Positions 1 through 64,000 of a stretch of 64,000 nt of DNA are shown here, one piece after another. The notes beneath the pieces were generated by a model. The model was not told the DNA's origin. It was given only the letters and a program-made list of their open reading frames with translations, and searched no databases. Numbering within the stretch: position 1 is the first letter of the stretch; the number at the start of each line of letters is the position of its first letter. The translations under genes and the position numbers were made by a program. This stretch comes from an uncultured Bacteroidales bacterium (GTDB lineage: Bacteria > Bacteroidota > Bacteroidia > Bacteroidales > UBA932), in NCBI GenBank assembly GCA_900318445.1, contig ONKO01000012.1, positions 17,601-81,600 of the forward strand, read 5' to 3'.

Positions 1-41
1 CAGAAAACCACGGCAAGAGCCACTCTAAGTTTTTTGAGCAT
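1..41 (-). CDS. Partial membrane/exported protein, N-terminus only
   Basis: Only the first 13 codons lie in the window (MLKKLRVALAVVF on the minus strand): a basic start followed by a hydrophobic stretch, as in a signal peptide or first membrane segment. A TAAGTTTG box lies 25 bases upstream in the correct orientation, which supports a real start. The pattern resembles the N-terminus of Bacteroidales membrane-bound 4Fe-4S binding proteins, but 13 residues cannot prove this. Confidence 0.5.
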   Translation of the reverse strand, partial: MLKKLRVALAVVF

Positions 42-66
42 AATCAAAAGAGAAACATTTGTGCTA

Positions 67-74
67 CAAACTTA
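67..74 (-). promoter_or_regulatory. -7 box TAAGTTTG for the partial leftward gene
   Basis: Read on the minus strand this is an exact match to the Bacteroidota -7 consensus TAnnTTTG. No convincing -33 element lies 19-21 bases upstream. Confidence 0.45.
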
Positions 75-120
75 CTAATAATTTCCCAAACTGTGCAGAT
101 GTGAAAATGCTAAAATGGAA

Positions 121-213
121 CCTATAACGCGTTTTCCTGGGAGAAGTGCGTTATAGGTCTCGGTTGAGGAGGACGTATAACGCGTTTTCCCGGCAAAAAC
201 GCGTTACTCGTCC
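121..213. repeat. Two hairpin repeats of the ATAACGC family (family A)
   Basis: The first hairpin pairs 121-130 (CCTATAACGC) with 148-157 (GCGTTATAGG). The second pairs 178-188 (TAACGCGTTTT) with 196-206 (AAAACGCGTTA) and extends to GGACG at 171 and CGTCC at 209. The same motif recurs at 6930-7015, 13991-14020 and 15113-15197, always between genes. They lie between the leftward partial gene and frr, so they could act as a REP-like structure or transcript-end structure. Confidence 0.75.
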
Positions 214-288
214 GGGGGAGGATGCTGGCAATTGGCGTCAAGGCGTCGGAAACATGGTTGTCACCGTATGAGAGAACAAAAAAATTAC

Positions 289-296
289 TATCTTTG
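289..296 (+). promoter_or_regulatory. Promoter -7 box TATCTTTG for frr
   Basis: Exact TAnnTTTG match 23 bases before the frr ATG. The -33 element is not clear, so the call rests on the -7 box and position. Confidence 0.6.
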
Positions 297-319
297 CAAA
301 TACGCAAATTAGAATATTT

Positions 320-886
320 ATGTTACCTCAAGCCAAAGAAATCGTTGACGCCCAGGCTGCCAAGATGCAGGGCGCAGTGGAATATCTGGAAGAAGACCTC
401 AAGAACTACCGTGTAGGCAAGGCTTCCCCCACCATCCTCAATCCTGTTGTAGTAGACTACTACGGAACGCCCACTCCCATCAACCAGGTAGCTTCCGTTA
501 CCACGCCGGATGCCAAGACCATCGCCATCCAGCCTTGGGAGCGTTCCCTCATCGCCAAGATCGAGAAGGCCATCCTGGATGCCAACGTTGGCCTCACCCC
601 TTCCAACAACGGAGAGATTATCCGCTGCATGGTTCCCCCGCTCACGGAGGAGCGCCGCAAGGAACTCATCAAGAAGGCCAAGGCTCAGGGCGAGACTTCC
701 AAGGTAACCATCCGCAACGCCCGTCGTGACGGTATCGAACTCCTCAAGAAGGCCCAGAAGAACGACGGCCTCTCCGAGGACGGCGAGAAGGAAGGCGAGG
801 ACGAGCTCCAGAAGGTCACGGACAAGTACGTAAAGAAGGTGGACGAACTCATCGCCGCCAAGGAGAAGGATATTCTCACCGTTTAA
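320..886 (+). CDS. frr: Ribosome recycling factor
   Basis: The 188-residue product matches ribosome recycling factor over its full length. Conserved blocks include VGKASPTIL, YYGTPTPINQVASV, PPLTEERRKEL and the C-terminal helix ending ELIAAKEKDIL. The factor works with EF-G to split the post-termination 70S ribosome in the cytoplasm. The usual length is about 185 residues, so the gene is complete. The ATG at 320 is chosen because the family starts at this point and a -7 box lies just upstream. In many Bacteroidetes frr follows pyrH; here it is preceded by repeats and a divergent gene. It is followed after 11 bases by pheA and may be cotranscribed with it. Confidence 0.97.
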   Translation: MLPQAKEIVDAQAAKMQGAVEYLEEDLKNYRVGKASPTILNPVVVDYYGTPTPINQVASVTTPDAKTIAIQPWERSLIAKIEKAILDANVGLTPSNNGEIIRCMVPPLTEERRKELIKKAKAQGETSKVTIRNARRDGIELLKKAQKNDGLSEDGEKEGEDELQKVTDKYVKKVDELIAAKEKDILTV

Positions 887-897
887 GGCCCTTTCGC

Positions 898-1716
898 ATG
901 CGCGTCGCCATACAAGGATTCAAGGGCTGCTTTCATGAACAGGCAGCCCGTCTTTTTTATGATGCACCCCTGGATATCCTGGAATGCAATACCTTCGAGG
1001 ACCTGTACCGGGCCCTGGATGAAGGCAAGGCAGACGCTGCTGTGATGGCTATCGAGAATACCGTGAGCGGAGGACTGCTTCACAACTTTGAGCTGCTCCG
1101 CACCCGCAACCGCAAGGTGAAGGGAGAGGTTTACATCCAGATCGGCCAGAACCTGATGGCCCTTTCGGGACAGCGCCTCCAGGACATCCGCGAAGTGCGC
1201 ACGCACTACATGGCCATCAACCAGACACGTCCCTGGTTTGAATCCAATGCCCCCTGGATCCGTCTCATCGAGAGTGAAGACACGGCCAAGAGTGCCCGCG
1301 ACATTGCCCTCGCCGGTGAAAAAGGCGTGGGTGCCGTGGCCGGAGAACTGGCTGCACAGCTCTACGGGCTGGACATTCTGGCCCCGCACATTGAGACTTA
1401 TAGGCAAAACTTCACACGATTCCTGGTTATGGACGAGGGACTCAAGGTCCCTGAAAAGGAGATAGACAAGGCGCTTCTGTGCTTTACGCTGCCGCATAAG
1501 CCCGGCTCACTGGCCCAGATCCTCACCATCCTGTCTTTCTACGAGATGAACCTTACGCGTATCCAGTCACTGCCCATTCCCGGCAGGCAGTGGCAGTATT
1601 TCTTCTATGCCGACATCAAGTTTTCTTCCCCGGAGCGCTATCGCCAGGCCCTTTCGGCCGTGCGGCCGCTCATCGAAGACTTACATATTTTAGGTGAATA
1701 TAAATCTGCATTATGA
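898..1716 (+). CDS. pheA: Prephenate dehydratase
   Basis: The 272-residue protein is a monofunctional prephenate dehydratase, converting prephenate to phenylpyruvate for phenylalanine synthesis. The N-terminal catalytic domain starts with VAIQGFKGCFHEQAA and carries the TRF catalytic motif at residues 173-175. A C-terminal ACT domain (about 190-270) begins at KPGSLAQILTIL; the ESRP allosteric motif of classical enzymes is replaced by QSLP. No chorismate mutase domain is attached; that activity is fused to the DAHP synthase downstream. It is the first gene of an aromatic amino acid operon and its stop overlaps the next ATG (ATGA at 1713). ACT-domain feedback inhibition by phenylalanine is expected from the family. 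Confidence 0.95.
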   Translation: MRVAIQGFKGCFHEQAARLFYDAPLDILECNTFEDLYRALDEGKADAAVMAIENTVSGGLLHNFELLRTRNRKVKGEVYIQIGQNLMALSGQRLQDIREVRTHYMAINQTRPWFESNAPWIRLIESEDTAKSARDIALAGEKGVGAVAGELAAQLYGLDILAPHIETYRQNFTRFLVMDEGLKVPEKEIDKALLCFTLPHKPGSLAQILTILSFYEMNLTRIQSLPIPGRQWQYFFYADIKFSSPERYRQALSAVRPLIEDLHILGEYKSAL

Positions 1717-2885
1717 TCATCGAACCAGCAAAACGAACGCTCTCCGTAAAGGAGTACTACTTCTCCATCAAGAACAAGGAAATCGCTCGCCTTACGGCAG
1801 AGCGTGTCGCCAGGGGTGAGGACCCGGTCATCAACCTGGGTATCGGCTCTCCCGACGGCTCTCCTTCTCCCGAGGCCATTGAGGCCCTGGCCCAGTGCGC
1901 GCACCGCACCGGTGTACACGGCTATCAGAGCTATGTGGGCATCCCCGAACTCCGTCATGCCATTGCTGCCTGGTACGAGCGCTGGTATGGCGTGCAGCTG
2001 GACCCCGCCAGTGAGATCCAGCCGCTCATGGGTTCCAAGGAAGGCATCCTCCTCCTTTCCCTCACCTTCCTCAACAAGGGTGACAAGGTGCTGGTTCCCA
2101 ACCCGGGCTATCCCACTTACACATCGGCAACCCTCATGTGCGAGGCGGAGGTAGTGAAGTACGACCTTCTGGAAGAGAACGGCTGGTACCCGGACTTCGA
2201 CCAGCTGGAGTCCATGGACCTCAGCGGGGTCAAGCTCATGTGGGCCAACTATCCCAACATGCCCACCGGAGCACCTGCACGCAGGGATGTGTTTGAGAAA
2301 CTGGTAGCCTTCGCCCGCAAGCACGGCATCCTTCTCATCAACGACAACCCTTACGGATTCGTGCTCAATGAGCCCCAGTCCATCCTCACCGTTCCCGGCG
2401 CCCGCGAGGTGTGCATGGAGATGAACTCCCTGTCCAAGAGCCACAACATGGCCGGCTGGCGTGTGGGTATGCTGGTGGGTGACGCTGCCGTTATCAAGGA
2501 AGTGCTCAAAGTAAAGTCCCAGATGGATTCCGGCATGTTCCGCGGCATCCAGGAGGCTGCCGTAGTGGCCCTCAACTCCGGCAAGGAGTGGTACGATGAG
2601 CTCAATAAAGAATATGCCAAGCGCCGCGAAGTGGCCTGCAAGATCATGGACGTGCTGGGCTGCCAGTATGACAATAACGCCGGCGGCCTGTACGTATGGG
2701 GTCGTGTCCCTTCCGGAGAGGCCGTGGACTGGAGCGACAAGTTCCTCTACGAGGCCGGTGTGTTCCTTACCCCCGGTTTTATCTTCGGCAGCAACGGCGC
2801 CAAGTACCTGCGCATCTCCCTTTGCGCCAATGTACCCACGCTTACGAAGGCTCTCGAGAAAATCAAAGCAGCGTGCGCACAGTAG
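1713..2885 (+). CDS. Class I/II PLP aminotransferase, probably aromatic
   Basis: This 390-residue fold-type I aminotransferase has its PLP lysine in SLSKSHNMAGWRVG (Lys242). It also has a DNPYG motif before it and the PNYP-type substrate loop as YPNMPTGAP. Databases often label this family LL-diaminopimelate aminotransferase-like. The position between prephenate dehydratase and prephenate dehydrogenase argues instead for transamination of phenylpyruvate and hydroxyphenylpyruvate; this is an inference from context. Translation is coupled to pheA through a 4-base ATGA overlap, and its 3' end overlaps the tyrA start. Confidence 0.9.
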   Translation: MIIEPAKRTLSVKEYYFSIKNKEIARLTAERVARGEDPVINLGIGSPDGSPSPEAIEALAQCAHRTGVHGYQSYVGIPELRHAIAAWYERWYGVQLDPASEIQPLMGSKEGILLLSLTFLNKGDKVLVPNPGYPTYTSATLMCEAEVVKYDLLEENGWYPDFDQLESMDLSGVKLMWANYPNMPTGAPARRDVFEKLVAFARKHGILLINDNPYGFVLNEPQSILTVPGAREVCMEMNSLSKSHNMAGWRVGMLVGDAAVIKEVLKVKSQMDSGMFRGIQEAAVVALNSGKEWYDELNKEYAKRREVACKIMDVLGCQYDNNAGGLYVWGRVPSGEAVDWSDKFLYEAGVFLTPGFIFGSNGAKYLRISLCANVPTLTKALEKIKAACAQ

Positions 2886-3718
2886 GTGTCATAGGTCTTG
2901 GCCTTATCGGCGGCTCCCTGGCGCTGGATCTCCGGCGCAGGGGCTTTGCGTCCCGTACCCTGGGCGTGGAGAAGGATTCCGTTGCGGCACAGGCGGCCCT
3001 CACCATCGGCCTGGTGGATGAAGTGACAGACCTTGATACCTGCGTGAAGAAGGCCGATATCATTGTGCTGGCTGTTCCCGTGGGTGCGGCCGTGAAGCTG
3101 GTGACGCAAATCCTGGACAGAATCGGTGACAACCAGATTGTCATTGACGTGTGCTCTACCAAGGAGCAGATTTGCCGCGCTACGCAGTATCACCCGCGGC
3201 GTGGGCAGTTTGTGAGCACGCATCCCATGGCCGGTACCGAGTACAGCGGCCCCTGGGCAGCGCAGCCCGGGCTTTTTGACGGCCGCGCCTGCATTTTCTG
3301 TGACAGCGAGGAAAGCGATCCCCAGGCCGTCCGGAAGATTGAGGAAATGTATGCGGTACTCAACATGCGCCCCCTGTACATGCGCGCTGCCCAGCACGAC
3401 GTGCACACGGCCTATGTGTCGCATATTTCCCACGTCACCTCCTTCGCCCTGGCCCTCACCGTGCTGGACAAGGAGAAGGACGAGAAACACATCTTTGACC
3501 TGGCCAGCGGCGGTTTTTCCAGTACCGTGCGGCTCGCCAAGTCCAATGCCGACATGTGGGTCCCCATCCTCACGCAGAACCACGACAACGTGCTGCATGT
3601 GATGGATACCTATATAGAGAAAATGAAAGCCTTCCGCGATGCGGTGGCTACTTACGACGAAGACAAGATCCGGGAGCTCATTACAGAAGCCAACAAGATC
3701 AAGAAGATTCTTCGCTAA
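2873..3718 (+). CDS. tyrA: Prephenate dehydrogenase
   Basis: NAD(P)-dependent oxidative decarboxylation of prephenate to 4-hydroxyphenylpyruvate, the tyrosine branch. The N-terminal Rossmann motif GLGLIGGSL follows directly after the GTG start proposed at 2873 (Gly8, Gly10, Gly13). Upstream in-frame codons lie inside the aminotransferase and give non-homologous sequence, so this start is preferred; the product is then 281 residues. The signature HPMAGTEYSGPWAA is present, and the helical C-terminal domain includes FALALTVLDKEKDEKHIF. The start overlaps the aminotransferase stop by 13 bases, which suggests translational coupling. No ACT domain is seen at the C-terminus. Confidence 0.92.
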   Translation: MRTVGVIGLGLIGGSLALDLRRRGFASRTLGVEKDSVAAQAALTIGLVDEVTDLDTCVKKADIIVLAVPVGAAVKLVTQILDRIGDNQIVIDVCSTKEQICRATQYHPRRGQFVSTHPMAGTEYSGPWAAQPGLFDGRACIFCDSEESDPQAVRKIEEMYAVLNMRPLYMRAAQHDVHTAYVSHISHVTSFALALTVLDKEKDEKHIFDLASGGFSSTVRLAKSNADMWVPILTQNHDNVLHVMDTYIEKMKAFRDAVATYDEDKIRELITEANKIKKILR

Positions 3719-3737
3719 CACTCAGAAAGACTGAACT

Positions 3738-4826
3738 ATGGCACACGAATTAGATATCATCCCCGGAACCGAATGGGGCTTTTTCACCCTTCCGCGTCCC
3801 ATGTGCATCGCCGGTCCCTGCTCTGCCGAGACCGAGGAACAGGTAATGGAAACGGCTAAGGGCCTCAATGACTTTGGCATCCACGTTTACCGCGCCGGTA
3901 TATGGAAACCGCGTACGCACCCGGGCTCCTTTGAGGGCGTGGGTACGCAGGGCCTGAAGTGGCTCCGCCGCGTGAAGCAGGAACTGGGCATGAAAGTGTG
4001 CACCGAGGTTGCCTCCGAGAAGCATGTGCTGGAGTGCATCAAGTACGGAGTGGACATCGTGTGGGTGGGAGCCCGCACATCGGCCAATCCTTTCCTCATG
4101 CAGGAGATTGCTGATGCCCTCGAAGGCACCGACATCCCCGTGCTGGTGAAGAATCCCGTGAACCCGGACCTGGACCTGTGGATTGGCGCCCTGGAGCGCC
4201 TGAACCGCGCCGGGCTCAGGAAGCTGGGCGTGATTCACCGTGGTTTTTCCACATCGGCCAGCATCCCGTATCGCAACGATCCGGGCTGGAAGATTGCCAT
4301 CGAGCTGCGCACCCGTTACCCCCAGATGGCGTTCTTCGCCGACCCTTCCCACATGGCAGGAGACCGCAAGTACCTTCTGGAGCTGTCTCAGCGGGCCATG
4401 GACCTGGGCCTGGACGGCCTCATGGTAGAGAGCCACTGCGACCCTTCCTGCGCCCTGTCCGACGCCAAGCAGCAGCTCACCCCCGCAGACCTTCAGCATC
4501 TCCTGGAGAGCCTTGTCATCCGTGAGAATACCTCCGAGAACGAGGCCTACAAGGAGGGGATCGACGCCCTTCGCGCCCGCATCGACGTCATTGACGAGAA
4601 CCTTCTCAAGCTCCTGAAGGACCGCATGGGCGTGAGCCAGGCCATCGGACAGTACAAGAAGGAGCACAACGTGGCCATCCTCCAGGCAGGCCGATGGGAG
4701 CAGCTCCTTTCCGACATGGTGGAGCGGGGCGCCGCCCTGGGAATATCGGCCGATGCCATCACGGCCATCATGACCGCCATTCACGATGAGTCCGTACGCG
4801 TACAGAACCGCGTACTGGAAGGATAG
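3738..4826 (+). CDS. Bifunctional DAHP synthase / chorismate mutase (type II)
   Basis: A 362-residue fusion. Residues about 15-255 are a KDPG-type 3-deoxy-7-phosphoheptulonate synthase (PMCIAGPCSAETEEQV, WKPRTHPGSFEG, ADPSHMAGDRKYL), the first step of the shikimate pathway. Residues about 270-362 are an AroQ-type chorismate mutase (RARIDVIDENLLKLLKDRM). The fusion is typical of Bacteroidetes and supplies the mutase missing from the separate pheA and tyrA products. It lies 19 bases after tyrA in the same operon. In related enzymes the mutase domain also allows prephenate feedback on the synthase; that is family knowledge, not visible here. Confidence 0.95.
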   Translation: MAHELDIIPGTEWGFFTLPRPMCIAGPCSAETEEQVMETAKGLNDFGIHVYRAGIWKPRTHPGSFEGVGTQGLKWLRRVKQELGMKVCTEVASEKHVLECIKYGVDIVWVGARTSANPFLMQEIADALEGTDIPVLVKNPVNPDLDLWIGALERLNRAGLRKLGVIHRGFSTSASIPYRNDPGWKIAIELRTRYPQMAFFADPSHMAGDRKYLLELSQRAMDLGLDGLMVESHCDPSCALSDAKQQLTPADLQHLLESLVIRENTSENEAYKEGIDALRARIDVIDENLLKLLKDRMGVSQAIGQYKKEHNVAILQAGRWEQLLSDMVERGAALGISADAITAIMTAIHDESVRVQNRVLEG

Positions 4827-4840
4827 AAGACAGAGAGACT

Positions 4841-5860
4841 ATGATTTACAAGCTGGTATTGGCCCTTCGGAACCTGATGTACGACAAGGGCTGGAAGAAA
4901 TCCCACGAAGCCCACGTCCCCACCATCTGCGTGGGAAACATTACCGTTGGCGGTACGGGAAAAACGCCCCATACGGAGATGATCCTGAGGAAACTCATGG
5001 GCAGTGAGCGCTGGGGCACCCGCCAGCTGGCCGTCCTTTCGCGCGGATACAAGCGCAAGAGCCATGGCTTCCAGGTGGCCGGGACAGATGCATCGGCCCG
5101 CCAGATGGGAGATGAACCCCTGCAGATGGCCCGCAAGTTCCCCATGGTGACCGTGGCGGTGGACAAGAACCGCATCCATGGATGCGAGCAGCTCAGCGGC
5201 GTAGACCTCATCATCCTGGACGATGCCTTCCAGTACCGCCGCCTCCGTCCCACGCTGAACATTGTGCTCGTAGATTACAACCGCCCCATTTTCGAAGACA
5301 GGCTCATGCCCTTCGGGCATCTGAGAGACCTTCCTTCGCAGCTGAGGCGCGCGCAGGTTGTCATTGTGTCCAAGAGCCCGGCCGAGCTTGACCAGGTAGA
5401 GCGGGGAGAATGGCGCAGCCGCCTTAACCTCCGGGACGATCAGGAGCTGTATTTCACCACCGTGAGCTACTGTCCTCCGGAGCCCGTTTTCCCGGAGGCC
5501 GATCCCCACTATATTTACTCCAAACGGCTGGTGCTGGTCTCCGGCATCGCCAACAATGCGCAGCTGAGGATGTACATCTCGGACACCTATAAGATGGTGG
5601 AGAAACTCGAGTTCCCGGACCATCATCGTTTCTCGGTTTCCGACATCCGCAGCATCGCCGCTGCCGTGAAGGCCAACCCTACCGCCTGCCTCATGACAAC
5701 AGAAAAAGACGCCCAGCGCCTGCGGGATTGTAAGAATATCCCCGAAGATGTGCGTAAGCGTCTTTTCTATCTGCCTATCGAGGCAACGTTCCTCACGCCG
5801 GAGGAAGATGCAGCGTTTACGGAAACGCTGATGAAATCCATTACATCGAAAGAACGTTAA
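4841..5860 (+). CDS. lpxK: Tetraacyldisaccharide 4'-kinase
   Basis: LpxK phosphorylates the 4' position of the lipid A disaccharide at the inner membrane. The P-loop GGTGKT lies at residues 37-42 within [15 protein letters not shown], and the [11 protein letters not shown] motif corresponds to the LDDGFQH block of other LpxK proteins. At 339 residues it is a normal length. It begins 14 bases after the DAHP synthase gene, so it probably shares the operon transcript. Its last 20 bases overlap the 3' end of convergent pfkA. Confidence 0.94.
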
Positions 5861-6830
5861 GGACAGAGATCAGTTCCTTGTTGATGGGCTTGTCCATCTT
5901 GATGGCACGGGAGATGGGCACGTAGACGATTTCGTCGTTCTTGATGCCGATCATCACGTTGCGCTGGCCTTCCAGGAGAGCCTCGATGGCGGCGTATCCC
6001 ATGCGGGATGCCAGGATGCGGTCGTAAGCGGTGGGTGAACCGCCGCGCTGCAGGTGGCCCAGGATGGTAACGCGGGCGTCAAACTGGGGGTACTCCTTCT
6101 TGATACGGTCGGCGTAGTAAAAAGCACCGCCTACACCGTCTTTCTGGGCTTCGCTCACCAGCACGATGGCGCTGTTCTTGCTCTTGCGCTTGCCTCTTTC
6201 AATGAATTCGGCCAGCTGGTCCACGTCGGTTTTGCCTTCGGGGATGATGGCGGCCTCGGCACCGGAAGCGATGGCGCTGTTCTGGGCCAGGAAGCCGGCA
6301 TCGCGGCCCATGACTTCAATAAAGAATATGCGGTCGTGGGAGTTAGCGGTGTCGCGGATCTTGTCTACGCAGTCCACGATGGTGTTGAGGGCCGTGTCGT
6401 AGCCGATGGTAGAGTCCGTTCCATAGAGGTCGTTGTCGATGGTTCCGGGCAGGCCGATGATAGGAAGGTCATACTCACGGGCAAAGAGCTGGGCTCCGGT
6501 GAGGGAGCCGTTGCCGCCGATGACCACCAGGGCGTCGATGCCGGCCTCCACCATGTTTTCGTAGGCCTTCTTGCGGCCCTCCGGAGTGAGGAATGCCGTG
6601 CAGCGGGCCGTCTTGAGGATGGTACCGCCGCGCTGGATGGTGTTGGAAACGCTGGAGGAGGTGAACTTGACGAATTCCTTCTCGATAAGGCCGAAGTAGC
6701 CGCGCATGACGCCGATGACGTTGATGTCGTGGGCGCGGGCGCTGCGCGTGACGGCACGGATGGCGGCGTTCATGCCCGGAGCGTCACCGCCCGAGGTAAG
6801 TACGCCGATGGTATTGATTTGTCTTTCCAT
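5841..6830 (-). CDS. pfkA: 6-phosphofructokinase
   Basis: The 329-residue enzyme phosphorylates fructose 6-phosphate in glycolysis. Motifs seen are [37 protein letters not shown] (catalytic Asp132 in TIDND), [11 protein letters not shown] and [12 protein letters not shown]. The metal-binding segment reads GGNGS at 105-109, where E. coli PfkA has GGDGS; whether this changes phosphoryl donor use is unknown. The gene has its own good promoter (TTG-N19-TATATTTG). It converges on lpxK with a 20-base overlap, so 3' ends of the two transcripts are complementary. Confidence 0.95.
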
Positions 6831-6849
6831 AGACTTATTAAAATTTTTG

Positions 6850-6879
6850 CAAATATACTACTTTTTGGGGGTATTTCAA
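6850..6879 (-). promoter_or_regulatory. pfkA promoter (TTG-N19-TATATTTG)
   Basis: On the minus strand TATATTTG at 6850-6857 matches the -7 consensus and TTG at 6877-6879 lies 19 bases upstream, the expected spacing for the Bacteroidota primary sigma factor. The -7 box ends 19 bases before the pfkA start. Confidence 0.75.
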
Positions 6880-6929
6880 CGAAAAAATTGTAACACTCTG
6901 CCTCTTTGACTTGGACCTCCCTTTTGACC

Positions 6930-7015
6930 AATAACGCGCTTTTGCTGGAAAAACGCGTTATACGTCCGTAGCAAGGCAGGGCAATAACGCGAAAAAGGGC
7001 TAAAAGTGCGTTATA
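6930..7015. repeat. Family A repeat pair upstream of the rhs gene
   Basis: Two hairpins, about 6930-6962 and 6983-7014, are each bounded by ATAACGC and GCGTTAT. They are joined by a linker containing GTAGCAAGGCAGGGC. The same two-hairpin composite, linker included, recurs at 15111-15197, and the second half recurs at 13981-14020. The three copies bracket and interrupt the rhs island. Confidence 0.8.
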
Positions 7016-7062
7016 CGTATACAAGCATACGGTAAATATACTGAACCATAACAAGTAAGCCG

Positions 7063-7093
7063 TTGCAATTTTCCCATATATTCCATATTTTTG
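7063..7093 (+). promoter_or_regulatory. rhs promoter (TTG-N20-TATTTTTG)
   Basis: TTG at 7063-7065 and TATTTTTG at 7086-7093 with a 20-base spacer form a canonical Bacteroidota promoter. Transcription would start just before the ATG at 7109. This excludes a TTG start at 7091, which lies in the -7 box. A copy of this promoter is found at 14040-14070. Confidence 0.8.
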
Positions 7094-7108
7094 CGAAAAC
7101 CGCTAACC

Positions 7109-10100
7109 ATGAGACACTTTGACGCTATTCTTTTGACGGCATTCGCTTTATTCATGGGCCCGGTCGTAGCGTACGGCCAGGCAAACCAAAAGCAAGTCCC
7201 AGACACAATCAAGACGAGGCAGTCTCTTCGTTCCGGAAGCATATTCGGTCCCACTCAGTTCAATTTCATCTCATGGCAGGATAACATGATGGGAGCTTCC
7301 CCAGAGGCCGCCAAGATGACGCGGTATGCAGATACACCCGTTTCGTATGCCTATGGGCAGGCAGAGATTGGAATCCCTATCTATACAGTTAAAGGCAGGC
7401 AGCTGAGCCTGCCCATTACGCTCGGCTATGACAGTTCTGGTATCAAACCCGATGAGGTTTCCGGGATTGTCGGCCTGGGTTGGTGTCTTCAGGCGGGTGG
7501 AGTCATTACCAAAAGCATTATTGGACTGGTTGATAACGGTGTACCATTACTCCAGGAAACTAATAACCCTGCCAGTGCAGAATATTATGCAGGTTATGCC
7601 AATTCCTCCAGCGATACCAACTATGACCTCTACAGTTACAGTTTCTGTGGTCATTCCGGTTCTTTTTATATAATCCCGGGGCGGGGCATCGTACCGCTAG
7701 AACCTACTGAACTGATTATCTCAAGCTCGGGAGGTTATACAATTACGGATACAGACGGTACTCAATATGTTTTTGGTCAATCCGAGATGTCTTCCCGCTA
7801 TATGGGAAGTAACGACCCTGATGCACCTCTTGTGAACAACAATAGTTCCTACTACCAAAAATATACATCATGGTATCTGACAGAGATTCGTTCCATGGAT
7901 GGGACGGAAGTCATCCATATCAGTTACAGGCAGATGGGGAGCTTCTCAAATGTCCGTCACTCCTATTACCGTTCCATTTCTTTTCCCTACCGTTATGACG
8001 GGAATGGAAACTGGGACACCAATCTCCAGGGAGGGGTTGACCCTACGCCCAATTTTCAGACTCGAGAGTGGTCTTATACCTCCACAAACACGTGGTATCC
8101 TTATGCAATTGACACCATTTCCTTCCCAGGTGGAAGAGTGGTGTTTGATTACGAGGGATATTCTCCCCAAGGCATGATATTTGAGAGCTATAGATCCTAC
8201 CCTTACACACTGTCATCCATAACCGTCAAGGACAGTGGAGAGAATACAGTGGGCCGTTGGCTGTTTTCGAGAAGTATCACAGGGGATGACCGTATCCTTC
8301 TTGCTTCTGTCACGCAAAAGGGAAACGATGGGAGCACGACAGAAAAATGGACAATGGAATATGACGCCCCTACGACCAACATGACCGAGAATGCCCAGGA
8401 TTTATTTGGCTATTACAATGGCCATGGAGGCCCTTCCAAAGCGTTCCTCCGGCCTTATAATGACCATTATACCGTGGCCTTCCCCATCGCCAACCGCTCA
8501 TACAACGCTGCAAGTGTAGGCAAATTGTCTCTCAAAAGTATCACGACCGCATCTGGCAGCAGAACCCGGTATCAGTATGAGCCCAATAGCATCCCATCCG
8601 ACGGGCTTAGCGATTTGTTCCCAACGGTCATAGAGATTGGCCAGCGCATCTCCCGCATCCGAACCTACGATTTGTCGAGCGGGACTGAGCTCCTGGTCCG
8701 AAGCCGCACTTTCAGTTACAGCAATCCGGGCATAACCGTTCCCAAGTATGCTTTTCAGATGGGGGCATACATCACAACCAATGAATACAATACCATTCCT
8801 CAGAATGGTGTTGGAGCTGGCTACTGGTATGGCCCCAGCAGTCCCATTCGCATTGGGACCGTCGTGTATAACGACCAATCCAATCTGCCGGGGATGCCAC
8901 TGGAGAGCGCCCGTATTTTCTATCGAATGGTGACTGAGGATATTACAGACGGTACGTTAAAGACTGTACGAACTGTTTGGGAATACGACGGGGCAGGGGT
9001 CGAAAGCACCGGAGGTGGAGGTGCAATATGGGAACCATCAGACAGTCATGACAATACATATACAAATTACCAGTCGCACAATCATTTCCATCAGCGGGTG
9101 CCCAAGTATATCCCTCGTAATGGGCCGCAGTCCAATTCCACGTCTCCGCTGGGTTACCACATCCAAAACCAAAACAGGCCTCAGCTCAATAATCCCATAC
9201 GTGTAACACGCTACAAACAGCTTTCCAATGGTCAATTCGCAGTAACGGGCCAAACGGTTTATACATATGACCGTGCATATAACTATCTCCAGGAAGGCTT
9301 CGTCGCGTCTTATAAAGTATCCCTCAACGTCAATGGATACGAGAATACCACTATCCATTGCCTGTCCGACATAGACCAGCAGCAGGTAGACCGCAAGATA
9401 TACTACCTTCGTCTGAGAGAGCGTGAAGACAAAGAGTACCTGGACGACGGGACAGTGAAATCTATAAAGACCACCTATGCCTACGATTTCACGCCGGGAA
9501 CTCGCACTTCTTTCTACAGTGGCGGAACCTATTTCTCCGGGGAAGTCAACCTCCCAGCCATGGGGGCCCTTCAGTCTCCCCGCCAGGAAAAGCAGGTCTA
9601 CGACAACGACCCTGCCCGCACCTACTCTCGCAATATGATCTATCCGGACGAGCTTGCGAATCTATCGGCCTATGGGTGGGCCGACAGCCTGGCAAGCCTT
9701 CACTATCTGCGTCCTGTGGGAGAAGAACTACTCATCGGGAGCGGCGCGCCGCAGATGGCCGGACATTACCAGACCTGGCGGAATGTGCCCATTACGTCCT
9801 GGCAAAGCGGCCCCGGAGCCGATACTTTCTTAAAGCCATACAAGATGGAGGTCTACCGCAACGGCCAGGATGCCGGGTCCACAGTTTCTTATACAGCCTA
9901 CGATGCGGCAGGCCGACCGCTGGGAATACAAGTACAGGGCCAACCGGCTAAGTCCTACGCCTGGGGCTATCTTCATCGCTTTCCGATAGCGGAGGTGACG
10001 GGACCGTCCTTTCCCCAGCTTCGCAGCGGTCTGAGCGCCTCTGCGAGAGCGCGGCTGGACATACTGGCCGATGCGGAGTCGCTGAGCTCTGCACAGGGAG

Positions 10101-13100
10101 ACCTCGCTTTCCTAAGAGGGACGCTGCGGAATGGGATGGCCGATGCCATGACACTCCTCCGAATCTATGCTTCGCCCTTTGGCGTGACAAGAGAAGAAGA
10201 TCCCGCCGGCAGAGCACTCCTTTATGACTATGACCCTGCTGGAAGGCTAGCTGCCATCAAAGACGAGGATGGACATAAGGTTCAGGAGTACATCTACCAT
10301 CTTGCCGTAGGAGAAAGTGGAATCCCGAACAACATTGAGACAAAAACATTCACCTCACAACTCGGCTCCAGCAATCCCATTCGAGACATCTGTTTCTTCG
10401 ACGGGCTGGGAAGGACCCGTCAGGAGATATCCGTTGGGGCATCAACAGGCGGAAAAGATCTGGTAAAACCTTTTGAACCGGACTTCCTGGATAGGGAAGA
10501 TGCGAGAGATTATCTGCCATACGGTGTCACCAGTTCCGGCTATTATAGAGGGAATGCAATTAGTGAGCAGCAGACCTACTATGGGGTTGGCGTAAGAGCA
10601 TATACCGAACATCTATACGAGATCTCTGACCGTGACAGAGTTTTGTCCTCCTCCCTTCCCGGCTTCACGGAGGTTACAACCCAATCTACCGCAGGCTCTG
10701 CCGCAAACAGTGTCCTTAAACTGACCTATGACAGCCTGACCCAAACCGTTTCTGCAGACGGTTATTATCCGACCGGGCGTTTCACCGTCAACATCACCGA
10801 GGGCCCCGACGGCTCCCGCTCCGAAGCCTACACCGACGAATATGAATCGCCCTACCTGGAGCGTGTGTATCTGGATAGCAATGGCACTTGGGCCGACACG
10901 TATCACATCCGGGATGCCATAGGACGGATTGTCTGCGTGGTGCCGCCTGCAGAGGCCGCTCAACTTACAGCTACAACCAGCGGCTTCTCCGCGGCCAACT
11001 GCTACGCCTACGAGTACGATAACAAAGATAGGATTGTAAAGCGCCAATTCCCGTCACAGGCAGCAGAATCTATTGCTTACAACGATGCAGACCTTCCCAT
11101 TTCCCGTTCTCGAATGGCAGCCGACGGGCTGGCAACAGAAATCTTCTTCACCGAATATGACGGGGTCAACCGGGTAGTCAAAGAAAAGTACCAGTATGGG
11201 AATCATGCACCTGTAACCCTTGCCGAATACGTGTACGATAGTTATCCGTCTTGGGCACCCACATTCATCGTAGAAAGCGAAATCGCAACGAATGCGGATC
11301 TTGACAATAGAACGAAGGGGCTTAAGACAGCCGAACGTATCGCTCTGCTTCCACCGGACATCTCGCCCTCGAACATGACGCCAGGAAATATCACAGGCGC
11401 AGAATTACGCGCTTTCTACTATGATGCAAAAGGGAATGTCATTCAGGAAGCCAAACATAATGCAACAGGAGGCGTTAATTATATCTCATCCCTGTACGGA
11501 TTCGCGGGCAATCTTCTACATCAACGTCAATGTATTACCGTCGGAAGTAGTTCGCCGCTTAGTACTATTGACCACATCTATACATATGACTCACGTCTGC
11601 GGCCCTTAACTGTATCCGTGCAACTAGACGACGGAACACCGGGGACACTCACTTATGCATATGATGATTTGCAAAGGGTACAGTCCGTCAGTTTGGGCAA
11701 CAACGTCGACACCCTCCAGTACTCCTATACCCTGCAAGGATGGGTCTCCTCCGCCAACGCGGCTAAATGGGAAGAAATGCTTTGTTACCAGTCTCCCTCC
11801 CATGCAGCCACCGACTCTCTCCCAGGCACTATAGGCTTTATCACAGAATGGAAGCAGCAACAAAAAGGGACATCGGCAGATGGCGCCACTGCCTCCGAGA
11901 CCTACGCTTACTCCTACGACAAGGCCGGTCGGCTCACGGGAAGCGTGCGATACGAGGAGTCGTCTCCCCAGTCGACCAATACATTAACAGAGCAGAACAT
12001 CACCTACGATCATAGCGGGAATCTTCTAACCCTCAAACGTTTCGGTCCCAACTCGGGTACGACAGCGACAGACAGTCTAGTATTCTCCTATTCCGGACCT
12101 AGGCGTAACGGATGGATATATGACACGCATGGAAACGTAGCGATAGATCCTATGAGCGGATCCCACATTTTCTGGAATGTCCTAGATATGCCATGCGCCA
12201 TCACCCATGGAAACGCGTTCACGCAAAGGCACTACTTAGCCGATGGAACGTTGGTTGGCATTGATGACGGGACTGCCATGCGAATGAACATCGGAGATGC
12301 CGTCTTTGTCTTCTCACCGACGACCGCAGGTATGGTAAGCGTCGCCTGGGAAGGCGGAATGCTTCTTCCTGGCTCAGGCGCTGACAAAGTACTATTTAAC
12401 ATCAAAGACCATCTAGGTAGCGTACGCACAGTCGTTGACGGGACAGGTGCGGTCCGTCAGCGTTTTGACTACTATCCTTACGGTACTGTCTCACGCAGTT
12501 GGTCCTCTTCCTCAACAGACTCCCCGGACAAACGCTACCGCTTTGGTGGTAAGGAAGTCACAGGCTATATGATGGGAAGCCTTATTCCATCTACTATTCC
12601 TTATTTGGATTATGGCGCACGGCTGTATAGCCCCGGCACCGCCATGTGGATGAGCCAAGACCCCATGCTGGAAGACTACTACCCCATCGGCCCCTACGCC
12701 TACTGCGCCGGTAATCCCGTGAATCTGGTTGATCCGGATGGACAAGATATATGGGGACTAAAGGATGATGGAAGCATTATTTGGTTAGAGCCGATAGATG
12801 ATCAACACGTTTTGGTAAAATTGGATGAAAACGGAGAGAAAACTGATGTGTCGTTTTCGATGTCGGATGATAAAGCTTTTTCAGCTCTAAGCAAGGAGGA
12901 TAATAATGTTTCATATTATCTTACTACCAAAACTAAAGCATCAGATGTTATGGGCCTTTTCTTTTTTGTGGCAGATAATACGTCAAAAGAATGGGCTGTC
13001 CATCTTTCCGGTAATAGAATAGCGCTCGGAACATTACACGACGAATACAACGCTGGGGACTGGAGTAATTATGGCATTAAATCGCGGCCGGAGTTTTCAA

Positions 13101-13348
13101 TTCACTCTCATCCGGGTATACCCCCTACGGCGTTAGATGAATATGTTAGTATGGGAATGCTTCCATTAGACAAGACATTCAAGTCATTTAACCCTTTTAT
13201 TGGGAAGGATTGGGATAATATGCAGCGTCGGCCTCAGTTAAAAGCAGAAAAATACTATATCTATTTCCCGGAATCTAATAATTTTTATAAGATGGGCCCT
13301 AATAAAATCCGCCGTGAAAAAAATCTATTCTCTCAATTTCGCCATTAG
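7109..13348 (+). CDS. Secreted RHS/YD-repeat polymorphic toxin with JAB-like C-terminal tip
   Basis: A 2079-residue giant protein. A Sec signal peptide (MRHFDAILLTAFALFMG) is followed by the N-terminal module typical of Bacteroides RHS proteins (PVSYAYGQAEIGIPIYTV). YD repeats such as YDYDPAGRLAAIKDEDG follow, then the RHS core (DHLGSVRTVVDGTGAV, YLDYGARLYSPGTAMWMSQDP). The core ends near DPDGQD, about residue 1875. The final 200 residues are a variable tip carrying EFSIHSHPG (His1999, His2001), as in JAB-like metalloprotease toxins. The tip DNA is clearly more AT-rich than the shell, a sign of tip exchange. The RHS cage is expected to encapsulate the tip; delivery route and target are unknown. 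A lipoprotein gene directly downstream is the likely immunity partner. Confidence 0.92.
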   Translation: MRHFDAILLTAFALFMGPVVAYGQANQKQVPDTIKTRQSLRSGSIFGPTQFNFISWQDNMMGASPEAAKMTRYADTPVSYAYGQAEIGIPIYTVKGRQLSLPITLGYDSSGIKPDEVSGIVGLGWCLQAGGVITKSIIGLVDNGVPLLQETNNPASAEYYAGYANSSSDTNYDLYSYSFCGHSGSFYIIPGRGIVPLEPTELIISSSGGYTITDTDGTQYVFGQSEMSSRYMGSNDPDAPLVNNNSSYYQKYTSWYLTEIRSMDGTEVIHISYRQMGSFSNVRHSYYRSISFPYRYDGNGNWDTNLQGGVDPTPNFQTREWSYTSTNTWYPYAIDTISFPGGRVVFDYEGYSPQGMIFESYRSYPYTLSSITVKDSGENTVGRWLFSRSITGDDRILLASVTQKGNDGSTTEKWTMEYDAPTTNMTENAQDLFGYYNGHGGPSKAFLRPYNDHYTVAFPIANRSYNAASVGKLSLKSITTASGSRTRYQYEPNSIPSDGLSDLFPTVIEIGQRISRIRTYDLSSGTELLVRSRTFSYSNPGITVPKYAFQMGAYITTNEYNTIPQNGVGAGYWYGPSSPIRIGTVVYNDQSNLPGMPLESARIFYRMVTEDITDGTLKTVRTVWEYDGAGVESTGGGGAIWEPSDSHDNTYTNYQSHNHFHQRVPKYIPRNGPQSNSTSPLGYHIQNQNRPQLNNPIRVTRYKQLSNGQFAVTGQTVYTYDRAYNYLQEGFVASYKVSLNVNGYENTTIHCLSDIDQQQVDRKIYYLRLREREDKEYLDDGTVKSIKTTYAYDFTPGTRTSFYSGGTYFSGEVNLPAMGALQSPRQEKQVYDNDPARTYSRNMIYPDELANLSAYGWADSLASLHYLRPVGEELLIGSGAPQMAGHYQTWRNVPITSWQSGPGADTFLKPYKMEVYRNGQDAGSTVSYTAYDAAGRPLGIQVQGQPAKSYAWGYLHRFPIAEVTGPSFPQLRSGLSASARARLDILADAESLSSAQGDLAFLRGTLRNGMADAMTLLRIYASPFGVTREEDPAGRALLYDYDPAGRLAAIKDEDGHKVQEYIYHLAVGESGIPNNIETKTFTSQLGSSNPIRDICFFDGLGRTRQEISVGASTGGKDLVKPFEPDFLDREDARDYLPYGVTSSGYYRGNAISEQQTYYGVGVRAYTEHLYEISDRDRVLSSSLPGFTEVTTQSTAGSAANSVLKLTYDSLTQTVSADGYYPTGRFTVNITEGPDGSRSEAYTDEYESPYLERVYLDSNGTWADTYHIRDAIGRIVCVVPPAEAAQLTATTSGFSAANCYAYEYDNKDRIVKRQFPSQAAESIAYNDADLPISRSRMAADGLATEIFFTEYDGVNRVVKEKYQYGNHAPVTLAEYVYDSYPSWAPTFIVESEIATNADLDNRTKGLKTAERIALLPPDISPSNMTPGNITGAELRAFYYDAKGNVIQEAKHNATGGVNYISSLYGFAGNLLHQRQCITVGSSSPLSTIDHIYTYDSRLRPLTVSVQLDDGTPGTLTYAYDDLQRVQSVSLGNNVDTLQYSYTLQGWVSSANAAKWEEMLCYQSPSHAATDSLPGTIGFITEWKQQQKGTSADGATASETYAYSYDKAGRLTGSVRYEESSPQSTNTLTEQNITYDHSGNLLTLKRFGPNSGTTATDSLVFSYSGPRRNGWIYDTHGNVAIDPMSGSHIFWNVLDMPCAITHGNAFTQRHYLADGTLVGIDDGTAMRMNIGDAVFVFSPTTAGMVSVAWEGGMLLPGSGADKVLFNIKDHLGSVRTVVDGTGAVRQRFDYYPYGTVSRSWSSSSTDSPDKRYRFGGKEVTGYMMGSLIPSTIPYLDYGARLYSPGTAMWMSQDPMLEDYYPIGPYAYCAGNPVNLVDPDGQDIWGLKDDGSIIWLEPIDDQHVLVKLDENGEKTDVSFSMSDDKAFSALSKEDNNVSYYLTTKTKASDVMGLFFFVADNTSKEWAVHLSGNRIALGTLHDEYNAGDWSNYGIKSRPEFSIHSHPGIPPTALDEYVSMGMLPLDKTFKSFNPFIGKDWDNMQRRPQLKAEKYYIYFPESNNFYKMGPNKIRREKNLFSQFRH

Positions 13349-13352
13349 TATT

Positions 13353-13904
13353 ATGAGGTACTTTCGTTCATTACTATTTCTTTTCTGCCTGACAATTATT
13401 GTTGGTTGCAGTTGGGAAAAAGGGAAAAAGGATTCTTTTTTTGTCAACGAATCTATACAGGGTTGTTTTGATGCTTTTATTGATTCGACCGAAACGAAGC
13501 AGCTAAAAGACACCACTATGTATCTTGTAGCAATAACTAGTTTCAATTCGGATACTTTGGTTAGTTTTATTTATTCTTCTTACCCGCTTGTGCTATCCAT
13601 TGAAGGAACAACGGATTATCAATATGCTTATCATTACCGTAACCATATTGTATCTGTGTTTTCTTCTCACTTAGATGATTCCCCCTCTTTTGGGATAGCA
13701 AAGGATTCAGATAGTTTATTAATGCAAAGAATGATTCATGACGCACATTTCATTAAGACTGGGACGAGTTTAAAGGGTTCAATCGCCCGGTTTTTATTTA
13801 AAGACCATGGGTTGGATACATATCATTGTAATCCTTCAGAACCTATACTCAACATGTATATGGAAGAAGATGATGTTTTTCTTGACGATTCGTTTCCGTT
13901 ATAG
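13353..13904 (+). CDS. Putative immunity lipoprotein for the RHS-JAB toxin
   Basis: A 183-residue protein with a lipoprotein signal sequence (MRYFRSLLFLFCLTIIVGC). It starts 4 bases after the toxin stop. An alternative ATG at 13314, inside the toxin gene, would put a poorer leader before the signal sequence, so 13353 is preferred. No known domain is recognised. The body is polar, acidic at the C-terminus and AT-rich like the toxin tip. Position directly after a polymorphic toxin tip and shared composition suggest an immunity protein. A membrane-anchored periplasmic location would fit neutralising a toxin met in the envelope. Function is inferred from context only. Confidence 0.65.
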   Translation: MRYFRSLLFLFCLTIIVGCSWEKGKKDSFFVNESIQGCFDAFIDSTETKQLKDTTMYLVAITSFNSDTLVSFIYSSYPLVLSIEGTTDYQYAYHYRNHIVSVFSSHLDDSPSFGIAKDSDSLLMQRMIHDAHFIKTGTSLKGSIARFLFKDHGLDTYHCNPSEPILNMYMEEDDVFLDDSFPL

Positions 13905-13980
13905 CTATTATAGTATATCTTATACTCCACCCGATAGTATGAATGATGAAACAAACGTTTTCCACACAGGCGAAGTCCCC

Positions 13981-14020
13981 AAGGCAGGGCAATAACGCGA
14001 AAAGGGCCAAAAGTGCGTTA
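13981..14020. repeat. Family A hairpin inside the rhs island
   Basis: AAGGCAGGGC is followed by a hairpin bounded by AATAACGC and GCGTTAT, near-identical to 6973-7014. It is the left part of the duplicated rhs 5' region that continues to 14120. Confidence 0.8.
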
Positions 14021-14039
14021 TACGTATACAAGTAGGCCG

Positions 14040-14070
14040 TTGCAATTTCCCCAAATATTCCATACTTTTG
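14040..14070 (+). promoter_or_regulatory. Duplicated rhs promoter (TTG-N20-TACTTTTG)
   Basis: TTG at 14040-14042 and TACTTTTG at 14063-14070 keep the 20-base spacing of the original promoter at 7063-7093. Surrounding sequence is also near-identical. It should transcribe the truncated rhs start and the orphan immunity candidate at 14329. Confidence 0.75.
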
Positions 14071-14085
14071 CGAAAACCGCTAACC

Positions 14086-14151
14086 ATGAGACACTTTGGC
14101 GCTATTCTTTTGACGGCATTGGTCTATTGCCGATGTCCCTACTACTCTTAG
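14086..14151 (+). pseudogene. Truncated copy of the rhs 5' end
   Basis: The first 12 codons copy the rhs signal peptide (MRHFGAILLTAL), then the reading frame leaves the rhs sequence at 14121 and stops after 21 codons. Identity with 7109-7143 extends upstream through the promoter and the family A hairpin. Between the two copies the upstream region differs by one deletion ending at a short ACAAG direct repeat. This is a broken gene left by recombination or duplication. Confidence 0.75.
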
Positions 14152-14350
14152 CCTTACACGGCAGTTCGTAGGATCATATTCGTATCGCGGGATAATTAGC
14201 AAAGGAGGCCATTACGTGTACAACATGATTTATGACGCAAAAAGTCGTCATTCTTTATTCTATCATCTAGCCAACAGTACACGTAGAAGTGACTGCGTAA
14301 AAATGGGAAACACTTATCAGTTTTATGTATGGGTAAGTCCAATAAAATAA
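14123..14350 (+). pseudogene. Displaced toxin-tip tail (3' fragment without start)
   Basis: An open frame of 75 codons with no usable start, beginning at the junction with the truncated rhs copy and ending TAA at 14348. The encoded tail (for example GGHYVYNMIYDAKSRHSLFY) looks like real AT-rich coding sequence, not noise. It overlaps the next gene by 22 bases, as an rhs tip overlaps its immunity gene. The fused 5' sequence is in a different frame, so it is not translated as part of the signal-peptide ORF. It is best read as the last part of a former rhs C-terminal toxin; its family is not recognised. Confidence 0.55.
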
Positions 14351-14775
14351 GAAAAATCCTCTTTGTTATCTGCCTCATTGTGACAGCATCATTGGGTAGT
14401 GATGTTTTTGTTACGATTAAGGATCAGCGCCGAATTGCAAAGACAAATTGCTACCTTAATTACAACGATAATACTTTTTGCGTAAACCTCGTTTACAAAT
14501 CATTTCCTTATGGGACAAAAAAACATGTACTCATAGAGAAGAACATTCTTCGTGCATATTGGAACGAGAATAAGGACATTCTTGCTATAGACTACGCGCA
14601 TGGTGGAGATATTACTGGGTATTATCTATTGATAAAAACTGATACCAAGGGACTATTTTCCCCCTATGAGCCATACTCAATTAAACATTTTTCCACTATT
14701 TCTTCACTAAAACAATACCTCGAATATCACAACATCGTTTTTCATAACGATACCTATTGCGACTGGAGGGAATAA
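14329..14775 (+). CDS. Putative orphan immunity protein, membrane-anchored
   Basis: A 148-residue protein with an N-terminal hydrophobic segment (KILFVICLIVTASLG) after a basic start, then a soluble domain with no recognised family. The gene is AT-rich, overlaps the displaced toxin tail and is followed by a strong hairpin terminator at 14787-14821. It is intact although its toxin is broken, and it lies downstream of the duplicated rhs promoter. This fits an orphan immunity gene kept for protection against kin carrying the full toxin. That role is an inference. Confidence 0.6.
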   Translation: MGKSNKIRKILFVICLIVTASLGSDVFVTIKDQRRIAKTNCYLNYNDNTFCVNLVYKSFPYGTKKHVLIEKNILRAYWNENKDILAIDYAHGGDITGYYLLIKTDTKGLFSPYEPYSIKHFSTISSLKQYLEYHNIVFHNDTYCDWRE

Positions 14776-14786
14776 AACAAAACATT

Positions 14787-14821
14787 AGACAGAACACCAA
14801 TCCTGGCTTGGTATTCTGTCT
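14787..14821 (+). terminator. Hairpin terminator after the orphan immunity gene
   Basis: AGACAGAACACCAA (14787-14800) pairs with TTGGTATTCTGTCT (14808-14821) with one C-A mismatch and a 7-base loop. It lies 11 bases after the stop codon. It lacks a long U tract, so factor-assisted termination or a processing end is possible. Confidence 0.6.
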
Positions 14822-15110
14822 CCGAAAATCCGTATAACACTAGAGTTCTTCTTTCCTGAGGAGAGGCTTTAGTTTGCCACCTCGCAGAGGAACTTGATGC
14901 GGACCAGACGGATTTCTGATTCCTCGTAGTCTCCACCCAGGGCGGCAAGGAGTGGAATGAGGACCAGGGCGCATATGATTTCTGATGAATGGGCGATTGG
15001 GAGCATGATAGATCCTAATGGAATTGGATAGGGATACTGCACTATGGCGCAAAAGCTCTTTGCGCCGGGGAATCTCTCCAGTTTAATCTATCTTTAGGCT
15101 GCGGTGGGAC
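14822..15110. other. Gene-poor stretch with a hairpin and a weak leftward ORF remnant
   Basis: No convincing gene. On the minus strand an open frame of about 60 codons ends GGDYEESEIRLVRIKFLC-like before a stop near 14874. It could be a remnant of an unrecognised gene, but it has no clear start or promoter. A perfect 8-bp hairpin (GGCGCAAA at 15046-15053, TTTGCGCC at 15059-15066) is present. The region separates the rhs island from the family A repeats in front of dusB. Confidence 0.4.
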
Positions 15111-15197
15111 GTATAACGCGTTTTTGCCGGAAAAGTGCGTTATTCGTCTGTAGCAAGGCAGGGCAATAACGCGAAAAAGGGCCAAAAGTGCGTTATT
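15111..15197. repeat. Family A repeat pair closing the rhs island
   Basis: Two hairpins (15113-15143 and 15165-15197) with the same order and linker as 6930-7015. They are in the same orientation as that upstream copy, so the island between them is flanked by direct repeats of about 85 bp. Confidence 0.8.
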
Positions 15198-15226
15198 GCT
15201 TTTGTCTGGGGGGGAGTGGCGGATGA

Positions 15227-16261
15227 TTATAAGCCGTACACGCCTTCCACCTCGGGGGTTTCTTCGCCCCAGCGCTGGGCTACGTAGTCCAGGGTGGTAA
15301 AGATTTCTTCCGGGTCCTTGGAGGTGACAAGTTTGATGCGGGTGTCTTTGAAGTCCCTAAGTCCTTTGAAGTAGCAACTGAGATGGCGACGCATCTCGTA
15401 CACACCGGTAACGGGTCCTTTCAAATCCAGTGAGAGCTGGAAATGGCGTTTGGCAAGGGCCACGCGGTCTTTCACGCTCATGGGTGGAAGGTCCTCGCCG
15501 GTGTCCAGGAGGTGCCGGATTTCGGTGAAGATCCAGGGATGGCCAAAGCTGGCACGGCCCACCATGATGCCGTCTACGCCGTAGCGCTCAAAAGCTTCCT
15601 TCGCTTTCTGTGCACTGTTGATGTCTCCATTACCTATAATAGGTATGTGCATGCGGGGATTCTCTTTCACGGCTCCGATGAGGGTCCAGTCGGCCTCGCC
15701 CTTGTACATCTGGCAACGGGTGCGGCCATGGATGGTGAGGGCGGCAATGCCCACATCCTGCAGGCGCTCGGCTAGTTCCACTATGATTTTGGACTGGTCA
15801 TCCCAGCCCAGGCGGGTCTTGACGGTTACAGGCTTGTCCGGAACGGCCTTCACGATGGCTTCTGTGATGGCTACCAGCTTGTCGGGTTCACGCATCATGC
15901 CACTGCCCGCACCTCTTCCGGCAATCTTGGAGACAGGGCAGCCGAAATTGATATCCACGATATCGGCCCCGTGACCACCAGCCAGTTCGGCGGCTTTGTC
16001 GGCCATCCTGGCGGCATCTACCATAGCATCGGGAAGGCTGCCGTAGATTTGCACGGCTACGGGAGACTCTTCCTCCAGCGTGCGCATCTTGGCAATGGTC
16101 TTGCTCACGTCCCGCACCAGGCCGTCGGAACTGACAAACTCCGTAGTCACCATGGCCGCGCCCGCTTCCCGGCAAAGGATGCGGAAGCTGGCATCTGTGA
16201 CATCCTCCATGGGCGCCAGGGTCACCGGGCGGTCTCCTAACTCTATGTTTCCGATTTTCAT
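15227..16261 (-). CDS. dusB: tRNA-dihydrouridine synthase, DusB type
   Basis: A 344-residue FMN-dependent enzyme that reduces specific uridines in tRNA D-loops to dihydrouridine. The TIM barrel carries LAPMEDVTDASFRIL and INFGCPVSKI (proton-donor Cys108), then LTIHGRTRCQMYKGEADW, IGNGDI and GIMVGRASFGHPWIF. The C-terminal helical domain is present and the length is normal. The ATG at 16261 is supported by a -7 box only 4 bases upstream, which implies an almost leaderless transcript. Convergent with the rhs island. Confidence 0.94.
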   Translation of the reverse strand: MKIGNIELGDRPVTLAPMEDVTDASFRILCREAGAAMVTTEFVSSDGLVRDVSKTIAKMRTLEEESPVAVQIYGSLPDAMVDAARMADKAAELAGGHGADIVDINFGCPVSKIAGRGAGSGMMREPDKLVAITEAIVKAVPDKPVTVKTRLGWDDQSKIIVELAERLQDVGIAALTIHGRTRCQMYKGEADWTLIGAVKENPRMHIPIIGNGDINSAQKAKEAFERYGVDGIMVGRASFGHPWIFTEIRHLLDTGEDLPPMSVKDRVALAKRHFQLSLDLKGPVTGVYEMRRHLSCYFKGLRDFKDTRIKLVTSKDPEEIFTTLDYVAQRWGEETPEVEGVYGL

Positions 16262-16265
16262 GGCG

Positions 16266-16273
16266 CAAAGGTA
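16266..16273 (-). promoter_or_regulatory. -7 box TACCTTTG for dusB
   Basis: Exact TAnnTTTG match on the minus strand ending 4 bases before the start codon. Its -33 region would lie at or next to the first family B repeat unit (16295). Confidence 0.6.
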
Positions 16274-16294
16274 GTGCTTTTTTTGCTTCTACTT

Positions 16295-16389
16295 ACGAAC
16301 AAAAGCAGGATTTGCCGGGAATTATGCTTAAGATCGTCAGCAGTGACGAACAAAAGCAGGATAAGGGCCAAATCACGCTTAAGATCGTC
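16295..16389 (+). repeat. Family B paired 45-bp repeat, copy 1
   Basis: Two units, 16295-16338 and 16345-16389, are separated by AGCAGT. Each unit has arms like GACGAACAAAAGC and GCTTAAGATCGTC, which are imperfect inverted repeats (10 of 13 positions). The central segments differ (TTGCCGGGAATTAT in the first, AAGGGCCAAATCAC in the second). The pair lies between dusB and the sigma factor gene. Confidence 0.9.
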
Positions 16390-16416
16390 ACCGTGCCGGT
16401 GCAAACGACGTACGGG

Positions 16417-16995
16417 TTAGAGCTGGAGCCCCATGGAGGTGAGGAGAAGGATGAGGGAGAGGTATTCGGAGAGGGCGGCCTTGAGTTTTTTCATGACCTT
16501 CTGCATGTTCTTGTCCACGCGCTTGTAGGTGATGCCAAGAGCCGTGGCAATTTCCTTGTAGGTGAGCCCGTCTATACGGTTTCGGAGCCAAACTTCCCGC
16601 TCCTGGGGAGGCAGGGCAAGCAGCGTTTCTTTATAAATGGACAGAATTTCATCGGTGAAAAGTGCTACCGGATCCCGGCTCTCGATGGTGCTTGTGTAGA
16701 TTTCCATCATGGAGCGTTCCTGACGCTGCAGCTGCTCGTGGGTCTGTTTGTGGACACTCTCTTTTCTCCGGTAATCCAGACAGGCGTTCTTGACGGTGGT
16801 GAAGAGGTAGGGGAGGATGCGGTCTTCCAAGATGTCTTCCCGCTTTTCCCACAGGTTTAGAAAAGACTGGCTCACAATGTCCTCCGCGTCTTCCCGGGAG
16901 CCTACATAGAAGTAGGCCAGGCGTTCCAGCATTTCCCGGTTTTCTCCGAAGACGTGCTCGAACAGACGATATGTGAGATTGCTTTTGTCGGACAT
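16417..16995 (-). CDS. ECF RNA polymerase sigma-70 factor (FecI-like)
   Basis: A 192-residue extracytoplasmic-function sigma factor. Region 2 contains YVGSREDAEDIVSQSFLNLW, and region 4 contains LPPQEREVWLRNRIDGLTYKEIA. An in-frame ATG 30 bases upstream is rejected because the TATCTTTG promoter box lies between the two starts. The gene diverges from fecR and the SusC/SusD genes. In Bacteroidetes such sigma factors are held by the FecR-type anti-sigma until the SusC transporter binds its glycan and signals through its N-terminal STN domain. The SusC product here does carry an STN domain. Confidence 0.93.
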   Translation of the reverse strand: MSDKSNLTYRLFEHVFGENREMLERLAYFYVGSREDAEDIVSQSFLNLWEKREDILEDRILPYLFTTVKNACLDYRRKESVHKQTHEQLQRQERSMMEIYTSTIESRDPVALFTDEILSIYKETLLALPPQEREVWLRNRIDGLTYKEIATALGITYKRVDKNMQKVMKKLKAALSEYLSLILLLTSMGLQL

Positions 16996-17002
16996 GACGG
17001 TA

Positions 17003-17010
17003 CAAAGATA
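17003..17010 (-). promoter_or_regulatory. -7 box TATCTTTG for the ECF sigma gene
   Basis: Exact consensus on the minus strand, 7 bases before the chosen ATG, implying a very short leader. It settles the start choice. Confidence 0.6.
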
Positions 17011-17031
17011 ACAAATATTAACCAAAGAGGG

Positions 17032-17043
17032 GGGGAATTCCCC
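17032..17043. promoter_or_regulatory. Palindrome GGGGAATTCCCC between sigma and fecR
   Basis: A perfect 12-bp palindrome in the 71-bp divergent intergenic region, placed to affect both promoters. No known regulator is implied. Confidence 0.4.
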
Positions 17044-17066
17044 TTTTTAAAACGTATTTATATTGT

Positions 17067-18029
17067 ATGGCAGAAATGAACAACCTAATGGACCGCTTCT
17101 TCCTGAGGGAAACCACCCCCCGGGAAAATGAAGAGCTGGCCGCCTGGATTGAGGCCGATGAGGCCCATCACAAGGCGTTCGAGCGCGCTTACGACCGTTT
17201 CGTCCTTACCCAGGTTCTCCTGGGAGGCAGCATGGCACAGGAACTCCGCAAACAGCGCCTGCGCCCTGTATTCCGTGTCGTGCGCTGGGCCGCCGCCGTC
17301 GCTTCCATCGCCGCCGCCATCACCGTGGGTGTCATCTTCGGGCGTGAGCACTTTGCCCGTCCGCTGGAACACACCCTGGAAAACACCCTCCTGGTCTCCG
17401 AAACCCAGCCCGGCCTCCGCACCACCGTCTATCTCTCCGACGGCACCCGTGTAGACCTCAACTCTGGTTCCCGCATCGAATATCCTGCCATTTTCTATGG
17501 CAAACAGCGCCGTGTGAAAGTAGAGGGAGAGGCGATGTTCGATGTGGCCAAGGATCCCGAGCACCCTTTCATCGTGGAAACTTTCTCTTACGACGTGAAG
17601 GTGCTGGGTACCGTGTTTGACGTAGTGGCCGATGAGTATCGCGGAGAATTCTCCACCGCCCTCCTGGAAGGAAGCGTTCAGATTCAGGACAAACAGGAAA
17701 CACCCGTCGTGCGCCTGGATCCCAATGAACTGGTACGCCTCGTAGACGGCAAACTGGTCCGAACCCGTATGGAGAACCACGAGGCCTATCTCTGGACCGA
17801 CGGCATTGTCTCCGTGACCGGCGTCCCGTTCGACGAAGTCCTCCAGAAACTGGAAAGGGCCTACGGTGTCAAGATCGAGATGCGCCGGAGTTCCATCCCG
17901 GAAATCCACTACTCCTACCTCAAGTTCCGCATCTCGGACGGCATTGAGCATGCGTTCCGGATTCTTCAGCGCCGATGCGACTTTACGTACTACTACGAGG
18001 AAGCTTCGGGCGTCTACTACATAGATTAA
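17067..18029 (+). CDS. FecR-family anti-sigma factor
   Basis: A 320-residue single-pass inner-membrane protein. Residues 1-68 are the cytoplasmic anti-sigma part (MDRFFLRETTPRENEELAAW). A membrane segment lies at about 70-90 (RWAAAVASIAAAITVGVIFG). The periplasmic FecR domain includes VYLSDGTRVDLNSGSRIEYP and VLGTVFDVVADE, and a DUF4974-like STN-contact domain ends the protein. It sits between the divergent sigma gene and susC and relays the transporter signal to the sigma factor. It lies 42 bases before susC and is probably in the same operon. Confidence 0.93.
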   Translation: MAEMNNLMDRFFLRETTPRENEELAAWIEADEAHHKAFERAYDRFVLTQVLLGGSMAQELRKQRLRPVFRVVRWAAAVASIAAAITVGVIFGREHFARPLEHTLENTLLVSETQPGLRTTVYLSDGTRVDLNSGSRIEYPAIFYGKQRRVKVEGEAMFDVAKDPEHPFIVETFSYDVKVLGTVFDVVADEYRGEFSTALLEGSVQIQDKQETPVVRLDPNELVRLVDGKLVRTRMENHEAYLWTDGIVSVTGVPFDEVLQKLERAYGVKIEMRRSSIPEIHYSYLKFRISDGIEHAFRILQRRCDFTYYYEEASGVYYID

Positions 18030-18071
18030 TACATTATCCCAACAATAACTAATTAACCAACTACTTAATGT

Positions 18072-21000
18072 ATGCGTAAACCCATTGTTCGGCAGTTCTG
18101 CCTTGCGGTGTTGGCCTTTGCATTCTCCCTTTCCCTGCATGCCCAGAACGTGCAGGTAAGCCTGGATATGAAGGACGCACGGCTCAAAGACGTCATTGAA
18201 AGCGTCGAGGGGCAGACCCGCTATCTGTTTGCTGCAGACGAAGAGGTGGATATGAATCAGCGGATTACGATTCACGTCCAGAACGCCTCCCTGCAGTCTG
18301 TTCTTGACCAGCTCGCATCCCGTACAGGGCTGGAGTACACCATCAACGGTTCCAACATCCTTCTTTCCAAGAAGCAGGAAGCCCAGAAGAAAACCCGCAC
18401 CGTGAGCGGCCGCATTACCGATGACGACGGTGAGCCTCTTGTTGGCGCAGGCGTTTTCGTTGAGGGACAGCCCTCTGTGGGTACCATCACCGACATTGAC
18501 GGTACCTACACGCTGGAGATTCCCGCCGGCGCCGTGGCTCTTCGCTATACCTACATTGGTATGCAGGACGCTGTGGTTCCCGTGGACGGCCGCGAGGCTA
18601 TTGACGTCATGCTGCAGGTAGACGCCACCGTCCTTGAAGGCGTGGTAGTAACCGCCCTCGGTATCAAGCGTTCCGAGAAAGCCGTTACCTACAATGTCCA
18701 GAAACTGGACGAGAAAGTCTTCGTCACCCGCGAAGCCAACCTGGTGAACTCCCTCTCCGGCAAAATTGCCGGCGTGCAGATCAATGAAACGGCCGCAGGT
18801 GCCGGTTCCGAGACCAAGGTGGTCATGCGCGGTGCCAAGTCCATCAGCGGCAACAACAACGCCCTGTATGTGCTGGACGGCATTCCGCTTCCCACCCTCA
18901 GCACCACCAAGCCCGGAGACTCCTGGAGCATCTACTCCGGTTCCGGCCTTTCCGGTGACGGTATGTCCATGCTCAACTCCGAGGATATTGCCGATATGAG
19001 CGCCCTCGTAGGTGCATCGGCCGCCGCCCTCTACGGTTACAAGGCTGCCAACGGTATCCTCATGCTCACCTCCCGCACCGGTGAGGAAGGCTTCCACGTG
19101 AGCTATTCCAACAATACCACCTTCTCTTCCCCCCTGATGCTCCCCGCCCGCCAGACCAGCTACGGTGCCAAGGCCGGCGCTTATGCCTCCTGGGGCAGCA
19201 AGCTGGAGGCCGCTCCCACCTGGAACAGCCGTGATTTCTTCCAGACCGGCTACAACTCTGCTCATTCCGTGAGCGTATCGGCCGGTAAGGAGCACTCCTC
19301 CACCTATCTGAGCGCCGGTTATTCCGACGCCCGCGGCATTGTTCCCAACAACAACTACAACCGCTTCAACGCTACTTTCCGCCATACGGCCGACTACCTG
19401 AACAATAAGCTGCACATGAGCGTGCTGGGTATGTTCGTGCGCGTGAACGAGCAGAACATGCTCTCCGGCGGTCTGTACCACAACCCGCTGGTGCCGCTCT
19501 ACCTCATGAGCCCCAGCGACAACCTGTATGCCTATACCGTTTACGAGCGCTACGACGCCGCCCGTAACTTCCCGGTCCAGTACTGGAGCACCAACCAGCT
19601 GTCCATGCAGAACCCCTTCTGGACCATCAACCGCAACATGTTCACGGCCCAGAAGAACCGTTTCATCCTGGGCGGCTCCGTCTCCTATGACGTGACCGAC
19701 TGGCTGGACGTGCAGGCCCGCGTGCGTACCGACCATAACGGAACCATCGCCGAGGAAAAGCACTACGCTTCCTCCAACGGTCTGTTCGCCGGCAAGTACG
19801 GCCGCTACAAGTACAGCGACCAGAAGACCACCCAGACCTATGCCGATGTCCTCGTAAACGTGCACAAGAACTTTGGCGAAAACGCCCTGGTGTCCCTGAA
19901 CGCCACCCTGGGCGCTTCCATCGAAGACTACTACTATCGCGGTACCACCCTGGGCGGTGACCTCCTTGGCGTAGCCAACCTGTTCACCTTCACCAACATG
20001 GAAACCGGCAAGGCCCAGTCCAAAGACACCTTCCGCGACCAGACGCAGTCCGTTTTCGGCACCCTCAACGTAGGTTACAAGAACTTCCTTTTCCTGGAAG
20101 CGACCGCCCGCGAGGACTGGTCTTCCCAGATGGCATCGGACGGTAAGGTGAAGCCCTTCTTCTATCCTTCCGTAGGTGCCTCCTGGCTCATCACCGAGAT
20201 GCTGGAGAAAAAGTCCGACATCATTCCCTATGCCAAGGTGCGTGCTTCGTACGCCGAGGTAGGTAACCCTATCAACCGCTTCATCCTCAATGAAACCTAC
20301 GCCGTGGTAGGCGGTATCCCCAACCTGAATACCTGGTTCCCCGCCCCCGACTTCCAGCCCGAGCGCACGCGCTCCTGGGAAGTAGGTGCCGATGTGCGCC
20401 TGTTCAAGGGCCTGGTCCAGCTGGCCGGAACCTACTACCACTCTTCTACCTACAACCAGGTCTTCACCCCCACCAACACCTCCCTCAGCGGCTCCAGCGT
20501 GTTCTACGTAAACGCCGGCCAGGTGGACAACTCCGGTGTGGAACTCTCTGCCCAGTTCTCCAAGGACTTCTTCAAGGACTTCAACTGGACCACCAACCTC
20601 ATCTGGACCAAGAACACCAACAAGGTGGTGAAGATGCTGGACTACACCATGGGCAATGAGCACTACGTGAGCACCCGTGAGAACGTGGGCGGAACTTCCG
20701 CCGCCACCATGTGGCTCATCGAAGGCCGTCCCGTGGGCGAAATGTACGTCTCCGGCCTGGCCACCAATGCCGATGGTACTCCGTACGTAACGCCTTCCGA
20801 CAAGGGCGGCGTCCTGTACAAGGCCCCCAACGACGGCACGCCCGACACCATGTGGTATGCCGGTAACGTGAACCCCGACTGGACGGGTTCCTGGCGCAAC
20901 CAGTTTAGCTGGAAGGGCCTTAACCTGGCCTTCATGTTCACCATGCGCAAGGGCGGCGTGGGCGTGTCCCTCACCGAGGCTGCCATGGACGGTTTCGGCG

Positions 21001-21422
21001 TAACCGAGAAGACCCTCCAGGGCCGCGAAGAAGGTTTCAACTTCGCTCCCGCCGACATCTTCGGAAATGCCCGCAACTACTATCAGGTGAGCGGCCAGGA
21101 CTACTGGCAGACCATTGCCAGCCCCACCGGTACCGACGCCCTGGGCGCCTACTATGTCTATGACATGACCAACATCCGCCTGGCCGAGGTCTCCCTGGGA
21201 TACGACATCCCCGTGAGCAAGGCCGTGAAGTGGATCGAGAGCCTGAACGTCTCCCTGGTGGGCCGCAACCTGGCCCTTCTCTACTGCAAGGCTCCCTTCG
21301 ACCCCGAGCAGGTGTCCAACGCCGGCAACTACGGCGCCGGAATCGACCTGTTCATGGCTCCGTCTACCCGTAACATCGGCTTCTCCGTGAAGGTGAAGTT
21401 CGGTAAGAAGAACAATAAATAA
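18072..21422 (+). CDS. SusC/RagA-family TonB-dependent transporter with STN domain
   Basis: An 1116-residue outer membrane protein. A signal peptide ends at about SLHAQ. It is followed by an STN signalling domain (about 28-100), a carboxypeptidase-regulatory-like domain (about 108-195, VSGRITDDDGEPLVGAGVFV), a plug (SLSGKIAGVQINETAAG, NNALYVLDGIPL) and a beta-barrel to the C-terminal KVKFGKK. With the SusD-like lipoprotein downstream it forms the pedal-bin glycan importer of Bacteroidetes. The STN domain marks it as a signalling transporter that acts on the adjacent FecR/sigma pair. The stop codon overlaps an ATG of the next ORF. Confidence 0.95.
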   Translation: MRKPIVRQFCLAVLAFAFSLSLHAQNVQVSLDMKDARLKDVIESVEGQTRYLFAADEEVDMNQRITIHVQNASLQSVLDQLASRTGLEYTINGSNILLSKKQEAQKKTRTVSGRITDDDGEPLVGAGVFVEGQPSVGTITDIDGTYTLEIPAGAVALRYTYIGMQDAVVPVDGREAIDVMLQVDATVLEGVVVTALGIKRSEKAVTYNVQKLDEKVFVTREANLVNSLSGKIAGVQINETAAGAGSETKVVMRGAKSISGNNNALYVLDGIPLPTLSTTKPGDSWSIYSGSGLSGDGMSMLNSEDIADMSALVGASAAALYGYKAANGILMLTSRTGEEGFHVSYSNNTTFSSPLMLPARQTSYGAKAGAYASWGSKLEAAPTWNSRDFFQTGYNSAHSVSVSAGKEHSSTYLSAGYSDARGIVPNNNYNRFNATFRHTADYLNNKLHMSVLGMFVRVNEQNMLSGGLYHNPLVPLYLMSPSDNLYAYTVYERYDAARNFPVQYWSTNQLSMQNPFWTINRNMFTAQKNRFILGGSVSYDVTDWLDVQARVRTDHNGTIAEEKHYASSNGLFAGKYGRYKYSDQKTTQTYADVLVNVHKNFGENALVSLNATLGASIEDYYYRGTTLGGDLLGVANLFTFTNMETGKAQSKDTFRDQTQSVFGTLNVGYKNFLFLEATAREDWSSQMASDGKVKPFFYPSVGASWLITEMLEKKSDIIPYAKVRASYAEVGNPINRFILNETYAVVGGIPNLNTWFPAPDFQPERTRSWEVGADVRLFKGLVQLAGTYYHSSTYNQVFTPTNTSLSGSSVFYVNAGQVDNSGVELSAQFSKDFFKDFNWTTNLIWTKNTNKVVKMLDYTMGNEHYVSTRENVGGTSAATMWLIEGRPVGEMYVSGLATNADGTPYVTPSDKGGVLYKAPNDGTPDTMWYAGNVNPDWTGSWRNQFSWKGLNLAFMFTMRKGGVGVSLTEAAMDGFGVTEKTLQGREEGFNFAPADIFGNARNYYQVSGQDYWQTIASPTGTDALGAYYVYDMTNIRLAEVSLGYDIPVSKAVKWIESLNVSLVGRNLALLYCKAPFDPEQVSNAGNYGAGIDLFMAPSTRNIGFSVKVKFGKKNNK

Positions 21423-21436
21423 TGGAGGATACCGCA

Positions 21437-23017
21437 ATGAAAAAGACCATCCTTTCCGTTTTGATCCTGATGGTGAGCCTGGTGTCCTGCACCAAGTCTT
21501 TCACCGACCGCAATACCAACCCTGAGCAGGCCACCGAGGAAATGCTCGAGCACGATAACCTTCGCACCGGCTCCTATGTAGCCCAGATGATGGCCAACGT
21601 CCTTCCTTCCTACCAGAGAGGTGAGGAAGAGTACGGTTCTGCCTCCTATCAGGTGGTCCAGGGCCTCACCGGCAACATTTTCTCCAACTACGAGGCCGCT
21701 TCCAACAGCGGTTTCCACCAGACCAACGAGTACAATCTGGTGGCCGATGGCTGGACCAAGGCCCTCTTCGAGGATGCCTACATCCGTGCCATCGCTCCCT
21801 GGACGCAGCTGAATGCCCTGCGTGCGGCCAGCCCCTACGATGCCGCTTTCGGTGACATCCTCAAGGTGGCTTCCCTGCACCGCGTCACCGACGCCTACGG
21901 CCCCATCCCTTACACCCAGCTGGGTACCGGCGCCATCCACCTCTCTTACGACAAGCAGCAGGAAGTGTACGCTGCCATGTTCGAAGACCTGGACAGCGGC
22001 ATCGCTACGCTTGAAGACCTGCTGGGCAAGGGCGTAGCTACCTATCTGGCCGACTACGACAATGTCTTCTACGGCGACGTAGCCAAATGGATTCAGTTCG
22101 CCAACACGCTGCGTCTGCGCCTGGCCCTCCGCGTGGCTTATGCCGACGAGGATTTGTACAAGGCCCAGGCTGCCAAGGCCCTTGCCTGCGCCGAAGGCTT
22201 CCTGGAAGTAGACGCCGCCCTGCATCCGGGTACCGGTGCCTGGGAGTATCCCATCTTCGTCATCGAGTACAACTTCAATGACGGCGATGCCAAACCCGGT
22301 GCTACCATCGTAACTTACATGAACAGTTACAACGACCCTCGCCGCAGCGCTTACTTCACCACCGGCTCCGACGGTCAGTATCATGGCGTGCGCATGGGAG
22401 CAGTCATCAGCGACACCTACGCCAAGTCTTCCCTGCTTTCCCGTATCAACTGCACCAACAACGATCCCCTTATGTGGATGAGCGGTGCCGAGAGCTTCTT
22501 CCTCCGCGCCGAGCATGCCCTCCGCGAAGGAAACGATGCCGCTGCCCGTCAGCTCTATGAAAGCGGTATCAAGAAGAGCTTCGAGCTCAGAGGCGTGGGC
22601 GTGGGCTCTTACCTTTCCACCACCACCGGTGTGGGCAGTTTCACCGACGCCGTTACGGCCGGTAACAGCTACAGCACCAACCTCACCGACGTGTCGGTTG
22701 CCTGGAGCAGCCAGAGCAGCTTCGAAGGTCACCTGGAGCAGATTATCACCCAGAAGTACATTGCCGGTTTTCCCGAGGGAATGGAGGCATGGGCCGAGTT
22801 CCGCCGCACCGGCTACCCCAAGGTGATTCCTACGCTCACCAACAACTCTGGCGGTACCATTGACACCGACAAGCAGATCCGTCGTCTCATCTACCCCGCC
22901 TCCGAGTTCCAGGCCAACAATGCGGCCGTGACCGAGGCCATTACCCTTCTGGACAGCGAAGCCAAGAGCGGCGCCGGCGACAACGGCGGCACCCAGCTCT
23001 GGTGGGATAAAAAGTAA
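21437..23017 (+). CDS. SusD/RagB-like glycan-binding lipoprotein
   Basis: A 526-residue surface lipoprotein with lipobox SLVSC followed by TKSFTDRNTNPEQATEEML, the N-terminal pattern of the SusD-like_2 group. TPR-like helices carry the fold (RLRLALRVAYADEDLYKAQA) and the C-terminal region contains WAEFRRTGYP. The ATG at 21437 is preferred over that at 21422 because it begins directly with the MKKTILSVLIL signal sequence. It caps the SusC barrel and binds the substrate. SusC, SusD and the GH18 enzyme are arranged head to tail with gaps under 20 bases. Confidence 0.94.
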   Translation: MKKTILSVLILMVSLVSCTKSFTDRNTNPEQATEEMLEHDNLRTGSYVAQMMANVLPSYQRGEEEYGSASYQVVQGLTGNIFSNYEAASNSGFHQTNEYNLVADGWTKALFEDAYIRAIAPWTQLNALRAASPYDAAFGDILKVASLHRVTDAYGPIPYTQLGTGAIHLSYDKQQEVYAAMFEDLDSGIATLEDLLGKGVATYLADYDNVFYGDVAKWIQFANTLRLRLALRVAYADEDLYKAQAAKALACAEGFLEVDAALHPGTGAWEYPIFVIEYNFNDGDAKPGATIVTYMNSYNDPRRSAYFTTGSDGQYHGVRMGAVISDTYAKSSLLSRINCTNNDPLMWMSGAESFFLRAEHALREGNDAAARQLYESGIKKSFELRGVGVGSYLSTTTGVGSFTDAVTAGNSYSTNLTDVSVAWSSQSSFEGHLEQIITQKYIAGFPEGMEAWAEFRRTGYPKVIPTLTNNSGGTIDTDKQIRRLIYPASEFQANNAAVTEAITLLDSEAKSGAGDNGGTQLWWDKK

Positions 23018-23028
23018 CCCTTACAGCA

Positions 23029-24255
23029 ATGAAAAAGACAATCTATATACTGATGATGGGCGCCGCACTGGTTCTCTCTTCCTGTAACAAGGACGTGAAG
23101 CCCATCCAAGTAGAGCGCACCTCCGGTATTCACACCGTGGAGCCCTGGGCTACTTATATCCAGGGTACCGGTACCGTGAATGCCATCGGCGACGAGACCT
23201 ACTACCAGAATCTGCGCGAGTGGAAGAAGGCTGCCTTCGACAAGGACGGCATCGCCGCGCGCAGCATCTCCTATATCTTCTTTGCCGACTACGGCTCCAT
23301 GGCCTTCCGTTTTGCCGACATCCCCGACTCCGTGGATGTAATCAACCTCTGGGGCGGCGTTCCCAAGTTCGGCTCCCTGGACTACCAGGAAATGAAGGCT
23401 TGCCAGGAGGTGAAGGGCATGAAACTCGTGGGCTGCCGCATTACCCGTCTTTTGGAGAACAACTCCTGGGTGATGGAGGCCGAGGTTCCTTCCTTCATGA
23501 AGGCCTACGAAAAGTACAAGTACGACAACATGGGCCGCGTCATCTCCGGCAAGATGACCGAGCAGGAGCTGGAATCGGCTGCCCGTGACGCCGGCTCGGC
23601 TGCATGTGCCGCCGATGCCGCCGCCCACAAGACCGTGGACGAGGAAGGCAACTACCCCGAGTGGGTCATTTATGCCGCCAAGCCCATCCTGGACGAGATT
23701 GAGAAGTACGGCCTGGACGGCTACGACCTGGACTACGAGCCCATGGGCAACGGAGAACCGTTCAGCGACGGTACCTGCTTTGCCACCTTCGTGAAGTATC
23801 TGGCCCAGTTCATCGGCCCTAAATCGGCCAACCCCGAGACGCTCCTTATCATCGACCGTAACTCCGGCGCCGGATCGGCCGAGTTCGCGCCCCTCTGCAA
23901 CTTCTGGGTTTATCAGAAGTACGGCGGACTGGGCGGAGCCAGCCAGGCAACCCAGAGCGACTTTGGTTCCAATCTTAACCGCGAAAGCGGCTGGGTACCT
24001 GCCCAGATTATCGTTACCGAGAACGTGGGTGACACGTACGGCAATGGTTGCGGTGTCCTGGAGCAGATGGCCGGTTATCAGCCTTCTACCTGCGGCCAGC
24101 AGTATGGCCACAAGGGCGGCTTCGCCTCCTTCCACGGCCAGCGCGACTGGCGCCTGGAGGCCGAGGGTGCCGAGAAAGGCAAGAAACTGCGCTACCAGCA
24201 CCACATCATGGGCATCCGTGCCCAGCAAAAGGTAGAATACTATAAAGGAGAATAA
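23029..24255 (+). CDS. GH18 endoglycosidase lipoprotein (endo-beta-N-acetylglucosaminidase-like)
   Basis: A 408-residue lipoprotein (lipobox LVLSSC) of glycoside hydrolase family 18. The catalytic signature DxxDxDxE is present as DGYDLDYE, residues 230-237, with Glu237 the predicted acid. The gene sits in a SusC/SusD locus next to a DUF1735/LamG surface protein. That order resembles known Bacteroides loci for host N-glycans, where the GH18 enzyme cuts between the two core GlcNAc residues. Chitinase activity is the main alternative. Substrate is inferred from context only. Confidence 0.9.
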   Translation: MKKTIYILMMGAALVLSSCNKDVKPIQVERTSGIHTVEPWATYIQGTGTVNAIGDETYYQNLREWKKAAFDKDGIAARSISYIFFADYGSMAFRFADIPDSVDVINLWGGVPKFGSLDYQEMKACQEVKGMKLVGCRITRLLENNSWVMEAEVPSFMKAYEKYKYDNMGRVISGKMTEQELESAARDAGSAACAADAAAHKTVDEEGNYPEWVIYAAKPILDEIEKYGLDGYDLDYEPMGNGEPFSDGTCFATFVKYLAQFIGPKSANPETLLIIDRNSGAGSAEFAPLCNFWVYQKYGGLGGASQATQSDFGSNLNRESGWVPAQIIVTENVGDTYGNGCGVLEQMAGYQPSTCGQQYGHKGGFASFHGQRDWRLEAEGAEKGKKLRYQHHIMGIRAQQKVEYYKGE

Positions 24256-24260
24256 AGAGT

Positions 24261-25421
24261 ATGAAAAAGTTTATCATAGCGCTGGCTGCCCTCTCCATGA
24301 TGGCCTCCTGCCAGAAGAGCATCCTCTACTCCGAGCATCTGTACGACAATGGCGTCGTGGCCTTCCGTGCTTCCTCGACCGGCGAAATGTCGGCTTTCCT
24401 GGAAGAGTCCGGCCCCGTTACCTTCACGCTGGCTTCTTCCGTGAAGGTGGACAAGGACGTGACCGTTTCCTTTGAGCCGGTCCGCGACTCCGCCGCCGCG
24501 CTGGGCGCCTTCAACAAGGCCAACGGCACCAATTACTGGATGCTCCCGGAGTCCAATTATACCCTCAGCGCCAAGACGGCCGTCATCAAGGCCGGCTCGG
24601 CCGTTTCCCTGCCCGTGAGCATGGACGTGAACATTGACGGATTCAAAAACGGCGTCATCTACTGCCTGCCGCTCAAGATTACGGGTTCCGACTCCACCCT
24701 CGGGAGCATTCCCGGACAGGAATACGCCTATGTGGTGATCCGCGGCTATGTGTATGCATCGGCCGCCAACCTGCCCGGCGGTTCCTACTTCGAGATGCCC
24801 ACCACCGTCAACGATCCCCGTCTGCAGCTGGAAGTGTGCACCATGGAAATCCGCGTGAAGGCCAACAGCTGGGCCAGCGCCAATCCGTACATTTCCTCCC
24901 TCATCGGCGTGGAAGAGAACTTCCTGCTGCGCTTTGGCGATATCTCCTGCGACCCCAACCAGCTGCAGCTGGCCGGCCAGGGCGTGTCCATCACCTCCAA
25001 GGCCCACTTCGACACCGGCAAGTGGTATCACATTGCCGTGGTGGCCGATGGCGTGAAGCAGACCTGCGACCTTTATATTAACGGCGTGCTGGACAGCTCC
25101 ACTCCTATGGGCGGCAAGGGTATCAACCTGGGTAAGGTGTACAACTCCAAGTTCGCGATCGGCATGTCCGAGAAGGGCCGATACCTGAACGGCCAGGTGA
25201 GCGAAGCCCGCGTATGGGGCCGTCTCCTGAGCCCTACCGAGCTCATCAACGGCCAGTGCTCCATCGCAGACCCTGTGAAGGAAGCCCAGGAGAACAAGCT
25301 CCTCGGTTACTGGAAGCTGGATGACGAGAACCGCGGCAAGGACCTCACCGGAAACGGTTTTGACGGTTATGCCCACGGCAACGTCACTTACACTCCCGCC
25401 AACATCCGTTGCCCCGAATAA
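24261..25421 (+). CDS. DUF1735 and LamG-domain surface lipoprotein
   Basis: A 386-residue lipoprotein (lipobox MMASC). The N-terminal half is DUF1735/BT_3987-like (VTFTLASSVKVDKDVTVSF, FNKANGTNYWMLPESNYTL). The C-terminal half is a LamG/concanavalin-like lectin domain (GKWYHIAVVADGVKQTCDLY, YLNGQVSEARVWGRLLSPTE). Proteins of this type are surface glycan-binding partners of GH18 enzymes. It starts 5 bases after the GH18 stop, and its stop overlaps the next start (TAATG at 25419). Confidence 0.88.
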   Translation: MKKFIIALAALSMMASCQKSILYSEHLYDNGVVAFRASSTGEMSAFLEESGPVTFTLASSVKVDKDVTVSFEPVRDSAAALGAFNKANGTNYWMLPESNYTLSAKTAVIKAGSAVSLPVSMDVNIDGFKNGVIYCLPLKITGSDSTLGSIPGQEYAYVVIRGYVYASAANLPGGSYFEMPTTVNDPRLQLEVCTMEIRVKANSWASANPYISSLIGVEENFLLRFGDISCDPNQLQLAGQGVSITSKAHFDTGKWYHIAVVADGVKQTCDLYINGVLDSSTPMGGKGINLGKVYNSKFAIGMSEKGRYLNGQVSEARVWGRLLSPTELINGQCSIADPVKEAQENKLLGYWKLDDENRGKDLTGNGFDGYAHGNVTYTPANIRCPE

Positions 25422-26155
25422 TGGATAAAAGCCGTATCATATCGCTGCTCCTTGCTCTGGGCCTCGCTACTACTGTAGGGGCCCAGGCGCAGGAGGGCCG
25501 TCTGCTCCGCTTCGAAAACGCGGAACAGGCCGTGGATACGGTGCGCTTTGACAGCGGTGCCATTACGCTCCGTTACCCTTTTGAGAATGTTTCCGGAAAA
25601 AGCGTCACCGTGCTGGAGATTCACTCGGGCTGCGGCTGTTTTACCGGTGAGGTGAACAGGCGTGTGCTTGCACCCGGCGCCAGGGCCGTCCTCACGGCGG
25701 TCTTTGATCCCAAGAGCCTGTATGGTTCCCAGACCCGGCACCTCACCGTGGTGAGCTCCGACGGCGAGAACACCGTGCTCAGCTCCATATCCGTGAAAGG
25801 ATACGTGCTCAGGGACGCTTCCGAAGGCGAGATCCGCTATGCCGAGGACCTGGGCTGCGGCCTCCGCACCGACACTTCCGTCAATGTCCTTTCCAGGGAC
25901 GGCTTCGGAGACTATGTGTTCTCCATCCCGCTCTACAATGACACGGACAGGGAAGTGAAGGTTGAGGTACGGGCCTCCTCCTCCCGCGTGAAGCTCTACG
26001 CCCCCCAGACGCTGGCTCCGCACTCCCGCGAAGACCTTCGGGGAGAGTACGATGCGCTGTGGAAGCGCCGGGGGAGTGCCGTGACGGAAACATTGACCAT
26101 CAGCGTTGACGGAGCTCCCGTAGCTCCGCTCCAAATCAAAGGAACAATTGAATAG
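25421..26155 (+). CDS. DUF1573-domain exported protein
   Basis: A 244-residue protein with a signal peptide (LLALGLATTVGAQAQ). It contains one DUF1573 Ig-like domain, recognised by YPFENVSGKSVTVLEIHSGC followed by GCFTGEV. A second beta-rich half (FSIPLYNDTDREVKVEV) may be another Ig-like fold. The start is the ATG overlapping the upstream stop. The molecular role of the family is not established; its place in the operon suggests an accessory envelope function. Confidence 0.82.
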   Translation: MDKSRIISLLLALGLATTVGAQAQEGRLLRFENAEQAVDTVRFDSGAITLRYPFENVSGKSVTVLEIHSGCGCFTGEVNRRVLAPGARAVLTAVFDPKSLYGSQTRHLTVVSSDGENTVLSSISVKGYVLRDASEGEIRYAEDLGCGLRTDTSVNVLSRDGFGDYVFSIPLYNDTDREVKVEVRASSSRVKLYAPQTLAPHSREDLRGEYDALWKRRGSAVTETLTISVDGAPVAPLQIKGTIE

Positions 26156-26168
26156 ACATTAAAACTAT

Positions 26169-28490
26169 ATGAAAAAGATGATTTTTGCCACCCTGGTGGC
26201 AGTCATGGGCCTCTATTCCTGCAGCAAGACCGAGCTGGCCAATACCTCCAACCCGCTCCCTATGCCGGAAAACGTGGCCGCAAAGGTTCAGGGGCTGGAA
26301 ATCACTCCCAAGACCAACTACGTGGTAGTGGGGGAGGAAGTGTCCCTCACGGCCGCCTTCAAGCCGGAAGATGCCCAGGCCGGAACCATAACCTGGAAGT
26401 CCTCCGACGAGACTGTGGCTACTGTCGATGCCGGCGGTAAGGTGACTACTCTCGCAAAGGGTGTGGCCAGCATTACCGCTTCCGTGGACGGCGTATCGGC
26501 CAGCGCCCTCGTGAATGTATTCGCCGAGCGCGTTCCCGCTACCGAGATAGTGCTCAATAAGACGGAGGTGTCGCTCCTTGTGGGCCGCGCCGCCAATATT
26601 AAATCTTCCCTTCTCCCGGAGAATACCACCGATGCCCGCAAGCTGGAGTGGACCTCTTCCGATGAAAAGGTGGCCGTGGTGAGCTATGGTTATATCCAGG
26701 CCGTGGGCATGGGTGAAGCCACCATCACTGCCCGGCAGGACGATCTCACCGCTACCGTCAAGGTGACGGTGGCCGACAAGATTAAGCTGGTGGACCGCGC
26801 CGAGGCCTGGACGGTTACCGATACGCCCAAGTGGGACAAGAACTACTATGGTAAGATTACCGGCTCCCACGAAGAGGTTTCCGTCGCTGGCTTTGACGGC
26901 GAGTTCGCTTATTTTGGCATTGTGGAGGCCTCCAAGTTTGATGGTGTGGAAGCCGTTTCCAACGCTGTGTACGAGCAGGTAACGGAAAAGCAGGATGCCG
27001 GACAGAGCCCGGAAGGCCTTTTCCTGAAGGGAGAGGAGTTCTCTGCGAACTACTCCGAGAAAGGCGAGGCTGTAGCCTACCTCCTTGCTTACGACGAAGA
27101 GTTTGAGTTTACCGGCGAATACGTTGTTTACAACTTCACCGCTCGCGAGCCCGATCCCGTACACGCTACCGGTATCAAGTTTACCCAGGGCTGGTACGAT
27201 GACGAAATCACGGAAATCACCCTGAAGGAAGGCAAGAGCCTGAGCTATTTCAGCGCCAAACTCCTCCCGGATGACTGCACCGATACGGGCAGCATCAGCT
27301 TCAAGTCCTCGGATGAGTCTGTGGTGAAGCTCAGCTTGTACTATGAATCTTACTATACTGTTACCGCCGTTGCAGAAGGTGAAGCAGATATCATCGCTAC
27401 CTTCAATAATATCGAAGCCTCCATCCATGTGACCGTAACCGGTAACAACATTACTCTGACCGACCATTCCGCTACGTGGGCAGCGACCAAGGAAGTGACT
27501 GAGCAGTGGGGTTACACCATTGTCAACATTACCGTCACCGCCTGCGACGCAGCCTCGTTCTATGCTACAGCTACCGATGAGAAGCCTCAGGGAACTACGC
27601 TCAAGAGCACGCTCGCTGCCATGGCCGATGCTGCGCCTTCGTACAACATCCAGAGCGAGGTGCCCGCTACTATCCGAAACTGGGGCGGCCCGGACGGCCG
27701 GTATATCGTCATCCTCGGATACAATGGCGAAGATTTCTCCGGCGACTATGCCATCATCGACACCGAAGGCGGCACCACTCCCACGCCCGATCCGGGTACA
27801 GGTGGAGTGAGCGTGAACTTTGACGCCCAGGGCCAGTACCTGCAGAATACCTTTGGCGAAAGCGATGCCGTGCAGGACGAGGTGACGCTGGAAGGCTGGT
27901 TCAAGCCCTCTTCCCTCACCGGCGGCGGAGACAATATCCGCGTCCTCTGGGGAACGGAAGGCATCTTCCTCCTTCGCTACGAAGGTAGCCAGCTCAACCT
28001 GGTCTATGGCGGTGCCAAGCGTACCGATAAAAATGAGTACAATGAACGCAAGGTAACCTACACCACCAACATGGCCGTGAACGAGTGGCACCACATTGCC
28101 GCTACTTACAAGCGTGCCGAAAAAGCCCGCCTGTATGTAGACGGCGTGGAAGTTGCCTCCAACGACGCTGAAGACCATGCCGTCGAGCTTAACGGCGTGG
28201 GCGCCAAGTGGGATCTGCCGTTCTCCTTCATCATCGGCGCGGCCGGCCAGCCCAAGCGCAACTTCCTGGGCTCCATGGCTTACCTGCGCGTGTGGAATGT
28301 GGCCCGCACGGCCACGGAGATTGCTGCCAATATGAACGTGGCAAGCCCCGACGACGACAACTTCAACCTCCTGGCTGCCTGGAATTTCACCGAGGGAAGC
28401 GGCAACAATATTGCCGACTCTGCCTATGGCGTTTATCCGCTCACGGCCAACAGCAACCTGAGCTGGTCCAGTGATGCCCTGCCCTTCTAA
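26169..28490 (+). CDS. Ig-like (BIG2) and LamG lipoprotein of the glycan locus
   Basis: A 773-residue lipoprotein (lipobox MGLYSC). At least two N-terminal bacterial Ig-like domains are visible (WKSSDETVATVDAGGKVTTL, WTSSDEKVAVVSYGYIQAVG), and a third occurs around residue 350-430. They are followed by unknown segments and a C-terminal LamG_3 domain (LEGWFKPSSL, NEWHHIAATYKRAEKARLYV). It is probably an elongated cell-surface binding protein that holds the lectin domain away from the membrane. Last gene of the locus; transcription of rplM starts right after it from its own promoter. Confidence 0.85.
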   Translation: MKKMIFATLVAVMGLYSCSKTELANTSNPLPMPENVAAKVQGLEITPKTNYVVVGEEVSLTAAFKPEDAQAGTITWKSSDETVATVDAGGKVTTLAKGVASITASVDGVSASALVNVFAERVPATEIVLNKTEVSLLVGRAANIKSSLLPENTTDARKLEWTSSDEKVAVVSYGYIQAVGMGEATITARQDDLTATVKVTVADKIKLVDRAEAWTVTDTPKWDKNYYGKITGSHEEVSVAGFDGEFAYFGIVEASKFDGVEAVSNAVYEQVTEKQDAGQSPEGLFLKGEEFSANYSEKGEAVAYLLAYDEEFEFTGEYVVYNFTAREPDPVHATGIKFTQGWYDDEITEITLKEGKSLSYFSAKLLPDDCTDTGSISFKSSDESVVKLSLYYESYYTVTAVAEGEADIIATFNNIEASIHVTVTGNNITLTDHSATWAATKEVTEQWGYTIVNITVTACDAASFYATATDEKPQGTTLKSTLAAMADAAPSYNIQSEVPATIRNWGGPDGRYIVILGYNGEDFSGDYAIIDTEGGTTPTPDPGTGGVSVNFDAQGQYLQNTFGESDAVQDEVTLEGWFKPSSLTGGGDNIRVLWGTEGIFLLRYEGSQLNLVYGGAKRTDKNEYNERKVTYTTNMAVNEWHHIAATYKRAEKARLYVDGVEVASNDAEDHAVELNGVGAKWDLPFSFIIGAAGQPKRNFLGSMAYLRVWNVARTATEIAANMNVASPDDDNFNLLAAWNFTEGSGNNIADSAYGVYPLTANSNLSWSSDALPF

Positions 28491-28492
28491 TA

Positions 28493-28524
28493 TTTGGTAA
28501 TCTCCCAAAAAATAACTACCTTTG
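28493..28524 (+). promoter_or_regulatory. rplM promoter (TTTG-N20-TACCTTTG)
   Basis: TTTG at 28493-28496 and TACCTTTG at 28517-28524 with a 20-base spacer are a full consensus match. A leader of about 55 bases follows, with short complementary blocks TCCC and GGGGA. Confidence 0.85.
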
Positions 28525-28584
28525 CGGTCCCTCTCATTGTAGGGGGATCGCAATTTTTATGTTAAACCATTAATAATCAAGACA

Positions 28585-29037
28585 GTGGACACACTTAGCT
28601 ACAAAACAGTCTCCCTGAACAAGGCAACTGTGAACAAGGAGTGGCTCGTCATTGATGCAACCGACCTCGTGCTCGGTCGCCTGGCTTCCCGCGTGGCTCT
28701 CGTGCTGCGTGGCAAGAACAAGCCCGGCTACACCCCGCATGTGGACTGTGGTGACAACGTCATCATCGTCAACGCCGACAAGATCCGTCTTACCGGCAAG
28801 AAGATGACCGACCGCGTTTACGTTCGCTACACCGGCTATCCGGGTGGCCAGCGCTTCTCCACTCCCCGCGACATCATGGCTTCCCGCCCCGAGGAACTCA
28901 TCCGCATGTCTGTGCGCGGAATGCTGCCGAAGACCCGTCTCGGCGACAAGCTCATCAACAACCTGTACATCTATGCAGGTCCTGAGCACAAACAGCAGGC
29001 ACAGAACCCCAAGACCATTAAGTTTAACGAAATCTAA
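28585..29037 (+). CDS. rplM: 50S ribosomal protein L13
   Basis: 150 residues, full-length L13, with LVIDATDLVLGRLASRVA, HVDCGDNVIIVNADKI and YTGYPGGQ. The GTG start at 28585 is chosen because the family in Bacteroides begins MDTLSYKT, exactly as here. It is followed after 9 bases by rpsI, the usual L13-S9 pair. Confidence 0.97.
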   Translation: MDTLSYKTVSLNKATVNKEWLVIDATDLVLGRLASRVALVLRGKNKPGYTPHVDCGDNVIIVNADKIRLTGKKMTDRVYVRYTGYPGGQRFSTPRDIMASRPEELIRMSVRGMLPKTRLGDKLINNLYIYAGPEHKQQAQNPKTIKFNEI

Positions 29038-29046
29038 ACAGAGCAC

Positions 29047-29436
29047 ATGGAACAGAAACACGCCCTTGGAAGACGTAAATCAGCCGTCGCTCGTGTTTAT
29101 GTAGTACCCGGTAACGGCAAGTTCGTCATCAACGACCGCGCCATGGAGGAGTACTTCAAAGAGGAAACTCTTCAGTACATCGCCAACCAGGCCCTCGAGG
29201 TCACCGGTACTGCAGGCCAGTTTGACATCAAGGTCACCCTCGTAGGTGGTGGTACCAAAGGTCAGGCCGAAGCCGTTCGTCTCGGAATCGCCCGCGCCCT
29301 GTGCGAGGTGGACAAAGAGGCCTACCGCTCCACGCTGAAGGCCGCCGGCTTCCTCACCCGCGACGCTCGCGAAGTTGAGCGTAAGAAGCCCGGTCAGCCT
29401 GGCGCACGTCGTCGCTTCCAGTTCAGTAAACGTTAA
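29047..29436 (+). CDS. rpsI: 30S ribosomal protein S9
   Basis: 129 residues, complete S9. Conserved GRRKSAVARVYV at the start and the basic C-terminal tail GQPGARRRFQFSKR, which reaches the P-site tRNA in the ribosome. Second gene of the rplM transcript. Confidence 0.97.
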   Translation: MEQKHALGRRKSAVARVYVVPGNGKFVINDRAMEEYFKEETLQYIANQALEVTGTAGQFDIKVTLVGGGTKGQAEAVRLGIARALCEVDKEAYRSTLKAAGFLTRDAREVERKKPGQPGARRRFQFSKR

Positions 29437-29613
29437 TACTGGAGTTACGTCAGCACGGTACGGGTTTTCATCAAATCCTGAGACTCTGGTGAGGATGAGA
29501 ATCTTCCCAGGCTACAAGAAGGATTGCCCGGCCGCGAAAAAATCCCGAAGACCAGTCAGGAACTGCTACTTCGGATTGATGAAAGAGTTAAAAACAAAGA
29601 CAAACGAAAACCC
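29437..29613 (+). promoter_or_regulatory. Structured leader between rpsI and rpsB
   Basis: A 177-base gap inside a ribosomal protein operon with no gene. It contains a hairpin in which 29542-29550 (ATCCCGAAG) pairs with 29569-29576 (CTTCGGAT) with one bulge, and CAGT/ACTG stacks inside. An in-frame upstream start at 29524 would read through this and is rejected. It may be an S2-type autogenous leader; this is an inference. Confidence 0.4.
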
Positions 29614-30450
29614 ATGTCTAGAACAAATTTCGAACAACTTCTTGAAGCAGGCACCCACTTCGGCCACCTGGCCCGCAAGTGGAACCCCAAGATGGCTCCG
29701 TATATCTTCGACCAGAAGAACGGTATCCACATCATCGACCTGCACAAGACCGTCGTAAAGATCGACGAGGCAGCCGAGGTCCTCAAGGAAATGGCCCGCA
29801 GTGGCCGCAAGGTCCTCTTCGTTGCCACCAAGAAGCAGGCAAAGGACGTCGTCGCCACCAAGGCCGCCGAGGTCAATATGCCTTCCGTGACCGAGCGTTG
29901 GCCGGGTGGTATGCTTACCAACTTTCCCACCATTCGCAAGGCCGTCAAGAAAATGAATACCATCGACAAGATGAAGGAAGATGGCACCTTCGAGAAGCTC
30001 GCCAAGCGTGAGCGCCTCCAGGTGGAGCGCCAGCGGGCCAAGCTGGAGAAGAACCTCGGTTCTATCCGCGACATGTCCCGTCTGCCCAGCGCCCTCTTCG
30101 TGGTCGACGTTCAGAAAGAGGCCAACGCCGTGAAGGAAGCCGCCCGTCTGAACATTCCGGTAATCGCTATGGTTGACACTTGTTGCGATCCTACCCCTAT
30201 TGATTACGTGATTCCCGCCAACGACGACGCCACGAAGTCCATCGAGCTCATCATGGATGTGATGTGCAAGGCTATCAGCGAGGGCCTGGAAGAGCGCAAG
30301 CTTGAGAAGGAGAAGGAAGCTCCCGAGGCCGATGCCGAGGCTGCTTCAGAGGCTCCCGCCAAGAAGCTCCGCTCCCGCCGCGCTCCCAAGGCCGAGGCCG
30401 CCGAAGAGGCTGCTCCCGCCGCTGAGACCGAAACTCCCGCTGCAGAGTAA
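29614..30450 (+). CDS. rpsB: 30S ribosomal protein S2
   Basis: 278 residues. The S2 core is clear from FEQLLEAGTHFGHLARKWNP, KMAPYIFDQKNGIHIIDL, ERWPGGMLTNFPTI and PVIAMVDTCCDPTPIDYVIP. After residue about 235 a low-complexity, Glu/Ala-rich tail of about 40 residues is added, common in Bacteroidetes S2. The ATG at 29614 is chosen because the family begins MSRTNFEQLL. Paired with tsf as in most bacteria. Confidence 0.96.
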   Translation: MSRTNFEQLLEAGTHFGHLARKWNPKMAPYIFDQKNGIHIIDLHKTVVKIDEAAEVLKEMARSGRKVLFVATKKQAKDVVATKAAEVNMPSVTERWPGGMLTNFPTIRKAVKKMNTIDKMKEDGTFEKLAKRERLQVERQRAKLEKNLGSIRDMSRLPSALFVVDVQKEANAVKEAARLNIPVIAMVDTCCDPTPIDYVIPANDDATKSIELIMDVMCKAISEGLEERKLEKEKEAPEADAEAASEAPAKKLRSRRAPKAEAAEEAAPAAETETPAAE

Positions 30451-30476
30451 TTAACCGTTAAAAGCAAGTAAAGATT

Positions 30477-31475
30477 ATGGCTATTGCATTAGCAGACATC
30501 AAGAAGCTGCGCGACATGACCAGCGCCGGCATGATGGATTGCAAGAAGGCCCTCGAAGAGGCCGCCGGCGACTTCAAACGCGCCGTTGAAATCCTTCGTG
30601 AGAAAGGTAAGTCCACTCTTGCCAAGCGTGGTGAGAACGAGACCACCCAGGGTGCTGTCCTGAGCCGCGTTAACGGCGGAAAGGCCGTGCTCGTGTGCCT
30701 GGGTTGCGAAACCGACTTCGTCGCTGCCACCCCCGACTTCAAGAAGCTCGCCGGTGAGATTGCAGACGCAGCCATCACCGCTTTTCCCGCCGACGTAGAG
30801 GCCCTGAAGGCTGTGAAGCTTGCCAGCGGTTATTCCCTCGAGGAAGACATCACCAACCAGGCCGGTAAGACCGGTGAGAAGCACGTTCTTGCCTACTACG
30901 GCGCCCTCGAGGCTCCTTTCGTGAGCGAGTACGTACACTTTAACGGCAAGCTGGGCGCCATCGTCGCTTTCAACAAGGAGGTTCCCTCCGAGATTGCCCG
31001 CGGTATCGCCATGCAGGTTGCTTCCATGAACCCTGTGGCTGTAGACGCTGCTTCCGTTCCTGCCGAGGTTATCGAGTCCGAGAAGACCGTGGCCGAGCAG
31101 AAGACCAAGGACGAGCAGGTTCAGAAAGCTGTGGACAACGCCCTCAAGAAGGCCGGCATCAACCCCGCCCACGTTGACAGCGAAGACCACATCGAGTCCA
31201 ACACCGCCAAGGGCTGGCTCACTCCCGAGCAGGCTCAGCAGGCCCGTGACATCATCGCCAAAGTTGGCGCCGAGACCCTTGCCTCCCTCGCCTCCAAGGT
31301 GCAGATGATCGCCGGCATCGTGAACGGCCGTATCCAGAAGTTCCTGAAGGAGAACACCCTCATGGAGCAGGAGTACCAGCTGTCCGACGACAAGGCTTCC
31401 GTAGCCGCCGCCCTCAAGGCCGTGGATCCCGAGGCCAAGGTGCTTGGTTTCAAGCGCTTCTCCCTCTCCGACTAA
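30477..31475 (+). CDS. tsf: Elongation factor Ts
   Basis: 332 residues. The guanine nucleotide exchange factor of EF-Tu, with LRDMTSAGMMDCKKALEEA at the start and the TDFV motif in GCETDFVAATPDF. The longer length than E. coli EF-Ts (about 283) agrees with Bacteroidetes members, which carry an expanded middle region. It ends the rplM-rpsI-rpsB-tsf group and is followed by a strong terminator. Confidence 0.96.
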   Translation: MAIALADIKKLRDMTSAGMMDCKKALEEAAGDFKRAVEILREKGKSTLAKRGENETTQGAVLSRVNGGKAVLVCLGCETDFVAATPDFKKLAGEIADAAITAFPADVEALKAVKLASGYSLEEDITNQAGKTGEKHVLAYYGALEAPFVSEYVHFNGKLGAIVAFNKEVPSEIARGIAMQVASMNPVAVDAASVPAEVIESEKTVAEQKTKDEQVQKAVDNALKKAGINPAHVDSEDHIESNTAKGWLTPEQAQQARDIIAKVGAETLASLASKVQMIAGIVNGRIQKFLKENTLMEQEYQLSDDKASVAAALKAVDPEAKVLGFKRFSLSD

Positions 31476-31494
31476 AAGTCGAACTGGTAAAGAT

Positions 31495-31528
31495 AAAAGC
31501 CGGTCCTCAAAAAGGGCCGGCTTTTTTT
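31495..31528. terminator. Rho-independent terminator after tsf
   Basis: AAAAGCCGG and CCGGCTTTTTTT form a GC-rich stem with a run of seven T residues at 31522-31528. The A-rich left flank lets it serve the convergent PCMD gene as well; its T run overlaps that gene's stop codon. Confidence 0.9.
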
Positions 31529-32321
31529 AGTAGGTGAACTCGAGCTCGTCCAGATATAGGACAGAGCCGGTGCTGCCGGTAAAGGAGTCTCCAAGGGCGC
31601 TGGAAGAGGCTACGATGGCAACGTAGCGGGGCGTGCGGCCGTTCCGGTACTTGATCTCGATGGAGAAGGGCTCGTAGGCACCCATCTTCTTCTTGAAATA
31701 GATCTTTCCAAGGCCGATGATCCCGGGATCGTTCTCCTCATCCAGGGCAAGGTCGGGCGGGCACACCTCGATTGGAGTGTCCCAATCGGCAAGGACGATG
31801 GCGAGGCTGCCGGTGTCGGGTTTTCCCTCCAGGTCCTTGTGCCCTTTGTCGGCAAAGTCGATGGGGCCCGGCTTGTAGCAGGCATATCCTTTCAGCGTAG
31901 TGGGACGCTCAGTGAACGGAACGCCCCAGAACAGGTGGGCCGTCATCCTGGAAAGGTCAATGCCTCCGGTGTAGCCGTTGAAAATGCTTCCGGCTGCCAG
32001 CTTCTTGATAAAGAGCACCTTGATGAGCTGGCTTTTGAGACAGAGGGCCTTCTTGCCGGGCCCCGGAACTGCTACAAAATTCTCTTCGGGCATGACGGTC
32101 GGGGCGCCATAGAAGGCGGTGGTTCCGTTGGCGCTGCCCCAGATTTTTTTCTCTTCGGAAGTGGCATCGCTCCCGTAGCACACGTCATATCCTTTCTTGT
32201 CCTTGCTCCAGTGGTCGAAAGACATGTTGTAGAGTTGTCCCGGACGGACGGGCGGCTGCGACGACGTGGCGAGGAGCCATGCCGCAGAAACCGTCAGAAA
32301 AAAAGTCATTTTCATAGTCAT
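31527..32321 (-). CDS. PCMD-domain exported protein
   Basis: A 264-residue protein with a signal sequence (MTFFLTVSAAWLLATSS). The rest matches the Bacteroidetes putative carbohydrate metabolism (PCMD) domain: YNMSFDHWSK at the start, FTERPTTLKGYACYKPG in the middle and IVASSSALGDSFTGSTGSVL at the end. The family has a jelly-roll fold and is thought to bind glycans. It usually sits in larger surface proteins; here it is nearly the whole protein. It is transcribed alone from a consensus promoter and shares a terminator with tsf. Confidence 0.82.
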   Translation of the reverse strand: MTMKMTFFLTVSAAWLLATSSQPPVRPGQLYNMSFDHWSKDKKGYDVCYGSDATSEEKKIWGSANGTTAFYGAPTVMPEENFVAVPGPGKKALCLKSQLIKVLFIKKLAAGSIFNGYTGGIDLSRMTAHLFWGVPFTERPTTLKGYACYKPGPIDFADKGHKDLEGKPDTGSLAIVLADWDTPIEVCPPDLALDEENDPGIIGLGKIYFKKKMGAYEPFSIEIKYRNGRTPRYVAIVASSSALGDSFTGSTGSVLYLDELEFTY

Positions 32322-32328
32322 ATTGGTA

Positions 32329-32359
32329 CAAAGGTAAATCTTTTTGTCCGTGTGGGCAA
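32329..32359 (-). promoter_or_regulatory. Promoter of the PCMD gene (TTG-N20-TACCTTTG)
   Basis: TACCTTTG at 32329-32336 and TTG 20 bases upstream on the minus strand. The -7 box ends 7 bases before the ATG, so the leader is extremely short. It is divergent from the atpD promoter region. Confidence 0.75.
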
Positions 32360-32371
32360 CTCAAATTTTAG

Positions 32372-33940
<1,569 letters not shown>

Positions 33941-33959
33941 ATTCTTCGCTTCGCTCAGA

Positions 33960-34202
33960 ATGACAATAAGCCTACATATCCTAAGCCCCGAAGGGACATT
34001 GGTCAAGGCCGATGTCTCGCTGGTGTCGCTTCCCGGTACATTGTCGCCGTTTACGGTGCTGCCGGGCCATGCCGCCATGGTCACGTCCCTTTCGGAAGGA
34101 AACGTCCGCTATGTGGAAGACGGAGTGGAAAAGCATATCCAGATCAAAGATGGCTTCGCCGAAGTTAAAGACAACACTGTAACCGTCTGTGTAGAAGCAT
34201 GA
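33960..34202 (+). CDS. atpC: ATP synthase F1 subunit epsilon
   Basis: 80 residues. The N-terminal beta-sandwich of epsilon is complete (LHILSPEGTLVKADVSLVSL, FTVLPGHAAMVTSL). The C-terminal two-helix inhibitory domain found in E. coli is missing, as in other Bacteroidetes. It ends in an ATGA overlap with atpB. Confidence 0.93.
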   Translation: MTISLHILSPEGTLVKADVSLVSLPGTLSPFTVLPGHAAMVTSLSEGNVRYVEDGVEKHIQIKDGFAEVKDNTVTVCVEA

Positions 34203-35236
34203 TTCTGCCCCTGTTCATATCGCTCCTTCTTCTCCTTTGGCCTACGGCCGAAGAAAACCATTTTTCTTCGACCATCGCAAGCCCTGCGCTCGAGGAGGGG
34301 GCTAACGGTGCTGAGGAGGAAATTAATATCTCCGAAATCATCTTCGAACACATCGGAGACGAATACGAGTGGCACATCACCGAGTGGAAGGGAAAACCCA
34401 TCGCCATTCCACTGCCCTGCATTGTGGTGGACGGCGGCGTTAAGGTCTTCACGGCCCATCATGCGGCGGAGCGCGGCTATACCTTCAACGAAGACGGCAA
34501 ACTGGTAAACGCCCTCACCGGAGAACGCCCCCTGGACCTCTCCATCACCAAGAACGTGCTGGCGCTCATGATGAGCACCTTCCTCCTGTTGTTTATCGTG
34601 CTCTGGACCGCCCGCTGGTACCGCAAACACGACGCCCTCAAGGAAGCCCCCACGGGCCTTGCCGCCTTCGTGGAGCCGCTCATCATGATGGTCCACGACA
34701 TGGCAAAGGAGAACATCGGCCCGGACTACCGGAAATTCTCTCCGTTCCTTTGCATGGCGTTCCTCTGGATCCTCCTCAATAACTTCCTGGGCATCCTGCC
34801 CTTCTTCCCGGGAGGCGCCAACCTCACCGGCAACATTGCCATTACGCTGGTACTGGCCCTGTGCACCTTCTTCACGGTGAACCTGAACGGTACCAAGCAC
34901 TACTATAAAGAGATTTTCCTCCCGGATGTTCCGGGATTCCTCAAACCCATCATGCCGGTCATCGAGGTGTTCAGCGCCATCATGAAACCGGTATCCCTTA
35001 CCATCCGTCTTTTCGCCAACATGCTGGCCGGCCATATCATGATCCTGTGCATGGTGTGCATCATCTTCATCATGGCCAAGTACGGCCCGCTCCTGAGCGG
35101 CGGCATGACGCTGGTAAGCGTGCTCTTCGGCGTCTTCCTGGATGCGCTGGAGTGCCTGGTAGCCTTTATCCAGGCCTATGTATTTACCATGCTCAGCTCC
35201 ATTTACATTGGAATGGCCCGGGCACACGAAGAATAA
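34199..35236 (+). CDS. atpB: ATP synthase F0 subunit a
   Basis: 345 residues, an integral membrane subunit forming the proton half-channels. The essential arginine lies in TIRLFANMLAGHIMI. It has an extra N-terminal hydrophobic segment followed by about 100 hydrophilic residues before the first core helix (NVLALMMSTFLLLFIVLW), a Bacteroidetes feature that makes it longer than E. coli subunit a (271). Translation is coupled to atpC by a 4-base overlap. Confidence 0.95.
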   Translation: MILPLFISLLLLLWPTAEENHFSSTIASPALEEGANGAEEEINISEIIFEHIGDEYEWHITEWKGKPIAIPLPCIVVDGGVKVFTAHHAAERGYTFNEDGKLVNALTGERPLDLSITKNVLALMMSTFLLLFIVLWTARWYRKHDALKEAPTGLAAFVEPLIMMVHDMAKENIGPDYRKFSPFLCMAFLWILLNNFLGILPFFPGGANLTGNIAITLVLALCTFFTVNLNGTKHYYKEIFLPDVPGFLKPIMPVIEVFSAIMKPVSLTIRLFANMLAGHIMILCMVCIIFIMAKYGPLLSGGMTLVSVLFGVFLDALECLVAFIQAYVFTMLSSIYIGMARAHEE

Positions 35237-35255
35237 ACTTTAAATTATTGATATT

Positions 35256-35516
35256 ATGATTCTTTCTACTATCCTCCTTCAGGCCGCCGCTGGTGCAGCC
35301 CTCGGAAAAGCCGGTGCCGCTCTGGGCGCCGCCATCGCTGCCATCGCCGCCGCTATCGGTATCGGTAAGATTGGCAAGTCCACCATGGAGGCCATCGCAC
35401 GCCAGCCGGAAAGCGCCGGTAACCTGCGTACTTCCATGATCATCGCCGCCGGTATGGTGGAAGGCGCTGCCCTGTTCGCCATCATCGTGGCCCTCCTGGC
35501 TATCGTAATCAAGTAA
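35256..35516 (+). CDS. atpE: ATP synthase F0 subunit c
   Basis: 86 residues forming a two-helix hairpin. The polar loop is ARQPES and the ion-binding glutamate is in GMVEGAALFA. The residue after this Glu is Gly and not Ser/Thr, which argues for a proton-type rather than sodium-type ring. A Gly/Ala-rich first helix is typical. Confidence 0.95.
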   Translation: MILSTILLQAAAGAALGKAGAALGAAIAAIAAAIGIGKIGKSTMEAIARQPESAGNLRTSMIIAAGMVEGAALFAIIVALLAIVIK

Positions 35517-35521
35517 TTACC

Positions 35522-36028
35522 ATGAATCTGGTTACGCCCGAATTCGGCCTCCTGTTCTGGATGGTCGTTATCTTCGGCATCGTGTTCTTCCTCCTGGCCA
35601 AATTCGGCTTTCCCGTCATTACGGACATGGTGGATGAGCGCAGTGCCAAGATCGCCCAGTCCCTCAAGGACGCCGACGAAATTCAGGCGCGCATGGAGCA
35701 GTGGAAGTCCGAGCACGCGAAGATGCTGGAAGACGTTCGCAAAGAGCAGTCGGCCATCCTTCGCGAAGCCACCGAGACCCGCGCCCGCATCATCTCCGAG
35801 GCAAAGGAGGCCGCCAAGGCCGAGGCCGACAAGATGATCGCCGATGCCAAGGTCCAGATTGCCGCCGAGAAAGAGAGCGCCCTGCGCGACGTGCGCAAGG
35901 AAGTGGCCCTTCTCGGTGTCCAGGTGGCAGAAAAAGTACTCCGTCACGAGCTGCAGGATGATGGAAGCCAGCAGGCCCTCCTGGACCAGCTGGTAAAGGA
36001 AGCCTCTGAGGCCAGTCTCCGCTCATGA
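35522..36028 (+). CDS. atpF: ATP synthase F0 subunit b
   Basis: 168 residues. One N-terminal membrane helix (LLFWMVVIFGIVFFLLAKFG) and a long charged coiled coil, the peripheral stalk. It follows atpE by 5 bases and overlaps atpH by 4 (ATGA). Confidence 0.94.
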   Translation: MNLVTPEFGLLFWMVVIFGIVFFLLAKFGFPVITDMVDERSAKIAQSLKDADEIQARMEQWKSEHAKMLEDVRKEQSAILREATETRARIISEAKEAAKAEADKMIADAKVQIAAEKESALRDVRKEVALLGVQVAEKVLRHELQDDGSQQALLDQLVKEASEASLRS

Positions 36029-36585
36029 ACCGCAGCATCGTCGTCATCCGCTACGCCACCGCGCTGGTGAAATATGCCCGTGAAAGCGGGCAGGGAGACC
36101 TCCTGTGCACCCAGGCCGAGGTCCTGGGAAAGACGCTTCGCTCCGTCCCGGACCTTCGCCGCATGCTGTCGGCAGCCGAAGACGTGGTCCCCTCCCGGGA
36201 CAAGCTTAAACTGCTGGAAGGAGCGCTGGAAGGCAGGATGGCTCCCGAGCTGGACCGTTTCCTGGCCCTTGTGTGCAGTAACGGCCGCATGGATATGGTA
36301 GAGGACATCCTCCGCAGCTTTGTGGATGCCTACCGCCGCTCCATGGGCGTGAGAAAAGCGCACCTTGTCACGGTGAGCACTCCGCCGCCGCATCTTCTAG
36401 ACCAGCTCAAGGCGCTGGTGAAGGAAAAGACCGGGGACGACGTCCTCATAGAAACCGAGGTGGATCCGTCCCTTATCGGAGGCTTCGTCTTCGACATAGA
36501 CGACTACCTCATGGATGCCAGCGTCAAGCGCCAGCTGGAACTCATCCGCGAACAGTTTATTGAACGAAACAGAAGAATTATCTAA
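36025..36585 (+). CDS. atpH: ATP synthase F1 subunit delta
   Basis: 186 residues, the OSCP-type delta subunit linking stalk and F1 head. The helical N-terminal domain ([17 protein letters not shown]) and the C-terminal block [20 protein letters not shown] are recognisable. It overlaps atpF and is 1 base from atpA. Confidence 0.92.
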
Positions 36586-36586
36586 G

Positions 36587-38170
36587 ATGGCAACTTCTTT
36601 GAAACCCAGTGAAGTGAGTGATATCCTGCTTGGACAGCTCAAGGATATGAAAAACGATCTCCAGTTCGAGGAGATTGGCAAAGTCCTGCAGGTGAGTGAC
36701 GGTGTGGTACGTATTTACGGGCTGGACCATGCCGAGGCCGGCGAACTGCTGGACTGCGGCAACGGCATCATGGCCGTGGTGATGAACCTGGAGGCCGACA
36801 ACGTGGGCGCCGTGCTCATGGGTCCCACCGACCTGGTGAAGGAGGGGATGGTGGTGCGCCGTACCGGACGCATCGCCTCCATCGGCGTGTGTGACGCCCT
36901 CCTCGGACGAGTGGTGGACCCGCTGGGCAATCCGCTGGACGGCCTGGGTCCCGTGGAAGGGGAGAAGGTAGATATGCCGCTGGAGCGTAAAGCGCCCGGC
37001 GTTATCTTCCGCCAGCCGGTGAGTGAACCCCTGCAGACGGGCCTCAAGGCCATTGACGCCATGATTCCCATCGGCCGTGGCCAGCGTGAGCTCATCATCG
37101 GAGACCGCCAGACGGGTAAGACCGCCATTGCCATCGATACCATCATCAACCAGCGCAAGGAGTACGAGGCCGGAAAACCGGTGTTCTGCATCTACGTGGC
37201 TATCGGCCAGAAAGGCTCCACCGTGGCGTCCATCGTGAAGACCCTGAGGGAGCACGGTGCCATGGACTATACCGTGGTAGTGGCCGCTACCGCCGCAGAC
37301 CCCGCCGCCCTGCAGTACTACGCTCCCTTCTCCGGAGCGGCCATCGGCGAGTATTTCCGCGACACGGGCCGTCACGCCCTGGTGGTGTACGACGACCTCT
37401 CCAAACAGGCCGTCGCCTATCGTGAAGTATCCCTGGTGCTGCGCCGTCCCTCCGGCCGTGAAGCCTATCCGGGAGATATCTTCTACCTGCACAGCCGTCT
37501 GCTGGAAAGGGCTGCGCGCATCATCGACCAGCAGGAGGTGGCCGCTTCCATGAACGACCTCCCCGCTGCCCTGAAAGACAAAGTGAAGGGAGGCGGTTCC
37601 CTTACCGCCCTGCCCATCATTGAGACGCAGGCCGGAGACGTATCGGCCTACATCCCGACCAACGTCATCTCCATCACCGACGGCCAGATTTACCTGGAAC
37701 AGTCCCTGTTCAACCAGGGCGTGCGCCCTGCCATCAACGTGGGTATCTCCGTGTCCCGTGTGGGCGGCAGCGCCCAGGTGAAGTCCATGAAGAAGGTGGC
37801 CGGCACCCTCAAGATTGACCAGGCCCAGTGGGCCGAGCTGGAGGCCTTCTCCAAGTTCTCCTCCGACGTGGACAAGGTGACGGAACTGGCCCTGGACAAG
37901 GGCCGCAAGAACAACCAGCTGCTCATTCAGCCGCAGTACTCTCCCATGAGCACCGGCGAGCAGGTGGCTATCCTCTACTGCGGAACGCACGCGCTCATGC
38001 GGGACATTGCCATAGCCGATGTCCGTACCTTCCAGGATGCCTTCCTGGACCGCCTCCGCGCCGCGCACGCCGCCGATGTCCTGGAGCCGCTGGGGAAAGG
38101 TGTGCTCAACGAGGACATTGAGAAGGTTCTGAAAGAAACCGCTGCTTCCGTTATCCTTTCCATGAAGTAG
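36587..38170 (+). CDS. atpA: ATP synthase F1 subunit alpha
   Basis: 527 residues. Non-catalytic nucleotide-binding subunit with P-loop [14 protein letters not shown] and [20 protein letters not shown]. The ATG at 36587 is chosen: it gives the family N-terminus ([14 protein letters not shown]), whereas the upstream in-frame ATG at 36515 is inside atpH. Length is slightly above the usual 500-513 because of small insertions. Confidence 0.97.
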
Positions 38171-38171
38171 A

Positions 38172-39050
38172 ATGCCTACACTGAAGGAAATAAAAGGACG
38201 GATTTCTTCCGTCAAGAGTACGCTCAAGATTACATCGGCCATGAAGCTGGTGTCGTCGGCCAAGTTGCGCAAAGCGCAGAAGGCCATCGAGGCCATGCGC
38301 CCCTATGAGGAGCAGCTGCAGCGCATGCTCCTTAAGGTGCAAGGCGCCCCGGCGGCGGGATGCGGCGAATTTTCCGCCGCTACAATAAAGGCCGATGCGG
38401 CGGAAAATTCGCCGGCATCCCGCCTGCCGCAGGCCATCGTGGCCATTGCGTCCAACTCCTCCCTTTGCGGCGGGTTCAATGCCAATGCCATTGCCAAGGT
38501 GCGGGAAGTGAGGAAGGCCGGAGACGTGGTGTACTCCATAGGTCGCAAGATGGCCGATGCCATGCGAAAGGAGGGTTTCACCTCTCCGGACGATTATTCC
38601 CATCTTGCCGAGCATCCCGCTTATGCCCCGGCCGCTGCGTTCGTAGAAAAACTGTGCGCAGAGGTTGAGGCCGGACGGTATAGCCAGGTGGTTCTTGTAT
38701 ATAACCATTTTGTTTCTACGGCAAAGCAGGTCCCTGCGGTGGAACCCCTTCTTTCGACGGGCGGTACGTCCTCTGAGCACGGTGAAGCTCCCGAGGAAGA
38801 TGTCATTATCGAGCCTTCCCGCAAGGAACTTGTTGCATCCCTGGAACCCAAAATACTCAAATTGAAACTTTACGCTGCCCTTCTGGACAGCTCGGCTGCA
38901 GAGCACGCCGCCCGCACGGTTGCCATGCAAACCGCCACCGACAACGGCGAAAACCTCCTCTCCGAACTCACCCTTCAATACAACAAGGGCCGCCAGCAGA
39001 AGATTACCTCCGAAATTCTGGATTTGGCGGGCGGACAGGCGCAGGAATAA
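38172..39050 (+). CDS. atpG: ATP synthase F1 subunit gamma
   Basis: 292 residues, the rotary shaft. The N-terminal coiled coil has LKEIKGRISSVKSTLKITSA and the C-terminal signature has SELTLQYNKGRQQKITSEIL. A middle Rossmann-like part with SNSSLCGGFNANAI is present. Last gene of the operon, followed at once by a family B repeat pair that may mark the 3' end. Confidence 0.95.
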   Translation: MPTLKEIKGRISSVKSTLKITSAMKLVSSAKLRKAQKAIEAMRPYEEQLQRMLLKVQGAPAAGCGEFSAATIKADAAENSPASRLPQAIVAIASNSSLCGGFNANAIAKVREVRKAGDVVYSIGRKMADAMRKEGFTSPDDYSHLAEHPAYAPAAAFVEKLCAEVEAGRYSQVVLVYNHFVSTAKQVPAVEPLLSTGGTSSEHGEAPEEDVIIEPSRKELVASLEPKILKLKLYAALLDSSAAEHAARTVAMQTATDNGENLLSELTLQYNKGRQQKITSEILDLAGGQAQE

Positions 39051-39059
39051 CCCGCCGCT

Positions 39060-39155
39060 GACGAACAAAAGCAGGATTTGGCCGTTTTCCTGCTTAAGAT
39101 CGTCACCACTGACGAACAAAAGCAGGATTTGCCGGGAATTATGCTTAAGATCGTC
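39060..39155 (+). repeat. Family B paired 45-bp repeat, copy 2
   Basis: Units 39060-39104 and 39111-39155 are separated by ACCACT. Arms are as in copy 1. Centres are TTGGCCGTTTTCCT and TTGCCGGGAATTAT. The pair starts 10 bases after the atpG stop. Confidence 0.9.
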
Positions 39156-39183
39156 GGGCGCTGGGCTCTCCTTTTCCTTGTCT

Positions 39184-39204
39184 TTGTGGCGGATTCCACC
39201 ACAA
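39184..39204. promoter_or_regulatory. Inverted-repeat operator candidate, site 1
   Basis: TTGTGGCGG-ATT-CCACCACAA, an inverted repeat of the TTGTGG-N9-CCACAA type. It lies 36 bases before the -7 box of the histidine kinase gene. Close relatives occur at 42718-42738 and 45594-45614, upstream of the two neighbouring operons. Confidence 0.55.
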
Positions 39205-39240
39205 TGCACTGTAGCACAAGGAATTTTGGTGCAGAAATGG

Positions 39241-39248
39241 TATCTTTG
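39241..39248 (+). promoter_or_regulatory. -7 box TATCTTTG of the two-component operon
   Basis: Exact consensus 7 bases before the ATG at 39256. The transcript would be nearly leaderless. Confidence 0.6.
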
Positions 39249-39255
39249 TGCAGTT

Positions 39256-41910
39256 ATGCACCTTTTTGCCGTCATACTGTCTCTGCTCGTAGCTGCGCCG
39301 CGGTTCGTCCATTACAACGCCGCGGACGGGCTGCCGTCCAATACGGTGTATGCGGTCACGCAGGATGCTGAGGGCGCGCTGTGGATAGGCACCCGGAACG
39401 GCCTGGCCCGCTACGACGGCGCACACTTCCAAAGCTGGAAGGAGTACGGCCGGGTGAATGCGCTCACGGTGGACAAGGCGGGCCGATTGTGGGTAGGAAC
39501 CACGCAGGGACTCCGGGTACAAGATGATGGCATTGCCGGCAACATCCGCGCACTGCACACGGACACGGAGGGCTCTGTCTGGGCCACCGTGGGAGATACG
39601 CTGCTTCTCAAACTCTCCTACAGGGACGGCATCCGGGAAGAAGCCCGCTGCCCCTACAGGAAGCGGGACTCGGAGGGTGATTACCCCTATTATCAGATCT
39701 ATGAGGCACAGGACGGAAAGCTGTGGTTAGCCGGCCGGCTGGTCCAAAACCAGTTTGTGGAAGACAGGCAGGCCCCGCACAGTACGCTCACTTCCTGGAA
39801 TGGCCTGTCGTGCATCGGAAGCTATGCCGAGACCGGCGGGAAGTTCTACGCCTTCGAAGACCATACCTCTATCCTCTACAACTGCAACGGCAGCCAGCCC
39901 ATTCCCCTGGGCCGCCTCCCCATTGCCCATGCGCGGCTCCTGACAGACAACAAAGGACAGCTCTGGGCAGCAGGCTCCTACGGCGCAGGGCCCGTGAACA
40001 CCGAAAAACCGGCAGAGACACCCGTCTATAAAACGCCCTCCACAGAACTCTACTGCCTCTTCGAAGACCGTCAGGGCAACCTCTGGCTGGGCGGTGACAA
40101 CGGCCTCTCGGTCCTGAGCCCTGCCCTCCAGCAGGTAGAAGTCCTCTCCCGGGACAACGTCACGGCCCTCATGGAAGACCACACCGGGAAGATGTGGATC
40201 GGGAAGGCCGATGACCGTGTCTCCAGCCTCTACGAAGACCGGGAAGGCACCGTGTACGTAGGCCTTTGGAACAACACCGGCTGGGAAGTGTGGTTGGGCG
40301 GCCGCAAAGCATATAAAGACCGTCTCACCGGTCCGCTCCCCGAGGAGCAGGTAGAAGCCCGGTACCTGGACGGCGCCAACTGGATCTCGGACTTTCTGGA
40401 AGACAGCGAGGGCCGCTTCTGGGTAGTCACGTGGGAAGGAGTCGGCCTCAACGAATGGGACCGGAAAGCCCGGAAGAGTTTCCCGCCCCGGTGGCTGAGC
40501 CCGTTCCGGTATCCATCGGCCCAAAACGATTCCGTCATTTATCTGAGCTCCCGCCTGGGCAGCCGTCTCATCGAGGACGCCGGGGGAAACCTCGTCTATG
40601 CCACCACCGAAGCCGGCCTCAACGTCATTGACCGGGAAACCGGCCTTGTCACCAAGTACTACAGGGGAAACTCCTCCATCCCCGACGACTACGTCACCGA
40701 CCTCTGTCTTTCCCCGGACGGTGCCATCTGGGCCGCCACCCGAAGCGGGCTCTGGAGCCCTTCCGGCATGCATTTTCTGGACGGCATGCTGGTACAGTCG
40801 GTAGAAGCCGATACCAAAGGCCGCCTCTGGGCCGGCACCGAGGACGGACTGTATTTCATTGATACCGACGGCACTACAGGCCGCGTGCCCAAAGAACTGG
40901 GCTTTCCTTCAGACCTCTACGGCGAGCACGTCTCCTGCCGGCGGGCCGGCGGCGCCCTCGCCTTCGGAGGCTCGGCCGGAGCCGTCTCCTTCCACCCAGA
41001 CAGCCTCCTCGCCATCCGGGCGCAGGGGAGCCTGCCGCTGGAAAAGCTCATCCGCCACCGCTACCGCCTCAATGAGGGCGCGTGGACGGAAGAGTGCTTT
41101 GCAGGCCTTCCGGACAACATCCGCCCCGGGCGCTACACCCTCGAGGAGCAAAGCGCCGACATTTTTGGCCGATGGGAACACGGCTCCACCGCCGTCCGTT
41201 CCATCCGAATCCCGCCCCCGCTCTGGCTCCGCTGGCCCTTCCTCCTGGGTTACCTGCTCATCATGATGGCCGTCGTCTACCTGGTGATCAAACTCCGGGA
41301 ACGCCATCTCCTGGAAAAGGAACTGGACATGCGAAACCGCCTGTTCTCCATCATCTCGCACGACCTCCGGGACCCCGTTTCGGGGAGCGCCTTCCTGTCC
41401 CGCCAGCTGCTTGAAAACCTTGACAGACTGTCCCCGGAGGACCTTCGGGAAGGGCTGACACAACTCTCGCAGGCGGCCCAGGGTACATCCCTCCTCCTGG
41501 AAAACCTCCTGCTATGGTCCCTCAACCAGAAGGGGATGCTGGCACCGGTCATGCGCAGCGAGGACCTTGCGTCACTGGCGGAAGAAGCGATTGGAGTGCT
41601 GCCGAAAGGAAGCCTGGTGACCGTCGACATCCCTGCCGGCCTCACGGTGAGGACAGACCGCAACATGCTGCTTACCGTCCTTCGAAACCTCCTGGACAAC
41701 GCTTTGAAAGTGTCTTCGAAAGTGGAGCTTCGCGCAAGGGGAACCACCCTTCGCATCACCGACGAAGGACCGGGCCTTCAGGAGGGGGAAACGCAGTTTG
41801 GCCATGGCCTGGGCCTTTTGATTACCCGCGAGCTGCTGGACAAGATGGGTGCCACCCTTCGCATGCAGAACCGGCCCCGGGGCGGCCTTGAAATAACCAT
41901 TGACTTATGA
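39256..41910 (+). CDS. Propeller-sensor histidine kinase
   Basis: 884 residues. After a short signal sequence, two-component regulator propeller repeats fill the periplasmic part (AADGLPSNTVYAVTQDAEGA, LWIGTRNGLARYDG, LWAGTEDGLYFIDTDG). A partial Y_Y_Y-like beta domain and one membrane helix (about 655-680) follow. The kinase has H-box SIISHDLRDP (His702), N-box LRNLLDNALK and glycine boxes DEGPGL and HGLGL. It resembles Bacteroides hybrid glycan sensors but lacks the fused receiver and AraC output; these roles fall to the separate response regulator, which it overlaps by ATGA. A much earlier in-frame ATG inside atpG is rejected. Confidence 0.93.
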   Translation: MHLFAVILSLLVAAPRFVHYNAADGLPSNTVYAVTQDAEGALWIGTRNGLARYDGAHFQSWKEYGRVNALTVDKAGRLWVGTTQGLRVQDDGIAGNIRALHTDTEGSVWATVGDTLLLKLSYRDGIREEARCPYRKRDSEGDYPYYQIYEAQDGKLWLAGRLVQNQFVEDRQAPHSTLTSWNGLSCIGSYAETGGKFYAFEDHTSILYNCNGSQPIPLGRLPIAHARLLTDNKGQLWAAGSYGAGPVNTEKPAETPVYKTPSTELYCLFEDRQGNLWLGGDNGLSVLSPALQQVEVLSRDNVTALMEDHTGKMWIGKADDRVSSLYEDREGTVYVGLWNNTGWEVWLGGRKAYKDRLTGPLPEEQVEARYLDGANWISDFLEDSEGRFWVVTWEGVGLNEWDRKARKSFPPRWLSPFRYPSAQNDSVIYLSSRLGSRLIEDAGGNLVYATTEAGLNVIDRETGLVTKYYRGNSSIPDDYVTDLCLSPDGAIWAATRSGLWSPSGMHFLDGMLVQSVEADTKGRLWAGTEDGLYFIDTDGTTGRVPKELGFPSDLYGEHVSCRRAGGALAFGGSAGAVSFHPDSLLAIRAQGSLPLEKLIRHRYRLNEGAWTEECFAGLPDNIRPGRYTLEEQSADIFGRWEHGSTAVRSIRIPPPLWLRWPFLLGYLLIMMAVVYLVIKLRERHLLEKELDMRNRLFSIISHDLRDPVSGSAFLSRQLLENLDRLSPEDLREGLTQLSQAAQGTSLLLENLLLWSLNQKGMLAPVMRSEDLASLAEEAIGVLPKGSLVTVDIPAGLTVRTDRNMLLTVLRNLLDNALKVSSKVELRARGTTLRITDEGPGLQEGETQFGHGLGLLITRELLDKMGATLRMQNRPRGGLEITIDL

Positions 41911-42551
41911 TTAATGTCCTTCTCATCGAAGATTCCGCCGTGTTTGTAATGGGGCTCAAGCTGGCCCTGAGCGCGCATTTCAACGTAGATTCCGTGGCCT
42001 CGCCGGGCGCTGCGGTGGCCTACCTCAACGCGCATCCGGACACAGACATAGCCGTTGTGGACATCACCCTCGAAAGCGAAACCGACGGCCTCACGCTGCT
42101 GGACATCCTCCGGGAAGCCTTTCCGGCCGTAAGGACCCTGGTGCTGTCCCACTATAAGAATCCGGCCTACATCCTCCGCGCCATTACCAGCGGCGCCTGT
42201 GCCTATCTGGCCAAGGACTCGGCACCCGAATCCATCATAGAGGCCATTGAGCATGTGGCCGATGACAAGTGCCTCTTCTTTGGCGAGACCATCGATGCGC
42301 ACAAGATCCTGAGCCTGTTCGGCGGCCGTGACAACCTGGATGCCCGCAAGCCCCAGGGCCTCACGCCCCGGGAACTCGAGGTACTGCAGCTCACTTCCTC
42401 CGGCTACAGTAACGGACAGATTGCATCGGCCCTGAGCATTTCCCTCAATACGGTAGACAGCTACAAGGAACGCATCAAGGGCAAATTCGGCCTGGACAGC
42501 ATTGTGGAATGCGTGGCCACCGCCGCCGCGAAGGGAATGGTGACGGTGTAG
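41907..42551 (+). CDS. NarL/LuxR-family response regulator
   Basis: 214 residues. The receiver domain (1-125) has acidic pocket IEDSA and phosphoacceptor Asp51 in VVDITLES; the switch lysine is in YLAKDSAPES. The C-terminal LuxR helix-turn-helix (about 148-210) has LTPRELEVLQLTSSGYSN. It is the cognate partner of the overlapping histidine kinase. The nearby shared inverted repeats upstream of three transcripts are good candidates for its binding site. The last 8 codons are part of a 32-base segment copied at 45411. Confidence 0.94.
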   Translation: MINVLLIEDSAVFVMGLKLALSAHFNVDSVASPGAAVAYLNAHPDTDIAVVDITLESETDGLTLLDILREAFPAVRTLVLSHYKNPAYILRAITSGACAYLAKDSAPESIIEAIEHVADDKCLFFGETIDAHKILSLFGGRDNLDARKPQGLTPRELEVLQLTSSGYSNGQIASALSISLNTVDSYKERIKGKFGLDSIVECVATAAAKGMVTV

Positions 42552-42568
42552 CCCGGCGCCCAGCGCCT

Positions 42569-42664
42569 GACGATCTTAAGCATAATTCCCGGCAAATCCT
42601 GCTTTTGTTCGTCAGTGCTGACGATCTTAAGCATAATTCCCGGCAAATCCTGCTTTTGTTCGTG
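42569..42664 (-). repeat. Family B paired 45-bp repeat, copy 3
   Basis: Units 42569-42613 and 42620-42664, separated by AGTGCT, in the opposite orientation to copies 1 and 2. Both centres are the common form (TTGCCGGGAATTAT read on the minus strand). Confidence 0.9.
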
Positions 42665-42717
42665 CGAAAGGTCGGTGTGCGCGGTTGCAAGGAGAAATAA
42701 CCTTGTAAATCAGCGCG

Positions 42718-42738
42718 CTGTGGCGAATTCCGCCACAA
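42718..42738. promoter_or_regulatory. Inverted-repeat operator candidate, site 2
   Basis: CTGTGGCGAATTCCGCCACAA. The right end is 19 bases before the -7 box TACCTTTG (42758-42765), so the site covers the -33 position, as expected for an activator replacing a weak -33. Confidence 0.6.
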
Positions 42739-42757
42739 AAGAGTTTTTTCGAAGGCT

Positions 42758-42765
42758 TACCTTTG
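42758..42765 (+). promoter_or_regulatory. -7 box TACCTTTG of the WG-repeat operon
   Basis: Exact consensus 18 bases before the ATG. No TTTG is seen at -33; the operator candidate occupies that place. Confidence 0.65.
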
Positions 42766-42783
42766 TGCCAAACACTGAAACCT

Positions 42784-44733
42784 ATGAAAAAAATTCTTGT
42801 CTCTATTGTCGCTCTGCTAACCACAGTAAGCGTTTTTGCCCAGGCCGGGCTGAGTCGGGGTGAGGCCGTCGTGAACCCTGCCGGCAACCCCCAGCAGGTC
42901 AAAAAGCATTGCCCGCACTGCGGCATCACTATGGGCAATATTACCTATCCCTGGCAGCATGAAAACTGGTGCCCCTATTACCGGAGTAACGGATCCGGAT
43001 CCAGCAGCAGTTCCTCCTCCTCTGTAACGGCAACAGCCATCAGCACGGGTGCCGCCGTTCTGGGAAGCGCCATCTCCAGCCTCATTACCAGCGCCATGGA
43101 CCACAGCAGCGGGGATAACAACTACTACCGGAACGAGGCCTTCGGCGGCCAAATCTCCTTCAAGACTGACTGGTATAGTGACGATGACCACACCTGCGTT
43201 GTCCTCCGGGACCCGGGGTCCGGCAAGAAGGGCATCTGGCACAACGCCTATGTCTTCAACCACAAGAGTGACCCCCAGCCTACGTCCGGTTTCTGGATTC
43301 TTAAGCCTGTGTTCGATCAAATATATATGGGCGAACACATGAACAAGGCCTACGCCATCACCTGCCAGACAAAGACCCAAAAAGGCCAGGAAAATCAGGA
43401 ATGGCAGGTGTATGAATTCGGTCTGGGCAGCATGTGCTACAAGGGACACGCCACCATCATCTCTCCCTTCACGGCGGAGGATGTGGAATTCTCCCTCAAA
43501 ACCGACAAACTCATGCTGCAGAAAGACGGCCTCTGGGGTCTGTACAAAGTAGCCCGCTCCGGACCCGATGAAATCAAGAAGCGCCCCATCACCCTCAAGC
43601 CCCTGGCCGAGCCGCAGTTTGACAGCATCCAGTTCTACGGCACGCAAAACTGCGTCTGGAAGAACGGCCACGCGGGCATCATCGACGACAACGGCAAGGA
43701 GCTCATTCCCGTAAAATACAAAGATGTAGGCACGGTCATCGGCAAGAACAAATGGGCCTGGGCTGTGGCCGATGACGGCAACGCGGGCCTGGTGAATACC
43801 AAGGGAGAGGTGATTCTGCCCTTCGAGCACGGCAGCATCCATGTGGACGAATACGGCGTATCGGCCCGCCGGGACGGAGAGGACAAGTACTTTGTGCTGC
43901 TCTCCGACGGCACCAAAACGCCTGCCCTCTACGACGACGTCACCTTCACCAAAGACGGCTATGTATTCGAGCAGAACAGCCTGTACGGCTTTGCGAACCA
44001 GCAAGGCAAAACGGTGCTGGAACCCGCCTTCGAGAGCATCCAGATTGTAAATCACGACCCCGAACTGGTGAAGTTCACCAAGATCAACGACGACTATGTG
44101 GGGAAGAAGATGTTCTTTGTAAAACAGGACGGGAAATGGGGTGTAAAGCGTTGGGCCGACGGAAGTTACATCATGGAGCCGCTCGTCTTGGACAGAAGCA
44201 AGGTTCTCTATTACCTGGGTACGCTCAAAACGTTCGACTACGAGATGATGGAAAGGGATCAGCGCGCATCGTATAGCACCGGCAAGGACGAGTTTGAGAC
44301 CCAGGCTCAGTATGAGGCCCGTCAGGCCGATCCTGCCGCCAACGCAGTTTATGTCGATAAAAAGATGGAAGGCTTCCCGCTCCTCTTCCTCCGGGCGCAG
44401 ATTAAAAAGGCGGCCGAGTCCGGAAGCGGCATGACAATTGGCTGGCACGACTACGATGCGGAGCGGCAAGCTTTTCCTTTTACCAGCAACCTGTCGCCCA
44501 TCCCCATCTACTATTTGCCCGTCCCCATCGAGGAAGGCCCGGCCTTCCGGGAGGCGCTGGGTTCCATCCGCACCAAAGATCTGCTGCAAACCGCAAAAAT
44601 ATTTATCCATCAACACTTTGCGCAGATTGCCGAAATGGACATCGCCCTGCCCTCTGGCAAGGTCTATCATTACGTAAACCCGGGCCTGGAAGCCTATACC
44701 GGCCCCATTGTTAACTATTCAGATTTGTATTGA
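42784..44733 (+). CDS. WG-repeat exported protein with N-terminal zinc-ribbon motif
   Basis: 649 residues. A signal peptide (KKILVSIVALLTTVSVFAQ) precedes a Cys-rich motif (HCPHCGITMG ... WCPYY) and a serine run. A hydrophobic segment (TAISTGAAVLGSAISSLITS) may anchor or associate with membrane. The middle (about 200-480) has degenerate WG repeats (KDGLWGLYKVA, DGNAGLVNTKGEVILPFEHG, NSLYGFANQQGKTVLEPAFE, QDGKWGVKRW), a beta-repeat fold of unknown role. The C-terminal 150 residues are not recognised. The start is the ATG just after the promoter; an earlier in-frame ATG at 42763 overlaps the -7 box. First gene of a two-gene operon. Confidence 0.85.
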   Translation: MKKILVSIVALLTTVSVFAQAGLSRGEAVVNPAGNPQQVKKHCPHCGITMGNITYPWQHENWCPYYRSNGSGSSSSSSSSVTATAISTGAAVLGSAISSLITSAMDHSSGDNNYYRNEAFGGQISFKTDWYSDDDHTCVVLRDPGSGKKGIWHNAYVFNHKSDPQPTSGFWILKPVFDQIYMGEHMNKAYAITCQTKTQKGQENQEWQVYEFGLGSMCYKGHATIISPFTAEDVEFSLKTDKLMLQKDGLWGLYKVARSGPDEIKKRPITLKPLAEPQFDSIQFYGTQNCVWKNGHAGIIDDNGKELIPVKYKDVGTVIGKNKWAWAVADDGNAGLVNTKGEVILPFEHGSIHVDEYGVSARRDGEDKYFVLLSDGTKTPALYDDVTFTKDGYVFEQNSLYGFANQQGKTVLEPAFESIQIVNHDPELVKFTKINDDYVGKKMFFVKQDGKWGVKRWADGSYIMEPLVLDRSKVLYYLGTLKTFDYEMMERDQRASYSTGKDEFETQAQYEARQADPAANAVYVDKKMEGFPLLFLRAQIKKAAESGSGMTIGWHDYDAERQAFPFTSNLSPIPIYYLPVPIEEGPAFREALGSIRTKDLLQTAKIFIHQHFAQIAEMDIALPSGKVYHYVNPGLEAYTGPIVNYSDLY

Positions 44734-44735
44734 CT

Positions 44736-45407
44736 ATGAAACGTTTCGCACTTCTTGCGCTGGCAGCGCTTCTGTTTGTTCCCGTTTCCGTGAACGCCCA
44801 GCGAAAAAACGAAAACCTGGGGAAAAAGTATGGTCCCTACGAGATTAAGATCGGGAAAGGAAAATACATGAAAGATGCCCCGGTTACGGCTATCTGGAAC
44901 AACGAAACCGGCGTGTGGGTTACCTCTCCTGTCATAGACAAAAAGAATGGGGCGATGTTCTTCCTGCCCACTACCAGTGTGGAATTCATTGAGGGAGAGG
45001 ATTATGTACCCGAAGCGCAGGGGCTTGTCAACATTGACTGGGCTTTCTGCTGGGCAAAGGGCATAGAGAATCCCAACGCGAAGTGGCTTTGCAACGGAGA
45101 GTGCGGGGTGTACAGGATCGTGGACGACAAGCTGGTTCCCATCATAGAGTCCGGGAGTTCCCTGGAGAAAGCCTACCTGTGGGAAGCTCGCTATGCTTTT
45201 TTCAAGTTTGTGCCGCACCATGCCCTTATCATTGGCGTTTTCCGCGAAAAGGACAAAAAAGCCTACTCCGTTTTTAACCTGGACGGTGAGCGTCTGTACA
45301 ACGACCTGAAGGATTGGAAGTTCAAGGAAGAGCCCAGCCTGTACATCCAGCTGGAAGACGGTACCTGGCACCATCTGGACCCGGCCGATGGTTCCCTGGT
45401 AGATTAG
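44736..45407 (+). CDS. Exported protein of unknown function
   Basis: 223 residues with a signal peptide (KRFALLALAALLFVPVSVNA). The mature part is beta-rich and holds no recognised domain; segments such as DKLVPIIESGSS and FNLDGERLYNDLKDW recall degenerate WG repeats. It begins 2 bases after the WG-repeat gene stop, so the two are surely cotranscribed and probably work together. Confidence 0.75.
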   Translation: MKRFALLALAALLFVPVSVNAQRKNENLGKKYGPYEIKIGKGKYMKDAPVTAIWNNETGVWVTSPVIDKKNGAMFFLPTTSVEFIEGEDYVPEAQGLVNIDWAFCWAKGIENPNAKWLCNGECGVYRIVDDKLVPIIESGSSLEKAYLWEARYAFFKFVPHHALIIGVFREKDKKAYSVFNLDGERLYNDLKDWKFKEEPSLYIQLEDGTWHHLDPADGSLVD

Positions 45408-45444
45408 CCCGCGAAGGGAATGGTGACGGTGTAGCCCGGCGCTC

Positions 45445-45540
45445 GACGATCTTAAGCATAATATGGCCCAAATCCTGCTTTTGTTCGTCAGTGGTGACGA
45501 TCTTAAGCATAATTCCCGGCAAATCCTGCTTTTGTTCGTG
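45445..45540 (-). repeat. Family B paired 45-bp repeat, copy 4
   Basis: Units 45445-45489 and 45496-45540 separated by AGTGGT. The first centre is TTGGGCCATATTAT and the second the common TTGCCGGGAATTAT, so the pair differs from copy 3 although the flanks are duplicated. Confidence 0.9.
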
Positions 45541-45593
45541 CGAAAGATCGGTATGCGCGGTTGCAAGGAGAAATAGCCTTGTAAATTAGCGCA

Positions 45594-45614
45594 CTGTAGC
45601 GGATTCCGCCACAA
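45594..45614. promoter_or_regulatory. Inverted-repeat operator candidate, site 3
   Basis: CTGTAGCGGATTCCGCCACAA, ending 19 bases before the -7 box TACCTTTG at 45634-45641, the same spacing as site 2. Confidence 0.6.
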
Positions 45615-45633
45615 GAAAATGGTCGGAGAAGAA

Positions 45634-45641
45634 TACCTTTG
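45634..45641 (+). promoter_or_regulatory. -7 box TACCTTTG of the CxxC-repeat operon
   Basis: Exact consensus 18 bases before the ATG at 45660, with the operator candidate covering -33. Confidence 0.65.
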
Positions 45642-45659
45642 CAGAAAACACTAGAACGT

Positions 45660-46082
45660 ATGAAAAAGGTACTTTCACTTGTTTTGGTCATGGCGGGTGT
45701 TATCCTGCTTACCGCCATGGTTTCCGGTGACCGCGAGTGCTCCCGATGCGACGGCACAGGAAAACTTACCGAAAACTGTTCCTTCTGCGGAGGACGCGGA
45801 TGGAGAGACTGCTCCCTTTGTAACGGGCACAAGAGCATCCGCTGTACAGTATGCGGCGGTGGCGGCAGTTACACCTGCCCGCATTGCCATGGACGTAATG
45901 ACGAATGCCGTTACTGCGGCGGAGACGGCTCCATCAAGTGCGAGCGCTGCTCCGGAACCGGTTCCATCACTTGCACAAGTTGTGGCGGCGCCGGCAATCA
46001 GCCTTGTGGCCAGTGTGGTCAGACAGGAGTCAAAGAGTGGAATTGTCCGGACTGCCGCGGAACAGGCAGGGTAGATGATTAA
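45660..46082 (+). CDS. Exported protein with ten CxxC zinc-ribbon repeats (DnaJ Cys-rich-like)
   Basis: 140 residues. A hydrophobic N-terminus (KKVLSLVLVMAGVILLTAMV) is a signal peptide or anchor. The rest consists of ten tandem CxxC motifs, many of the form CxxCxGxG (CSRCDGTG, CSFCGGRG, CTVCGGGG, CRYCGGDG, CERCSGTG, CTSCGGAG, CPDCRGTG). DnaJ has four such motifs binding two zinc ions; ten would fit five. No J domain or other DnaJ part is present. A chaperone or redox role in the envelope is possible but unproven. First gene of a four-gene operon. Confidence 0.85.
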   Translation: MKKVLSLVLVMAGVILLTAMVSGDRECSRCDGTGKLTENCSFCGGRGWRDCSLCNGHKSIRCTVCGGGGSYTCPHCHGRNDECRYCGGDGSIKCERCSGTGSITCTSCGGAGNQPCGQCGQTGVKEWNCPDCRGTGRVDD

Positions 46083-46087
46083 AGCCT

Positions 46088-46546
46088 ATGAAAAAGATTG
46101 CTCTTATTGCTGCGTCACTGCTGCTAAGTGCAGTGTGCGCCTGTGCCCAGGAAGCACCTGAGGCCGTAGATCTGGGACTTAGCGTGCAGTGGGCCGATAA
46201 AGACATCGCCCCGGAAACAGTCATTCCCTCGGGCTGGCGGTTGCCCACGCTGGCGGAAATCAAGGAACTCCGCGAGGGCTGCACGCAGACCGTCCTGGAA
46301 AAGGATGGGGAAGAGTGGGTGGTCTTTACCGGGGAAAACGGGAGCAGCATCTCCTTCCTCTATCCTTTGGGAAGCCGCTCGGCGAGGGATTTTGGCATTG
46401 CGGGCTCTGACGGGTGTTACCTGAAAGTCATCATCCTCAATCCCATGCTGAAAGCACCCAGCCGGGATGGCTACTATACCTGGGAAGAACTGGGAGAAAC
46501 CAGCCTTGGGCAAAGAAAGTATCCGGTACGTTTAGTAAAAGAGTAG
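46088..46546 (+). CDS. Exported Fibrobacter-paralogue-like domain protein
   Basis: 152 residues with signal peptide (LIAASLLLSAVCACAQ). VDLGLSVQWAD and PSGWRLPTLAEIKELREGC match the beginning and middle of the Fib_succ_major/DUF1566-type domain. The long aromatic segment usually between these blocks (FGDYYAWGE type) is missing, so the domain is short. It starts 5 bases after the CxxC gene. Such domains are common in secreted Bacteroidetes proteins; function unknown. Confidence 0.78.
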   Translation: MKKIALIAASLLLSAVCACAQEAPEAVDLGLSVQWADKDIAPETVIPSGWRLPTLAEIKELREGCTQTVLEKDGEEWVVFTGENGSSISFLYPLGSRSARDFGIAGSDGCYLKVIILNPMLKAPSRDGYYTWEELGETSLGQRKYPVRLVKE

Positions 46547-46550
46547 TATC

Positions 46551-47024
46551 ATGAGACGCGTTCTTTTTCTCCTTTCCCTTGCCTTGCTGCTCCTTTCCGG
46601 CTGCAAGGAAAAGCGTTGTTTTACAGAAGTTACCGGGGATGTTTATCTTTCCCGGATTAGTTTTGAAGATGAAAGTTTCCGGAACTTCACGGTAGTAACG
46701 GATGTTTTGTACGCCGGGGAAGATACATCTTCCCGCTACAAGATGGTTTTTTATATGCCGGATGGCTGGGATAACACTTACCCCATTTTCCTGGACCGAT
46801 ATGTCCTTAATGACCAAATGCAACCGTGGACGGCTTATCAGGGAGCTCCCGTAGCCGAGGCAGCACTGAATCGCGGTGACATGATTGTGGTCCTGGTAGC
46901 CTACAATGAATGGACCGCCATTCCGGACATCCTCCTGGCCGAGCACTTCATCAAGGAGCACGATGCCGACCTGCCGGGAGACAGTAAGAAGATTCTCACG
47001 GCCGCTTACTTTGATTTCGAATGA
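46551..47024 (+). CDS. Lipoprotein of unknown function
   Basis: 157 residues with lipobox LLLSGC. No known domain; the mature part is acidic and beta-rich (YKMVFYMPDGWDNTYPIFLD). It starts 4 bases after the previous stop and ends in an ATGA overlap with the next gene. Confidence 0.75.
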   Translation: MRRVLFLLSLALLLLSGCKEKRCFTEVTGDVYLSRISFEDESFRNFTVVTDVLYAGEDTSSRYKMVFYMPDGWDNTYPIFLDRYVLNDQMQPWTAYQGAPVAEAALNRGDMIVVLVAYNEWTAIPDILLAEHFIKEHDADLPGDSKKILTAAYFDFE

Positions 47025-47470
47025 GACGCTGTTTATTCCTTCTAATGCTCCTCATGCTGGGCTGGAGCACCGCCGCCCAGACGCCCGAGGAACTGTACGC
47101 CGATTACATCACGCCGGAGACACGGGCCATCCTGGAACGGGCCCGGGAGGCGGAGAGAAGGGCCGAGGAAGCCGAAGCCGCCGCAAAGGCGCAGAAGACC
47201 CTGGCGCTTTGTGGTGCCATCCTCATCGGCCTGGTCCCGCTTTGCGTCATCGGCCGCAGAAGCCTTCGGAAAAAGTCCTGGAAAGATAATCCCGGCGGCA
47301 CGGTCCGCGCGCTGGGTGTGGGCCTTGTCGGCGGGGTTTGCCTGTTTGCTCTGAATTACGGCATTTTCCTTCTGAAAATCCGCATGGGTGATGCCTTCAA
47401 CTCGGCCCTGGCCTTTTTGCTGGTCTCGGCCTTGATTGCCGGCAGTGTCTACCTTATTAGAAGCGCCTGA
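47021..47470 (+). CDS. Small membrane protein with coiled-coil segment
   Basis: 149 residues. A signal peptide (LFLLMLLMLGWSTAA) is followed by a charged helical stretch (ILERAREAERRAEEAEAAAK). Three hydrophobic helices then lie at about 62-80, 94-115 and 128-146. No known family. Last gene of the operon; its stop codon TGA contributes two bases to a family B unit. Confidence 0.7.
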   Translation: MRRCLFLLMLLMLGWSTAAQTPEELYADYITPETRAILERAREAERRAEEAEAAAKAQKTLALCGAILIGLVPLCVIGRRSLRKKSWKDNPGGTVRALGVGLVGGVCLFALNYGIFLLKIRMGDAFNSALAFLLVSALIAGSVYLIRSA

Positions 47471-47563
47471 CGATCTTAAGCATCTTTTACGGCAAATCCT
47501 GCTTAAGATCGTCAGCACTGACGAACAAAAGCAGGATTTGGACCATATTACGCTTAAGATCGT
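47469..47563. repeat. Family B paired 45-bp repeat, copy 5 (one unit with perfect arms)
   Basis: Unit 47469-47513 has GACGATCTTAAGCA on the left and TGCTTAAGATCGTC on the right, a perfect 14-bp inverted repeat, unlike the other units. Unit 47520-47563 follows after AGCACT with centre TTGGACCATATTAC. The first unit begins inside the preceding stop codon. Confidence 0.9.
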
Positions 47564-47593
47564 AAAGCGGAACGGGGCGCGCAGAAATGGGCA

Positions 47594-48142
47594 CTACTTC
47601 TTTACGAAAGTGACGCACTCGTAGGTGCTGTAGCCAAGTTTGGTGAGGGCATCACTCACCCGGTAGGAATGAGTGTTCTCAAATCCCAGGATCATTTCCT
47701 TGCTGTCAATCTTTTCGATGTTCATCGTCTGTGAGTGTGATCCATCGTTAAGGATGAGCTGTCCTTTGCTGATGGAGTAGGACATCGTTTGGGAGACGGG
47801 CTCTTCGTCTATATAAACGGAAGTGGCCTTGCCATCCTTTTCAAAGGTGAGGGTGATGTCTTCGTCTCCCTTCATGTAGTACTCGTAGCGGAGGTCCTCT
47901 TCTATCTCTTTGATGAGTTCGGCTCTTTCCTCGTCATTTTCGGGAGCTTCCAATTCTCCGCAGGCGATGAGGTCGTTCATATAGGTTTCGGCCGATACGG
48001 CTTTTCCGCCCTTGGTAATGATGCTTGAGCGCAGATAACCTTCCCAGCTACCCAGGATGCTGTTTGCGTAGTCGTTGTCCTTGTTGCAGCTTATAAGAAG
48101 AAGGCTGACTGCAGCAGCCATGAGAAGTGTGAATTTTTTCAT
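47594..48142 (-). CDS. Lipoprotein of unknown function
   Basis: 182 residues with lipobox LLLISC. It starts NKDNDYANSILGSWEGYLRS, and beta strands later in the protein suggest a small lipocalin-like or DUF-type fold common in Bacteroidales (LTFEKDGKATSVYID, MSYSISKGQLILNDG). The ATG at 48142 is chosen because it begins MKKFTLLM; the earlier one at 48172 overlaps the -7 box. Transcribed alone and convergent with the four-gene operon. Confidence 0.72.
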   Translation of the reverse strand: MKKFTLLMAAAVSLLLISCNKDNDYANSILGSWEGYLRSSIITKGGKAVSAETYMNDLIACGELEAPENDEERAELIKEIEEDLRYEYYMKGDEDITLTFEKDGKATSVYIDEEPVSQTMSYSISKGQLILNDGSHSQTMNIEKIDSKEMILGFENTHSYRVSDALTKLGYSTYECVTFVKK

Positions 48143-48171
48143 AGTTTTAGTTTTAACTGTAATACAGGCCA

Positions 48172-48179
48172 CAAATATA
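48172..48179 (-). promoter_or_regulatory. -7 box TATATTTG for the leftward lipoprotein
   Basis: Exact consensus on the minus strand, 29 bases before the chosen ATG. A plus-strand TATCTTTG at 48197-48204 lies back to back with it. Confidence 0.6.
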
Positions 48180-48196
48180 GTAATTATTTTTTTGAG

Positions 48197-48342
48197 TATC
48201 TTTGCACCGTAGTGCTTACGTCCGAAGATTATTTTATGGCTTGGCTACGGCGGTGTTCGTGGCCGTGTCCGTGCTGATGCTTCTTATGGTCCTGCACCCG
48301 CAGCAGCTACTATGCCGTAAAGGCCACAGGTTGCAGAAATAG
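48197..48342 (+). other. Promoter-like box and possible remnant of a small membrane protein
   Basis: TATCTTTG at 48197-48204 is followed by two overlapping frames. One reads LTSEDYFMAWL from a GTG near 48211; the other, one frame away, reads TAVFVAVSVLMLLMVLHP and then stops at 48342. Together they would make one short membrane protein if a single-base frameshift were repaired. No intact start is seen for the second frame. This could be a decayed gene or chance. Confidence 0.3.
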
Positions 48343-48368
48343 AAAATACAAATTCACAACGGTTTCCG

Positions 48369-48992
48369 ATGATAAGAGAAAGTCTGCGGAGATACATTTA
48401 TAATGAAGTCATTCCCAGGTATGCGGCCTTCGATAAGGCGCATCGGGAAGACCATGCTTTGACGGTCATTGAGCGTGCCCTGTCAATGGGCAGGCAGTAT
48501 GATATCAATGAAGAGATGCTCCTGACGGCTGCGGCGTGCCACGACCTGGGTCTTGCGGTGGACCGGAAAACACACCACCAGGAAAGTGGACGGATAATCC
48601 GGGAAGACAAGCGGCTTTCCGAATGGTTCTCGCCAGAGCAGATAGAAACAATCGCCCAGGCTGCGGAAGACCACCGGGCGTCGGCAAAAACGCTGCCAAG
48701 AAGCATCTATGGCCGTCTTGTCGCCGAGGCAGACCGCTTAATTGTTCCCGAAACCATCATCCGCCGGACGGTTCTCTTCGGCCTTTCCAACTACCCGGAA
48801 CTGGACAAGGAAGGCCACTGGAACCGCACACTGGAACATCTCCATGAGAAATATGCCGAGGGCGGCTATCTTCACCTTCTCATTCCGGGCTCGCCGAATG
48901 AAGCGCCCCTGCAGCAGCTGCGGGAGATGATTAAAGACGAGCCGCGGCTCCGGACTATCTTTGAGGCGGTTTACGCGGAAGAAGCACAGTGA
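48369..48992 (+). CDS. HD-domain metal-dependent phosphohydrolase
   Basis: 207 residues. The HD superfamily motif is seen as an upstream histidine in HREDH, then AAACHDLGL with the HD pair and HHQESG. These residues bind metal and hydrolyse phosphate esters, often of nucleotides or signalling nucleotides. Substrate is unknown. It stands alone between a leftward lipoprotein and the TPR-AraC regulator. Confidence 0.85.
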   Translation: MIRESLRRYIYNEVIPRYAAFDKAHREDHALTVIERALSMGRQYDINEEMLLTAAACHDLGLAVDRKTHHQESGRIIREDKRLSEWFSPEQIETIAQAAEDHRASAKTLPRSIYGRLVAEADRLIVPETIIRRTVLFGLSNYPELDKEGHWNRTLEHLHEKYAEGGYLHLLIPGSPNEAPLQQLREMIKDEPRLRTIFEAVYAEEAQ

Positions 48993-49002
48993 GTAATAAT
49001 TG

Positions 49003-49032
49003 TTGCTAAAATAAAAATTCTGCCTAACTTTG
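49003..49032 (+). promoter_or_regulatory. Promoter of the TPR-AraC regulator (TTG-N19-TAACTTTG)
   Basis: TTG at 49003-49005 and TAACTTTG at 49025-49032. It supports the ATG at 49051 over the upstream in-frame codon at 49030, which lies in the -7 box. Confidence 0.7.
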
Positions 49033-49050
49033 CGGGGTTTAGTGATTATC

Positions 49051-50730
49051 ATGAGAAAACGCCTATATACTATTCTGTTGGCAGTCGTTATAGCAGTTCT
49101 GCCACTGCTTGTGAACTGCTCAAAGCCGGACCGCAGCGAGGAGGCAAACCAGCTGAAACTCGAACTCCAGGATCAATTATTCTCGGACCCGGAACAAGTA
49201 TTGGTGCGGGTAGACAGTGCGGAACGGGCTGGCGTGTTCTCGGAGACTACGGCCAACCTGATTCGGTCCAATGTCTACGGGCAAATGGGCAAAACGCAGC
49301 TGGCTATTTTCTACGGCGAGCAAATTAATCATACCCAACTCAGAAGCGAAGGCGTTAACTATTATTCGGCCATTCTCAATGTTATCTCTCTGCTGAGTAA
49401 GAGCGGAGAATGGGGGAAGGCCCTCCATCTGGCCGATGAATTGATTGCCGACGTGGAGAAAGGCGGCATGGACGAGCAGGCGGCCCTGAGGATAAAGAGT
49501 CGCGCACTCACCATCAAAGGCGACTGTGAGAAGGATATGGGGCATATGGAAGAGGCCGAATGCTATTATCTGGAAGGAATAGACCTGATGATGGGCGTTA
49601 CGCAGCCCAAAGATTACTGGATCATCGATGCCCTGTTCATAGCTGTATTGGAAACAACGGAGTTCTACCTGGAGTGGGAAACTCCCCAAAAGGCCCTGCC
49701 CCTGCTGGCAAAAGGTGACACAACCCTGGCCCGTATGGCCCGCTGTCCCGATATGCCGGAGCGCGTCCTTAACATCCGCAGCAACAACCTGACCATCAAT
49801 CAGGCCCTGAACTATGCCGCCAATGGCCTTTACGACAAGGCCAGGGTTCTCTATGAGAAACATCGGCAGGCTTCCAATCTGACGCCCTATGATTTGGTGG
49901 CCGAAGCCCGCTACCTCACGATAATCGGCCTCTATGACGAGGCCATCCGCCTGTTCCGCAAAACCGATTCCCTCTATATTGCCCGGGGCAGTTCCATCAA
50001 CAACTCCTACATCAAAAATTACATGATGAGCCAGTACAAGGCCTTGAAGAAGGCCGGACGTACGGACGAGGCCATGGCATACGCAGACCGCATGCGTCAC
50101 CTGAGCGATTCCATCCACCTGGAGGAGCGGAAGATGGATATGGAGCAGCAGGAGGTCATCCGGGAGAAAGAGGCCGAAATCACCAGTCGCCGCCATTCGC
50201 TGGCCATCCATCGCATCATCCTCTTTTCGGCCATCGTCATTATCCTTCTCGTGGGTTATCTCCTTGTACGCGCCTGGAAGTACAACAGGGCGCTGGAGGC
50301 AAAGAACCGCAGCCTGTATCAGGAAATCCAGCAGCGGGAGAAGGCCGAGGCCGATGAGCGCGAAGCCCTGCAGGAAAGACCGGCCGAAACGCTTTCGCAG
50401 AGTGAGCTGCTCTACCGCCGCTTGTGCGAGCTGATGAATAATCCAGACGTGTTCACCAATCCTGACACCAACCAGGATACGCTGGCCACCCTGGCCGGGA
50501 CCAACCGCACCTATGTCTACGACTCCCTGCGCGAGTGTGCCGGTGTGACCCCCATCGACTTCATCAACGGTTACCGCCTGCGCTACGCAGCCCGCCTGCT
50601 GGCCACCACTCCTGATTCCGTATCCCTGATCGCCGAACTCTGCGGCCTTTCCCGCCGCACCTTCTACCGCCTTTTTGACGAAGCATATTCGATGTCTCCG
50701 TCGGACTACCGGAAAGCGGCCCAAAAGTAG
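49051..50730 (+). CDS. Membrane-anchored TPR sensor with C-terminal AraC domain
   Basis: 559 residues. The N-terminus looks like a lipoprotein or signal sequence (LLAVVIAVLPLLVNC). A TPR-like helical region fills about 30-370. A membrane helix (IILFSAIVIILLVGYLLVRAW, about 389-409) and a coiled coil follow, then an AraC-type DNA-binding domain at about 460-555 (DTLATLAGTNRTYVYDSL, LSRRTFYRLFDEAYSMSPSD). The layout places the sensor outside and the DNA-binding domain inside, so it can link an envelope signal directly to transcription. Tandem repeats just downstream (50734-50773) are likely its target, in front of an operon of exported proteins. Confidence 0.9.
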   Translation: MRKRLYTILLAVVIAVLPLLVNCSKPDRSEEANQLKLELQDQLFSDPEQVLVRVDSAERAGVFSETTANLIRSNVYGQMGKTQLAIFYGEQINHTQLRSEGVNYYSAILNVISLLSKSGEWGKALHLADELIADVEKGGMDEQAALRIKSRALTIKGDCEKDMGHMEEAECYYLEGIDLMMGVTQPKDYWIIDALFIAVLETTEFYLEWETPQKALPLLAKGDTTLARMARCPDMPERVLNIRSNNLTINQALNYAANGLYDKARVLYEKHRQASNLTPYDLVAEARYLTIIGLYDEAIRLFRKTDSLYIARGSSINNSYIKNYMMSQYKALKKAGRTDEAMAYADRMRHLSDSIHLEERKMDMEQQEVIREKEAEITSRRHSLAIHRIILFSAIVIILLVGYLLVRAWKYNRALEAKNRSLYQEIQQREKAEADEREALQERPAETLSQSELLYRRLCELMNNPDVFTNPDTNQDTLATLAGTNRTYVYDSLRECAGVTPIDFINGYRLRYAARLLATTPDSVSLIAELCGLSRRTFYRLFDEAYSMSPSDYRKAAQK

Positions 50731-50733
50731 TTT

Positions 50734-50773
50734 TTGCAGAATTGGCACAATGATTTGTAGGGGTGGCACAATG
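50734..50773 (+). promoter_or_regulatory. Tandem direct repeats with 21-bp pitch, AraC operator candidate
   Basis: TTGCAGAATTGGCACAATG (50734-50752) and TTGTAGGGGTGGCACAATG (50755-50773). The start-to-start distance of 21 bp equals that of AraC half-sites. The second copy ends 17 bases before the -7 box at 50791, the place for an activator contacting sigma. Confidence 0.7.
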
Positions 50774-50790
50774 GGCCGCCCCTCTTTGCA

Positions 50791-50798
50791 TACCTTTG
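50791..50798 (+). promoter_or_regulatory. -7 box TACCTTTG of the exported-protease operon
   Basis: Exact consensus 25 bases before the ATG at 50824. No proper -33 element; the operator repeats lie there. Confidence 0.65.
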
Positions 50799-50823
50799 CT
50801 TCCGGATTTAGCGAGCAAAGCGT

Positions 50824-51012
50824 ATGGATTTTACCATGATTATCTCCGTAGCCCTGGCAGCCGCCGTCATCGTCATTGTACTGATGCTGGTAGCCATCAT
50901 CGTTTTCCAGCGGTGGCGGATTGGAGACAAGAATGCCGCCCTGGCCCGGTTTATCCGAGAGAATATGGAACTGTTGGACGAACTTAATAATCACACAAAA
51001 AAAAGACAATGA
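50824..51012 (+). CDS. Small single-pass membrane protein
   Basis: 62 residues: one membrane helix (IISVALAAAVIVIVLMLVAI) and a short charged cytoplasmic or periplasmic tail (RFIRENMELLDELNNHTKKR). It overlaps the next gene by ATGA, which supports translation. Function unknown; it is the first gene under the putative AraC operator. Confidence 0.72.
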   Translation: MDFTMIISVALAAAVIVIVLMLVAIIVFQRWRIGDKNAALARFIRENMELLDELNNHTKKRQ

Positions 51013-51674
51013 AAATGCGAACTTTAATGGTGGCCGTAATGCTGCTGACGACCATTTCGGCCCACGCACAATGGCGTGTGGGCGTCACCACTGGAGGAAA
51101 CTACAACTTCTACTCCATGGACAAGCAGTATATGTCAGACTACGAGATTCAGGGCTCCCATGGCCTCACCGCCGGCGTCTCCGGGCAGTACAACTTCAAG
51201 GACTGGATGGGCGTGCGCGTGGATCTCAACTTCACGCAGAAGAACTACCAGATGCATCGTGCGATGCTCGATCAATGGGAGTATTGCTATCGCAACAACT
51301 ACGTGCAGCTGCCCGTGATGGCCGCCTTCAGTTTTGGCGGTAATCGGCTGCGCGGCTTCTGCAATCTGGGTTTCTACACCGGCTTCTGGCTCAAGAGCCA
51401 CCTTTCCGGCACCGACTACAACGCATTCACCGAACAATGGGTGAACATCAACGAGGACGTGAAGTTCAACGCTGACCGCGACAACCGCTGGGATGCCGGT
51501 CTGCTGGCCGCTTACGGTCTGGAGTACCTCATGGGCAAGCACTGGGCTATCCAGCTCGAAGCTCGCTACTACCACGGTCTCACCTCTGCCACCAGGCCCT
51601 ATATGCGCGTCAAGGACTATCGCTACAACAGTACCCTGGCCTTTCAGGCAGGCGTGTATTACCTGTTCAAGTAA
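51009..51674 (+). CDS. Outer membrane beta-barrel protein (PorT-like)
   Basis: 221 residues. A signal peptide (VAVMLLTTISAHAQ) is followed by alternating amphipathic strands (WRVGVTTGGNYNFYS, YNFKDWMGVRVDLNFTQKNY, YVQLPVMAAFSFGG) and a terminal strand ending YYLFK. This is the outer-membrane-beta-barrel family of Bacteroidetes. Possibly a channel or a cofactor for the two exported peptidases downstream. Confidence 0.82.
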   Translation: MKMRTLMVAVMLLTTISAHAQWRVGVTTGGNYNFYSMDKQYMSDYEIQGSHGLTAGVSGQYNFKDWMGVRVDLNFTQKNYQMHRAMLDQWEYCYRNNYVQLPVMAAFSFGGNRLRGFCNLGFYTGFWLKSHLSGTDYNAFTEQWVNINEDVKFNADRDNRWDAGLLAAYGLEYLMGKHWAIQLEARYYHGLTSATRPYMRVKDYRYNSTLAFQAGVYYLFK

Positions 51675-51703
51675 AGTTCAACCCTCAACCTTGTTCATCA
51701 TCC

Positions 51704-53287
51704 ATGAAAAAGATATTATCCATCATGAGTGCGGTGCTCCTGCTGTTGACTATGGGAGCCTGCCGCCCTGAGAGCGACACGCTGGTATCCTACGATCACA
51801 ATGACAAATTGGTGTTTGCTGCAGCCGATACCTCCTTTGCCGCCAAGTTCCAGATCATGTGGAATGGCCTGAACCAGAACTATGCCATCTGGGACTACGA
51901 GGCCGAGCATGGCGTGGATTGGGATGCCATCTATGACGAGTACTATCCCCAGTTCGAGGCTCTCGACCGTCGCGGCAAGGACGCCACCGTCTCCGACGAC
52001 GAGTTGAAGACCCTCATGCAGAAGACCCTCAGCCCGCTGCACGACGGGCACTTTGACTTCGAAATGAAGAACCACAAGACGGGCAATACCGTGATTTACA
52101 TACCCTCCTCGGACCGCAATGCCTCGCGCGACGACTACGCCATTGCCAACGGCTTTAAGCCCGACCTCACTTACTACGCCGATGTGGCCCATGGCCAGGT
52201 GGAGACCGATGCTGAGGGCAACCCCATTGTGATGAGCTATAGCACCAACGCTCTTGACATGATCCTGCGTTTCCTAAGCACACCCGGTATCGGCCTTCAG
52301 TGGACGAAATCCCGTATTCAGGAACTCGCTGCGCTGCCCATTCGCACCGAGATGGAGAACTTCCAGCTCCAGCAGCTGCAAGCCTTCTACGAGGAGCTGG
52401 CTACCATCGGGAGCCTTTTGCTGGACGCCGCTGTCACCCTCTACAACCGTCTTCACGAGAAATACAGCTTCCTCGAGATTCCCGGTTACGACTACATCGA
52501 TCCCATCTTCGTCACCAAAGGCATCACGTTCGACTACGCCCTGTTCAAGGGTAATATTGCCTATTTCCACGTCGACAGATTCGCCATGACCCTCTATTTG
52601 GAAGATGCCCGCACACAGGAGACCTTCAACACCTCCGACCCTGCCACCATGCATCATATCCAGCAGATGCGCGAGGTGTGGCAAGCCTGGTTCAATACCG
52701 TGCAGCAGCTTCACCGAAGCGGCACGCTGGGCGGTGTCGTCCTGGACGTACGCAGCAACACCGGCGGAAATGTGGATGATTTCCAGTACTTTGTAGGTTC
52801 CCTGTTGCCCTCCGGCGGCCTTCACTTTGGCTACCAGCGCTACAAGCGTGGCACCGCCCGCTACGACTACTCCCCGATGATGGAGGCCACTGCTGTCACC
52901 ATGAGCACGCCCCACGAGACCATCACCGAACCCGTCGTCATCCTCACCAACTGCAAGTCCGTCAGCATGTCAGAGATGTCCACCCTGGGCGTCAAGACCA
53001 TGCCTAGTGGCAAGGTCATCGGCAAGCGCACCTGGGGCGGCCTTTGCCCGCTGTCCGAGAACGAGTACAACACCTACAACTACTCCGGATATATCGGCGA
53101 AAAGGGCAAGACGGCCGTCTATGGCTATGTGCCCATGCTCGGTGCCTTCACCTTGGACAAAAAGCTGATTGAAGGCGAGGGCATCACCCCCGACATCGAA
53201 GTGGACTTCGATGACACGCTATTCAAAAACACTGGCCGCGACTCTCAGCTGGAGCGCGCTCTCCAGTACATCACCAGTGACAACTGA
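51704..53287 (+). CDS. S41-family peptidase lipoprotein
   Basis: 527 residues with lipobox TMGAC. The TSPc fold of C-terminal processing peptidases is seen in GGVVLDVRSNTGGNVDDF, VVILTNCKSVSMSEM (predicted nucleophile Ser in the SMSE block) and GKVIGKRTWGG. No clear PDZ domain precedes it; the N-terminal 250 residues are helical. The active-site lysine cannot be fixed by eye. A surface or periplasmic protease, cotranscribed with an M13 peptidase. Confidence 0.85.
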   Translation: MKKILSIMSAVLLLLTMGACRPESDTLVSYDHNDKLVFAAADTSFAAKFQIMWNGLNQNYAIWDYEAEHGVDWDAIYDEYYPQFEALDRRGKDATVSDDELKTLMQKTLSPLHDGHFDFEMKNHKTGNTVIYIPSSDRNASRDDYAIANGFKPDLTYYADVAHGQVETDAEGNPIVMSYSTNALDMILRFLSTPGIGLQWTKSRIQELAALPIRTEMENFQLQQLQAFYEELATIGSLLLDAAVTLYNRLHEKYSFLEIPGYDYIDPIFVTKGITFDYALFKGNIAYFHVDRFAMTLYLEDARTQETFNTSDPATMHHIQQMREVWQAWFNTVQQLHRSGTLGGVVLDVRSNTGGNVDDFQYFVGSLLPSGGLHFGYQRYKRGTARYDYSPMMEATAVTMSTPHETITEPVVILTNCKSVSMSEMSTLGVKTMPSGKVIGKRTWGGLCPLSENEYNTYNYSGYIGEKGKTAVYGYVPMLGAFTLDKKLIEGEGITPDIEVDFDDTLFKNTGRDSQLERALQYITSDN

Positions 53288-53300
53288 TTGTAAACAATCA
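53285..53300. repeat. Small palindrome between the two peptidase genes
   Basis: TGATTGT-AA-ACAATCA, a perfect 7-bp inverted repeat overlapping the S41 stop codon. The right half is part of an A-rich leader (AACAATCAAAAG) also found before the starts at 55275 and, in part, 59633. Confidence 0.4.
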
Positions 53301-53313
53301 AAAGATAAAGATA

Positions 53314-55248
53314 ATGGCAATGAAAAGATTACTCTATCTGATGGCAGCAGCCATTGTGGCACTGGGGCTGAGCGCCTGCCATACAGACTGTCCCGACGAG
53401 CCGAGGGACGTGGTTGATAACGGTGTCTGGCCCGTACCCGCCGACGCAGGGGATGAGAGCTATAAGCCCGGCGACGATTTCTTCATGTACTGTAACGGCG
53501 GGTTTTGGAAAAGTGCCCAGGTAGACGAGTCAAAGCTGGACATCAACTGCTGGGTAAAGGTGGAGGTGCCGAGGTTGATGGATCAGCGCCTCGCCACCCT
53601 GAATTTCCCCTCGCTGGAGAAGATGAGAAGCGACATTGCCCGTCGCGACAAGGCGACCATCGCCTTGCAGCAGCAACGCTTGCAGCAGGCAAAGGCCCGC
53701 GTGGAGGCCCTCCAGACCCCCGAGGAAGCCTGGCGACTGGCTGCCGGGATGATGAAAGAGGGTTACCATCTGTTTTTCAACCTTATGCCGTTCTCGCATA
53801 ACGGCCGCATCGCATTATGCATCGCGGGAGATGTTGCCAACGAATACACGGATTCGATGTCCAAGCCAGAGGATAATTTGGCATGGCGGCTGGCAAATGA
53901 TCCCCAACTGCTTACACAGGTGCGTCCGCTCATGGACGCCGCCACCAAAAGCATCGATGCGGGGCAGTGGCCGATGCTCGTCACCATCATGCAAGAGCTT
54001 GGTGTGGCTCCTGAGAATGCATACTTTGCCGGTGAAAACCCACCCATTGTTCAGCAAGGACAGACGGAAGCCTTTACCAATGTGTTCAACACGATTCAAA
54101 ACTTTGACGTTGACGCGTTCAAGGAGAATATACTCCTCCCCGCGATCATGGCCGATGCCGTCCTTTTCAGCGATGAGACCTCATTGACACAAGAGGAACT
54201 GGTGAACATCATCAGCAAGAAATATCTGCGCTACGAACGCTCGAAGGTCTTTGCCGACGCCTATGTCACGGCTGAAATGAAGAGAAACGCGCTCGCCCAC
54301 TGCGAACAGCTGCGCGAGACCTTCCGCCAGCGCATCGATGCAAGCACCTGGATGAGCGACGCCTCTAAGCAGAACGCTCGCCGCAAGCTTGACGCCATGA
54401 CCTTCAACGTAGGTTGCCCCGACCAGTGGATGCCGGAGGGCCTGCCCGACCTGAGCGCCTGCGAAACCATCCTCGATGATGTGTTTGCCCTGCGCCGCAC
54501 CCAGTTACAATTCAACATCATTCTTGCGGGGCAGTCCACCGTCAAGGCCGGCTTTCTTTGCAACATTGCCAACTTGTTTGACCTCACCGATGCCAACGCC
54601 TTCTATGCGCTCAATCACAACTCTATGAACATCCTGCCCGCGTGGCTCATGGAACCCTATAGTCAGGAAGGTGCCAACGAGGCATACAACTACGCCTCCT
54701 TGGCGGTCACCGGCCATGAAATGACACACGGCTTCGACACCAACGGATCGCAGTATGACTGGCAGGGTGATCTTGGGAGCCTCTTCTCTAGCGAAGCCGA
54801 CAGGCAGGAGTTCCTGCGCCGCTCACAACTGCTAGTCGACTGCTACAACCAGTTCGAGGTCCTGCCATGGTCACTGCCCGGCGTCTATAACGACGGGGCC
54901 TACACTGTGGCCGAGAATATTGCAGACCTGGGCGGATTTCTTATTTCCTATGAGACCTATCTGCGCTACCTGCGCGAAAACGGCTTCACCGGTGAGCAGT
55001 ACGACCTGCAGCGCCGCCGATTCTACCTTGCCTACGCCTGGCAGATACACGGAAAATATAGCGTCAAATACGCCCACGACCGCACCCTGGGCGCAGACGA
55101 TGATCCCAAGGCCAAAGACACACACTCCCTCCTCCGGGAGCGTCTCAACGGCGTGGTCATGAACACAGACGACTGGTATGAACTTTTCCCCGTCCAGCCC
55201 GAAGAAAAGCTTTATCGCAAGGATGGGGACCGCGTGAGAATATGGTAA
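53314..55248 (+). CDS. M13-family zinc metallopeptidase lipoprotein (neprilysin-like)
   Basis: 644 residues with lipobox GLSAC. The zinc motif HEMTH is at 468-472, the third ligand motif ENIAD at 534-538, and NAFYALNHNSMNILPAW precedes them, as in M13 (neprilysin/PepO) enzymes. The C-terminal block ERLNGVVMNTDDWYELF agrees with the family. It should cut peptides at the cell envelope. Together with the S41 enzyme it suggests an exported peptide-degrading or protein-maturing unit. An internal ATG at codon 3 is an equally possible start. Confidence 0.93.
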   Translation: MAMKRLLYLMAAAIVALGLSACHTDCPDEPRDVVDNGVWPVPADAGDESYKPGDDFFMYCNGGFWKSAQVDESKLDINCWVKVEVPRLMDQRLATLNFPSLEKMRSDIARRDKATIALQQQRLQQAKARVEALQTPEEAWRLAAGMMKEGYHLFFNLMPFSHNGRIALCIAGDVANEYTDSMSKPEDNLAWRLANDPQLLTQVRPLMDAATKSIDAGQWPMLVTIMQELGVAPENAYFAGENPPIVQQGQTEAFTNVFNTIQNFDVDAFKENILLPAIMADAVLFSDETSLTQEELVNIISKKYLRYERSKVFADAYVTAEMKRNALAHCEQLRETFRQRIDASTWMSDASKQNARRKLDAMTFNVGCPDQWMPEGLPDLSACETILDDVFALRRTQLQFNIILAGQSTVKAGFLCNIANLFDLTDANAFYALNHNSMNILPAWLMEPYSQEGANEAYNYASLAVTGHEMTHGFDTNGSQYDWQGDLGSLFSSEADRQEFLRRSQLLVDCYNQFEVLPWSLPGVYNDGAYTVAENIADLGGFLISYETYLRYLRENGFTGEQYDLQRRRFYLAYAWQIHGKYSVKYAHDRTLGADDDPKAKDTHSLLRERLNGVVMNTDDWYELFPVQPEEKLYRKDGDRVRIW

Positions 55249-55274
55249 TTATCAATTAAATAACAATCAAAAGT

Positions 55275-55820
55275 ATGAAAAAGAATCTGATGACGCTTGC
55301 AGCCGTCCTCTGCTGCACTGCCCTGTTCACGTCCTGTGGCAAGAACAACCCCGATCAGCCCGAAGCTCCGGACACCACCCCTGTTTCCGCCGTGATGACC
55401 TACGCATTTACGGTTACCGACGACCTCTTCAGTGCATTTAACCTGACGGTGGAATACTATGACGCAACTGGCGAGGTAAAGACCGAGACCATGACTTCCA
55501 AGGAATGGACCAAGACCGTCAAGACCACCAAACTGCCCGCCACCCTGGGTGCCCGCGTGAAGATGCAGCTGAAGGATGGTTTCGATTCCTCCAAGGAGGG
55601 AGTATTCAGCGCAAAGCACGCCTATGGCTACGAGTACTATGTGGTAAACAAAAGCAATGAGAAACTGGGAAACACGGTCTCCAACTCTTCGAGCGGCGGT
55701 GTGGATATGAAGTATGAAAAGGTTACCGCCTATGCTGAAAGGTATCAGGATAAACCCATCATGAAGTTTCTTTTAAACTTTGCCGCCGACGGCAACGCCA
55801 CCAGCGGAAGTTGGGAGTAA
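55275..55820 (+). CDS. Lipoprotein of unknown function
   Basis: 181 residues with lipobox ALFTSC and a Pro/Asp-rich linker. The body is beta-rich (VMTYAFTVTDDLFSAFNLTV, YYDATGEVKTETM). No known domain. It follows the M13 gene by 26 bases and may be the last gene of that operon. Confidence 0.72.
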   Translation: MKKNLMTLAAVLCCTALFTSCGKNNPDQPEAPDTTPVSAVMTYAFTVTDDLFSAFNLTVEYYDATGEVKTETMTSKEWTKTVKTTKLPATLGARVKMQLKDGFDSSKEGVFSAKHAYGYEYYVVNKSNEKLGNTVSNSSSGGVDMKYEKVTAYAERYQDKPIMKFLLNFAADGNATSGSWE

Positions 55821-55833
55821 CTATCAAACGCTC

Positions 55834-55953
55834 ATGAGTAGCAAAGAACATTACGAAACCCCATCCACTACTGCCCTGGAGGTAAAAATTGAGGGAGTCA
55901 TCTGCTTCAGCGCGGACTTTATCACCCCGTTTTATGAAGAGGAGATTTGGTAA
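55834..55953 (+). CDS. Small protein (39 residues) upstream of fimbrillin-like gene
   Basis: ATG to TAA encodes MSSKEHYETPSTTALEVKIE and continues to FYEEEIW. The YETP start with a hydrophobic-acidic body matches the short proteins that often precede fimbrillin-like or lipoprotein genes in Bacteroidales. It ends 2 bases before the next ATG, which argues that it is translated. Function unknown. Confidence 0.6.
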   Translation: MSSKEHYETPSTTALEVKIEGVICFSADFITPFYEEEIW

Positions 55954-55955
55954 GT

Positions 55956-57188
55956 ATGAAAAAGTATTTGATTCTACTCTGTGCAGTCTCCGCACTGTTT
56001 GCCTGCGGGAAAATGGGAACCGAGGTGGAGACTCCCGCGGAAACCGGGATTCCGGTCAGTGATCTTGTGTTTGATTTATCCGTGGAGTATACGGCCGAGA
56101 CAAAGGCGACCAAGCAGGGCTGGGAAAACGGAGATGCCGTGTTTGTCTTTTTCCAGACTATCAGTGACTACTATCTTAAGATGACTTATGACGGAACAAA
56201 ATGGAACACGGTGCTCGCTTCTTCCGGCGGATCTTTGCCCAGTACCATTAATACCCAGGGCAAGACAGTGACCGCTGTTTACAGGCCTTTTGGAAGCAGC
56301 GATTTGCCTTACTACACCCCAGGTGGATGGAGATTCGCCACCCAATACACGTACTATATGGCTTGTGAGAAAGTGTCCCATACGCTTACCAAAGAGGGCA
56401 ACAAGTGGGTGATGACCGCCGAGCTGAATATGGTAAACCCTGACGACTTTGTACAGTTCTGGATAGAAGATGCCCATGCAGAGAACGAGTTGTACTATTT
56501 GTCCACGGATGCGGTGATTCCCGTAGCCATTGCTCAGATTGCACCGGACGGCTCCGTGCAGGAGACTACACACAGGAGAGCGGGGGAGGCTATGATGGGT
56601 TACCCGTATGGCGGCGGATACTTGTTCAGCGGGAAGCTGAATAAATCCTACGGCGGCACCGGCTACTATTTCATCAAGGATAATTGGTACGACAACGAGA
56701 GAAGGGACTATCTCGTGACCGGAAAGAAGCTGGTGAGCCACAGCGCCGTAATACTTCCGGCCAACGGGAGCAGCAAGTGGCTTCAGGTGGGCCCCACGGA
56801 ATACGTTGAGTTGAAAAAAGGTAAATTCAGTTTGGGAACCTGGTGTACCTGCAACTACGGAGCTTCTCTCCCGGAACAGGTGGGAACCAGGTTGAGCTTT
56901 GATGGCGCTGTGGCACAACACGCAGCCTCGGAGAGTCAGTTCCGGGATATTATGAGTGACTGCTCATGGGCGTGGACAACCGTCAAAGGCCAGGCCGGTA
57001 TGGGTATCAAGGCAGACACCGGTTTCCTGTTCCTGCCGGTCGAGGACGGGTGGTTCGAAGAATACTGGTCGTCCGATTCATTGGACGACGTCGATGGTTG
57101 GTTCATCAGCATCATTAAAGGAAGTTCTCCAGATATCCTCCCAACCGACCGCAATGAGTATTTCGCGGTGCGTCCTGTGCGAAATTAA
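55956..57188 (+). CDS. Fimbrillin-like / Fibrobacter-paralogue lipoprotein
   Basis: 410 residues with lipobox ALFAC. The N-terminal part resembles fimbrillin-family adhesin subunits (TKATKQGWENGDAVFVFF, TVTAVYRPFGSSDLPYY). The C-terminal part (FSLGTWCTCNYGASLPEQVG ... EYFAVRPVR) has the Fib_succ_major pattern. It may be a surface adhesin or stalk tip. The ATG at 55956 gives the signal peptide directly and follows the small protein closely. Confidence 0.78.
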   Translation: MKKYLILLCAVSALFACGKMGTEVETPAETGIPVSDLVFDLSVEYTAETKATKQGWENGDAVFVFFQTISDYYLKMTYDGTKWNTVLASSGGSLPSTINTQGKTVTAVYRPFGSSDLPYYTPGGWRFATQYTYYMACEKVSHTLTKEGNKWVMTAELNMVNPDDFVQFWIEDAHAENELYYLSTDAVIPVAIAQIAPDGSVQETTHRRAGEAMMGYPYGGGYLFSGKLNKSYGGTGYYFIKDNWYDNERRDYLVTGKKLVSHSAVILPANGSSKWLQVGPTEYVELKKGKFSLGTWCTCNYGASLPEQVGTRLSFDGAVAQHAASESQFRDIMSDCSWAWTTVKGQAGMGIKADTGFLFLPVEDGWFEEYWSSDSLDDVDGWFISIIKGSSPDILPTDRNEYFAVRPVRN

Positions 57189-57222
57189 AAACGCATAACT
57201 GATGTCAAATCCTGTCATTTTC

Positions 57223-57257
57223 CGTCGCAGGTCTGTGTTTTTTGCAGACCTGCGACG
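57223..57257. terminator. Perfect 13-bp hairpin between convergent genes
   Basis: CGTCGCAGGTCTG (57223-57235) pairs with CAGACCTGCGACG (57245-57257) around a T-rich 9-base loop. It lies between the fimbrillin-like gene and the leftward regulator, so it may end both transcripts. The left arm and T run recur at 60417-60437 (GTCGCAGGTC ... TTTTTTTGCAG). Confidence 0.65.
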
Positions 57258-57276
57258 ATTTTGCGACCGACCGATA

Positions 57277-57567
57277 TTATTTACCGGCCGAAAGGTATTC
57301 TTTCAGCGCCTCGACATAGCTTCTGAATGCCTCTTGGCCTTCGGGCGTAATTTTGCAGGTAGTACGGGGCATCTTGCCCTTGAAGCCTTTTTCCACCGTG
57401 ATGTAACCGGCGGCGGTGAGTTTGTCTATCTGCACACTGAGATTCCCCGACGTAGCCCCTGTCTGCTTCTTGAGGTAGGTGAAATCGGCCTCGTCTACCC
57501 CTGCCAGAATGGACATTACTGCCAGCCGGAGTTCCGAGTGCAGAAGCGGATCTAACTTCGGAAACAT
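57277..57567 (-). CDS. Winged-helix transcriptional regulator (HTH_34/MarR-like)
   Basis: 96 residues matching the small winged-helix family with LDPLLHSELRLAVMSILAG, FTYLKKQTGATSGNLSVQID and GYITVEKGFKGKMPRT. Proteins of this type usually sit next to a membrane protein gene. Here that partner starts upstream and ends 3 bases before this gene, so both form one operon. Likely a repressor of its own operon; the ligand is unknown. Confidence 0.88.
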   Translation of the reverse strand: MFPKLDPLLHSELRLAVMSILAGVDEADFTYLKKQTGATSGNLSVQIDKLTAAGYITVEKGFKGKMPRTTCKITPEGQEAFRSYVEALKEYLSAGK

Positions 57568-57570
57568 AGG

Positions 57571-58188
57571 CTACTTGTACTGGCGTTTGACAATGAGGCC
57601 GGTGGCAGCGAGGACGATGCCTGCGAAGGTGAACAGGAGCATCTGTTCCTCATTGGCGCCCACAAAGTAGTAGGTGGCCAGCCCGCCGATGCCCGTGATA
57701 AAACCGGCCATCTTGATGGTGAGGTTCTTGAGGACTACACCACTGATGGTCTCGGCCAGGCCAAAGAGAAGCACAATCTGGGCAGAAAGGCTTGCGCCGG
57801 CTACGATGGCTCCAATGGCGCTGGACCCGAACTTACTGTAGAGTAGAAAAACTACGGCTACAGAGCAGGCGAAGATGCCAAATGCGCTCCAGATGTTGCC
57901 GATAGTCCGGCTTACGTCGTTTTGTACGGGTTCGGTTTCCTCATTTCTTTGAAGGAGCCAGCTCAGGCCGTAGCCGACGATGGGCATGACAAACCACAGA
58001 TTGTTCCATGCGCCGCTGTCTGTTGTTTTCCAGAGGAAGTAGATGAGGAGGGAGAAGATGGTGAGCAGGCAGCCCCATAGAATAAAGTACTTTCCGCCCT
58101 TTCGGATGATGTCTTTCCGGTTGCTGTCCATGGTGCGGGCAATAAGAGCGAGGCTCTCCTGAGCCGTCATTTCTTTGTTTTGTTCCAT
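57571..58188 (-). CDS. Membrane protein paired with the winged-helix regulator
   Basis: 205 residues with about six membrane helices in three pairs (YFILWGCLLTIFSLLIYFLW, NLWFVMPIVGYGLSWLL, AFGIFACSVAVVFLLY, LLFTFAGIVLAATGLIV). A cytoplasmic N-terminus of about 35 residues contains QESLALIARTMDSNRKDI. The family is of unknown function, but pairing with a small winged-helix protein is common. First gene of the leftward operon. Confidence 0.8.
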   Translation of the reverse strand: MEQNKEMTAQESLALIARTMDSNRKDIIRKGGKYFILWGCLLTIFSLLIYFLWKTTDSGAWNNLWFVMPIVGYGLSWLLQRNEETEPVQNDVSRTIGNIWSAFGIFACSVAVVFLLYSKFGSSAIGAIVAGASLSAQIVLLFGLAETISGVVLKNLTIKMAGFITGIGGLATYYFVGANEEQMLLFTFAGIVLAATGLIVKRQYK

Positions 58189-58253
58189 TGTATCAACTGT
58201 TTAATGTGTTTTTGAGGCCAGGTCCAGCTGCGCAGTCTGTCCCAATCATGATG

Positions 58254-58285
58254 CAAATATAAACAAGTTTACAATATAAACCAAA
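58254..58285 (-). promoter_or_regulatory. Promoter of the leftward regulator operon (TTTG-N20-TATATTTG)
   Basis: On the minus strand TATATTTG at 58254-58261 and TTTG at 58282-58285, spacer 20. A full consensus match. Confidence 0.85.
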
Positions 58286-58386
58286 TGTTTTTGTGTTTTT
58301 CGTCGCACCCGGGCGCACTAAGAATCACTCTTGGTTATTTTGCTGAGAATGCTTATCTTCACTTCGATATAACGAGGTTGGCCAAT

Positions 58387-59478
58387 ATGGAAGCACAAGA
58401 GATACTTCAAGATATAGTTTTTGTTATCCTTTACGGAGTTGTAATGGGACTGAGCGTTGCGGAGGCGTTCTATCTGCTGCTGCGGCGCAGCAATGCCATT
58501 GCGCCGGAGGTGACGCCACCCCTTCGCCTGCGTCTGTGGGCGGCGGCCATTATGGTGGAAAACGTGATCAGCCACGTTTGTTGGCTATGGTACTTCTGCC
58601 ATCCTTCGGCTTGTGGTTACGTTCTTGTGTGTATCCAGGATATCCTGCTGCTAATCCCTATTGTCGCTGGCTTTCTGCTGTCTATGCTGCAGGACCGGCA
58701 TCGGCCTGTATGGCCGGTGGTGGTGGCGCTGGCCCCTTCCATTGTATTTGCCGCATTGGGAATCATCCGAGAAGACGAGGTTTTTATGGGCTGGATGCGC
58801 ATGTATGTCGTTGTAATCTTCGCGATGCTGATGGTGTATCTGTTCTTTGCTGTCCGGCGCTATGGACGCTGGCTCAGGGATAATTACGCCGACCTGGAAA
58901 ACAAGGAGGTTTGGCAGAGCTTTCTGATCCTGTTCGTCTTTGTACTGTTATCTATTATTTACCTCTACGCCTCTGAAGAGACCAGATTCCTGCTCTATCT
59001 TCTCGAATATGTCTGTATTATCATTATGGCCCTGTTGCTATGGCGGGTAGAAACGCTGCAGGCGCTGAGCGGAAGCACTAGGCCAGAAGAAGGGGAACAG
59101 GCCGGGCAAACGCAGAAGGCGCCTCAAGCCATCCCCGTCGATATCGAAGTGCTCCTGAAAAAGCACTGCGAGAACAAGCTTCTCTATCTGCAGCACGACC
59201 TATCCCTGTCCCAGCTTGCCCTGGCTACTGGTACAAACCATTATTACCTAAGCCAGTACTTCGCCCAGCAGGGACTAACTTATAACGCTTACATCAACGG
59301 TCTTCGCATCCGCCATTTCATTTGCCTGTACCAGAAGGCAGTGGCCGAGAAGCGCACGTTTACCGCTCAGCAACTGGCATCCGAGAGCGGGTACCGCAGC
59401 TACAGCACCTTCAGCGCTGCATTCAAACAGCACAGCGGGAAGACCGTAACGGCGTGGATGCGTGACGCCGGAGAGTAG
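58387..59478 (+). CDS. Membrane AraC-family transcriptional regulator
   Basis: 363 residues. Six or seven predicted membrane helices cover about 8-225 (DIVFVILYGVVMGLSVAEAF, VWPVVVALAPSIVFAALGII, FLILFVFVLLSIIYLYA). A linker leads to an AraC HTH domain at about 260-360 (LSLSQLALATGTNHYYLSQY, SGYRSYSTFSAAFKQHSGKT). The ATG at 58387 is preferred; the upstream extension from 58285 would cover the neighbouring promoter. It probably senses a membrane signal directly. Direct repeats immediately after the gene (59491-59526) are its likely operator. Confidence 0.87.
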   Translation: MEAQEILQDIVFVILYGVVMGLSVAEAFYLLLRRSNAIAPEVTPPLRLRLWAAAIMVENVISHVCWLWYFCHPSACGYVLVCIQDILLLIPIVAGFLLSMLQDRHRPVWPVVVALAPSIVFAALGIIREDEVFMGWMRMYVVVIFAMLMVYLFFAVRRYGRWLRDNYADLENKEVWQSFLILFVFVLLSIIYLYASEETRFLLYLLEYVCIIIMALLLWRVETLQALSGSTRPEEGEQAGQTQKAPQAIPVDIEVLLKKHCENKLLYLQHDLSLSQLALATGTNHYYLSQYFAQQGLTYNAYINGLRIRHFICLYQKAVAEKRTFTAQQLASESGYRSYSTFSAAFKQHSGKTVTAWMRDAGE

Positions 59479-59490
59479 GTCTCCTTCCAC

Positions 59491-59526
59491 TTTCAAAATC
59501 TGCAATAATTGTTTCAGAATCTGCAA
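59491..59526 (+). promoter_or_regulatory. Tandem direct repeats with 21-bp pitch, second AraC operator candidate
   Basis: TTTCAAAATCTGCAA (59491-59505) and TTTCAGAATCTGCAA (59512-59526), start-to-start 21 bp. They lie downstream of the membrane AraC gene and upstream of the lipoprotein at 59633. TTG at 59554-59556 and TAAATTCG at 59577-59584 (spacer 20) may be the promoter. Confidence 0.6.
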
Positions 59527-59632
59527 GACTTGCAATCTGAGACGCATTCCCTGTTGGTAAAATGGGCAGGGAGCTCTAAATTCGCGTCCTCGAAAACATG
59601 AGCAAACGAAAACAATCAAATAATTAAAAGCT

Positions 59633-60349
59633 ATGAAAAAATTAATTACTATTCTCGCAATTGCAGCAGTTGCTGCTCTTGCATTTGTGTCCTGCAAAAA
59701 GGACAATGGCAGTGACAAAGTTGACTACGACCTCAGCGCCTACAACGCCCTCGGCGAGGAGGAACGTGCTTTCTGTGCTGAACTGGGCCTTAGTGTCTTC
59801 TGGGGTACACGTAACCTCGAAGCAAATACTCCCACTCAGTTTGGAGAATATTATGCTTGGGCTGAGACGGAGCCCAAAGAGGAGCAATTCTATAATTGGG
59901 ATCATTATTTATACAATAGCGGAAGTAGAATCATTAAGTACAACTCTACTGACGGTTTATCAACTCTTGAGGCCGAAGATGACGCAGTTTATAGATCCAT
60001 TTATTTTGGCATGAGCAAAAAGTGGAGAATGCCGACTGCTGCCGAAATTGATGAACTCGTTGCCACAAAGACCAATCCGGATTATAAGTGGGAGTGGAAA
60101 GACGGAGACGTAAAAGGATACGAGATTACGTTCCTTAAAAGCAAACATTCCATTTTCCTTCCTGCAGCGGGCGGAATAACTGATGGTGGAAATCTCCAGG
60201 CCGGAAGGGCTGGCCTATACTGGTCTTCTTCCCTCAAAGAAGGCGATCAGGAAGGCGCATATCATCTGCGGATAGATGCTAAGGATGCCAAAAAAGTGCG
60301 GGCATCTCGTTGCGTAGGTTTCTCAATTCGCCCCGTCAGAGCAAAATAA
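59633..60349 (+). CDS. Fibrobacter-paralogue (DUF1566-like) lipoprotein
   Basis: 238 residues with lipobox LAFVSC. AELGLSVFWGTRNLEANTPT, QFGEYYAWAETEP, KKWRMPTAAEIDELV and LYWSSSL followed by GFSIRPVR are the ordered blocks of the Fib_succ_major family, here complete. Surface-exposed protein of unknown function. It is the likely target of the adjacent membrane AraC regulator and has its own terminator. Confidence 0.84.
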   Translation: MKKLITILAIAAVAALAFVSCKKDNGSDKVDYDLSAYNALGEEERAFCAELGLSVFWGTRNLEANTPTQFGEYYAWAETEPKEEQFYNWDHYLYNSGSRIIKYNSTDGLSTLEAEDDAVYRSIYFGMSKKWRMPTAAEIDELVATKTNPDYKWEWKDGDVKGYEITFLKSKHSIFLPAAGGITDGGNLQAGRAGLYWSSSLKEGDQEGAYHLRIDAKDAKKVRASRCVGFSIRPVRAK

Positions 60350-60373
60350 GATCTGCTTGAACTTAAAACTTCG

Positions 60374-60411
60374 ACCCCGATAGTCAAACCGAAGGCTGTC
60401 GGGGTTTATTT
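60374..60411 (+). terminator. Terminator after the DUF1566-like gene
   Basis: ACCCCGATAG (60374-60383) pairs with CTGTCGGGGT (60396-60405) with one wobble pair and is followed by TTTATTT. It lies 24 bases after the stop. Confidence 0.8.
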
Positions 60412-60518
60412 CCCATGTCGCAGGTCAGGTTTTTTTGCAGTATAGACCGATAAATTCGAAAAATGCAACCGGGTTGCATAATGAATCGCTTATTTTTAAG
60501 GCGATAAACGAACTGCTT

Positions 60519-61010
60519 ATGACCCGCAAAGAGACCATAATCGCCATTATTCTGCTGATCATCATCGGCACCAGCATGCATTTCGTGCACCACGCTCCCT
60601 TCTTCAATCACTTTCTCGGCTATATCTTCCCCGTTACAGAAAGCGTGATGGCCCATATGAAAATGGTCTTCTATCCGATGCTGCTGCTCAGTCTTTTCTT
60701 CCTCATCAGCCGGCGCGACATCCGTGAGGTAGGCGCCCCTCTTCTGGGAGGACTGGCCGTTATGCCTCTGATAGTTGCGGCGTTTTTCGCGTACTGGATC
60801 TTTGTCCGCCATGAGCTGATGTTCCTGGACGTCATCATCTATATCGCGGCAATGGTGGGAGCCATACACCTGACCAAACGGTGGAGTCAGAACCATTTCA
60901 TAAGAGAGTGGTGGCCGCTATGGATCAGCGTCGCAGTCATCATCATCGTATTGACAGGCTTTCTGACATACAACCCGCCGGACTGTATCGTCTTCGCCGA
61001 TCTGGGATAG
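60519..61010 (+). CDS. DUF6512-like integral membrane protein
   Basis: 163 residues with about five membrane helices (IIAIILLIIIGTSMHFVHH, MVFYPMLLLSLFFLI, LAVMPLIVAAFFAYWIFV, LWISVAVIIIVLTGFLTY). The segment HHAPFFNHFLGYIFPVTESV agrees with the DUF6512 family. The ATG at 60519 is preferred because the upstream in-frame stretch is polar and unlike the family. Function unknown. Confidence 0.75.
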   Translation: MTRKETIIAIILLIIIGTSMHFVHHAPFFNHFLGYIFPVTESVMAHMKMVFYPMLLLSLFFLISRRDIREVGAPLLGGLAVMPLIVAAFFAYWIFVRHELMFLDVIIYIAAMVGAIHLTKRWSQNHFIREWWPLWISVAVIIIVLTGFLTYNPPDCIVFADLG

Positions 61011-61240
61011 CCGCGTCGGCAAAAGCGCCTGAGCAGTTGTCTTTTTCCGCGTGCCTCGGGCGGGAGCTAAGATGTTGGTGACAGGAGGGGATTATTGTGT
61101 GTTTATTGGGGGTTATTAATGGTTTGAACCCCAATTGGTTACCACTCTTATTGAAGCCATCAAAACTATCCCCGAAAAACGTGGTCAAGAATCAATAGCG
61201 TCGACGGACGCCCGTTCAGTGAAGTTTCAGGAAAAAGCAT
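61011..61240. other. Intergenic stretch without a recognised gene
   Basis: No supported ORF, hairpin terminator or repeat family was seen here. It separates the membrane protein gene from the promoter at 61241. Confidence 0.5.
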
Positions 61241-61248
61241 TAACTTTG
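61241..61248 (+). promoter_or_regulatory. -7 box TAACTTTG for the methyltransferase/hydrolase operon
   Basis: Exact consensus 22 bases before the ATG at 61271; -33 element weak. Confidence 0.6.
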
Positions 61249-61270
61249 ATAGTCAATCAATCTGGTTAAA

Positions 61271-61756
61271 ATGAAACAGGTTCTTGGATACTTTCTTGGC
61301 TTTGCCATTTTTATCGTGGGGATTCCGGCCCTGATGTGGCTGGTTTCCGGAATGCCTGCTCCTGCGGATATTCCCGTTGGACGTCTGTATTTATCGGCCC
61401 TTATTGCAATTGCCGGACTCTCGCTGAGCGTATGGAGTATCGTTTATATGAAGCGCGTGGGGAAGGGCAATCCTTTTGATGCGATGGGGTGCGAGATTGC
61501 GCCAAGGACCAGGCACCTGATGACGGACGGGCCATATAAGATGTCCCGGAACCCTATGCTGTCAGGGACTTATCTTTATTATGCCGGCATTGTCGTTGCC
61601 CTTTGGAACTGGTGGGCGCTTCTGGTTTTTGCCGCCGTGGCCGGGCTGATGATGCTGCAGGTCCGTTCGGAAGAGAAGCGCCTTGAGGCCGATTTCGGAG
61701 AAGAATATCTGGAATATAAAAAGCGTACAGGCCGATTTATAACTTTGAAGAAATGA
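61271..61756 (+). CDS. Isoprenylcysteine methyltransferase-like membrane protein
   Basis: 161 residues with four membrane helices. TDGPYKMSRNPMLSGTYLYY and RSEEKRLEADFGEEYLEYKK are the conserved AdoMet-binding and C-terminal blocks of the ICMT/phospholipid methyltransferase superfamily. Bacterial substrates are generally unknown, so prenylated protein methylation should not be assumed. Translationally coupled to the hydrolase by an ATGA overlap. Confidence 0.87.
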   Translation: MKQVLGYFLGFAIFIVGIPALMWLVSGMPAPADIPVGRLYLSALIAIAGLSLSVWSIVYMKRVGKGNPFDAMGCEIAPRTRHLMTDGPYKMSRNPMLSGTYLYYAGIVVALWNWWALLVFAAVAGLMMLQVRSEEKRLEADFGEEYLEYKKRTGRFITLKK

Positions 61757-62505
61757 CTTTCAACACCTACGGAGACAAAGCGAATCCCGATCTGCTTCTG
61801 ATACCCGGGCTAGGGGTGTCTTATGAAATATTCCTCCCGCTGATTGATATCCTGAAAGACCAGTTCCATATCGTTGCAGTCGGAATTGACGGCTTCCTGC
61901 TTGGGAAGGAATCGGCCTTTACTTCCGTTGACGACCAGGCAGGGCAGATTATTGAATACGTTCTGGAGAACCTGGGAGGTCACTTTGATTGTGCTTATGG
62001 TTTGTCGCTGGGCGGAAAGATTCTTTCACGTGTGCTTGAGCGCCGTGAGATTGTCATCGATCACGCCATTATGGACGCGGCACCGCTGCTGCCACTCCCC
62101 AAGTGGCTTGTGGATCCCCTTCGCTACTACCAGAGCCTCAATGTCTGGACCTGTTACCACTGGACCGGTTTCTGGAAGTGGGCGTTCCATTCCCATTACT
62201 TCGACGTGCTTCTTGACGAATGCCGGAAAGTGTGGGTCTACGGCAAGGGAAAGTCCGTACGAGACGGATACAAAGATGTCTATACCCACAAGTTGGAGTC
62301 CATTCAAGGGGCCGATATCCACTTCTGGTACGGAACAAAGGAGGCCTTTGTAGCCAAACCGCAAGCCAGGCACCTCTGCATCCTCAACCCCGACACTCAC
62401 GTTGAGGTGTTTCCCGGAATGAACCACGGGCAACTTCTCATTGACCATCCCGAGGAGGTCGCACGGAGAATCAAGTCAATGATCCTGTCAGGGAAGACAA
62501 AGTGA
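61753..62505 (+). CDS. Alpha/beta-hydrolase
   Basis: 250 residues with the alpha/beta-hydrolase fold: LLLIPGLGVSYEIFLPL (oxyanion region), nucleophile elbow GLSLGG with the predicted Ser, an acid around HFWYGTKE and catalytic His in GMNHGQLLIDHPEEV. No signal peptide, so cytoplasmic. The overlap with the methyltransferase gene suggests they act on related, perhaps lipid-like, substrates. Confidence 0.87.
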   Translation: MTFNTYGDKANPDLLLIPGLGVSYEIFLPLIDILKDQFHIVAVGIDGFLLGKESAFTSVDDQAGQIIEYVLENLGGHFDCAYGLSLGGKILSRVLERREIVIDHAIMDAAPLLPLPKWLVDPLRYYQSLNVWTCYHWTGFWKWAFHSHYFDVLLDECRKVWVYGKGKSVRDGYKDVYTHKLESIQGADIHFWYGTKEAFVAKPQARHLCILNPDTHVEVFPGMNHGQLLIDHPEEVARRIKSMILSGKTK

Positions 62506-62530
62506 CCCACCCCAAATGCCACGCCCCGCA

Positions 62531-62544
62531 GATGTACGTACATC
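62531..62544. repeat. Perfect 14-bp palindrome GATGTACGTACATC
   Basis: It lies 26 bases after the hydrolase stop, before the larger palindromes. A regulator site or structural element; not assigned. Confidence 0.4.
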
Positions 62545-62558
62545 GGCTGGGAAGTCTA

Positions 62559-62652
62559 CACTGCGGGTAACGTGACAATTTAAGTCCGGTTACCCGCAAA
62601 AAAGGCCTTTTTTGACGGTAACTTGACCTAAAATGTCAAGTTACCCGCAGTG
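62559..62652. repeat. Nested palindrome (family C), copy 1
   Basis: TGCGGGTAAC (62562-62571) pairs with GTTACCCGCA (62589-62598), and GTAACTTGAC (62618-62627) pairs with GTCAAGTTAC (62635-62644). The outer arms CACTGCGGGTAAC (62559-62571) and GTTACCCGCAGTG (62640-62652) also pair with each other, so two alternative folds exist. The first hairpin recurs at 63190-63226 with the same 17-base loop. Confidence 0.7.
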
Positions 62653-62782
62653 GGATATCAAAAAGAAAAAAGACTTTGTAAAGTGGTTGGTAGTGACCCA
62701 AAGTGACCCCAAAAATCTATCTGGTTCTAGAGGGTCTGAAGAATAATGATTACCTTTGAGAGTCAGATAAATCGAGATTTGT
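62653..62782 (+). promoter_or_regulatory. Promoter region of the small membrane protein gene
   Basis: TACCTTTG at 62751-62758, 24 bases before the ATG, is an exact -7 match. The box lies at the edge of a 29-bp direct repeat that recurs at the end of the TIGR04076-like gene. No other feature seen in the A-rich remainder. Confidence 0.5.
62753..62781 (+). repeat. 29-bp direct repeat, left copy
   Basis: CCTTTGAGAGTCAGATAAAT and the following 9 bases match 63551-63579 at 25 of 29 positions. The two copies enclose three small genes and one family C hairpin. Confidence 0.7.
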
Positions 62783-62983
62783 ATGAAACTGAAGAAAAGA
62801 AAGCTCAAGTTTGCAGTGATATTTGGAATCTGCTGGTTTGCGTTCCTGGTCCTGCTGGTTGACGGGATTCTGAAATTCCAGACACTCCTCGACTATTTCG
62901 GGTCATACGCCTTGGTGGAGATTTCGCTGATTCTGTTGGTCGTACTACCTACATTGGCGGTATATATCTTTACAAAAGAATAA
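62783..62983 (+). CDS. Small two-helix membrane protein
   Basis: 66 residues: a very basic start (KLKKRKLK), helix FAVIFGICWFAFLVLLVDGI and helix VEISLILLVVLPTLAVYIF. No known family. It is followed after 14 bases by another small membrane protein gene, so they probably form an operon. Confidence 0.65.
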   Translation: MKLKKRKLKFAVIFGICWFAFLVLLVDGILKFQTLLDYFGSYALVEISLILLVVLPTLAVYIFTKE

Positions 62984-62997
62984 TTAATCGAAGCCTT

Positions 62998-63183
62998 ATG
63001 AACATGCCGAAACTTCTTCGAATTCTTTTTGCTCTTTCCATTGTGCTTGCTGTGTTCTTTGGCATCGGGCTTCTTGTCCCGGATATGAAGGACAATCAGC
63101 TTGGCAGAATAGGAATGTGGTGCGGCTTTATCTCACAGCTGCTCCTCGCAGTATCAATGTACCTTGAGATTCGTAAGCATTAA
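62998..63183 (+). CDS. Small two-helix membrane protein
   Basis: 61 residues: helix ILFALSIVLAVFFGIGLLV and helix GMWCGFISQLLLAVSMYL, joined by a short polar loop. No known family. Second gene of the small-membrane-protein pair. Confidence 0.65.
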   Translation: MNMPKLLRILFALSIVLAVFFGIGLLVPDMKDNQLGRIGMWCGFISQLLLAVSMYLEIRKH

Positions 63184-63189
63184 ACGCTC

Positions 63190-63226
63190 TGCGGGTAACG
63201 TGACAGTTTCAGTCCGGTTACTCGCA
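63190..63226. repeat. Family C hairpin, copy 2
   Basis: TGCGGGTAAC and GTTACTCGCA with a 17-base loop, near-identical to 62562-62598. It lies 6 bases after the preceding stop. Confidence 0.7.
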
Positions 63227-63255
63227 ACCAAGAGTGGCAATATATCGCAATTCCA

Positions 63256-63564
63256 ATGAAAATCAGAATCACAGCAATCAGGAAGGCTTCCTATCCGGAT
63301 TTGATGGCGAAATATGAGAACCCTATCGAGCACGCTTGCGATGTGCAGGAAGGGCAGGAGTGGATTTCGATTGACGGCAAGTGTCCAGAAGGGATGTGTC
63401 CTTCGGCCTGGGAATCCATGAGAGAGTTTGTCGAGGCTTTGGCCCGTGGAGAAGGAAACTTCTACGACGGCTGGATGAAGAATCCAGGCAGCGCTATGAT
63501 CAGCTGCAACGACGGCTTCCGGCCGGTGAGTTTCTACATTGAAGTGATTCCCTTTGAGAGTTAG
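63256..63564 (+). CDS. TIGR04076-family protein
   Basis: 102 residues. The pattern (KIRITAIRK, then VQEGQEWISIDGKCPEGMCP, FYDGWMKNPGSAMISCNDGF, RPVSFYIEVI) matches the small TIGR04076 family, which has conserved cysteines and unknown function. The stop codon falls inside the right copy of the 29-bp direct repeat. It may be cotranscribed with the small membrane genes or separated by the hairpin upstream. Confidence 0.8.
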   Translation: MKIRITAIRKASYPDLMAKYENPIEHACDVQEGQEWISIDGKCPEGMCPSAWESMREFVEALARGEGNFYDGWMKNPGSAMISCNDGFRPVSFYIEVIPFES

Positions 63565-63579
63565 ATAAATCGAAATTGC
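63551..63579 (+). repeat. 29-bp direct repeat, right copy
   Basis: Matches 62753-62781. Here it encodes the last residues (PFES, stop) of the TIGR04076-like protein. Confidence 0.7.
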
Positions 63580-63610
63580 TCGGCCCGGTGTTCTTACCCT
63601 GCAAATTTTA

Positions 63611-63700
63611 TGGACCGGTAGGAGCAAAAAGGGCCAAAAATGCTTATACTCTGCCACTTGAGTGGACCGGTAGGAGCACCCGGGGAAGCACCCGGGGACC
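63611..63700. repeat. Direct repeats TGGACCGGTAGGAGCA and GC-rich tandem
   Basis: TGGACCGGTAGGAGCA occurs at 63611-63626 and 63663-63678. The second copy runs into a 12-bp tandem (GCACCCGGGGAA, GCACCCGGGGAC). Part of the interval recalls a tRNA D-arm on the minus strand, but there is no T-arm. No gene is supported here. Confidence 0.55.
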
Positions 63701-64000
63701 AAAAAGCGCTCAGGATGAGAGGGCGTCAAATTCTCTGTTTGTCGGTCTCCCGGTTCTTCTTGATAATGCCAACCCCGGGCAGGACTTGTTTCTTAACGTA
63801 TTAATACACAATCGATTGCAAAACCATTCATGCCCGAACCCTGTTAAAATGGGTTCTTCGTCACTTTCGGTGCTAAAAAAATATGGCTAATCAATTGATA
63901 TTCAATTGATTAGCCTTGAATTTTCGGATAATTTTTCGTAACTTAAGGTGCTAAACAAAGGTTACTATTGAATGCCCGAAAATGCTGAAGGCAAAGTTAC
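63701..64000. repeat. AT-rich terminal region with hairpin and direct repeats
   Basis: GGCTAATCAATTGA (63885-63898) and TCAATTGATTAGCC (63902-63915) form a perfect 14-bp stem with a 3-base loop. It is flanked by direct repeats of the form TTCGTnACTTnnGGTGCTAAA at 63857-63877 and 63935-63955. Composition is unlike the GC-rich genes. No ORF is convincing. The structure could be the edge of a mobile element continuing beyond the window. Confidence 0.5.

Follow-up and report, generated by a model that had tools for sequence, protein, structure and literature searches.

The closest described systems are the following. In Pseudomonas, 93% of 430 REPIN doublets were inverted, and the distance within the doublet was family-specific, 71 or 110 bp (PMC3116915). 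The E. coli TnpA-REP system has a GTAG guide and a variable linker (PMC8266576). TnpAY1 subclass 2.6 is found in Bacteroidetes and has a median length of 179 aa and the motifs WQ and YIH[QN]NP (PMC6006769). CGTC-tagged REPs, which are reported from Bacteroidetes too, have stems of 8-9 bp and loops of 4-5 nt, form mostly HH dimers and come without a transposase gene (PMC3733652). The available part of a paper on Chryseobacterium RayT genes does not mention palindromes (PMC11194056), and that of PMC2817692 does not mention Bacteroidetes. Among the matches listed in our literature search, which left most subscription papers and all bioRxiv preprints outside, no title or abstract opening described Bacteroidales doublets of the kind reported below, and none of the papers searched and read attributes a fixed-length single-strand ruler to a REP transposase. 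Inverted pairs and a GTAG guide are the basis of the described systems covered here.

Ten 45-bp quasi-palindromes were found in the window (the whole stretch of DNA analysed, 64,000 nucleotides from an uncultured Bacteroidales bacterium). They form five pairs with a pitch of 51 bp and a spacer of 6 bp in 5/5, as an earlier note on this DNA had claimed. The paired repeats of the window are the following, with spacers in unit direction:

16294..16389, plus strand: pair 1, units 16294-16338 and 16345-16389, spacer AGCAGT
39060..39155, plus strand: pair 2, units 39060-39104 and 39111-39155, spacer ACCACT
42569..42664, minus strand: pair 3, units 42569-42613 and 42620-42664, spacer AGCACT
45445..45540, minus strand: pair 4, units 45445-45489 and 45496-45540, spacer ACCACT
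47469..47564, plus strand: pair 5, units 47469-47513 and 47520-47564, spacer AGCACT
120..206, strand not assigned: other paired repeat, lag 53 bp, TAACGCG...CGCGTTA stem
63595..63678, strand not assigned: other paired repeat, lag 52 bp, sequence unrelated

Four of the five starts given previously were correct, while pair 1 begins at 16294 rather than 16295. The spacer length was right for each pair, but the spacer sequences of pairs 3 and 4 needed to be read on the minus strand. Unit 47469-47513 of pair 5 carries the right-arm sequence at each end. One core form is common to five units and the remaining five have other forms, as had been noted. Most units of this family begin with GACG and have CGTC at their end, and a single family can contain both 45-bp and 46-bp units.

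All five pairs are intergenic, pair 5 overlapping the final 2 bases of an ORF, and all are located at, or shortly 3' of, a gene's 3' end. On one side of pair 1 a Dus gene (15227-16261, minus strand) has its 5' end, and on the other a sigma-70/ECF-type gene (16417-17025, minus strand) has its 3' end. Pair 2 lies directly 3' of an ATP-synt (ATP synthase gamma-like) gene (38172-39050), and pair 3 is located 3' of a LuxR-type response regulator gene (41907-42551). Pairs 3 and 4 have a common flank that resulted from duplication. With up to three mismatches the arm pattern gave 11 matches in the window, one symmetric unit being counted once per strand, whereas 100 dinucleotide shuffles gave no match. 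A blind scan for direct repeats (lags 18-200, score at least 16) gave 9 matches; the top six had lags of 51-53 and the others of 78, 75 and 171. Four of the top six are arm-pattern pairs and two are pairs of different sequence, and pair 5 was absent from the nine.

In the genome that contains the window (G000) the arm pattern, with up to three mismatches, identified at least 31 distinct unit places, and a control pattern identified none. This is an undercount, because the fixed 19-base core of the pattern misses pairs with a 20-base core. Allowing 0-30 bases between units, the spacer was exactly 6 bp in 26/27 exact-arm junctions from G000 and its near relative G028, a count that leaves out diverged junctions. 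One single unit, C30, was found beside an apparent degraded partner. The units are thus not mostly single and randomly spaced, nor did the pairs arise from one duplicated ancestral locus, since flanks and cores differ even though pairs 3 and 4 have their duplicated flank in common; the earlier note had named both of these possibilities as speaking against its reading.

The same note had suggested that the repeats are spread by a dedicated enzyme or are a recognised site, and had advised looking for a nearby Y1 (TnpA-REP) transposase. Such a gene was found between repeats. It encodes a Y1/HuH transposase of RAYT type (304 aa; contig 16 of G000, 73.6-74.5 kb) and has three repeat units on one side and two on the other, which supports the proposal and makes the protein a candidate for spreading the repeats. 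Residues H63, H65, Y121, R124 and N125 were invariant in 27 aligned RAYT members, and by position and motif H63, H65 and Y121 are the putative catalytic HuH and tyrosine. The middle residue of this HuH is Gly and not hydrophobic. The protein fell below the cut-offs of Pfam Y1_Tnp (15.3 bits vs 23) and NCBIfam REP_Tyr_transpos (21.6 vs 80), and Y1_Tnp was matched at E ≤0.01 by 8/27 aligned members. Three of the 13 PF01797 matches in G000 were apparently spurious (two cytidylate-kinase-like, one MurE-like).

The AlphaFold2 model of the protein (pLDDT 93.4) predicts a helical C-terminal region. Its best Foldseek match in the PDB was 4er8, a structure of E. coli TnpA-REP that includes a REP hairpin (probability 1.00, E 2.0e-3, TM 0.58 by target length), and no PDB match had an E-value of 0.001 or below. 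The unrelated chain 3mru was at rank 2, and IS608 and ISDra2 TnpA chains were found at later ranks. The system resembles E. coli TnpA-REP and its BIMEs in this structural match, in having HuH and one Tyr, and in its mismatched imperfect hairpins, but differs in the length of the protein and the long C-terminal part predicted to be helical (PMC8266576). With TnpAY1 subclass 2.6 it shares the occurrence in Bacteroidetes and the atypical structures that flank the genes and lack GTAG; membership was rejected on the length (304 aa), the lack of W between HuH and Tyr in this protein and its motif YVVRNP (PMC6006769). Likewise, the GACG...CGTC ends of most units and the occurrence in Bacteroidetes recall the CGTC-tagged REPs, a superfamily that was rejected because the 45-bp units flank the RAYT gene on both sides and the families show no enrichment of CGTC (PMC3733652).

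The repeat was present in 3/101 genus genomes, exactly the three whose RAYT belongs to the subclade L055/L080/L082. Arms of this family (up to three mismatches) were found in 5/135 RAYT loci, namely L055, L080 and its duplicate L189, and L082 and its duplicate L193, all from the tree subclade of the RAYT described above. At the same threshold no such arms were found in L190-L192, whose RAYTs are 62-68% identical to it, and the coupling of repeat and RAYT was therefore seen for the closest relatives only.

G000 has four RAYT genes of one clade, each with separate repeats, and the three sister RAYTs have unrelated repeats with pitches of 51, 52 and 53 bp. Up to eleven related RAYT genes were found per genome (profile A1, sister group counted in). 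A tree was built from 73 genes of 41 genomes, the best-scoring 73 of a longer list, and 49 RAYT genes form one clade in it. This clade was found in one genus only in an order-wide search, with up to 5 candidates per genome among the matches listed. For 44/49 genes the dominant pitch in at least one flank was 50-53 bp or twice that; 71 of the 98 flanks were significant, 60 at 50-53 and 5 at double. Flanks were called significant against a threshold of 11.0, the 95% quantile obtained from 292 first-order shuffles of this first set, and the same value was applied to the second. In the sister group 4/24 genes had the pitch or its double. The second set consisted of 52 further genes (63 loci gave 62 genes, minus 10 duplicates) found by peptide patterns of the subclade of the 304-aa RAYT (A3), and is hence an uneven sample; here 37/52 had a pitch of 50-53 bp or double. 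The pitch was not seen in 5/49 clade genes and 15/52 further genes. A narrow scan, covering lags 44-60 only, placed 62/65 flanks at 50-53. When repeats were sought de novo in 400 kb of G000, 11/31 places were at 50-53, one of them apparently a coding acidic repeat, against 0/18 in 400 kb of one genus member without the clade, a single control genome.

The repeats themselves diverge. Doublets from the first and further genes with the pitch fall into 45 families that are separate by blastn. Repeats were shared in 15/15 gene pairs with a RAYT identity of at least 80% and in 27/3387 scored pairs below 60%; at an identity of 20-40%, 15/2517 gene pairs had a detectable common repeat. A WWW-GCC-WWW-like loop was found in 42/67 families (shuffles: mean 12.3, maximum 22), the motif having been written after the loops were viewed. 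A first loop test on symmetry axes, which mixed loop and spacer axes, had given 23/45 with GCC or GGC (shuffles: mean 9.8, maximum 18). The guide GT[AG]G was not enriched, being present in 32/67 families vs a shuffle mean of 46.1, which differs from the E. coli system (PMC8266576). Both GTAG and CGTC were rejected as a common guide, neither being enriched in the families.

Within the family of the window, direct identity between the two units exceeded inverted identity in 16 of 19 rows, was equal in 1 and lower in 2. One long hairpin was predicted to be more stable than two hairpins for the pairs in 19/19 rows. The system resembles the Pseudomonas REPINs and RAYTs in the REP doublet as the unit, the predicted one-hairpin fold, the cognate RAYT nearby and the intergenic location (PMC3116915). 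It differs in that each unit is itself a hairpin, the pairs are mostly head-to-tail and the spacer is 6 bp, and, unlike the family-specific distance of REPINs, a pitch of 50-53 bp is found in families unrelated in sequence (PMC3116915). Pairing as such is ordinary for REPs, as the REPINs illustrate (PMC3116915). The kind of system, REP/RAYT (REPIN-like), is thus already known, and the new part is the geometry, unrelated families keeping a pitch of 50-53 bp.

We consider it probable that a divergent RAYT, whose gene lies in another part of the genome, has the pairs as its non-autonomous REP-type elements, the two forming a REP/RAYT (REPIN-like) system with a pitch ruler imposed by the protein. 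Each element joins two 45-bp quasi-palindromes into a doublet, mostly in head-to-tail order and with the 6-bp spacer between them. When single-stranded it is predicted to fold into two short hairpins or, more stably, into one long hairpin tipped by the spacer. Exposure of the strand, e.g. as lagging-strand template, would let RAYT recognise the doublet by stem sequence and loop, cut and join at its ends, and copy or move the whole doublet of about 96 nt to new intergenic sites. The 50-53 nt between hairpin centres, kept while the stems diverge beyond recognition, would then be a ruler imposed by the RAYT protein. More tentatively, and with the balance slightly against it, the RAYT clade of this genus may consist of parallel copying systems, each enzyme with a stem of its own, many with a WWW-GCC-WWW-type loop in place of GTAG, and all needing hairpin centres 50-53 nt apart, hence a protein that measures a fixed length of single strand. 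The same distance is kept across many natural families whose repeats differ in sequence, so that geometry can be separated from sequence, and this reduces the question of REP-doublet recognition and copying to binding and cutting of pairs with altered pitch. The related RAYT genes of these genomes, of which the four clade members in G000 have separate repeats, form a natural experiment on the divergence and specificity of such pairs.

The pitch may be partly inherited rather than enforced. A pitch that is merely inherited, from an ancestral doublet per RAYT that drifted by substitution with rare coordinated indels and no ruler, is rather unlikely. The RAYT genes do form one clade and close neighbours have repeats in common, as this would predict. 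Indels do happen, however, because pitch (50, 51, 52 or 53 between families) and unit length (45 and 46 bp in one family) vary by single bases, and yet the pitch mostly stays within a 4-bp range at the RAYT identities of 20-40% where a shared repeat is rare.

Helical phasing on double-stranded DNA, in which about five turns would put both palindromes on one face for a nucleoid protein or the helical C-terminal region of RAYT, is improbable as the source of the pitch. It fits 51-53 bp, which is near five turns of 10.5 bp, the predicted helical region of the protein, the 21-22 bp repeats of a second RAYT subfamily in G000, and lags of 83 and 73-74 bp in the sister group. Single flanks of the second set were also found at other lags (36, 39, 40, 43, 44, 47, 54, 55, 60, 64, 75, 76 and 117), of which 43, 64 and 75 agree with phasing. 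In the 49-gene clade, however, no significant flank had a lag near 42, 63, 74 or 84, and the near-constant 6-bp spacer of the exact-arm junctions is tighter than phasing requires.

It is still less probable that the pairs, once spread by RAYT, are now mainly RNA-level signals kept by the host as bidirectional transcription attenuators or 3'-end stabilisers. Their position at or just past gene 3' ends agrees with such a role, as does the folding of units and pairs, which on either strand were generally more stable than shuffles (eight units, three pairs). By eye, however, no T-run follows the hairpins of the window, and intrinsic terminators were rejected on this ground. The restriction of the repeat to the three genomes with the RAYT subclade, its turnover between related genomes, and the common pitch of unrelated families beside their own RAYTs, which RNA signals leave unexplained, all argue against this reading.

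Pair sites differ between G000 and G028, with boundaries that are not clean. Pair 5 is also present and conserved in contig 35 of G028, where the pair 3/4 block is absent and the flank missing too; contig 10 has window sequence from either side of the pair 5 site, with the pair absent and flank missing too. These pair-less alleles were rejected as clean empty sites because they also lack flank and could be deletions, as was a site in G005 that lacks pair 3 but differs in synteny. Among the related loci compared, neither a transposition event nor a target duplication nor a clean insertion boundary was seen. Rearrangement breakpoints between G000 and G028 coincide with several pairs, and ordinary recombination between repeats accounts for them. 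That the pairs are a CRISPR remnant, or sites (attC-like) for an integron or tyrosine recombinase, is extremely improbable despite these breakpoints, the imperfect palindromes and the variable centres, as no integrase or Cas family was found in ten frames around the RAYT gene or in eight window proteins (mostly adjoining pairs), and what the repeats enclose is a Y1 transposase gene.

The paired repeat at 63595..63678 had no blastn match in the ten RAYT loci of G000 or the 400-kb sample. The one at 120..206 resembles, by eye, the family of a sister RAYT in locus L077.

The window holds ten 45-bp units, each a quasi-palindrome with a core between two arms. They are arranged as five pairs, always with a spacer of 6 bp, as the earlier note described; only its start of the first pair was off by one base. 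The pairs are:

16294-16389, pair 1
39060-39155, pair 2
42569-42664, minus strand, pair 3
45445-45540, minus strand, pair 4
47469-47564, pair 5

Shuffled windows gave no match to the unit pattern. A blind direct-repeat scan of the window (lags 18-200) returned nine matches, the top six at a lag of 51-53; four of these were pairs of this family and two were pairs of other sequence (at about 120 and about 63595).

A 19-bp near-palindrome, TGTRGCGRATTCCRCCACA, was found at window positions 39185, 42719 and 45595, adjoining pairs 2, 3 and 4 and upstream of the following gene. It looks like a candidate regulator-binding operator, perhaps for the response regulator encoded at 41907-42551. Positions 42520-42791 and 45409-45684 are duplicates, comprising the end of a response-regulator gene, a pair and the following promoter region, and flank a two-gene block. 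In the near relative G028 this block lies mostly on another contig, beside sequence matching window 39266-39434.

In the own genome (2.31 Mb in 32 contigs, 88% complete) the arm pattern with up to 3 mismatches gave 32 rows, representing 31 distinct unit places, while a reversed control pattern gave none. A relaxed scan of the fetched loci found pairs with a 51-bp pitch nearly everywhere, a triple adjoining the transposase gene described below and a pair with a degenerate third unit on contig 16; contig 30 carries one single unit with an apparent degraded remnant alongside. We also searched both genomes for exact arms, permitting 0-30 bases from right arm to left arm. The spacer was 6 bp in 26 of the 27 junctions found (20 in the own genome, 7 in G028); most units are thus not single. 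The sole other junction adjoins the transposase gene and holds a decayed unit. Two pairs on contig 15 each contain a 46-bp unit, and cores were seen in both orientations relative to the arms.

Predicted DNA folding favoured one long hairpin with the spacer at its tip over two hairpins in 19/19 rows. The rows cover 18 loci, one triple being entered twice, and leave out one contig-18 pair and those of contig 15. In 16 rows the two units of a pair were more identical in direct than in inverted orientation; one row showed a tie and two the reverse. Together these results suggest a REPIN-like doublet in which each half is itself a palindrome.

A transposase of the Y1 (TnpA-REP) type, which the earlier note had suggested looking for near the repeats, was found. 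The PF01797 profile had 13 matches with E ≤1 in the own genome, and the contig 16 match is a 304-aa gene lying between a group of three units and a group of two. This REP-associated Y1/HuH tyrosine transposase (RAYT) scores under the curated family cut-offs. Residues H63, H65, Y121, R124 and N125 were invariant in an alignment of 27 members. A confident AlphaFold2 model (pLDDT 93.4) had as its best PDB match 4er8, E. coli TnpA-REP with bound REP hairpin (E 2.0e-3, probability 1.00); the second, 3mru, is unrelated, and the next ranks were mostly IS608, IS200 and ISDra2 transposases. Ten further frames around the gene include RlmN-, thymidine kinase-, TP_methylase-, HHH_3- and RecA-type proteins, and none of the ten belongs to an integrase or Cas family. 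The recA gene adjoins the RAYT locus (L055 6743-7810).

Of the 101 genus genomes, three contain the repeat pattern: the own genome (32 rows), G028 (15 rows) and G077 (one match, some 15 bp away from that of the RAYT). The same three carry the three members of one RAYT subclade in the tree, of which the other two are 84% and 68% identical to the own RAYT. Across 135 RAYT loci the arms (≤3 mismatches) were found only in loci of this subclade; three loci from other records with RAYTs 62-68% identical (L190-L192) had none at that threshold. G028 corresponds to the Bacteroidales MAG Tb.RUG.533, judged by matching RAYT loci. Records of RAYT relatives are from uncultured Bacteroidales or Bacteroidia, with ruminants as host where one is named.

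The pitch extends to repeats of unrelated sequence. Three sister RAYTs in the own genome are flanked by their own repeats at pitches of 51, 52 and 53 bp. We built a tree of the 73 best-scoring genes from 41 genus genomes, with groups set by midpoint root, and called a flank significant when a direct repeat within 500 bp of the gene scored over the 95% shuffle threshold. In a 49-gene clade 71/98 flanks were significant, with the top lag at 50-53 in 60 and at 100-106 in 5, and 44 genes qualified by such a lag in at least one flank. The sister group had 4/24 qualifying genes and other lags, e.g., 61, 74 and 83. Of 52 further genes from GTDB contigs 37 qualified; among their 68 significant flanks, 55 had the lag at 51-53 and the remaining 13 had others. 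In scans of 400 kb each, a lag of 50-53 accounted for 11/31 direct-repeat places in the own genome, one of the 11 reading as an acidic coding repeat, and for 0/18 in G052, which belongs to the genus and lacks the clade. The clade profile matched 3/393 genomes across the order, all of this genus among the matches listed; a looser profile, which also catches the sister group, matched 85/101 genus genomes, with as many as 11 matches in one genome.

At blastn E 1e-3 the repeats of the 85 qualifying genes group into 45 families, of which one is a loosely linked set of 29 genes; at 1e-6 there are 67 families. Repeats were shared by 15/15 gene pairs at ≥80% RAYT identity, 4/11 at 70-80%, 10/68 at 60-70% and 27/3387 scored pairs below 60%; 6 more repeat-linked pairs lack a protein score. 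Since repeats are common to close RAYTs and seldom to distant ones, the stem sequence changes fast while the pitch stays mostly constant. In the 67 families neither GT[AG]G (32 vs. 46.1 in shuffles) nor CGTC (31 vs. 35.9) was enriched; an A/T-rich loop around GCC or GGC, a motif written post hoc, occurred in 42 (12.3 in shuffles).

Other RAYT-like genes have other repeats. In the own genome, a second, SNHxH subfamily (L072, L073, L076) has flanking repeats with a 21-22 bp pitch, and genes of a third (L068, L070, L067) lie between palindromes or inverted repeats of about 31-47 bp; a sister-group RAYT (L141, G016 contig 4) has long arrays of 74-bp pitch on either side.

At the level of sequence, the repeat-RAYT association and the doublet geometry are demonstrated. 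The best-supported mechanism is that, in single-stranded DNA, the RAYT would recognize the hairpin doublet of its own family and would move or copy it; we infer recognition, cutting, copying and a protein ruler behind the pitch. Rival explanations are that the pairs act at the RNA level, that the pitch is merely inherited or that it reflects helical phasing. Such a system would work like those of REPINs and RAYTs, and its enzyme has the catalytic residues and fold; a GTAG guide is not enriched in the repeats, and the enzyme scores under the curated cut-offs. The pitch common to families of unrelated sequence is new relative to REPIN/RAYT systems. We therefore count the present system as a variant of the REPIN/RAYT kind. 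Membership of subclass 2.6 or of the CGTC superfamily does not fit. An earlier survey reports HT dimers as absent, under-represented or negligible (PMC3733652).

G028 matches parts of the window at 91-96% identity over 1-2.7 kb. G028 keeps pair 5 on contig 35, where the left flank is the same and the right one differs, and its contig 10 has window sequence from either side of the pair and no pair. Downstream of the response-regulator gene, the G028 junction lacks a pair. One collinear locus has pairs of the own family in the own genome and a different pair, likewise of 51-bp pitch, in G028; one further pair is conserved (G028 contig 3). The 2.7-kb segment between two inverted pairs of the own genome (L051 2557-5257), which by eye carries one ABC-F-like and one MsrA-like gene, apparently has the opposite orientation in G028, on the evidence of two contigs. 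The differences are thus presence or absence of pairs and rearrangement at pairs; clean insertion was not among the events seen. A palindromic element some 83 bp long is dispersed as well; it adjoins pairs belonging to two or more families and has many further matches in G028:

L051 2370-2452 and 5355-5437, palindromic element of about 83 bp
L055 2287-2367, same element
L164 9707-9787, same element
L059 from about 2403, same element
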